This document shows, piece after piece, positions 1 to 22,748 of a stretch of 22,748 bases of DNA. The notes under the pieces are model-generated. The model was not told the DNA's origin. It did no database searches and worked only from the letters and a program-made list of their open reading frames with translations. Source of the DNA: a virus; IMG/VR virus record IMGVR_UViG_3300007734_000485, positions 1 through 22,748 of that record; one strand, written 5' to 3'. The position numbers and the translations under genes are program-made. How positions within the stretch are numbered: the first letter of the stretch is position 1; each line of letters opens with the position of its first letter.

Positions 1-2187
1 TGGCTCACCCGCGAGGCCGACCTAGTCTCGCTCGCAGGAGATTGGAAAAATGCAGATTCAAGTCGCCGAGCCGCAGCACTAGAAGCCGCCACGGAGACAT
101 GGGCGAAGGGCCTGTACGAATTCGTGCAAAAGAAAATGCAGGAGCGCGAGGCCCGCGACATCGCCCGCGCCGAGGCTATCAGTGCCACGGGCAAGAAAGG
201 TGATTATGTTGACCGCAGAAAGCGAGTCTCCGAGGACAACGGCCTGCGCGGGAAAATCCACGGATGGTTTATGAATACCATCTCATGGGATCAAGCGGTG
301 AATGTCCTATTCGGGCATGAATCACCGATGGCGATCCGGCTTTCAGACGGACAGCGCAAGGCGGAATACGCAAAGATTGATGCCATACAAGCCAAGGAGG
401 ATGCAGTGCATGACCTCTTCACCAAACTGGCTGGCGGCAAGAGGGTCGATGGGGAACGCCTCATGTGGAACATGAGCCAACCATCGATCCCGGCAAACGG
501 ATTGAATCTTTCCGAACTCGATGCGCTTTCCGCAACGATGATGTGGGCGCAGGAGGACGGTCGCCGCCACATGATTGGGGAACTCGATGAAAACGGGAAC
601 CCAATCAGCAAATGGCACTACGACCAGCAGTTCATTGACAATATCGAATCCCAGTTGTCACCAGAGGCGAAAGCCATTCGCGACTTCTTGTTGAACAATT
701 ACGGCAAGGAATGGTTTTTGATCAATTCTGTTTTCCGTGAAATGAACGGGATCAACCTTCCGCGCATCCCCAATTATTCGCCGATCACCGTTGCACCAAT
801 TAACGCACCATCAGGAATGGTCACCGATCCCGTGACCGGCAATGCCGTTTCCGCAACCAGCATTTCCCCTGGCGCTCTCCGCACCCGTGGAGTGGCAATC
901 GCCGAGCCGGTCTTCCGAAATGTGATCCAAACATACCTCGCGCACACGCGCCAGATGGAACATTGGAAGGCATTTGCTCCGTGGATCAAGGAGGCTAACG
1001 GCATCCTCCGCAACCGTGATGTCCAGAACTCAATCAAAGAAGCGGGCGGCGAAGAGGCAACCGAAGTCCTTAACCGATACCTCGATATCTTTGCCCAAGG
1101 CGGGAATCGTGACGCCTCGCTCGGTCTGGAGATTTCAAAAACCATGGGTGGCATGGCGAGTCGGGCCGCGCAAGTGGCGCTCGTCGGGCGAGTCGGAACG
1201 CTCGCTATTCAAACTACGCAGATCGGAGCCGCAAGCGCAGAACTCCCTGTTGGAGCATACTTGTCGCGCCTCGGCAAACTTGTGACCGGCAACCTTGGAT
1301 GGGGCGACGCCATCAACTCAAAATACATCCAGCGCCGGATAAAGCAAATGCCAGTCACCGTCCAGATAGCTATGGAAGGCTTGAAAGCGGGCAAGCCAAA
1401 TGAACTCAAACACCAAGTCGAAAAAATCGGTCAACTCATCGGTGGAACCGACGCACTCTGGACTGCGGGAACCTACGCCATGGTCTACGATTACCAACTC
1501 GGACAAGCCAAAGCGCTCGGCTACACCGGCAAGGCCGCAGAGGACTACGCCGAAAATATCGCCGAGCGAGTCACCGACCGACTCGCGCAGCCAACCCGTA
1601 TGGGAACTCGCTCAATCTATGAACTGACAGCTACAAATCCCGGCGCTCGCCTTGCTTGGGCGTTTGCATCCGAGTCGAGAAAGAACCTCGCTTTGCTTGC
1701 ATACACCAAGGCCAATCGGCCTCTCAAGAGGTTCCTTGCGGCCACGGCAGGATATGTCTTTTTCAACTTGGCCATGGGAGCATTGATCCGAAATGCGTGG
1801 AAGGACATGAAAGACGACGGCGACGACGAGGACGATTTATTTGACGAAAAAACATGGAACTGGAAACGCATGGGCGTGGCCATGCTCACGGAGCCACTCC
1901 AAGGCATGCCGCTCCTCGGCGACTACACCGAGAAAGGAATCAACGCCGCCCTCGGCCAATACCACCAAAGCTCCGACCTCATCAGCTTTGAGCGTGGTGT
2001 CCGGGCCATTAAGCACATCCCCGACATCATCGATGGCGAACGTGACATGGAAGGTGTCCTCAAGGACATCGACGGCATGGTTTCCCTTATGGGGATGTTC
2101 AACCAGAGCGCCGCCGCAGCCGCATCGCTCACACATATTGCCTCCGACTTTTTCGGTGTGGCAAAGAACGCCAAAACCGAAGATTGA
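1..2187 (+). CDS. Large virion/ejection-type protein, C-terminal part (5' end outside window)
   Basis: The reading frame is open from the first base, so the gene starts upstream; about 728 residues are visible. A GTG at 124 is only an internal codon. The protein is mostly helical and polar. A segment reading NYGKEWFLINSVFREMNG followed by a P-rich NYSPI stretch (nt 700-790) resembles domains I associate with giant phage 'polyvalent' or internal virion proteins. A hydrophobic segment lies at nt 1731-1800, followed by a strongly acidic run (nt 1810-1851). The last part is Ala-rich. It lies directly before the lysis genes, where T7-like phages place their internal virion and ejection proteins, so a role in DNA ejection or as a virion core protein is inferred. 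No catalytic motif is visible in this part. The family is unproven; a tail component is the main alternative. Confidence 0.7.
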   Translation, partial: WLTREADLVSLAGDWKNADSSRRAAALEAATETWAKGLYEFVQKKMQEREARDIARAEAISATGKKGDYVDRRKRVSEDNGLRGKIHGWFMNTISWDQAVNVLFGHESPMAIRLSDGQRKAEYAKIDAIQAKEDAVHDLFTKLAGGKRVDGERLMWNMSQPSIPANGLNLSELDALSATMMWAQEDGRRHMIGELDENGNPISKWHYDQQFIDNIESQLSPEAKAIRDFLLNNYGKEWFLINSVFREMNGINLPRIPNYSPITVAPINAPSGMVTDPVTGNAVSATSISPGALRTRGVAIAEPVFRNVIQTYLAHTRQMEHWKAFAPWIKEANGILRNRDVQNSIKEAGGEEATEVLNRYLDIFAQGGNRDASLGLEISKTMGGMASRAAQVALVGRVGTLAIQTTQIGAASAELPVGAYLSRLGKLVTGNLGWGDAINSKYIQRRIKQMPVTVQIAMEGLKAGKPNELKHQVEKIGQLIGGTDALWTAGTYAMVYDYQLGQAKALGYTGKAAEDYAENIAERVTDRLAQPTRMGTRSIYELTATNPGARLAWAFASESRKNLALLAYTKANRPLKRFLAATAGYVFFNLAMGALIRNAWKDMKDDGDDEDDLFDEKTWNWKRMGVAMLTEPLQGMPLLGDYTEKGINAALGQYHQSSDLISFERGVRAIKHIPDIIDGERDMEGVLKDIDGMVSLMGMFNQSAAAAASLTHIASDFFGVAKNAKTED

Positions 2188-2198
2188 CAGCTTGTCTG

Positions 2199-2212
2199 TT
2201 TTGACTGATACC
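2199..2212 (+). promoter_or_regulatory. TTTTGACTGATACC motif, copy 1
   Basis: Exact copy of the recurrent 14-mer, in the 33-nt gap between the large virion gene and the holin-like gene. It ends 8 nt before the ATG at 2221, and no Shine-Dalgarno sequence lies between. It may be a phage promoter or an mRNA signal (see findings). Confidence 0.7.
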
Positions 2213-2220
2213 AAATTCAA

Positions 2221-2394
2221 ATGATCGCACTACTTTACATATTGGATCGGCTGTCGGAGAACTCGACGTGGAGGGGAATAGTTTTGCTTTGCACGGCAGC
2301 GGGTTGCCAGTGGTCTCCAGAGTTCCAGAACCAAATCATCGCAGCGGGTCTCTCGATCATTGGGGTCATAAACGTGCTACGCAAAGGCAAATGA
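2221..2394 (+). CDS. Small membrane protein, putative holin
   Basis: 57 residues, beginning MIALLYILDRLSENSTWRG. Two short hydrophobic stretches (about residues 18-29 and 39-53) are separated by a polar turn, and the C-terminus is basic (RKGK). Small two-segment membrane proteins of this kind with an 'SENSTWRG' N-terminal region are found beside phage endolysins and are usually taken as holin-like proteins that permeabilise the inner membrane. It lies first in the lysis cassette, directly behind a TTTTGACTGATACC copy and without a ribosome binding site. The start is the only ATG in frame near the motif. The holin role rests on size, hydrophobicity and neighbours; it has not been shown. Confidence 0.6.
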   Translation: MIALLYILDRLSENSTWRGIVLLCTAAGCQWSPEFQNQIIAAGLSIIGVINVLRKGK

Positions 2395-2410
2395 CCAACC
2401 GTAATTTTCC

Positions 2411-2671
2411 ATGGGAACGGTGATGACACCGCGCTGGATCGCCGCAGGAATGATCCTCTTCGCCTTTGCCTGTCTGGTGATGGCGTTCTTGACTTCCTGC
2501 GTCAGCGTTCCAGTCCCGCCATTCGGTGAGCGTGTGGGCGAGATGGGGAGTCTGCAATTTTCGCTCGGCGTCAAATACCTTCCCGCAGTCCAACCAGAGC
2601 GACCCGGAGACGCCAACCTCGCATTCGCGTGGCAGAAATTCGGCGAAGCCAAAGCCCTCAAGGACAAATGA
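2411..2671 (+). CDS. Lysis-cassette lipoprotein (possible outer-membrane spanin)
   Basis: 86 residues from ATG 2411; an in-frame ATG at 2423 is equally possible and gives 82. The N-terminus has an arginine and then a hydrophobic core (residues 9-26) ending in a lipobox LTSC, so signal peptidase II cleavage and lipidation at the Cys are expected. The mature part is short and polar with an early proline-containing stretch (VPVPPFG). The stop overlaps the endolysin start by four bases (ATGA), so the two are translationally coupled. A small lipoprotein between holin and endolysin fits a Rz1-type o-spanin, which links to the outer membrane in Gram-negative lysis. No separate i-spanin is visible, so this is a tentative role. 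Confidence 0.6.
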   Translation: MGTVMTPRWIAAGMILFAFACLVMAFLTSCVSVPVPPFGERVGEMGSLQFSLGVKYLPAVQPERPGDANLAFAWQKFGEAKALKDK

Positions 2672-3183
2672 ACCACCTCCTCGCAGAGATCGCCGCATCG
2701 CAAGTCGGAGTCCGTGAAGTGGGCGGAAACAACAACGGCGCAGCGATCCGCAACTTTCAGAAAGCGACCAACCTCAAGCCTGCCGATTGGCCATGGTGTA
2801 GTGCGTTTGTTTGCTATTGCATTTCCGAGTGGCTCGACAAGCCCGGCGTCCGCGAGTGGCTCAACCTCCAATCCTCCACGCCGGAGGAATGGCGTCCCAA
2901 GACCGCGCTCGCCTACGGCATGCTCGACTGGGCCAAGGCCCGCCCGAAGACCACTATCATCCTCCACGACCGCGAGTGGGCAAAGCCGGGCGACATCGTG
3001 GTCTTCGACTTCAGTCATGTCGGCATCGTCGAATCCGACAGCGGATACCAGATCGTGACCATTGAGGGAAACACCAATGGGCGCGGCGAGCGAGACTCGG
3101 AATCGGGAGACGGGGTTTGGCGAAAGGTACGCCAGAAAACACTCGCCAGAAATTTCATCCGCATCCGCCCTGTGGCAGTTTGA
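2668..3183 (+). CDS. CHAP/NlpC-P60-type endolysin
   Basis: 171 residues from ATG 2668, chosen because it overlaps the previous stop (ATGA) and has AAGGA upstream; a longer frame begins at 2629 but adds no recognisable sequence. The PWCSAF box carries the presumed catalytic Cys44. Further on, WAKPGDIVVF leads into FSHVGIV with His117, then IEGNTNG with an acidic residue and Asn at about 133-135. This is the Cys-His-Asx/Asn order of CHAP-type peptidoglycan amidases or endopeptidases. There is no signal peptide, so it should depend on the holin for access to the wall. No separate cell-wall-binding domain is present. The cut bond cannot be told from sequence. Confidence 0.85.
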   Translation: MNHLLAEIAASQVGVREVGGNNNGAAIRNFQKATNLKPADWPWCSAFVCYCISEWLDKPGVREWLNLQSSTPEEWRPKTALAYGMLDWAKARPKTTIILHDREWAKPGDIVVFDFSHVGIVESDSGYQIVTIEGNTNGRGERDSESGDGVWRKVRQKTLARNFIRIRPVAV

Positions 3184-3201
3184 CTGCGCCAAACTCCCCT
3201 T

Positions 3202-3218
3202 TTCGACTAAAAGTCGAA
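3202..3218 (+). terminator. Hairpin behind the endolysin gene
   Basis: Perfect inverted repeat TTCGACT-AAA-AGTCGAA, 18 nt after the endolysin stop. There is no long T-run, so it is only a weak terminator candidate. The same TTTTCGACT...TCGAA pattern recurs at 3325-3343 in the tRNA anticodon arm, so it could instead be a recombinase-related site. Confidence 0.35.
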
Positions 3219-3274
3219 TTCTGTGTATGTAACTCATTGATCGGACTTTAGCAAGTCGTTGAAAATGCCCTTGA

Positions 3275-3294
3275 TGGACAACAATGGACAACGA
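3275..3294 (+). repeat. Left arm direct repeats, 2 x 10 bp
   Basis: TGGACAACAA followed by TGGACAACGA. They share GGACAAC with the right-arm repeats at 3495-3524, on the other side of the tRNA fragment. Confidence 0.65.
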
Positions 3295-3326
3295 AAGCGC
3301 AAAGCACTGCAAGCCAACGCCTGTTT

Positions 3327-3387
3327 TTCGACTCGAAATCGAACGTAGGGTAACCTACCGCGGGTTCGAATCCCGCCCCTTCCGCCA
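3327..3387 (+). pseudogene. 3' part of tRNA-Ser(CGA), att core
   Basis: Visible parts: anticodon stem TTCGA/TCGAA (3327-3331 with 3339-3343) around loop CTCGAAA with anticodon CGA at 3334-3336; a long variable arm GTAGG-GTAA-CCTAC (3345-3358), typical of serine tRNA; T arm GCGGG-TTCGAAT-CCCGC (3360-3376); acceptor 3' strand CCCTTCC, discriminator G and encoded CCA (3377-3387). The matching 5' acceptor GGAAGGG and a D arm are absent upstream, so the gene is 5'-truncated. This is the usual state of a tRNA segment carried by a phage that integrates into the 3' part of a host tRNA gene and restores it. Confidence 0.8.
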
Positions 3388-3388
3388 C

Positions 3389-3407
3389 CTCTAGACAGCG
3401 TCTAGAG
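3389..3407 (+). terminator. Hairpin directly behind the tRNA fragment
   Basis: Perfect 8-bp inverted repeat CTCTAGAC-AGC-GTCTAGAG, two bases after CCA. It could be the tRNA terminator carried along with the host segment. Only a short T-run follows. Confidence 0.45.
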
Positions 3408-3494
3408 CCTTTATCTAAGCACTCAGACGGACTTCCTTTATTGTTGCTTGATGTTTGTTCATTTTGTTTAATATTGGCTTGTAAGTGCAGCTTC

Positions 3495-3524
3495 CGGACA
3501 ACAGCGGACAACAGCGAGCAACAA
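3495..3524 (+). repeat. Right arm direct repeats, 3 x 10 bp
   Basis: CGGACAACAG, CGGACAACAG and CGAGCAACAA in tandem, then a decayed TAAACAATAT that runs into the integrase ATG. Because they abut the integrase start, integrase binding here may also repress its own gene (inference). Confidence 0.65.
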
Positions 3525-3532
3525 TAAACAAT

Positions 3533-4534
3533 ATGAACCTAGCCCCATTTATCGTGTCGCCTTACCCAGCCAGACCGAACTCGCCTTGGAAGATGGAGGT
3601 GAGGGCGGCTTTTGCAGGGAAAAAAATACGCAGATTCTTTGCTTCCGAACAGGAAGCTTTTGAGGAGGGGGAAAGGTTGGTGTCACTTATTCGCGAAAAA
3701 GGCACACAATCTTTGACGGAGCGAGAGGGGGTTACGGTATCGCAGGCCGCGACATTGTGGGCTAGGGGAGTGGATGGAAAAAGTAAAAGCCACAGAGATA
3801 AGGTTACAGCAACCCAGATCGCGCTTATGCGGCAATTCAAGTGTCGCATCGATGATGTGACCTCGATTGAGGTAGAGCGATGGGTGAAGGACATGGGTAA
3901 GACGGAGACGAGCCGGTCGATGTGGTTTCGTTATGCGCGGATGTTCTTTCGCTGGTGCTATCGCATGCGGTTCATTGACCGCTCGCCGCTCGATGGCGTT
4001 CGACCACCAAGAGCAACTCCGGGAAGGAATATTTTGACTGCTGAAAAAATGATATCCCTTCTCAAGGCTCCGATGCCGGACGATGTAAAGGCGCTTATCC
4101 TTTTGGGTGGGTTCGCGGGCCTGCGGACTATAGAGGTGTCTCGGATGAATTGGGAAGATATCGATGTGAAGACAAAGCAAATCTATATCCGAAAGGAAGT
4201 CTCCAAACAGCATGAAGGCATGCTGGAGCGGGTGGTCGATATGACTGAGCCGCTGATGAAGCGCAAAAAGTTTTTCGAGAAGAAAACAGGGCAGATCGTG
4301 AGCGGGTCGCTAGAGGCGCTCTACGAGAGAAGGAGGAAGGTTGTGTTGGCGTTGGGGTGGGAGGGGTGGCCCGACAATGCGATGCGGCATTCGTTCGCGA
4401 CTTATCATCTGGCACGTTGCGGCAATGCTGGTCTCACGGCATACCAGATGGGGCATACATCTCCAACGATGGTGCAACGAGTCTACGCTGTTCCCGCTGC
4501 CAGAGCGGATGAAAAGGCGTGGTGGAGGATTTAA
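3533..4534 (+). CDS. int: Tyrosine recombinase / phage integrase
   Basis: 333 residues from ATG 3533; an upstream GTG at 3485 would translate through the arm repeats and is unlikely. An N-terminal arm-binding and core-binding region (about 1-160) precedes the catalytic domain. Catalytic residues: Arg198 in GFAGLRTIE, Lys in KEVSKQ (about 221-225), Arg285 in DNAMRHSFAT, His308 in QMGHTS and nucleophile Tyr318 in QRVYAVP. The usual His of HxxR is Asn282, a variant I associate with integrases of this type. It catalyses site-specific integration and, with an excisionase, excision between attP and a tRNA-Ser gene. It lies directly beside attP and upstream of the regulatory switch. Confidence 0.93.
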   Translation: MNLAPFIVSPYPARPNSPWKMEVRAAFAGKKIRRFFASEQEAFEEGERLVSLIREKGTQSLTEREGVTVSQAATLWARGVDGKSKSHRDKVTATQIALMRQFKCRIDDVTSIEVERWVKDMGKTETSRSMWFRYARMFFRWCYRMRFIDRSPLDGVRPPRATPGRNILTAEKMISLLKAPMPDDVKALILLGGFAGLRTIEVSRMNWEDIDVKTKQIYIRKEVSKQHEGMLERVVDMTEPLMKRKKFFEKKTGQIVSGSLEALYERRRKVVLALGWEGWPDNAMRHSFATYHLARCGNAGLTAYQMGHTSPTMVQRVYAVPAARADEKAWWRI

Positions 4535-4537
4535 ATT

Positions 4538-4726
4538 ATGCCATACCAAGACAAGAAAACGCAGAAAAAATTCATGGCGCGGCAGTACAGGACGAAGTAC
4601 GCCACGGACCTTGCTTTCAAGAATTCCGAGGCGAAACGGAAGTCAGATTGGTATCAAAAGAATCGGGAGCGTCTCATTGCCAAAGTGCTGGAGAATCGGG
4701 CGAAGAAAGTGAAGGGTGCTTTGTGA
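4538..4726 (+). CDS. Small basic protein of unknown function
   Basis: 62 residues, strongly basic (many Lys and Arg), with a WYQKNRERL segment recalling the basic helical N-terminal part of some phage HNH-type proteins, but without an HNH core. The ATG is three bases after the integrase stop, so it is probably cotranscribed. Nucleic acid binding is plausible from charge alone. Confidence 0.55.
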   Translation: MPYQDKKTQKKFMARQYRTKYATDLAFKNSEAKRKSDWYQKNRERLIAKVLENRAKKVKGAL

Positions 4727-4735
4727 ATAAAAAGA

Positions 4736-4771
4736 ATTGCGGGCTAACAAAATTTTACCCCCCCCCGCAAT
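4736..4771 (+). terminator. Inverted repeat between convergent genes
   Basis: ATTGCGGG (4736-4743) pairs with CCCGCAAT (4764-4771) across a 20-nt loop that contains a TTTTA run and part of a run of nine C. It lies between the integrase operon and the convergent repressor-like gene, where a bidirectional terminator would be useful. Confidence 0.45.
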
Positions 4772-4801
4772 AGGGTTGGTTTGTTAGGTCAATGACTTTT
4801 C

Positions 4802-5101
4802 CTATCCAACCTTTCGGGAGGGCTTCTTCGCTTGAGTTAATGGCCCAGAACCGGAAGTCTCGGAGGCTGGCCGGATCACTACACCAGCATCCGACTTGGC
4901 TTTTCCCTCTTCTATTTCTTGAAAGTGCAAACGCCAAGCTTGGCGGATACATGTTCGGATGGCTTGCGATGGTGTGACATCGGCCGCATTAACTCTCATT
5001 TCATAAGCTATAATGCGGGAAATAATATCTCTGCACTCAGGGTCTAAAGACACTCCTGGCTTTGATACTTTTTCAGCATCTGTTTTTTTCGGACGACCCA
5101 T
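4802..5101 (-). CDS. Ribbon-helix-helix-type regulator, candidate repressor
   Basis: 99 residues from the minus-strand ATG at 5099-5101; the frame extends to 5176 but the upstream part covers the operators and reads poorly. The N-terminus is MGRPKKT, an AT-hook-like basic patch. Then comes a possible beta-strand (GVSLDPE), a helix (CRDIISRIIAYEM) and a second helix (PSQAIRTCIRQAW), the order of a ribbon-helix-helix DNA-binding fold, followed by a polar tail. It is the only well-supported leftward gene in the switch region and diverges from a second RHH gene at 5287 across GTGCAC palindromes. This suggests a lysogeny repressor or its antagonist. No Shine-Dalgarno sequence precedes it. Confidence 0.7.
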   Translation of the reverse strand: MGRPKKTDAEKVSKPGVSLDPECRDIISRIIAYEMRVNAADVTPSQAIRTCIRQAWRLHFQEIEEGKAKSDAGVVIRPASETSGSGPLTQAKKPSRKVG

Positions 5102-5123
5102 GATTTTGAAACTAAACACAGAA

Positions 5124-5160
5124 GGTGCACCAATGCAACTGATATTATTTACAGTGCACT
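5124..5160. promoter_or_regulatory. Operator pair on the leftward-gene side
   Basis: Two 8-bp palindromes, GGTGCACC (5124-5131) and AGTGCACT (5153-5160), lie within 60 bases of the leftward start. They share the GTGCAC core with the sites at 5259-5284. Confidence 0.55.
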
Positions 5161-5258
5161 TGAAAATAAATATCACCCCGCAACGCTAGTGTTCATGCGG
5201 ATGTCAATAAAAAACTTCATGGTAGGTAAACCCCCCATTGACTTTTTTTATTGATATT

Positions 5259-5284
5259 AGTGCACCAATATAAAAAAGTGCACT
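5259..5284. promoter_or_regulatory. Operator pair on the rightward-gene side
   Basis: AGTGCACC (5259-5266) and palindromic AGTGCACT (5277-5284), the latter two bases before the ATG at 5287. The surroundings are AT-rich, with TTGACT (5238-5243) and TATAAA (5269-5274) as possible promoter pieces, but the 25-bp spacing is not a standard promoter. Confidence 0.55.
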
Positions 5285-5286
5285 GC

Positions 5287-5448
5287 ATGACAGCAGCAAA
5301 CAGAAAACAAGGCGCGTGCTTCCCAGCGGAACTTTGGGAGGAAATCAAACGCAAGGCAGACACGGACAACATCACGCCAAGCAAAGTGATCGTCCAAGCC
5401 GTGCGTGAAATGGTGGAACGTAAAAACAAACGGAGGGCATCGAAATGA
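5287..5448 (+). CDS. Arc-like ribbon-helix-helix regulator
   Basis: 53 residues from ATG 5287; a longer frame from 5251 would run through the operators. The pattern is a beta-strand (GACFPAE), helix A (LWEEIKRKADTDN) and helix B (TPSKVIVQAVREMVERK) with a basic tail, close to the size and order of Arc/MetJ-type repressors, which bind DNA as dimers of dimers. The start lies immediately after an AGTGCACT palindrome, so it is probably autoregulated or controlled by the divergent gene. Its stop overlaps the next start (ATGA). It probably acts as the Cro-like partner in the lysis-lysogeny switch (inference). Confidence 0.75.
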   Translation: MTAANRKQGACFPAELWEEIKRKADTDNITPSKVIVQAVREMVERKNKRRASK

Positions 5449-5639
5449 TGATCACCGTCACGGAGGCCGCGCAGTACACGGGGTACTCGGAATTCGCGAT
5501 CCGCGAGTTTTGTCGCATGGGAAAATTCACTGCTGAGAAACCCCGTGGCAATCGGGGTGGGTGGTCGATACTCAAGCCTTCGTTGGAACAATGGTGGATG
5601 GCGAAGCGCCGGGCGACCACGAACAGGAGGGCGAAATGA
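5445..5639 (+). CDS. Excisionase-like winged-helix DNA-binding protein
   Basis: 64 residues. The sequence TVTEAAQYTGYSEFAIREFCRMGKF followed by GGWSILKPSLEQWW is the MerR-type/excisionase helix-turn-helix layout (ITxxEAAxxxGxSxxTIRRxxxxGxx...). A GGAGG lies 9 bases upstream, and start and previous stop overlap as ATGA. Such proteins bend attachment-site DNA to favour excision, which fits the integrase and attP 2 kb upstream. A role as a transcription regulator is the main alternative. Confidence 0.7.
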   Translation: MMITVTEAAQYTGYSEFAIREFCRMGKFTAEKPRGNRGGWSILKPSLEQWWMAKRRATTNRRAK

Positions 5640-5746
5640 GCGACCCCGCCTACGTCTGCCGATCCATCGGATACTTCCTCGATTTCCTTTGCTCCGTGGG
5701 ACCGGCGCTGGCGCTCGTCCTAGTGACATGGAGGGTGTCCAAATGA
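5636..5746 (+). CDS. Very small membrane protein
   Basis: 36 residues: a polar N-terminus, then one hydrophobic segment (about residues 12-32) and a short basic end. It has AGGAGG before the ATG and an ATGA overlap with the excisionase-like gene, so expression as part of the operon is likely. No function is evident. Confidence 0.5.
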   Translation: MSDPAYVCRSIGYFLDFLCSVGPALALVLVTWRVSK

Positions 5747-6051
5747 CAATTATTGGGACGGTTCCAAGGTCACTTGATACACCCATGGATGTTCAGCGTT
5801 TAATGGTGGCTGTAGCCACTTGGGGTCCAGAGGAAGGCGATGTGAGGGGATTTCTCCATCGTGCGTGTCTTGCCACTCCAGCACAAGCCAGAAGCAGTCT
5901 TCGTCGTATTGCAGCGGGGATCGACACATTTGAGTCTGCCCTTTGTGGGCCAGCGTGTGGAAGCACTCGTAAAGGGCATCTGGGTCGAACCAATCTGGCA
6001 GGATCATTGGGCAATGCTAACGAAGGAAGCACAGGAAGGAAGTCGAAATGA
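5743..6051 (+). CDS. Doubtful rightward ORF joining the operon
   Basis: 102 codons. In favour: GGAGG upstream and ATGA overlaps at both ends (with the 36-residue gene and with the gene at 6048). Against: the Gly/Arg/Ser-rich, motif-free sequence reads like an antisense shadow, and third codon positions are not GC-enriched, unlike neighbouring genes. The opposite strand carries a more protein-like frame (5750-6007). Confidence 0.25.
   Translation: MTIIGTVPRSLDTPMDVQRLMVAVATWGPEEGDVRGFLHRACLATPAQARSSLRRIAAGIDTFESALCGPACGSTRKGHLGRTNLAGSLGNANEGSTGRKSK
5750..6007 (-). CDS. Leftward Trp-rich hypothetical protein
   Basis: 85 residues of natural-looking composition: acidic, five Trp, segments such as CFWLVLEWQD and HPWVYQVTLE, with codon use favouring CTG, GAC, TTC and TAC. 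It ends 7 bases inside the neighbouring operon boundary. The start is fixed by an upstream stop; there is no ribosome binding site. It would be antisense to the early operon, so it may be a later insertion or have its own promoter. No family is recognised. Confidence 0.5.
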   Translation of the reverse strand: MILPDWFDPDALYECFHTLAHKGQTQMCRSPLQYDEDCFWLVLEWQDTHDGEIPSHRLPLDPKWLQPPLNAEHPWVYQVTLEPSQ

Positions 6052-6200
6052 GCGCCACGTTTGGCCTCGCTCTCGCGGTACTGACCCTCGGCTCCTGCTA
6101 TTCCAGCTATCGCTTGGGACAGGCAGACATTTTGGCGAGGTATCGACGCCACGCCGAGCGCAAACGCCGCTGGCGTGAATTTGAAGATTTCGAGGACTGA
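6048..6200 (+). CDS. Small membrane-anchored basic protein
   Basis: 50 residues: a hydrophobic N-terminal segment (about residues 4-17) and then a basic helix (ARYRRHAERKRRWREF) with an acidic end. AGGAAGGAAG lies upstream. The single-anchor-plus-basic-tail layout is common among phage orphan proteins. Function unknown. Confidence 0.5.
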   Translation: MSATFGLALAVLTLGSCYSSYRLGQADILARYRRHAERKRRWREFEDFED

Positions 6201-6208
6201 CCGTCCTC

Positions 6209-6553
6209 ACCACAAGAAAAGCGCCCTGACAGGGGCAAAACACAAGAAAACAAAAAATGAAACTAGCAACATGCAACTGCGCTGAGGTGAAAGATGAAAA
6301 CGGCAACAAATTGCCAGAAGTAGTCGGTCACAATTGTGACTACATCCGCGAGAGAAACAAACACCTCACTGAGGCTTCCAGCTTCGCTCAAATCGAACTC
6401 GATAAGACGGCACTGGAGACGCCAACCGAGAGGTCAGCATTCTTCAATAAAACATTCTCGGCAAAAATGACCGAGCTTTGTGCAGGCATCTAAATGAAAG
6501 CGACCCCGAAGGAGGGCAATCCAACGGGGCCAAGTCAAAACCACAAGAAAAGC
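6209..6553 (+). repeat. CACAAGAAAA leader repeats
   Basis: ACCACAAGAAAAGC occurs at 6209-6222 and again at 6540-6553, each shortly upstream of a start codon (6257 and 6566). A shorter CACAAGAAAAC lies at 6241-6251. Neither gene has a Shine-Dalgarno sequence. A stem GCCCT-GAC-AGGGGC follows the first copy. Confidence 0.5.
6257..6493 (+). CDS. Hypothetical small protein
   Basis: 78 residues with an N-terminal CNC and further Cys at residues 27 and 75, and a polar, helical middle. It sits immediately before the recombinase gene in the early operon. It has an A-rich upstream region instead of a ribosome binding site. No family is recognised. Confidence 0.6.
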   Translation: MKLATCNCAEVKDENGNKLPEVVGHNCDYIRERNKHLTEASSFAQIELDKTALETPTERSAFFNKTFSAKMTELCAGI

Positions 6554-6565
6554 AGTAATAACAAC

Positions 6566-7360
6566 ATGAGCAATACACAACTGACACAACAAGTCAACAC
6601 ACAAGTCGCACTTGGCGACATGCAGGTGATGGCCAACGCCATCGTGAAAAGCGGTCTCTTCGGCATGAAGACGCCAGACCAAGCCTTGGCGCTGATGATC
6701 GTGGCGACTGCCGAGGGGCGTCATCCGGGATCGGTGGCGAGCGACTACCACATTATACAAGGTCGCGCTTCGCTGAAGAGCGACTCGATGCTGGCGAGGT
6801 TCCAGCAGAGCGGCGGGCGGGTGGAGTGGCACGACCACACAAACGAGAAGGTATCCGCGACCTTCAGCCACCCTGCGGGCGGATCGCTCCGCATCGACTG
6901 GGATATGGCCCGCGCCAAGGCGGCAGGGCTGGGCGGAAAGGATAATTGGCGCTCGTATCCACGGCAGATGCTGCGGGCGCGGGTGATCTCGGAGGGGGTC
7001 CGTGCGACATTCCCTGCGGTCTTGAACGGGATGTATACGCCGGAGGAGGTTGGTGAGTTTGATGCGCCTAGAACAGCGCCACGCTCGGTGAAGTCCGAGC
7101 CGGCGGTGGTGGTCGAGCCTGTTGCAGTTCCTGCGACACCTATCATTGAGGCCGATGTGGTATCAATTGATACCTCATGGGCAGACGAGTTGGAGAAGCG
7201 CATTTTCGAGCATGAGCCGAAGGTGAATGCTTTTCTGCTGGCCAAGGGTCAGATCGCCGAGGGGCAGACCTTCCGCGACATCGCGGATGAGGGCTACCGC
7301 AACCGGGTGCTGTCGAACACGCCACGTTTCTTGGACGCAGTGCTGAAGGAGGTCGCATAA
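6566..7360 (+). CDS. RecT/Bet-type single-strand annealing protein
   Basis: 264 residues from ATG 6566. The frame also has an ATG at 6494, but the extra 24 residues are low-complexity and overlap the leader repeat. The N-terminal part has MANAIVKSGLFGMKTPDQALALMIVATAEGRHP broken by DYHIIQGRASLKSDSM and later NWRSYPRQMLRARVISEGVR, matching the RecT-like recombinases that coat and anneal single-stranded DNA. The C-terminal third (after an acidic Pro/Val linker) looks like a separate small helical domain. Its partner nuclease follows directly with an ATAATG overlap. Together they would support recombination-dependent replication and repair. Confidence 0.8.
   Translation: MSNTQLTQQVNTQVALGDMQVMANAIVKSGLFGMKTPDQALALMIVATAEGRHPGSVASDYHIIQGRASLKSDSMLARFQQSGGRVEWHDHTNEKVSATFSHPAGGSLRIDWDMARAKAAGLGGKDNWRSYPRQMLRARVISEGVRATFPAVLNGMYTPEEVGEFDAPRTAPRSVKSEPAVVVEPVAVPATPIIEADVVSIDTSWADELEKRIFEHEPKVNAFLLAKGQIAEGQTFRDIADEGYRNRVLSNTPRFLDAVLKEVA
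7159..7174. repeat. 16-bp perfect palindrome inside recT-like gene
   Basis: GGTATCAATTGATACC reads the same on both strands. Each half (TTGATACC) resembles the right part of the recurrent TTTTGACTGATACC motif. It lies in the linker-coding part of the gene. Confidence 0.5.
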
Positions 7361-8382
7361 TGAGCGCGACGATTCGACACTCCGCTCTGGACAAGCTCGA
7401 TCTCTGTCCTTGCTTTGAAAGCAACCCCGTCTCCGGCCCTGCGGCGGAGCGCGGGACTCGGATGGACTTGGCTTTCCGAGGTCTTCTTATGGGGGAGCGC
7501 CAGCCATTCTTGGCGCTCTCCGATGAGGAGCAGGACTCAGTCATGTGGGCGGTCACGACTGCGAAGGATTTGGCACAGGGTCATCCGATCATCAGCGATG
7601 AGTCGCAACTCAAAGTTGTCACTCCGCACCTCTCCCATGTGGGAACGGAGGATGCGCGGGTCGAGGCGCTTTGCTTGAGCATGGACCTCAAGTCGGGCCA
7701 GCCACGCAGTTATCATAAGCAGCAGGCGGCATACGCTCTCGGCAACATGGCTCGCACCTTCACTGACAAGTGGGAATGCGTGCTGCTCTTTTGCGACCAG
7801 CAGGAGGTGGTCCACTACACTTACACTTACGAGGAGGCCGAGCAATGGGTGAAGGGAATAGTTCAGACTGCGAACGATCCAAACAAGCAACCCTGCGCGA
7901 ATGAGTACTGCGCGTGGTGCGTGAAGAAAGACCGATGCCAACAGGTCGTCGAGCCGGTCGTTCAGACGCTGGCGGCTGTGGAGTCGGAGGTCTCGTTGGC
8001 CGAGGTGCGGCAGAACGTCCTCGCCGATCCAACTCGATTGGCGAAGGTGCTGAAGGCGGCATCAATCTTTGAGAAGGAGTTTTTGAAACCTCTCCGCGAT
8101 GCGGCAAAGCAACTGCTGCTCGATGGCGGGTCGCTACCCGGATGGAAGATTCAGCACCAGACCGGCAGCGAGTTTTTCGACCGGATCGCCATCGTGTCGG
8201 CAGCGGTTGCCGGCAAGAGCGGCCTAGATGACCTTGTGACCGCGATGGGCGGTGACATGGGCGGCAAGGCATACCGAGAGTGGTGCGAGAAGATGCGCTT
8301 GCCTGTGCAGGAGCAGCATGCCCAACGCAAGGCCGATATTGTCAAATTGGTCGAGGACAAGAAAGCGAGGGCGCTCAAATGA
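7360..8382 (+). CDS. PD-(D/E)XK exonuclease with Fe-S cluster (DUF2800/Cas4-like)
   Basis: 340 residues. The nuclease core is seen as MDLKSG (Asp109, Lys111) followed by YHKQQAAYAL with the family's Gln. Four cysteines, Cys16 near the N-terminus and Cys184, Cys187 and Cys193 in the CAWCVKKDRC region, have the spacing of the 4Fe-4S clamp in Cas4 and AddB. The start has a strong AAGGAGG at 7346-7352 and overlaps the RecT-like stop. It would resect DNA ends and feed 3' tails to the annealing protein, a phage exonuclease-annealase pair. The DUF2800 assignment is from memory of the family and is not searched. Confidence 0.8.
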   Translation: MSATIRHSALDKLDLCPCFESNPVSGPAAERGTRMDLAFRGLLMGERQPFLALSDEEQDSVMWAVTTAKDLAQGHPIISDESQLKVVTPHLSHVGTEDARVEALCLSMDLKSGQPRSYHKQQAAYALGNMARTFTDKWECVLLFCDQQEVVHYTYTYEEAEQWVKGIVQTANDPNKQPCANEYCAWCVKKDRCQQVVEPVVQTLAAVESEVSLAEVRQNVLADPTRLAKVLKAASIFEKEFLKPLRDAAKQLLLDGGSLPGWKIQHQTGSEFFDRIAIVSAAVAGKSGLDDLVTAMGGDMGGKAYREWCEKMRLPVQEQHAQRKADIVKLVEDKKARALK

Positions 8383-8675
8383 GATCACTCTGGCCAGAAG
8401 AAGAGGAGTTGCGTGGTCGCGATGGGCAGGCGTGGGTGGAGGCGTTCTCAGTCGTTCCAGAGCACGTTCAGTCGGCGGCTAGGCGGATCGTGTGGTGGGA
8501 TTTCGTGTCGCTCCATACCATGGCGGATGCGATCCGGCGTGGATTCGGTGTCTTCAATCGCGCTGTCCGCGAGTATGGCGGAAGCGCCCCGACCAACGAG
8601 GAAATCGTGGATGCTCTAGTGGCGGTAGGCTACTCGCCAGAACGTGCTAAGAAACGAGTGGGAGGCGTAATATGA
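8379..8675 (+). CDS. Hypothetical protein of the replication operon
   Basis: 98 residues from the ATG that overlaps the nuclease stop (ATGA). It is acidic at the N-terminus (MRSLWPEEEEL), Trp-containing in the middle (RRIVWWDF), with a C-terminal helix-rich part ending SPERAKKRVGGVI. No known domain is recognised. The next gene overlaps it by four bases. Confidence 0.65.
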   Translation: MRSLWPEEEELRGRDGQAWVEAFSVVPEHVQSAARRIVWWDFVSLHTMADAIRRGFGVFNRAVREYGGSAPTNEEIVDALVAVGYSPERAKKRVGGVI

Positions 8676-8899
8676 CGCAGCCAGAACTAGAATTCGGTCA
8701 CTCCCGCCCTACGCAGGCGAACCAGATATTGGGATACCTGCGCGATGGTAACCGGGTGACGCCGATTGATGCTCTGAACCTCTTTGGTTGCTTCCGGCTG
8801 GCGGCTCGCATCTGCGAGCTTCGCAAGGCGGGTTGGCCAATCGGCGAGAGGAAAGTTTTGACACCCACGGGCAAGCGGGTCGCGGAGTATTCATTATGA
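8672..8899 (+). CDS. Winged helix-turn-helix phage protein
   Basis: 75 residues. The pattern QILGYLRDGNRVTPIDALNLFGCFRLAARICELRKAGWPIGERK is the small winged HTH commonly found in phage replication regions (HTH_39-like, from memory). It probably binds DNA in regulation or replication. It overlaps both neighbours by four bases. Confidence 0.75.
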   Translation: MTQPELEFGHSRPTQANQILGYLRDGNRVTPIDALNLFGCFRLAARICELRKAGWPIGERKVLTPTGKRVAEYSL

Positions 8900-9564
8900 C
8901 TAAGCGCCCAGCATTTCAATTCTACCCCGGCGACTGGCTGGGGTCGCAGCGGGTCTCCCTGCTCACGCTGGAGGAAGAGGGGGCGTATCTGCGCTTGCTG
9001 GCCTCATGCTGGCAACACGGGTCGATCCCTTCGGCTCCCGACATGATCGCGAGACTTATAGGCAAGGGTAGTTCAACTAACCTTGCAACTACCTTGGCAA
9101 CTATGTTCCAACCGCACCCCAACAACCCTGCCTTGTTGGTGCATGACCGGCTGGAGAAGGAAAGGGAGAAACAGGATGCTTGGTCAGAAAAATGCCGCGA
9201 AGGCGGCAGAAAGTCTGCCGAAATGCGGAAAATCGGCAAGGGTAGTTCAAGTCTAGTTGAAGGGTTGTTGGAAGGTAGTGCCAACAAAAAGGCAACTCTT
9301 CAGTCTTCTATTACTATTACTAATACTACTTCTAAAGAAGTAGTAGGCGCTCCGAAAAAATCATTCCTCCTCGATGAGGAGTTCTGGGCCGAGATGCGGC
9401 GGCACTACCCCGACATCGATGTCGAGGCCGAGTCTCGCAAGATGGATGCGTGGCTTCTCGCCCGCCCCGGACGCATGAAGACTCGGAAGTTTGTCATCGG
9501 CTGGCTCAACAAGGTCGAACCGGCATTGGCCCCAGCCAAAGTCGAGGAGGTCGAGCAATGGTGA
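8896..9564 (+). CDS. DUF1376 replication initiator-like protein
   Basis: 222 residues from ATG 8896 (ATGA overlap); the longer frame from 8788 is not needed. The N-terminal domain starts FQFYPGDWLGSQRVSLLTLEEEGAYLRLLASCWQ, the DUF1376 signature found in phage replisome organisers. A Ser/Thr/Lys-rich linker (about residues 110-150) leads to a C-terminal domain (FWAEMRRHYPDIDVEAESRKMDAWLLARPGRMKTRKFVIGWLNK) of the kind that contacts a helicase loader. The DnaC-like gene follows at once. By analogy with lambda O, it may bind origin repeats lying in its own linker-coding segment. Confidence 0.8.
   Translation: MTKRPAFQFYPGDWLGSQRVSLLTLEEEGAYLRLLASCWQHGSIPSAPDMIARLIGKGSSTNLATTLATMFQPHPNNPALLVHDRLEKEREKQDAWSEKCREGGRKSAEMRKIGKGSSSLVEGLLEGSANKKATLQSSITITNTTSKEVVGAPKKSFLLDEEFWAEMRRHYPDIDVEAESRKMDAWLLARPGRMKTRKFVIGWLNKVEPALAPAKVEEVEQW
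9061..9345 (+). other. Candidate replication origin inside the initiator gene
   Basis: Repeats related to TAGTTG(n)AAGG lie in both orientations: leftward at 9074-9079 (core only), 9081-9091 and 9092-9103, rightward at 9254-9263 and 9265-9275. GGCAAGGGTAGTTCAA occurs twice (9061-9076, 9235-9250). An AT-rich ACT/ATT stretch follows (9307-9330), ending in a perfect palindrome TACTACTTCT-AA-AGAAGTAGTA (9324-9345). Iterons plus an AT-rich segment inside the initiator gene is the lambda O arrangement; function is inferred. Confidence 0.4.
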
Positions 9565-10253
9565 CCACCTACCAACCTTGTGCGAGCGAGGAATGTTTCG
9601 AGTCGGTCCCGCTACCCGACGAGAACGTATCGCGCTACTTCCCAAACCTCCGGGTGCTGTGCGAGGATTGCCTTGCTCGGCATTCCGAGAAGCTCCGAGC
9701 GGAGCAGGCCGCAGAGGAGCAGGAGAGGCGGCAGGAGGCGTTCAATGCCCTATGTCCACCACTCTACCGCCAAAGCGACCTCGGACGAATCCCAAACGCC
9801 TTCCTGCGCGAATGCGAGGCATGGCAGTATAATCCTGTCGGAATGGGTCTCGTCGGCCCAGCGGGATGCGGCAAGACGAGAGCGGCGTGGGTGCTGCTCA
9901 AGCGACTGCATTTCAGCGGGCTTCGCGTCTTCGGGATAACCTCGACTGCCTTCGCCAAAGCGTGCGCCGACCAGTGGCATGACGACCACCAATCCAAGGC
10001 GTTGGCCGAGGACATGCTCACCCGCTGCCGCCGCACCAAAGTGCTGCTCCTCGATGACCTCGGCAAGCAGAAGATGACCGAGCGCAGCGAGTTGGAACTC
10101 TTCGACCTGCTGGAACACCGCTCCTCCCATGAACTGCCGGTGATCTGGACGGCCAACGCCGCCAAGGGCGACCTCAGAAAAATGCTCTCGTCCGACAGGG
10201 GCGAGCCGATCCTCCGGCGGCTCTCGGAGTTTACGAAAATTATAAATTCATGA
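9558..10253 (+). CDS. DnaC-like helicase loader (AAA+ ATPase)
   Basis: 231 residues from ATG 9558, overlapping the initiator gene by 7 bases. The N-terminal part has four Cys (8, 13, 35, 38) that may bind zinc. The ATPase core has Walker A GPAGCGKT (100-107), Walker B LLLDD (163-167), a sensor-1 type Asn in WTAN (197-200) and a late Arg pair (RRL, about 220). This fits phage DnaC/DnaI loaders, which bring the host replicative helicase to the origin. No phage helicase or polymerase is seen in the window, so host replication enzymes are probably recruited. Confidence 0.85.
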   Translation: MVTTYQPCASEECFESVPLPDENVSRYFPNLRVLCEDCLARHSEKLRAEQAAEEQERRQEAFNALCPPLYRQSDLGRIPNAFLRECEAWQYNPVGMGLVGPAGCGKTRAAWVLLKRLHFSGLRVFGITSTAFAKACADQWHDDHQSKALAEDMLTRCRRTKVLLLDDLGKQKMTERSELELFDLLEHRSSHELPVIWTANAAKGDLRKMLSSDRGEPILRRLSEFTKIINS

Positions 10254-10639
10254 AACTGAAATTTACTGAAGCCGATATGCTTGCGTGGTTTTTGCGCGAG
10301 AGAAAAGATAATTTTATCCAATGTGCAGAGGAATTTGGGTGGGAAAAATCTGAAGCAGAGCAGTTCCACAAAAAGCTAATGGAGTTGGCATTAAATAATT
10401 TTCATATATTGAATAAAAACCATGAGATTATTAAGCGGATTTTGGAAGGCGAAAATGTGACAGATGTTGCACGCAGACTTCATATAACATCTTCAAGCGT
10501 GCAAGTTAAAATGCGTCGTGTTTTGAAGCGGGCCAACCCCGAAAAATATGAAGCAGGAATTATCTACAGATCAACCAACAACTACATTACACCTCCATTA
10601 AAATACCTTCGAGATAATAAAGCGGATTTCGGATTTTAA
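10250..10639 (+). CDS. AT-rich accessory gene with sigma-like helix-turn-helix
   Basis: 129 residues. The middle reads RILEGENVTDVARRLHITSSSVQVKMRRVLKRANPEKY, a helix-turn-helix of the sigma region 4/LuxR-like kind. The N-terminal half is helical and charged. Base composition drops sharply compared with the loader gene, yet the ATG overlaps the loader stop (ATGA), so it is translationally coupled. It is the only visible protein that could act as a phage-specific transcription factor outside the switch region. No family is firmly recognised. Confidence 0.65.
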   Translation: MKLKFTEADMLAWFLRERKDNFIQCAEEFGWEKSEAEQFHKKLMELALNNFHILNKNHEIIKRILEGENVTDVARRLHITSSSVQVKMRRVLKRANPEKYEAGIIYRSTNNYITPPLKYLRDNKADFGF

Positions 10640-10654
10640 AAATATCATAAATAC

Positions 10655-11035
10655 ATGAATAAGAAAAAAACAGGCGGTTGGATGATCATTGAATTGCCAG
10701 ATCGATCTATTGCACGCATCGATTTGACACAATTCTTTATTAAAGTCGCAAAGTTAATGATTCAAAACAAAGCCACATGGCAAAAACACTTCATAAAAAA
10801 TGGGGCAAAAAAAGAAGACCTACACAATTACACATTTAATGAAGCAATGGAAGAAATGTCACTCAATGAACAAGAAATATGTGATTATATTCAAATGATG
10901 AATTGGAATGATGTTAAGGAATTTATAAAAATAGAACGCAAGCCTTCATTGCGTGAATTATGGTCTGAATGGCGAGATGATGCCGTTCTTTGGACAGATG
11001 GAGATGTGAGGGAATGGAACCCACCTGTTTTGTAA
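10655..11035 (+). CDS. AT-rich accessory gene, unknown function
   Basis: 126 residues, Lys-rich and acidic in alternation, with Trp-containing ends (WSEWRDDAVLW). Codons are AT-ending, unlike the flanking genes. It lies 15 bases after the HTH gene and ends just before a TTTTGACTGATACC copy. No domain is recognised. With its neighbour it looks like an acquired accessory pair, possibly a host-interaction or exclusion gene (inference). Confidence 0.6.
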   Translation: MNKKKTGGWMIIELPDRSIARIDLTQFFIKVAKLMIQNKATWQKHFIKNGAKKEDLHNYTFNEAMEEMSLNEQEICDYIQMMNWNDVKEFIKIERKPSLRELWSEWRDDAVLWTDGDVREWNPPVL

Positions 11036-11049
11036 GCACCACAACAAAG

Positions 11050-11063
11050 TTTTGACTGATACC
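11050..11063 (+). promoter_or_regulatory. TTTTGACTGATACC motif, copy 2
   Basis: Exact copy, 14 nt after the stop at 11035 and 29 nt before the ATG at 11093. It marks the return from the AT-rich island to phage-type sequence. Confidence 0.7.
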
Positions 11064-11092
11064 AATCTCCCCAACATAAACAACCAAACCAC

Positions 11093-11563
11093 ATGACAAC
11101 ACACGAACTCGCAGAACAAACCAAATACGTCACCTCGGCAGGCAAATTCATTGCCAAGGTGAAGCAACCCGGCAACGGATGGCTGGGCAAGACGAAGACC
11201 GGCACGGATTTCATCCGTCTCCCGCTCCTCATTGACGATCCGGCGAGCGACCAGCACGGACGCGAAATCGTCTGGCAGGGATGGCTCTCGGAGAAGGCGG
11301 CAACACGGACGGCGAAGACCCTCGATGAGGCTTTTGGCCGCGAGTGGGACATCTCCTCACTCTCCTCTGGCAAGTCGCCATTCCTCAACCAGAAGTGCCG
11401 GATCACCATCGAAGCCGAGGAGGGAGAGGACGGCAAGGTGCGTCTGAAGGTGCGATGGCTCAACCCGCTGGAAGGGGCTGCGGAAACCCTTGCTCCAGAC
11501 CGCATCGCCACCCTCAACGAACGCCTCAAAATCGCCCGCAATGAAGAAGAAATCTCGTTCTAA
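11093..11563 (+). CDS. DUF669-like, probable ssDNA-binding protein
   Basis: 156 residues, rich in beta-type segments: GKFIAKVKQPGNGWLG, TGTDFIRLPLLIDD, HGREIVWQGWLSEKA and CRITIEAEEGEDGKVRLKVRWLNP. This resembles the DUF669-type phage proteins found beside recombination genes and thought to bind single-stranded DNA. The C-terminus ends in an acidic stretch and a final Phe (NEEEISF), a feature also seen in SSB proteins that recruit partners. A TTTTGACTGATACC copy lies upstream; there is no Shine-Dalgarno sequence. Confidence 0.65.
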   Translation: MTTHELAEQTKYVTSAGKFIAKVKQPGNGWLGKTKTGTDFIRLPLLIDDPASDQHGREIVWQGWLSEKAATRTAKTLDEAFGREWDISSLSSGKSPFLNQKCRITIEAEEGEDGKVRLKVRWLNPLEGAAETLAPDRIATLNERLKIARNEEEISF

Positions 11564-11738
11564 TCGGGAGATCGTCTGCCAAGGGGCCGCAGGGACAGAA
11601 TCCTGCGGCTCCGACCGCCTCGACCGGTGGTGGGCGCTCCTCGAAAGCGAGATCAATGAAGCTTGCGCCCGCTTCTGGCAAGCTACGCCAGAACGCCGCA
11701 AAATCGAAGCCCTACGCCGAAATGGACCCATGTTTTAA
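11541..11738 (+). CDS. Small hypothetical protein
   Basis: 65 residues, overlapping the end of the previous gene by 23 bases. Basic N-terminus (MKKKSRSNR), then WWALLESEINEACARFW, a Trp-containing helix. No family is recognised. Confidence 0.5.
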   Translation: MKKKSRSNREIVCQGAAGTESCGSDRLDRWWALLESEINEACARFWQATPERRKIEALRRNGPMF

Positions 11739-11740
11739 AT

Positions 11741-11941
11741 ATGCTTGAATTCACACACCCTATTCCTGTTCTCACGCCGCTAGGCGGGGGATATGCAATC
11801 TACGTCCGGGAGTCCGGTACATTTGAAAATGACATCTGGGCCGTGGCGCTGGAGGAGGGCGGACACATCCGCCACTTCCGCAGCGACCAGATCACGCTCT
11901 ACGCGAATGCCACATTCGACATCGCGAAGGAGACCAATTGA
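11741..11941 (+). CDS. Small hypothetical protein
   Basis: 66 residues from ATG 11741. The sequence alternates beta-like segments (GGGYAIYVRESG, DIWAVALEEGGHIRHFRSDQITLYANATFDI), which suggests a compact beta fold. It ends with an overlap into the next gene's TTG start. Unknown role. Confidence 0.6.
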   Translation: MLEFTHPIPVLTPLGGGYAIYVRESGTFENDIWAVALEEGGHIRHFRSDQITLYANATFDIAKETN

Positions 11942-12480
11942 ACACCCTTGTCGGACCCCTTCCTCGCCACCTGTATGTATGGGTGGATAGCACCTACACG
12001 CATCGGCAACCCTGTGGGTGGGTTCCAGCGGTCTGGTTCGGACTCGTGAGCTATCCGGGGCGCGTGTGGGGATGCACGGTGATGCTGGAGGCAGGGTCGA
12101 TCTATCGCAACCTGCCCCCTACGGCGATTGCCTTTGATCCCGATCCCGAACCGGACTGGAGTCTGCCACAGGCTCAGTCGTGGGACTGCTACGGAATGGG
12201 GTTTTCGGCGCTGGAGTATCCCTATCTCGCGGGGCTACGCTGTGCGGCGAAGTGTGCTGGTGAGGATTTTCAAGGTAGCTACCTTTTCACGGTCTCCCCG
12301 GTTGGTGATGCGTTCAGTGCCTACCCGGAACAGGCAAAGGAATTCTCCTTCGTGGAACTCGCCAATGGGAGACTCACGATCCAACCCACCAACCATCTGC
12401 TCTTCGACGAAAAGAGTTTCACCAAGCCAGCCGATTGGCCGGTACTGCAAAGACAAAATCAAACCTACCACTGCGAATGA
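11938..12480 (+). CDS. Conserved-looking phage protein, Trp-rich
   Basis: 180 residues starting at TTG 11938, which overlaps the previous stop (TTGA); no ATG is available nearby in frame. A segment PAVWFGLVSYPGRVWGCTVMLEAGSIYRNLPPTAIAF resembles a family of uncharacterised phage proteins known to me only as hypothetical. No membrane segment or catalytic motif is evident. The C-terminal third is soluble-looking and acidic. Confidence 0.65.
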   Translation: MNTLVGPLPRHLYVWVDSTYTHRQPCGWVPAVWFGLVSYPGRVWGCTVMLEAGSIYRNLPPTAIAFDPDPEPDWSLPQAQSWDCYGMGFSALEYPYLAGLRCAAKCAGEDFQGSYLFTVSPVGDAFSAYPEQAKEFSFVELANGRLTIQPTNHLLFDEKSFTKPADWPVLQRQNQTYHCE

Positions 12481-12629
12481 AAACACCACAAACAGATGAC
12501 ATTGCTCGCGGCAACCATGTCGTGCCAACGGAATGGGCGCAGCAACTGGAGCGCGAGCGCGACGAGGCGAGGGAGGAGGTGCGTTTGCTCAAAGGCATCC
12601 TCGATTTGATTAAAAAAGATACCCAATGA
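12477..12629 (+). CDS. Short coiled-coil protein
   Basis: 50 residues. The second half is a charged helix (WAQQLERERDEAREEVRLLKGILDLIKK) with heptad-like spacing of Leu, Val and Ile. Overlaps both neighbours by four bases. Unknown role, perhaps oligomerising. Confidence 0.55.
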   Translation: MKTPQTDDIARGNHVVPTEWAQQLERERDEAREEVRLLKGILDLIKKDTQ

Positions 12630-13045
12630 ACTGGACCCATGACCAACTCGAAAAGCTCGGATACAGACCCAACCCAGATGGCTCATACTCTCATTCTACA
12701 ACTGCCGGGCTACACAACCCCAAGCCTCAACCGCCTGCTCGGCCAGCACTGGACCCTCCTCCAAAAAGAAAAGAAACGCGCCCGCCTCGCACTGCTCTCA
12801 TCATTACGCGCTATGCCTGCCGACTCCTTGATGCCGACAATTATGCAGGCGGCTGTAAGCCACTTATCGATCAACTCCGCTACGCTCACCTCATCGAAGA
12901 TGACGACCCGGAAACCATCGAAATCACGTTCCGCCAAGCCAAGTGCAAAACGAAGGCCGAAGAAAAAACGACCATCCAAATAACGCGCAGCAGTGGGGAT
13001 TATAAAAGGGGGAAGACGAATCTTGTCAAGACTCGTTTTGACTGA
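12626..13045 (+). CDS. RusA-like Holliday junction resolvase, C-terminal half fused to a foreign N-terminus
   Basis: 139 residues in one frame. The start MNWTHDQLEKLGYRPNPDGSYS resembles a short N-terminal motif of small phage proteins, followed by a Pro/Lys/Arg-rich linker (about residues 30-55). From about residue 58 it matches RusA: ITRYACRLLDADNYAGGCKPLIDQLRYAHLIEDDDPETIEITFRQ, including the LDADN and EDDDP acidic residues that hold the metal. RusA cuts Holliday junctions, here probably clearing recombination products before packaging. The normal RusA N-terminus is missing from this frame but is found in another frame at 12678. The stop codon lies within the motif copy at 13036-13049. Confidence 0.65.
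   Translation: MNWTHDQLEKLGYRPNPDGSYSHSTTAGLHNPKPQPPARPALDPPPKRKETRPPRTALIITRYACRLLDADNYAGGCKPLIDQLRYAHLIEDDDPETIEITFRQAKCKTKAEEKTTIQITRSSGDYKRGKTNLVKTRFD
12678..12815 (+). other. RusA N-terminal half in a second frame
   Basis: From ATG 12678 the frame reads MAHTLILQLPGYTTPSLNRL followed by LGQHWTLLQKEKKRARLALLSSLRA. This is the RusA N-terminal pattern (beta-strand, PSLN, basic helix). It runs +1 relative to the frame of 12626-13045, so a -1 shift near 12765-12815 would join it to the RusA C-terminal half. The run CAAAAAGAAAAGAAA is a possible slip site, but no canonical X-XXY-YYZ heptamer is in phase. Confidence 0.5.
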
Positions 13046-13049
13046 TACC
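13036..13049 (+). promoter_or_regulatory. TTTTGACTGATACC motif, copy 3
   Basis: Exact copy. It overlaps the end of the RusA-like frame, supplying its TGA stop (13043-13045), and ends 8 nt before the small terminase ATG. Confidence 0.7.
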
Positions 13050-13057
13050 GAACGAAC

Positions 13058-13426
13058 ATGAAGATCAACCCCAAACAAGAAGCCTTCTGCCAAGCCTATG
13101 CGAGCGGGCTCTCAATTACGCAAGCTTACATCCGCGCCGGTTACTCCGAAAATGGAGCAGGACAGAGCGGTGAGAAATTACTGAAAAATGCTGATATCAC
13201 TAAGAGAGTGGAAGAACTCCGCTCCAAAATGGAGTCCAAGATGAGCTACAAGCGCGAGACCTACCTTGAAACACTTCGCGACCGCTTCATGGAAATGCCC
13301 CCCGAATCGGCAACGTGTGCGAAGTACGGCGAGATGCTGGCGAAGGCGATGGGATGGAATGAGCCAGAGAAGCTCGACATCGTCGGAGCGTTGGAAATCA
13401 ACCTCACCATCGGTGGCCAAAATTAA
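13058..13426 (+). CDS. terS: Terminase small subunit
   Basis: 122 residues. MKINPKQEAFCQAYASGLSITQAYIRAGYSENGA is the N-terminal helix-turn-helix of the Terminase_2 family, which recognises packaging DNA. A helical oligomerisation part follows. The end overlaps the large subunit start. The motif copy at 13036 lies directly upstream, with no ribosome binding site, so this is probably the first gene of a packaging transcript. Confidence 0.85.
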   Translation: MKINPKQEAFCQAYASGLSITQAYIRAGYSENGAGQSGEKLLKNADITKRVEELRSKMESKMSYKRETYLETLRDRFMEMPPESATCAKYGEMLAKAMGWNEPEKLDIVGALEINLTIGGQN

Positions 13427-14738
13427 CATCGCCATCGTGCCTCGCCCTCAGTTGGCGAGCTACCTGCACCGCACGCAACGCTGGGCGGTCATGGTCCTCC
13501 ACCGCCGCGCTGGGAAGTCGTTTGTTTGCATTCAAGACCTCATCGTGAAGGCGCTCCAGCATAAGCGCAGTGGGCCTCCACTCCGCTATGCCTATGTGGC
13601 TCCGACCCGCGAGCAAGCGAAGGACATCGCGTGGAAGTACCTTGTGCAGTTCACCTCGCAGATACCCGGCGTGGTCATCAACAAGGCCGATCTCGCGATC
13701 ACCTTTCACAATGGCGCGACCATCCGACTCTACTCTGGCGAGGCGTTCGAGCGCCTGCGCGGAATTTATTTGGATGGCGTGGTTATGGACGAGGCCGCCG
13801 ATCTCGATCCGGCGGCATGGGACAATGTCATTCGGCCCACGCTCACCGACTACAATGGCTGGGCGACATGGGTCGGCACGCCGAAGGGCAGGAATCTCTT
13901 CTGGAAGCAATGGAACCGCGCCTGCGCGGACAGCGAGTGGTTTTCGCTCATGCAACGGGCCAGCGAGTCGGGGATCATTCCTGCCAGCGAACTCGATGAC
14001 ATCCGCAAAGGCACGACCGAGAATGCCTATCAGCAGGAATACGAGTGCAGTTTCAACGTGGGCCGTCCGGGTGCGATCTATGTGCGAAGCCTCGAAAAGG
14101 CCCGCGCTGAGAAGCGGGTGACCAATGACATCCTGTGGTTCAAGGAACTTCCGACATACACCTCATGGGATGTGGGCGCTCCACTCAACCAGAAGGTGTG
14201 GATATGGCAGATGGTCGGTGACCGCATCAATTACATCGAGGCATTGAGCGGTTCCGATGAGTGCGCTACGCCAGCGGACTGGGCGGCACGGCTCAAGGCC
14301 AAGCAGTATGGCTACGGAGGGCATTTCATCCCACACGATGCCGCAGCGGAGGTCGGTGGACTCTGGCAGGAGGCGCTGGGCCGCAGCGGGCTAACTGGCG
14401 TCTGTCCTGTGCCGCGACAGATATCGGTATGGGATGGGATCAATCTCGCCAACGATGCGTTCCCTCGCATCTCGATCAATGAGTCCGGGTGCGCCGAAGG
14501 ACTTGAGGCGCTCGATGCCTACCATGCCAAGGAGGAGCGCGATGGGGTCACCATCAAAGATGTGCCGGTGCATGACTGGTCATCGCACTACGCCGATGCG
14601 TTCAGCCTCTCGCACCAAGCCATCAAGCGCGGGATGGTGATTGACCGCAGCGCGATCCCACGGAAGGCCGAGCGAGGTGAGGCGACTAGAGTGGTGGCAG
14701 GGTTCCGAGGGGGTGGATTCGGAAAGGTGAGACGATAG
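13413..14738 (+). CDS. terL: Terminase large subunit
   Basis: 441 residues from GTG 13413, which overlaps the small-subunit gene by 14 bases; the frame further upstream is a shadow of that gene. ATPase: Walker A HRRAGKS (30-36), Walker B VVMDEA (123-128) and coupling region WVGTPKG (153-159). Nuclease: Asp253 in SWDVG, Asp309 in PHDAA, and Asp388 or Asp395 in VHDWSSHYADAF, an RNase H-like metal site. The protein pumps DNA into the prohead and cuts concatemers. Its length and domain order are normal for the family. Confidence 0.92.
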   Translation: MAKINIAIVPRPQLASYLHRTQRWAVMVLHRRAGKSFVCIQDLIVKALQHKRSGPPLRYAYVAPTREQAKDIAWKYLVQFTSQIPGVVINKADLAITFHNGATIRLYSGEAFERLRGIYLDGVVMDEAADLDPAAWDNVIRPTLTDYNGWATWVGTPKGRNLFWKQWNRACADSEWFSLMQRASESGIIPASELDDIRKGTTENAYQQEYECSFNVGRPGAIYVRSLEKARAEKRVTNDILWFKELPTYTSWDVGAPLNQKVWIWQMVGDRINYIEALSGSDECATPADWAARLKAKQYGYGGHFIPHDAAAEVGGLWQEALGRSGLTGVCPVPRQISVWDGINLANDAFPRISINESGCAEGLEALDAYHAKEERDGVTIKDVPVHDWSSHYADAFSLSHQAIKRGMVIDRSAIPRKAERGEATRVVAGFRGGGFGKVRR

Positions 14739-14768
14739 GGGGACCCAAGAACGATTTAATAAGTCCCC
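14739..14768 (+). terminator. Inverted repeat behind terL
   Basis: GGGGAC (14739-14744) and GTCCCC (14763-14768) can pair across an AT-rich 18-nt loop, directly after the terL stop and before the next start. There is no T-run beyond TT. Confidence 0.3.
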
Positions 14769-14774
14769 TTGCCA

Positions 14775-15170
14775 ATGAATCGCCAAATCGAACTTCAAAT
14801 CCTCGACCTCTACCGGCGCTACCCGCAGCCGCGATCCTTCGCCGAGGAGGTCGAACTCACCGCATGGAATGGTGTCGTCATCAACACCGAGGATTTCTTT
14901 ATGCTCGCCCGTCCGGTGGACATCCACGACCCGGAGGAACGCTGGCGCGATGCCGCCTGCACCTACCATAGGTTGTGTCAGAACTGCTGGCTGATCACAA
15001 TATATTGTGGTATCAGTCAAAATAATCCTTGCCATTTTGCCCCTTACCCCCTTCCTTTGATCGCATGGAGTCGTCGAAATCGACCGCTCCGAATCTACGA
15101 AACCAGCAAAATCCAACCACGATGCGACTCATTGACCACCAAGCCAACCCCATCCTTTCGCCTGTCCTAG
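14775..15170 (+). CDS. Hypothetical protein between terminase and portal; C-terminal half doubtful
   Basis: 131 residues from ATG 14775. The first 75 residues (IELQILDLYRRYPQPRSFAEEVELTAW and EDFFMLARPVDIHDPEERWRDAA) look like a real small phage protein. After about nt 15000 the frame passes through a palindrome and an inverted motif copy and becomes Pro/Arg-rich without character; it then overlaps the next gene by about 49 bases. The original stop may have been lost by an insertion. No family is assigned. Confidence 0.5.
   Translation: MNRQIELQILDLYRRYPQPRSFAEEVELTAWNGVVINTEDFFMLARPVDIHDPEERWRDAACTYHRLCQNCWLITIYCGISQNNPCHFAPYPLPLIAWSRRNRPLRIYETSKIQPRCDSLTTKPTPSFRLS
14996..15022 (-). promoter_or_regulatory. 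Inverted TTTTGACTGATACC copy joined to a 14-bp palindrome
   Basis: The complement of the exact motif lies at 15009-15022. It abuts CACAATATATTGTG (14996-15009), a perfect palindrome. CTGAT (14991-14995) and ATCAG (15012-15016) extend the stem with a 2-nt bulge, so one arm of the hairpin consists of motif sequence. It is the only copy in this orientation. Confidence 0.6.
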
Positions 15171-15577
15171 CATGGTTCGGAGGTGGAGCAAAGGGACCGA
15201 GTGCGGCAGAAAAGAAAGCTGCCGCTGATCAGACTGCTGCCGGAGAGGCTCGCGCAGCCAAGCAATCCGCTATGATGAAGGAGCAGATGGTCATGCAAGG
15301 GCAGCAGGCCGCTGCACAAAAGGCCGCACAGGAAAAGCAACTGGAGCAAATGCGCGTGGAGCGTGAAGCCGCACTGGCAGAACAAAAGCGGTTGGCTGAA
15401 TTGTCGCAGGCGTCCATCGAAGCCAATCGACCCTCACCCGGCGCTCAAGTGGATACCAATGCACCCGATGACCAAGCTGCCGCTGCGCAGCGCCGTAGGG
15501 GAATGCGTAAAAGCATCCTTGCCGGAGAGAGCAATCAATCGGGATATGATCCCAACAAGCGCACCACTCTTGGCTAG
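15122..15577 (+). CDS. Ala/Gln-rich structural protein upstream of portal
   Basis: 151 residues from ATG 15122; in-frame starts at 15029 and 15065 exist but add poor sequence. A short hydrophobic or Gly-rich N-terminal part (LAWFGGG) is followed by a long Ala/Gln/Lys/Glu helix (about 25-105) likely to form a coiled coil, then a C-terminal motif QRRRGMRKSILAGE. A similar Gly-x-x-Ser/Thr-Ile-Leu end is common in small head proteins of podovirus-like phages. The stop is immediately followed by a motif copy and the portal gene. A virion role is inferred from this. Confidence 0.65.
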   Translation: MRLIDHQANPILSPVLAWFGGGAKGPSAAEKKAAADQTAAGEARAAKQSAMMKEQMVMQGQQAAAQKAAQEKQLEQMRVEREAALAEQKRLAELSQASIEANRPSPGAQVDTNAPDDQAAAAQRRRGMRKSILAGESNQSGYDPNKRTTLG

Positions 15578-15591
15578 TTTTGACTGATACC
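15578..15591 (+). promoter_or_regulatory. TTTTGACTGATACC motif, copy 5
   Basis: Exact copy filling nearly the whole gap: it starts the base after the stop at 15577 and ends one base before the portal ATG at 15593, leaving no room for a ribosome binding site. Confidence 0.75.
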
Positions 15592-15592
15592 G

Positions 15593-17251
15593 ATGAACGG
15601 CAATAACCCCGAACTCGCGGACAAGGTCATTCAGCGTCATGCTGAGTTGGTCCATCAGCGTGCGACTTGGGAGTCACTCTGGGAGGACATTGCGAAGTAT
15701 GTGATGCCTCGCAAGGCGTCGATGTTCACTCAGACGACATCGCCATCCACGGATGATGAGTCGCAACTCTTCGACGCAACTGCGGTGCGGGCGAACATGA
15801 TCTTGGCCAATGGTCAACTCTCATGGATGACCCCACTCGAAAGCCGGTGGTTCTCACTGGAACCTCCGAAGGCCATGGAGTCTGAGGATGAGGTAGAGCA
15901 ATGGTTCAAGCGTTGCACCGAGGTCATGCAGGCTGAACTTTCGCGCAGTAATTTCTACACCGAAATCCACGAACTCTACTTGGACCGAGGATGCTTCGGG
16001 ACCGCAGCGATTCTTGTCGAAGGGGGAAAGAACAACTCGCTCAACTTCACCAAGCTCGACATGGGAAGCTTTGCGATCTCCGAGGACGACGAGGGATATG
16101 TGGACACGCTCTCCCGCGAGTACGAGGTCACGGCTCGGCAGGCCGCGCTCAAGTTCGGCATCGAGAACCTCACCGAGGCGATGCGAAAGGATTTAGAGAA
16201 GCCCAACTCAAATAAGAAATTCACCTGCATCCACCTCATATCTCCTCGCGGACCGGGTGAGATTGAGGATGGCAAGCGCGATGGGGCCAACAAACCCTAC
16301 GCCTCTGTCTATGTCGAGAAGGCGACCAAGCATGTCTTCCTCAAATCGGGCTTCGATGAGCAACCGTTCTTCGTCACCCGCTATCTCAAGTGGAAGAACA
16401 GCGAGTGCTACGGCTACTCCCCAAGCTGGACCGCGCTGCCGGAGTGCAAGCAACTCAACTTTCTTGAGAAGCAACTCGATTCTCTGGCAGAGATTCACGC
16501 CTTCCCTCGCATCCTCATCCCTGCGGGGTTCGATGGCGACATCGACCTGCGTGCGGGAGGCGTGACGTATTTCGATCCCAACAACCCCGGAGCGACCCCG
16601 AAGGAGTGGGGAACAGGCGGGCGCTACGACATCGGCGTCGAGCGGGCTGAGAGCAAGCGCAAGGCGATCAATGAGGCATTCCATGTGGACCTCTTCCAGA
16701 TGTTCGCTCAACTCCAGAAGCAGATGACCGCCCGCGAAGTCGCGGAACGTGCGAGCGAAAAGCTCATCCAATTTTCTCCGACCTTCGCTCGTCTCACGAC
16801 CGAGCTATTCAATCCGCTCCTTCGCCGGGTATTCGCGATCCTTGCCCGTGCTGGCAAGTTCCCGCCGCCACCAGAGGCTTTCCAGATGACCGGCATGGTT
16901 CCCGATCCAGAGGTCGCCTACAACAGCAGGATCGCACTTGCGATCAAGTCGCTCGAAAACGCCGCTTTCATCCGCACCAGCGAGATGCTCCTGCCCTTTG
17001 CCAATCTTCGCCCGGAGATGCTGGACAACTTTGACTTTGACGAGATCACCCGCGACATGGCCCGCAACGATGGCCTGCCAGCCCGCTGGCTCATGGATGA
17101 GGAAATGGTCGCACAGACCCGCGCCCAGCGAGCGCAGGCCGCACAAGCTCAAGCGCAGGCGCAGCAGATGGAACAGGCCGCAGCCATCGGCAAGGCCGGT
17201 AGTGTGAAGGCAGACTCGGCCATCGCTCAAATGCTCCCCGGTATGGCATGA
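15593..17251 (+). CDS. Portal (head-to-tail connector) protein
   Basis: 552 residues, the usual size for T7-type connector proteins. Recognisable segments: WESLWEDIAKYVMPRKA near the N-terminus, WMTPLESRWFSL, a central LKWKNSECYGYSPSWTALPECKQLNFLEKQ, and QMTAREVAERASEKLIQFSPTFARL followed by ELFNPLLRRVFAILARAGK toward the C-terminus; the tail is Gln/Ala-rich. Portals form the dodecameric ring through which DNA is packaged and ejected. The start sits one base after a motif copy, which fixes it well. Confidence 0.9.
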   Translation: MNGNNPELADKVIQRHAELVHQRATWESLWEDIAKYVMPRKASMFTQTTSPSTDDESQLFDATAVRANMILANGQLSWMTPLESRWFSLEPPKAMESEDEVEQWFKRCTEVMQAELSRSNFYTEIHELYLDRGCFGTAAILVEGGKNNSLNFTKLDMGSFAISEDDEGYVDTLSREYEVTARQAALKFGIENLTEAMRKDLEKPNSNKKFTCIHLISPRGPGEIEDGKRDGANKPYASVYVEKATKHVFLKSGFDEQPFFVTRYLKWKNSECYGYSPSWTALPECKQLNFLEKQLDSLAEIHAFPRILIPAGFDGDIDLRAGGVTYFDPNNPGATPKEWGTGGRYDIGVERAESKRKAINEAFHVDLFQMFAQLQKQMTAREVAERASEKLIQFSPTFARLTTELFNPLLRRVFAILARAGKFPPPPEAFQMTGMVPDPEVAYNSRIALAIKSLENAAFIRTSEMLLPFANLRPEMLDNFDFDEITRDMARNDGLPARWLMDEEMVAQTRAQRAQAAQAQAQAQQMEQAAAIGKAGSVKADSAIAQMLPGMA

Positions 17252-17544
17252 TGGCTCCCGAAGACAAAGCCAGTGCCCTTCAGCGCGAGCGTGAGCGCCA
17301 GCGCCTCACCAACGCCTACCACCGTGTATTCAATACGAAGGATGGCGCACTGATTATCGCGGACATCAAGCAGCAGTTCGCGACCGACTCGCAGGTCTTC
17401 CTGCCCGGCTACGATTTCAACCCCGTGGTCGCCGCGCTCCGCGATGGCCAGCGAGGCGTCCTCATACACATCGAGACCATGCTTCGCCGCCCCGTCATCG
17501 CGGATGGCGACATCGAAACTCCCAAACGCAAAGTCAAAAAATGA
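17248..17544 (+). CDS. Bbp19-like small virion protein
   Basis: 98 residues overlapping the portal stop. The RLTNAYHRVFNTKDGALIIADIKQQF...FLPGYDFNPVVAALRDGQRGVLIHIETML layout matches the small Bbp19-type proteins found next to portals of podovirus-like phages. They are virion-associated, with no proven biochemical role known to me. Tail is basic (RKVKK). Confidence 0.65.
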   Translation: MMAPEDKASALQRERERQRLTNAYHRVFNTKDGALIIADIKQQFATDSQVFLPGYDFNPVVAALRDGQRGVLIHIETMLRRPVIADGDIETPKRKVKK

Positions 17545-17705
17545 GCAAAAAAAATACCGACATCCCACCTCGCCCCGATATGGACCCCATGCTTGGAGAC
17601 AAGACCATCGCGCTTGTCGAATGGCTTCGCGACTACGCCCCAGAGGAATTCCAAAAGACCTACGCCGGTCGTGAGACCCATCTCGGTTACCACCCCGAAG
17701 AGTAG
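17541..17705 (+). CDS. Small hypothetical late protein
   Basis: 54 residues, beginning MSKKNTDIPPRPDMDPMLGDKT. ATGA overlap with the Bbp19-like gene. The centre (IALVEWLRDYAPEEFQKTYAGRETHLGYHP) is helical and acidic. It ends 5 bases before a motif copy. Unknown role; position suggests a head or assembly protein. Confidence 0.6.
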   Translation: MSKKNTDIPPRPDMDPMLGDKTIALVEWLRDYAPEEFQKTYAGRETHLGYHPEE

Positions 17706-17710
17706 GTCTG

Positions 17711-17724
17711 TTTTGACTGATACC
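17711..17724 (+). promoter_or_regulatory. TTTTGACTGATACC motif, copy 6
   Basis: Exact copy between the stop at 17705 and the scaffold ATG at 17729, four bases before the start and with no ribosome binding site. Confidence 0.75.
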
Positions 17725-17728
17725 ATTT

Positions 17729-18589
17729 ATGGAAGACACCACCGACACCTCCTCCGAGCAGAGTTTGCTCGACACAGGAGCCGCCACCAACGCCGAAGCG
17801 CCTAGCGCAACGGAGACAACAACCGCAACGCAACACACAGGCTACGTCAACCCGGACGGCACATTTGCCGAGGGGTGGGCGAATAACCTCCCGGAGGATT
17901 CCGCCGCCTACAAGGACACGCTCTCGAAATACAAGAGCGTTCCCGACATGGCCAAGGCGCTCGCGAATGCGAATGCGCTGATCGGAAAGAAGCTCGGTGT
18001 ACCGAATGAAAAATCTTCGCCCGAAGAGGTCGCGGCATTTCGTCGTTCGCTCGGGGTTCCCGATTCCATTGAAGAGTACAAGTTCGCTCCCGATGCGCTC
18101 CCAGAGGGCATGACGTGGGATGACAACAACGTCAAAAACTACGCTGAGATCGCGCACAAGCACAACATCCCGCCATCCGCGATGAAGGCGCTCGTCACCG
18201 AGCACGCGAAGATGGAGCACTTCAAAATGCAGGGCATGCAGGCGCAGATCGAGAAGCAGCATGTCGAGGCGGTCAACACCCTCAAGAAGGAGTGGGGTGG
18301 GGAGTTTGACAAGAACATCGGCCTCGCCAAGCAAGCGGCCAAGCTCGCGGGCGTGAATGCCAACTCACAGGGATTCGCAGACCCCGAAGTCGTGCGGGGC
18401 TTTGTGCGCATGGCTCAAATGATGAGCGAGGACAAGGTCGGACGCTCGATGAGTGGCTCCGAGTTTATGACCGGCTCGGCACGCGCCAAGGACATCATGA
18501 GTAATCCCGACAACTCTTGGCACAAGCGTTACATGGAGGGCGACCGCGAGGCAGCGACCCTGGTGACCGGCTTGCTCAAGCAGGGATGA
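17729..18589 (+). CDS. Capsid scaffolding/assembly protein
   Basis: 286 residues, highly charged, with a Thr/Ser/Glu/Ala-rich unstructured N-terminus (1-40) followed by a WANNLPEDSAAYKDTLSKYKSVPDMAKALANANALIGKK segment and long helices, without Cys. These are the marks of phage scaffolding proteins, and the position directly before the major capsid gene fits. It would form a temporary inner core for prohead assembly. Confidence 0.8.
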   Translation: MEDTTDTSSEQSLLDTGAATNAEAPSATETTTATQHTGYVNPDGTFAEGWANNLPEDSAAYKDTLSKYKSVPDMAKALANANALIGKKLGVPNEKSSPEEVAAFRRSLGVPDSIEEYKFAPDALPEGMTWDDNNVKNYAEIAHKHNIPPSAMKALVTEHAKMEHFKMQGMQAQIEKQHVEAVNTLKKEWGGEFDKNIGLAKQAAKLAGVNANSQGFADPEVVRGFVRMAQMMSEDKVGRSMSGSEFMTGSARAKDIMSNPDNSWHKRYMEGDREAATLVTGLLKQG

Positions 18590-18595
18590 CAATTT

Positions 18596-18666
18596 CGCGG
18601 GGTGGAGAAAAGGTATCTTGCAAGGCCCATACCCTTGAGTTCCGGGTTCGACTCCCGGCCCCGCAA
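18596..18666 (+). tRNA. Initiator-type tRNA, anticodon CAU
   Basis: 71 nt without CCA; all arms close. Acceptor CGCGGGG (18596-18602) pairs with CCCCGC (18659-18664) and leaves the C1xA72 mismatch that marks bacterial initiator tRNAs. D stem GAGA/TCTT (18605-18608 with 18616-18619) has the A11:U24 pair, a second initiator mark. Anticodon stem CAAGG/CCTTG (18621-18625, 18633-18637) encloses loop CCCATAC with CAT at 18628-18630. T arm CCGGG-TTCGACT-CCCGG (18642-18658). Two of the three expected G:C pairs at 29-31/39-41 are kept (A29:U41 is not). Position 33 is C instead of nearly universal U. CCA is not encoded beyond its first C. It sits in the late operon between scaffold and capsid. It could be functional, or a decayed copy of a host tRNA-fMet. 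Confidence 0.8.
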
Positions 18667-18682
18667 CTTTTCTGAAAATATG

Positions 18683-18696
18683 TTTTGACTGATACT
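18683..18696 (+). promoter_or_regulatory. TTTTGACTGATACT, near copy 7
   Basis: One mismatch at the last base. It lies 16 nt downstream of the tRNA, with no ORF of its own after it; the next gene (capsid) has its own copy at 18823. Confidence 0.65.
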
Positions 18697-18746
18697 CAAT
18701 CGGGCTGAAACGTAAGACCGTCAGAGCAGACACCTCCTCGTTGAGC

Positions 18747-18808
18747 CTGCTCCCTAATACCCGCCGCCGCTGACCCCACACGGGACACTCGGAAAGCGAA
18801 GGGAGCAG
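18747..18808 (+). repeat. Inverted repeat in the capsid leader
   Basis: CTGCTCCC (18747-18754) and GGGAGCAG (18801-18808) can pair. The stretch between the two motif copies (18697-18822) has no convincing ORF and could be a structured leader or small RNA. Confidence 0.35.
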
Positions 18809-18822
18809 AACAAATCCATCAG

Positions 18823-18836
18823 TTTCGACTGATACC
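18823..18836 (+). promoter_or_regulatory. TTTCGACTGATACC, near copy 8
   Basis: One mismatch (T to C at position 4). It lies 25 nt before the capsid ATG, which also has AAAGGA at a normal distance. Confidence 0.65.
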
Positions 18837-18861
18837 AACCCAACTCAACCAAAGGAATAAA

Positions 18862-19767
18862 ATGGCAGACTTAAACGGCGTTCTCACGAACGTACCCAAT
18901 CACTACACAACCCAGTTCGATAGCAACTGGAAACACCTCGTTCAGCAAAAGAACAGCAAGCTGAAAGAATACGTCACCATCGATTCAATCGAAGGTAAGG
19001 AGAAATCCTACAATCAAATCGACGCAACCTCGATGACGCAGATCACGGATCGCTCACGCGACACCCGGATCAGCGATCAAGCGATGGCCAAGCGTTGGAT
19101 TCGCCCGCAGCAATACGACTGCGCCAAGCTCGTAGACGAGTGGGACGAGCAACTCCTCGGTGAGGTTGTCCTTCCGACTAGCCCGATCATCCAATCGCAC
19201 GCTCAAGCTTATGCTCGTACCTGCGACACGATCATCATCGGTGCTCTCGGCGGAACGGCCTACACAGGCACGACCGGAACAACGGCGACTGTATTGCCAG
19301 CAGGCCAGAAGGTCGCTGTCAACTATGTCGAAACCGGCACTGCTGCCAATAGCGGACTCACTATCGCCAAGCTCCGTGCCGCGAAGTTCCTCTTTGACAG
19401 CAACGAAATTGACGAGGAAGAGGAGCGCATCATGGTGGTCAGCGCCAAACAACTTCAAGACCTGCTCCGCACGATTGAAGTCACAAGCCAAGACTACAAC
19501 AGCGTTCGCGCTTTGGTGGACGGTCAACTGAATACCTTCATGGGATTCAAGTTCCGCCGCAGCCAACTCCTCGGCAAAGTCTCCACCGTTCGTTCCTGCT
19601 ACGCCTACGTCAAGTCGGGCGTGATCTTGGCCGAGCGTGGACTCAAGACTCACATGGACGTCCGCACGGACCTCTCGCACTCCCTTCAAATCCGCTCCGT
19701 GGCCAGCCTCGCCGCTGTCCGCATGGAAGAGAAGAAGGTCGTCGAGATCGCTTGCGACGAAGCTTAA
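18862..19767 (+). CDS. Major capsid protein
   Basis: 301 residues with AAAGGAATAAA before the ATG, one of the few clear ribosome binding sites in the late region. N-terminal arm (YTTQFDSNWKHLVQQKNSKLKEYV), then RISDQAMAKRWIRPQQYDCAKLVDEWDEQLLGE, a Gly/Thr-rich loop around residues 130-145, and SAKQLQDLLRTIEVTSQDYNSV with the typical capsid C-terminal strand pattern. Size and neighbours fit the HK97-fold shell protein of podovirus-like phages. It lies between scaffold and tail genes, with a terminator behind it. Confidence 0.88.
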   Translation: MADLNGVLTNVPNHYTTQFDSNWKHLVQQKNSKLKEYVTIDSIEGKEKSYNQIDATSMTQITDRSRDTRISDQAMAKRWIRPQQYDCAKLVDEWDEQLLGEVVLPTSPIIQSHAQAYARTCDTIIIGALGGTAYTGTTGTTATVLPAGQKVAVNYVETGTAANSGLTIAKLRAAKFLFDSNEIDEEEERIMVVSAKQLQDLLRTIEVTSQDYNSVRALVDGQLNTFMGFKFRRSQLLGKVSTVRSCYAYVKSGVILAERGLKTHMDVRTDLSHSLQIRSVASLAAVRMEEKKVVEIACDEA

Positions 19768-19781
19768 AAAAAGCACCCCGC

Positions 19782-19816
19782 TGGCAGACCGGGACAATGT
19801 CTGCCACCCACTTTTT
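19782..19816 (+). terminator. Intrinsic terminator behind the capsid gene
   Basis: Perfect stem TGGCAGAC (19782-19789) with GTCTGCCA (19799-19806), followed by CCCAC and five T (19812-19816). An upstream A-run allows an extended or bidirectional hairpin. It lies 14 bases after the capsid stop, which would give capsid mRNA its own end. Confidence 0.75.
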
Positions 19817-19836
19817 AACTCTCTCTACCTGCCTCA

Positions 19837-20847
19837 ATGACGGACGTTCAAATCTGCAACTTGGCCCTCGCTCGACTTGGTGATGCTCGTATCACTTCGC
19901 TCGCCGATGCGACCGCACAGGCGCAGTATTGCACGCTCTTCTACACGCAGACGGTCGCTGAACTCCAATCGGAGTTCGATTGGCAGTTCTGCCGCAAGCA
20001 GGTCAATCTCACCACCGCCACGACCCCGCTCGGTGGCTACACCTACCAGTACGCTCTCCCTAGCGATTACATCCGTGTTTTTCGTGTCGAGAATATCGAT
20101 GAGAGCGAGAACTTCGGACAATGGGAAATCCTCGGCACTTACCTCCAAACCAATTTCGCCTCTCCCGTCACGTTGGATTACATCGCCAACATCACGGACA
20201 CCACCAAGTACCCTGCGATCTTCACTGAGCTTCTGGCCGTCAAGCTCGCAGGCGTGCTTGCCATGCCACTCACCGGCAGCAAAGACCTCTTCAAGCAATG
20301 CGTGGAACTCTACATGGCCATGCTAGGCAAGCCTGCCTTTGCTCTTGCCACCGAGAAGACCCAAGCGGCCCGAACCACGACTGGTGCTCTCACCGCAACT
20401 GAGATTTGCCGTCAAGCCATCCTACGAGTCGGCAGCGCCCAACTCTTTGAACCCTACGGCGAACCCATGGCGCTCGCCCAGTCTTTCTACGAGGTCACCC
20501 GCGACGAACTTCTCTCCGACTTCCAGTGGTCGTTCACCCGTTCCCAAATCTCCATCTCTAAGGATGCCGCTAATCCCACGACCGGGTACGCATACCGCTA
20601 CGCCATCCCAGCAGGGACGGGGCAGATCATCCGGGTCAACAACATCGACGATGCCGACAACACCGCAAAGTGGGAAGTCGTCGGTGGCTACATCCACACC
20701 GATCTCGTGACCCCCATCGTCGTGGACATCACAACCAAGGTCACCGACCCCACTAAGTTCCCGCCCATCTTTGTCCACATCCTCACCGTCACACTCGCAA
20801 TCAAACTAGCCAGCATCGTTGAACCGAACAACTCACCATCCAAATGA
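19837..20847 (+). CDS. Tail tubular protein A-like, two tandem domains
   Basis: 336 residues. Domain 1 opens with MTDVQICNLALARLGD, an adaptor-protein start seen in T7 gp11-type tail tubular proteins, then FDWQFCRKQVNL, YALPSDYIRVFRVENID and FGQWEILGTYLQTNF. Domain 2 starts at about residue 188 (EICRQAILRVGSAQ) and repeats the same order (FQWSFTRSQISI, YAIPAGTGQIIRVNNID, WEVVGGYIHTDL); the period is 184 residues. Such proteins ring the portal and join the nozzle. The stop overlaps the next gene (ATGA). Two domains in one chain is unusual and could reflect a halved ring subunit count (inference). Confidence 0.75.
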   Translation: MTDVQICNLALARLGDARITSLADATAQAQYCTLFYTQTVAELQSEFDWQFCRKQVNLTTATTPLGGYTYQYALPSDYIRVFRVENIDESENFGQWEILGTYLQTNFASPVTLDYIANITDTTKYPAIFTELLAVKLAGVLAMPLTGSKDLFKQCVELYMAMLGKPAFALATEKTQAARTTTGALTATEICRQAILRVGSAQLFEPYGEPMALAQSFYEVTRDELLSDFQWSFTRSQISISKDAANPTTGYAYRYAIPAGTGQIIRVNNIDDADNTAKWEVVGGYIHTDLVTPIVVDITTKVTDPTKFPPIFVHILTVTLAIKLASIVEPNNSPSK

Positions 20848-22505
20848 AATCCCAAGAACTCTTTCAAGAACTCCAGTTCCTTATGTCCAAGCCTGCCCTC
20901 CTTGAGGCAGTCGAGGCAGTCGCCAACTACTCTGGCACACTCACCCCAACCGCAAGCGAGATCATCCGTCAAGGAGTCATGCGTGTGGGCAGCGCCGATG
21001 CCTTCAAGCAACAAGGCCAACCCTTTGTTTTTGCGGCCAAATTCTACGCTCAGACGGTCAAAGAAATCCTCTCCGAGTTCAACTGGCAGTTCGCTCGCAA
21101 GCAAACAACGCTTTCTTCCCCGGCAACTTCACTTACCAATTATGACAATGCTTACGCACTTCCTGCCGACTTTGTTCGCGCTGTCCAGTTCGGCGGCATT
21201 GATGGCAGTGAAAACTATGGCGAGTGGGAAGTCTCTGGAGGGTCGATCCATTCCAACCTCGCGGCATCACAAGTCCTCGATTACATTTCTACACCCGTAG
21301 ACGACACCAAGTATCCCGCCATCTTCTTTGAGATGGTCGTGGTCCGGCTTGCCTACAAGCTCGCCATGGCGCTCGGCATGGGAGACCAAGCGATGGCCGC
21401 AGCGAAGGAGATGGAATCCTTTGCAACAAGACCATCGCTCATCAAAGAAACCGAATCCGCTGCCGCGCCACGGTCCACCAGCGCGATTGCGACCAAAGCC
21501 GAAATCTGCAAGCAGGCAGTCATGCGACTGGGTTCCTCTGGCGCATTAAGCCAGACCGGAGCACACGCTTCGATATTTTCCAATTCCTTCTACGAGCAAG
21601 TCCTAGAGGAACTCCTCTACGAACTCCCATGGGCTTTCGCCAAAAAGCAGGTCAGCATCACCGCTAATGCGAGTGCGCCAACCCAAGGCTACGCCAAACG
21701 CTACGCTCTTCCTGCTGATTTCATTTCCCTCATCCGAGTCAACCAAATCGATACGACTGAAAACTTCGGCCAATGGGAAATCGTCGGTGGGTTTATTCAT
21801 ACCGACATCGGTAGCCCCATCATCATCGATTACACGGCCAACATCACCGATGTGACAGCGTTTCCTTCGCCTTTCATTGAAGCTCTCATTGCTCGCCTTG
21901 CGGCGAAGATCGCCCTCCCTCTCACAGGCAAGGCCGAAATCGCAACGGCTATGGTCGCCGTAGCCGCAGAATCGCTCAATCGCCCGACGATCAAAATCCT
22001 CATCGAAAAATCGGCAAAACCACGATCCACATCCTCGGCTAACTCGGTCTCAGAAATCTGCCGCCAAGCCATTCTCCGGGTGGGAAGTGCCGATGTCTTC
22101 AAGCCCTACGGCGAACCCATGTCCATCGCGACATCGCTCTTCGATCAGACTCGCAATGAACTCCTCGCCGACTTCGACTGGCAATTCGCCCGCTCGCAGA
22201 TCACTTTGGCAGCAGACGCAACCCCACCCGCATTTGGTTATACCAATCGGTATGCCCTTCCTTCACCTACACTCAAGGTGCTTCGCGTCAATGGGGTCGA
22301 TGAGGATGAAAACTTTGGCAAATGGGAAATTGTTTCCGGTTATATCCACACGAATTTTACGTCGACCATCCAACTGGAGTACACCGCCATCGTTTCCGAT
22401 GCGACCAAGTTCCCGCCGGTCTTCGTGAACATGCTCACGGTCAGCTTGGCCATCAAGCTTTCCCAACTCATGGAATCCCAATCCACGCCTGCGCCCCGCC
22501 AATAA
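20844..22505 (+). CDS. Tail tubular protein A-like, three tandem domains
   Basis: 553 residues. A short N-terminal helix (MKSQELFQELQFLMSKPALLEAVEA) is followed by three repeats of the gp11-like domain beginning EIIRQGVMRVGSAD (nt 20958), EICKQAVMRLGSSG (21501) and EICRQAILRVGSAD (22053), 181 and 184 residues apart. Each has a W-F-K/R-Q element (NWQFARKQ, PWAFAKKQ, DWQFARSQ), a YALPADF-like stretch and a final YTA/TDxTKFP segment. The third repeat resembles domain 2 of the previous gene down to nucleotides: CCCTACGGCGAACCCATG occurs at 20452-20469 and 22104-22121. The gene is therefore a recent internal expansion of a tail-tube adaptor. Confidence 0.75.
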   Translation: MKSQELFQELQFLMSKPALLEAVEAVANYSGTLTPTASEIIRQGVMRVGSADAFKQQGQPFVFAAKFYAQTVKEILSEFNWQFARKQTTLSSPATSLTNYDNAYALPADFVRAVQFGGIDGSENYGEWEVSGGSIHSNLAASQVLDYISTPVDDTKYPAIFFEMVVVRLAYKLAMALGMGDQAMAAAKEMESFATRPSLIKETESAAAPRSTSAIATKAEICKQAVMRLGSSGALSQTGAHASIFSNSFYEQVLEELLYELPWAFAKKQVSITANASAPTQGYAKRYALPADFISLIRVNQIDTTENFGQWEIVGGFIHTDIGSPIIIDYTANITDVTAFPSPFIEALIARLAAKIALPLTGKAEIATAMVAVAAESLNRPTIKILIEKSAKPRSTSSANSVSEICRQAILRVGSADVFKPYGEPMSIATSLFDQTRNELLADFDWQFARSQITLAADATPPAFGYTNRYALPSPTLKVLRVNGVDEDENFGKWEIVSGYIHTNFTSTIQLEYTAIVSDATKFPPVFVNMLTVSLAIKLSQLMESQSTPAPRQ

Positions 22506-22748
22506 ATGAAATCCGAGGAGTTATTCAAGGAACTCGCTTTCCTCGCGGCCAAGCCCTCGCTTAAGAGCGCGGTCGAGACCCGTGCCTCCTCGCGCCCGTC
22601 CAGCACGCTCACCGAGGACGAACTCTGCCGACAGGCGATCTTGCGGGTCGGCACTGCCGAGCAGTTCGGCCCCTCCTCGCAGGCGATGCTCCTTGCGAAG
22701 TCGCTCTACCCGCAGGTACGCGATGCCCTGCTCCTAGCCGGATCGTGG
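22506..22748 (+). CDS. Tail tubular-like protein, third paralogue (3' end outside window)
   Basis: 81 codons visible. It opens MKSEELFKELAFLAAKPSLKSAVE, matching the start of the previous gene (MKSQELFQELQFLMSKPALLEAVE), then has a Ser/Pro-rich linker and the domain opening ELCRQAILRVGTAEQFG at nt 22620. This makes a sixth copy of the domain. It starts one base after the previous stop without a ribosome binding site. Confidence 0.75.
   Translation, partial: MKSEELFKELAFLAAKPSLKSAVETRASSRPSSTLTEDELCRQAILRVGTAEQFGPSSQAMLLAKSLYPQVRDALLLAGSW

Follow-up and report, generated by a model that had tools for sequence, protein, structure and literature searches.

Promoters of T7-like single-subunit RNA polymerases are about 20 bp long, highly invariant and directional, and they are dispersed in the podovirus genome, within genes and ahead of those for terminase, scaffold and capsid. 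Cluster K mycobacteriophages carry start-associated sequences (SAS), GGGATAGGAGCCC, whose function is unexplained (PMC3203893), and the stoperators of cluster A mycobacteriophages (L5, TipsytheTRex) are asymmetric sites whose orientation is tied to transcription and whose clade-specific versions shift at all sites (PMC9283540, PMC6550527). We analysed a motif of lake phages that resembles all three. Like SAS, it is an asymmetric element of 13–15 bp with about 9–19 copies, mostly just before start codons and absent from the host; the copies share an orientation, apart from a lone reverse copy in some genomes. Its asymmetry, orientation and clade-specific versions recall stoperators, and its dispersal before late genes and inside genes recalls T7-like promoters. 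The sequences of SAS and of the motif are unrelated, however: SAS contain AGGAG, the Shine-Dalgarno core, which the motif lacks, and they are restricted to non-structural genes, whereas the lake-phage copies favour late genes. The motif further differs from SAS in its codon-constrained mid-gene copies, its copy after a tRNA gene and its clade-wide concerted switch; the single reverse SAS of the cluster K phage Anaya has a mismatch and an unremarkable context. Stoperators belong to a different host phylum and gene context, and, compared with T7-like promoters, the motif is 15 bp long and no single-subunit RNA polymerase gene was seen.

The window, by which we mean the whole 22,748-base stretch of DNA analysed, comes from a temperate podovirus-like genome with an integrase gene at 3485–4534. 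It holds six exact copies of the 14-mer TTTTGACTGATACC and two with one mismatch (motif consensus (A/T)(G/A)TTTYGACTGATACC), seven of the eight running rightward along with the genes. At ≤3 mismatches, 100 dinucleotide shuffles gave 1.3 matches on average and never more than 4, none reaching 8, so the preliminary description was right that the recurrence exceeds chance, as it was about the position of every copy. The first exact copy (2199–2212, + strand) heads the lysis module, 8 nt before the ATG at 2221 of a 57-aa ORF, at a junction shared with relatives. The second (11050–11063, +) is separated by an A/C-rich leader of 29 nt from the ORF at 11093. The third (13036–13049, +) includes the stop codon of the RusA-like gene upstream and lies 8 nt before the ATG (13058) of the terminase small subunit gene (PF03592). 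Two more stand 1 nt before the portal ATG at 15593 (15578–15591, +; PF12236) and 4 nt before the ATG at 17729 of a gene in the scaffold position (17711–17724, +); in clade B and in the outgroup contig G013, this last site falls within the small gene upstream, in the part coding for the N-terminus. The sole reverse copy (15009–15022, −) lies within a small ORF after TerL. One one-mismatch copy (18683–18696, +) begins the capsid leader, 15 nt after tRNA-Met (18596–18667), and the other, a T4C variant (18823–18836, +) with the inverted repeat ATCAGT-TTCG-ACTGAT, is 25 nt before the ATG (18862) of the capsid gene (PF19821), so that the two together bracket the leader.

The gaps of 1–29 nt described earlier therefore stand (8, 29, 8, 1 and 4 nt), and the gene names hold in part. 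Pfam confirmed terminase small subunit, portal and capsid; 'holin' and 'DUF669' found no Pfam match (E≤0.001), and the scaffold name has the gene's position as its sole basis. Both near copies had been placed before the capsid gene, which is correct for 18823; the copy at 18683 is not start-proximal, being 165 nt from the capsid ATG. The leader between tRNA-Met and capsid (18697–18861) has a conserved GCAGACACCTCC...GGAGCCTGC and GGGAGC and folds better than shuffles (z −3.0) with weak covariation. It had no match in Rfam, where the tRNA was the only credible match.

A search of related phages found about 90 IMG/VR relatives with the motif at the same junctions, including nearly all of 80 portal-related contigs; these relatives are metagenomic contigs and not independent samples. 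Long or complete relatives (~38 kb) have 9–12 copies each, one of them reversed. Copies are either near-exact or missing, with no tail of weak sites; the tolerated variants are T4C (the commonest forward variant), A6G and C14T, and the motif stays constant while the sequence flanking it varies. All gene-associated copies are oriented with transcription. The preliminary description had reasoned that relatives keeping the genes without the motif would speak against a function; within the phage group the motif is retained, with few single-junction losses. Outside it, no comparable repeat was found in HTVC010P, BcepC6B, Limnohabitans phage DC33 or ctVRi840, and among annotated phages the portal has only distant relatives (Pelagibacter HTVC010P group, 34%). 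Matches in L120, L131, L138, L152, L190 and L203 were set aside as chance, these contigs having no homology to the window's proteins; L274, a match to the clade-B pattern, was likewise taken as chance. Assemblies of the relatives measure ~37.7 kb, three with 127-nt terminal repeats. In the window, positions 19837–22505 hold two neighbouring genes made up of a ~183-aa module akin to a tail adaptor, repeated in tandem about five times.

The association with start codons, which holds at the window junctions, is not strict, since relatives carry mid-gene copies in the genes for an internal virion protein and the polyvalent protein. In the former, seven distinct genes, with protein identity as low as 40%, all keep the codons GTT TTG GCT/ACT GAT ACC, and neighbouring conserved codons drift, unlike those of the motif. 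The copy in the polyvalent gene shows the same codon constraint. The codons of the reverse copy, GGT ATC AGT CAA AAT, are invariant in 66–67 of 67 sequences, in an ORF that evolves slowly overall and whose adjacent codons CCT and TGC are equally fixed. Contigs G003 and L179 retain the reverse copy though its ORF is deleted. From the fixed codons of the internal virion gene and this survival, the sequence evidence indicates that the motif is a nucleic-acid signal and not a by-product of coding. The polyvalent protein itself (window 124–2187; L089 2937–11324) has 2.8–3.1 thousand aa with ART-PolyVal and LPD3 domains, and NYSIG linkers recur at its domain joints.

Mid-gene copies bear on the two RNA-level options of the preliminary description, a translation signal replacing Shine-Dalgarno and an RNA processing site. 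A motif acting in mRNA, as a substitute for Shine-Dalgarno or as a target of cleavage or binding, would suit the many copies 1–30 nt before an ATG, at genes mostly without Shine-Dalgarno. In the window, early genes mostly have a Shine-Dalgarno sequence and late genes mostly do not, with or without the motif; as late genes without the motif also go without Shine-Dalgarno, the motif does not stand in for it. The ATG can be anywhere between 0 and about 30 nt away, and partial host 16S, which lacks its 3' end, contained no complement. The codon-constrained mid-gene copies, the post-tRNA copy and the reverse copy argue against a translation signal, and processing is disfavoured by the mid-gene copies and by a reverse copy that switched along with the forward ones (below). 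An RNA-level role of either kind is, in our judgement, highly improbable.

Copies inside genes could instead be short homologies kept at gene and domain joints, letting phage recombination swap modules. The domain joint of RecT in G001 falls on a motif variant (VSADT), the polyvalent-gene copies sit at domain joints (VSTDTNYSIG), and in L179 and G003 the sequence has been replaced on one side of the motif. Independent loci, however, need no common orientation, identical direct repeats favour deletions, and a concerted two-base switch with one copy reversed is unexpected from allelic recombination; we consider a module boundary very unlikely. The RecT genes of L089 (15056–15901) and the window (6494–7360) have a common C-terminal part and different N-terminal domains, and in the window the joint is on a palindrome, GGTATCAATTGATACC (7159–7174).

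In a sister clade, B, whose portal is ~76–77% identical to that of the window, every copy examined, the reverse one included, reads TCTTGACTGACACC, and the old version is absent. Clade B is known from incomplete genomes, five contigs having been found through an outgroup portal and more by pattern search; 23 of 23 distinct contexts carry TCTTGACTGACACC, with the same two changes at the TerS, reverse, portal, p54 and post-tRNA sites. In another clade-B contig two copies are exact and a third is mismatched, and in some contigs of the clade the portal has no preceding copy. No contig holds both versions. In a portal tree of 97 sequences clade B (support 0.999) falls within a larger group, and the outgroup of that group, G013, carries the old version; portal scans found no outgroup closer than ~75% portal identity. 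A concerted switch of all examined copies implies a single reader acting in trans, and almost certainly one trans-acting factor would read every copy, with the reverse copy belonging to the set. The two versions, TTTTGACTGATACC and TCTTGACTGACACC, amount to a natural specificity swap with which that reader could be sought.

The single reverse copy makes an antisense idea attractive. It puts GGUAUCAGUCAAAA in the rightward transcript, the exact complement of the forward copies, which could pair with the tagged mRNAs in trans or in cis. Nine of ten long relatives have one reverse copy at ≤1 mismatch and the tenth has one at 2 mismatches; this copy switched with the forward copies in clade B; cluster K1 mycobacteriophages also have one reverse SAS (PMC3203893); and RNA guidance would account for a sequence that stays frozen although no reader protein is conserved. 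Several clade-A genomes nevertheless have altered reverse copies (TTTTGAAAGATACC, AATTGACTGATACC, TTTCGACTGATACC) with forward copies unchanged, T4C breaks the pairing, and antisense covariation was sought in clade A and not found. We regard RNA-guided control as unlikely. Its boldest form is quite unlikely: the reverse copy would be the seed of a phage antisense RNA that pairs with every tagged late mRNA, the 'reader' would be the inverted tag itself, and cluster K SAS might be a second instance.

The motif is confined to the non-early part of the genome. In ten long clade-A relatives, none of 102 copies at ≤1 mismatch lies in the early segment, which runs from integrase to helicase loader and makes up 15–22% of the genome. 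As the preliminary description had stated, TTGAC is not followed by a −10 hexamer at 16–18 nt: across seven junction classes, TANNNT stands at the required offset in ≤4% of contexts. The motif thus does not supply a sigma-70 −35/−10 pair at 16–18 nt spacing. Promoter-like sites were no more frequent than in shuffles, and no partner element is conserved at a fixed spacing from the motif. At most junctions the leader from motif to ATG is rich in A and C and poor in G.

Our preferred reading, to which we give a probability of about 0.4, is that one transcription factor, encoded by the phage and acting in trans, recognises the motif in DNA, most likely as a late-promoter core. This reading draws on the late confinement, the orientation, the dispersal both within genes and ahead of those for packaging and head, the doubling at the capsid and the short A/C-rich leaders. 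Of the three options raised earlier, the one with the most support is a compact phage promoter recognised by a phage factor, given the concerted clade switch, the non-early confinement, the prevailing orientation and the absence from hosts; the element is probably a promoter, though it may be a regulatory site of another kind. We infer that the motif is read at the DNA level, that the factor is encoded by the phage and that it activates rather than represses. The factor would mark the non-early genome, namely packaging, portal, scaffold, capsid, internal virion proteins, lysis and one replication-associated gene. An early gene product would recruit host RNA polymerase to the motif and transcription would begin just downstream, giving transcripts with short A/C-rich leaders or none, and output would be highest for the capsid gene, which has tandem copies ahead of it. 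Three findings count against a promoter. At the portal junction only 1–3 nt lie between motif and ATG, so that a promoter with a normal −10-to-start distance would start inside the gene; there is no fixed-spacing partner element; and no RNA polymerase or sigma factor was recognised. The ORF inventory of the complete relative G001 contained no ORF that fits either, and a search with PF00940 (single-subunit RNA polymerase) gave no match in six relatives, its controls being silent too.

The strongest rival is an operator of the stoperator type, at which a phage repressor would block late-region elongation or initiation in the lysogen in an orientation-dependent manner, as happens in cluster A mycobacteriophages. 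Stoperators are typified by their orientation and their clade-specific versions, and both the joint shift (PMC6550527) and the orientation dependence (PMC9283540) are documented. The lake phages, too, have many asymmetric sites of 13–15 bp in intergenic gaps in one orientation (seven of eight in the window, all but one in relatives), the motif holds a −35-like TTGAC, and the phage has an integrase and a tRNA attP. Stoperators, however, are also found at the early promoter and the repressor locus, whereas the early and lysogeny-control segment of the ten clade-A relatives, where repressor sites matter most, has no copies, though clade-B contig G022 has a one-mismatch copy adjoining the gene of a 62-aa protein. 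The divergent control region has its own repeats, four GTGCAC hexamers (5125–5283) between a leftward ORF (4802–5176) and a rightward ribbon-helix-helix-like gene, which are probably the operators of the real lysogeny switch. Ribbon-helix-helix-like regulators there vary among relatives and the motif does not, and no two-domain immunity repressor conserved with the motif was recognised by Pfam, PHROGs or conservation. A stoperator-type operator is thus a possible but doubtful reading.

Returning to a late activator, two DNA-binding-like proteins are present in 10 of 10 long clade-A relatives: HTH_17 and a basic protein of 62 aa (4538–4726, +). The latter, which is well conserved in clade A and has diverged in clade B, is a candidate reader only. 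AlphaFold predicts three helices (pLDDT 88, pTM 0.47), and the protein had no match in Pfam or Foldseek-PDB. Its clade-B gene is immediately preceded by a one-mismatch copy (contig G022; L412 13281–13320), a hint of autoregulation. The HTH_17 excisionase-like protein (5445–5639) is an unlikely reader, since its recognition helix changes between two types while the motif is constant. Ribbon-helix-helix proteins were rejected as too variable among relatives.

The 3' part of tRNA-Ser adjoining the integrase (3332–3384) matched only four MAGs in the genome-contig database, all Verrucomicrobiota and including Terrimicrobiaceae, Spartobacteria and Chthoniobacter. A contig belonging to this phage group is present in one of these MAGs as well, and there the motif occupies the same two junctions. 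These matches point to a freshwater Verrucomicrobiota host. A portal-based host search of the same database gave no match, and the exact motif was absent from host genomes except on phage-like contigs. The attP segment is tRNA-Ser(CGA) in the window (3332–3384), G001, G005 and G006, and tRNA-Leu-like in G002 and G004 (near 23364 in G004), so that close relatives integrate at different tRNAs.

If our reading is right, abundant uncultured phages of freshwater Verrucomicrobiota run their late genes from a compact element without a recognisable promoter or an RNA polymerase of their own, and some small protein (or RNA) of the phage has to redirect host transcription. The motif may then also shed light on the cluster K start-associated sequences, which have long lacked an explanation.
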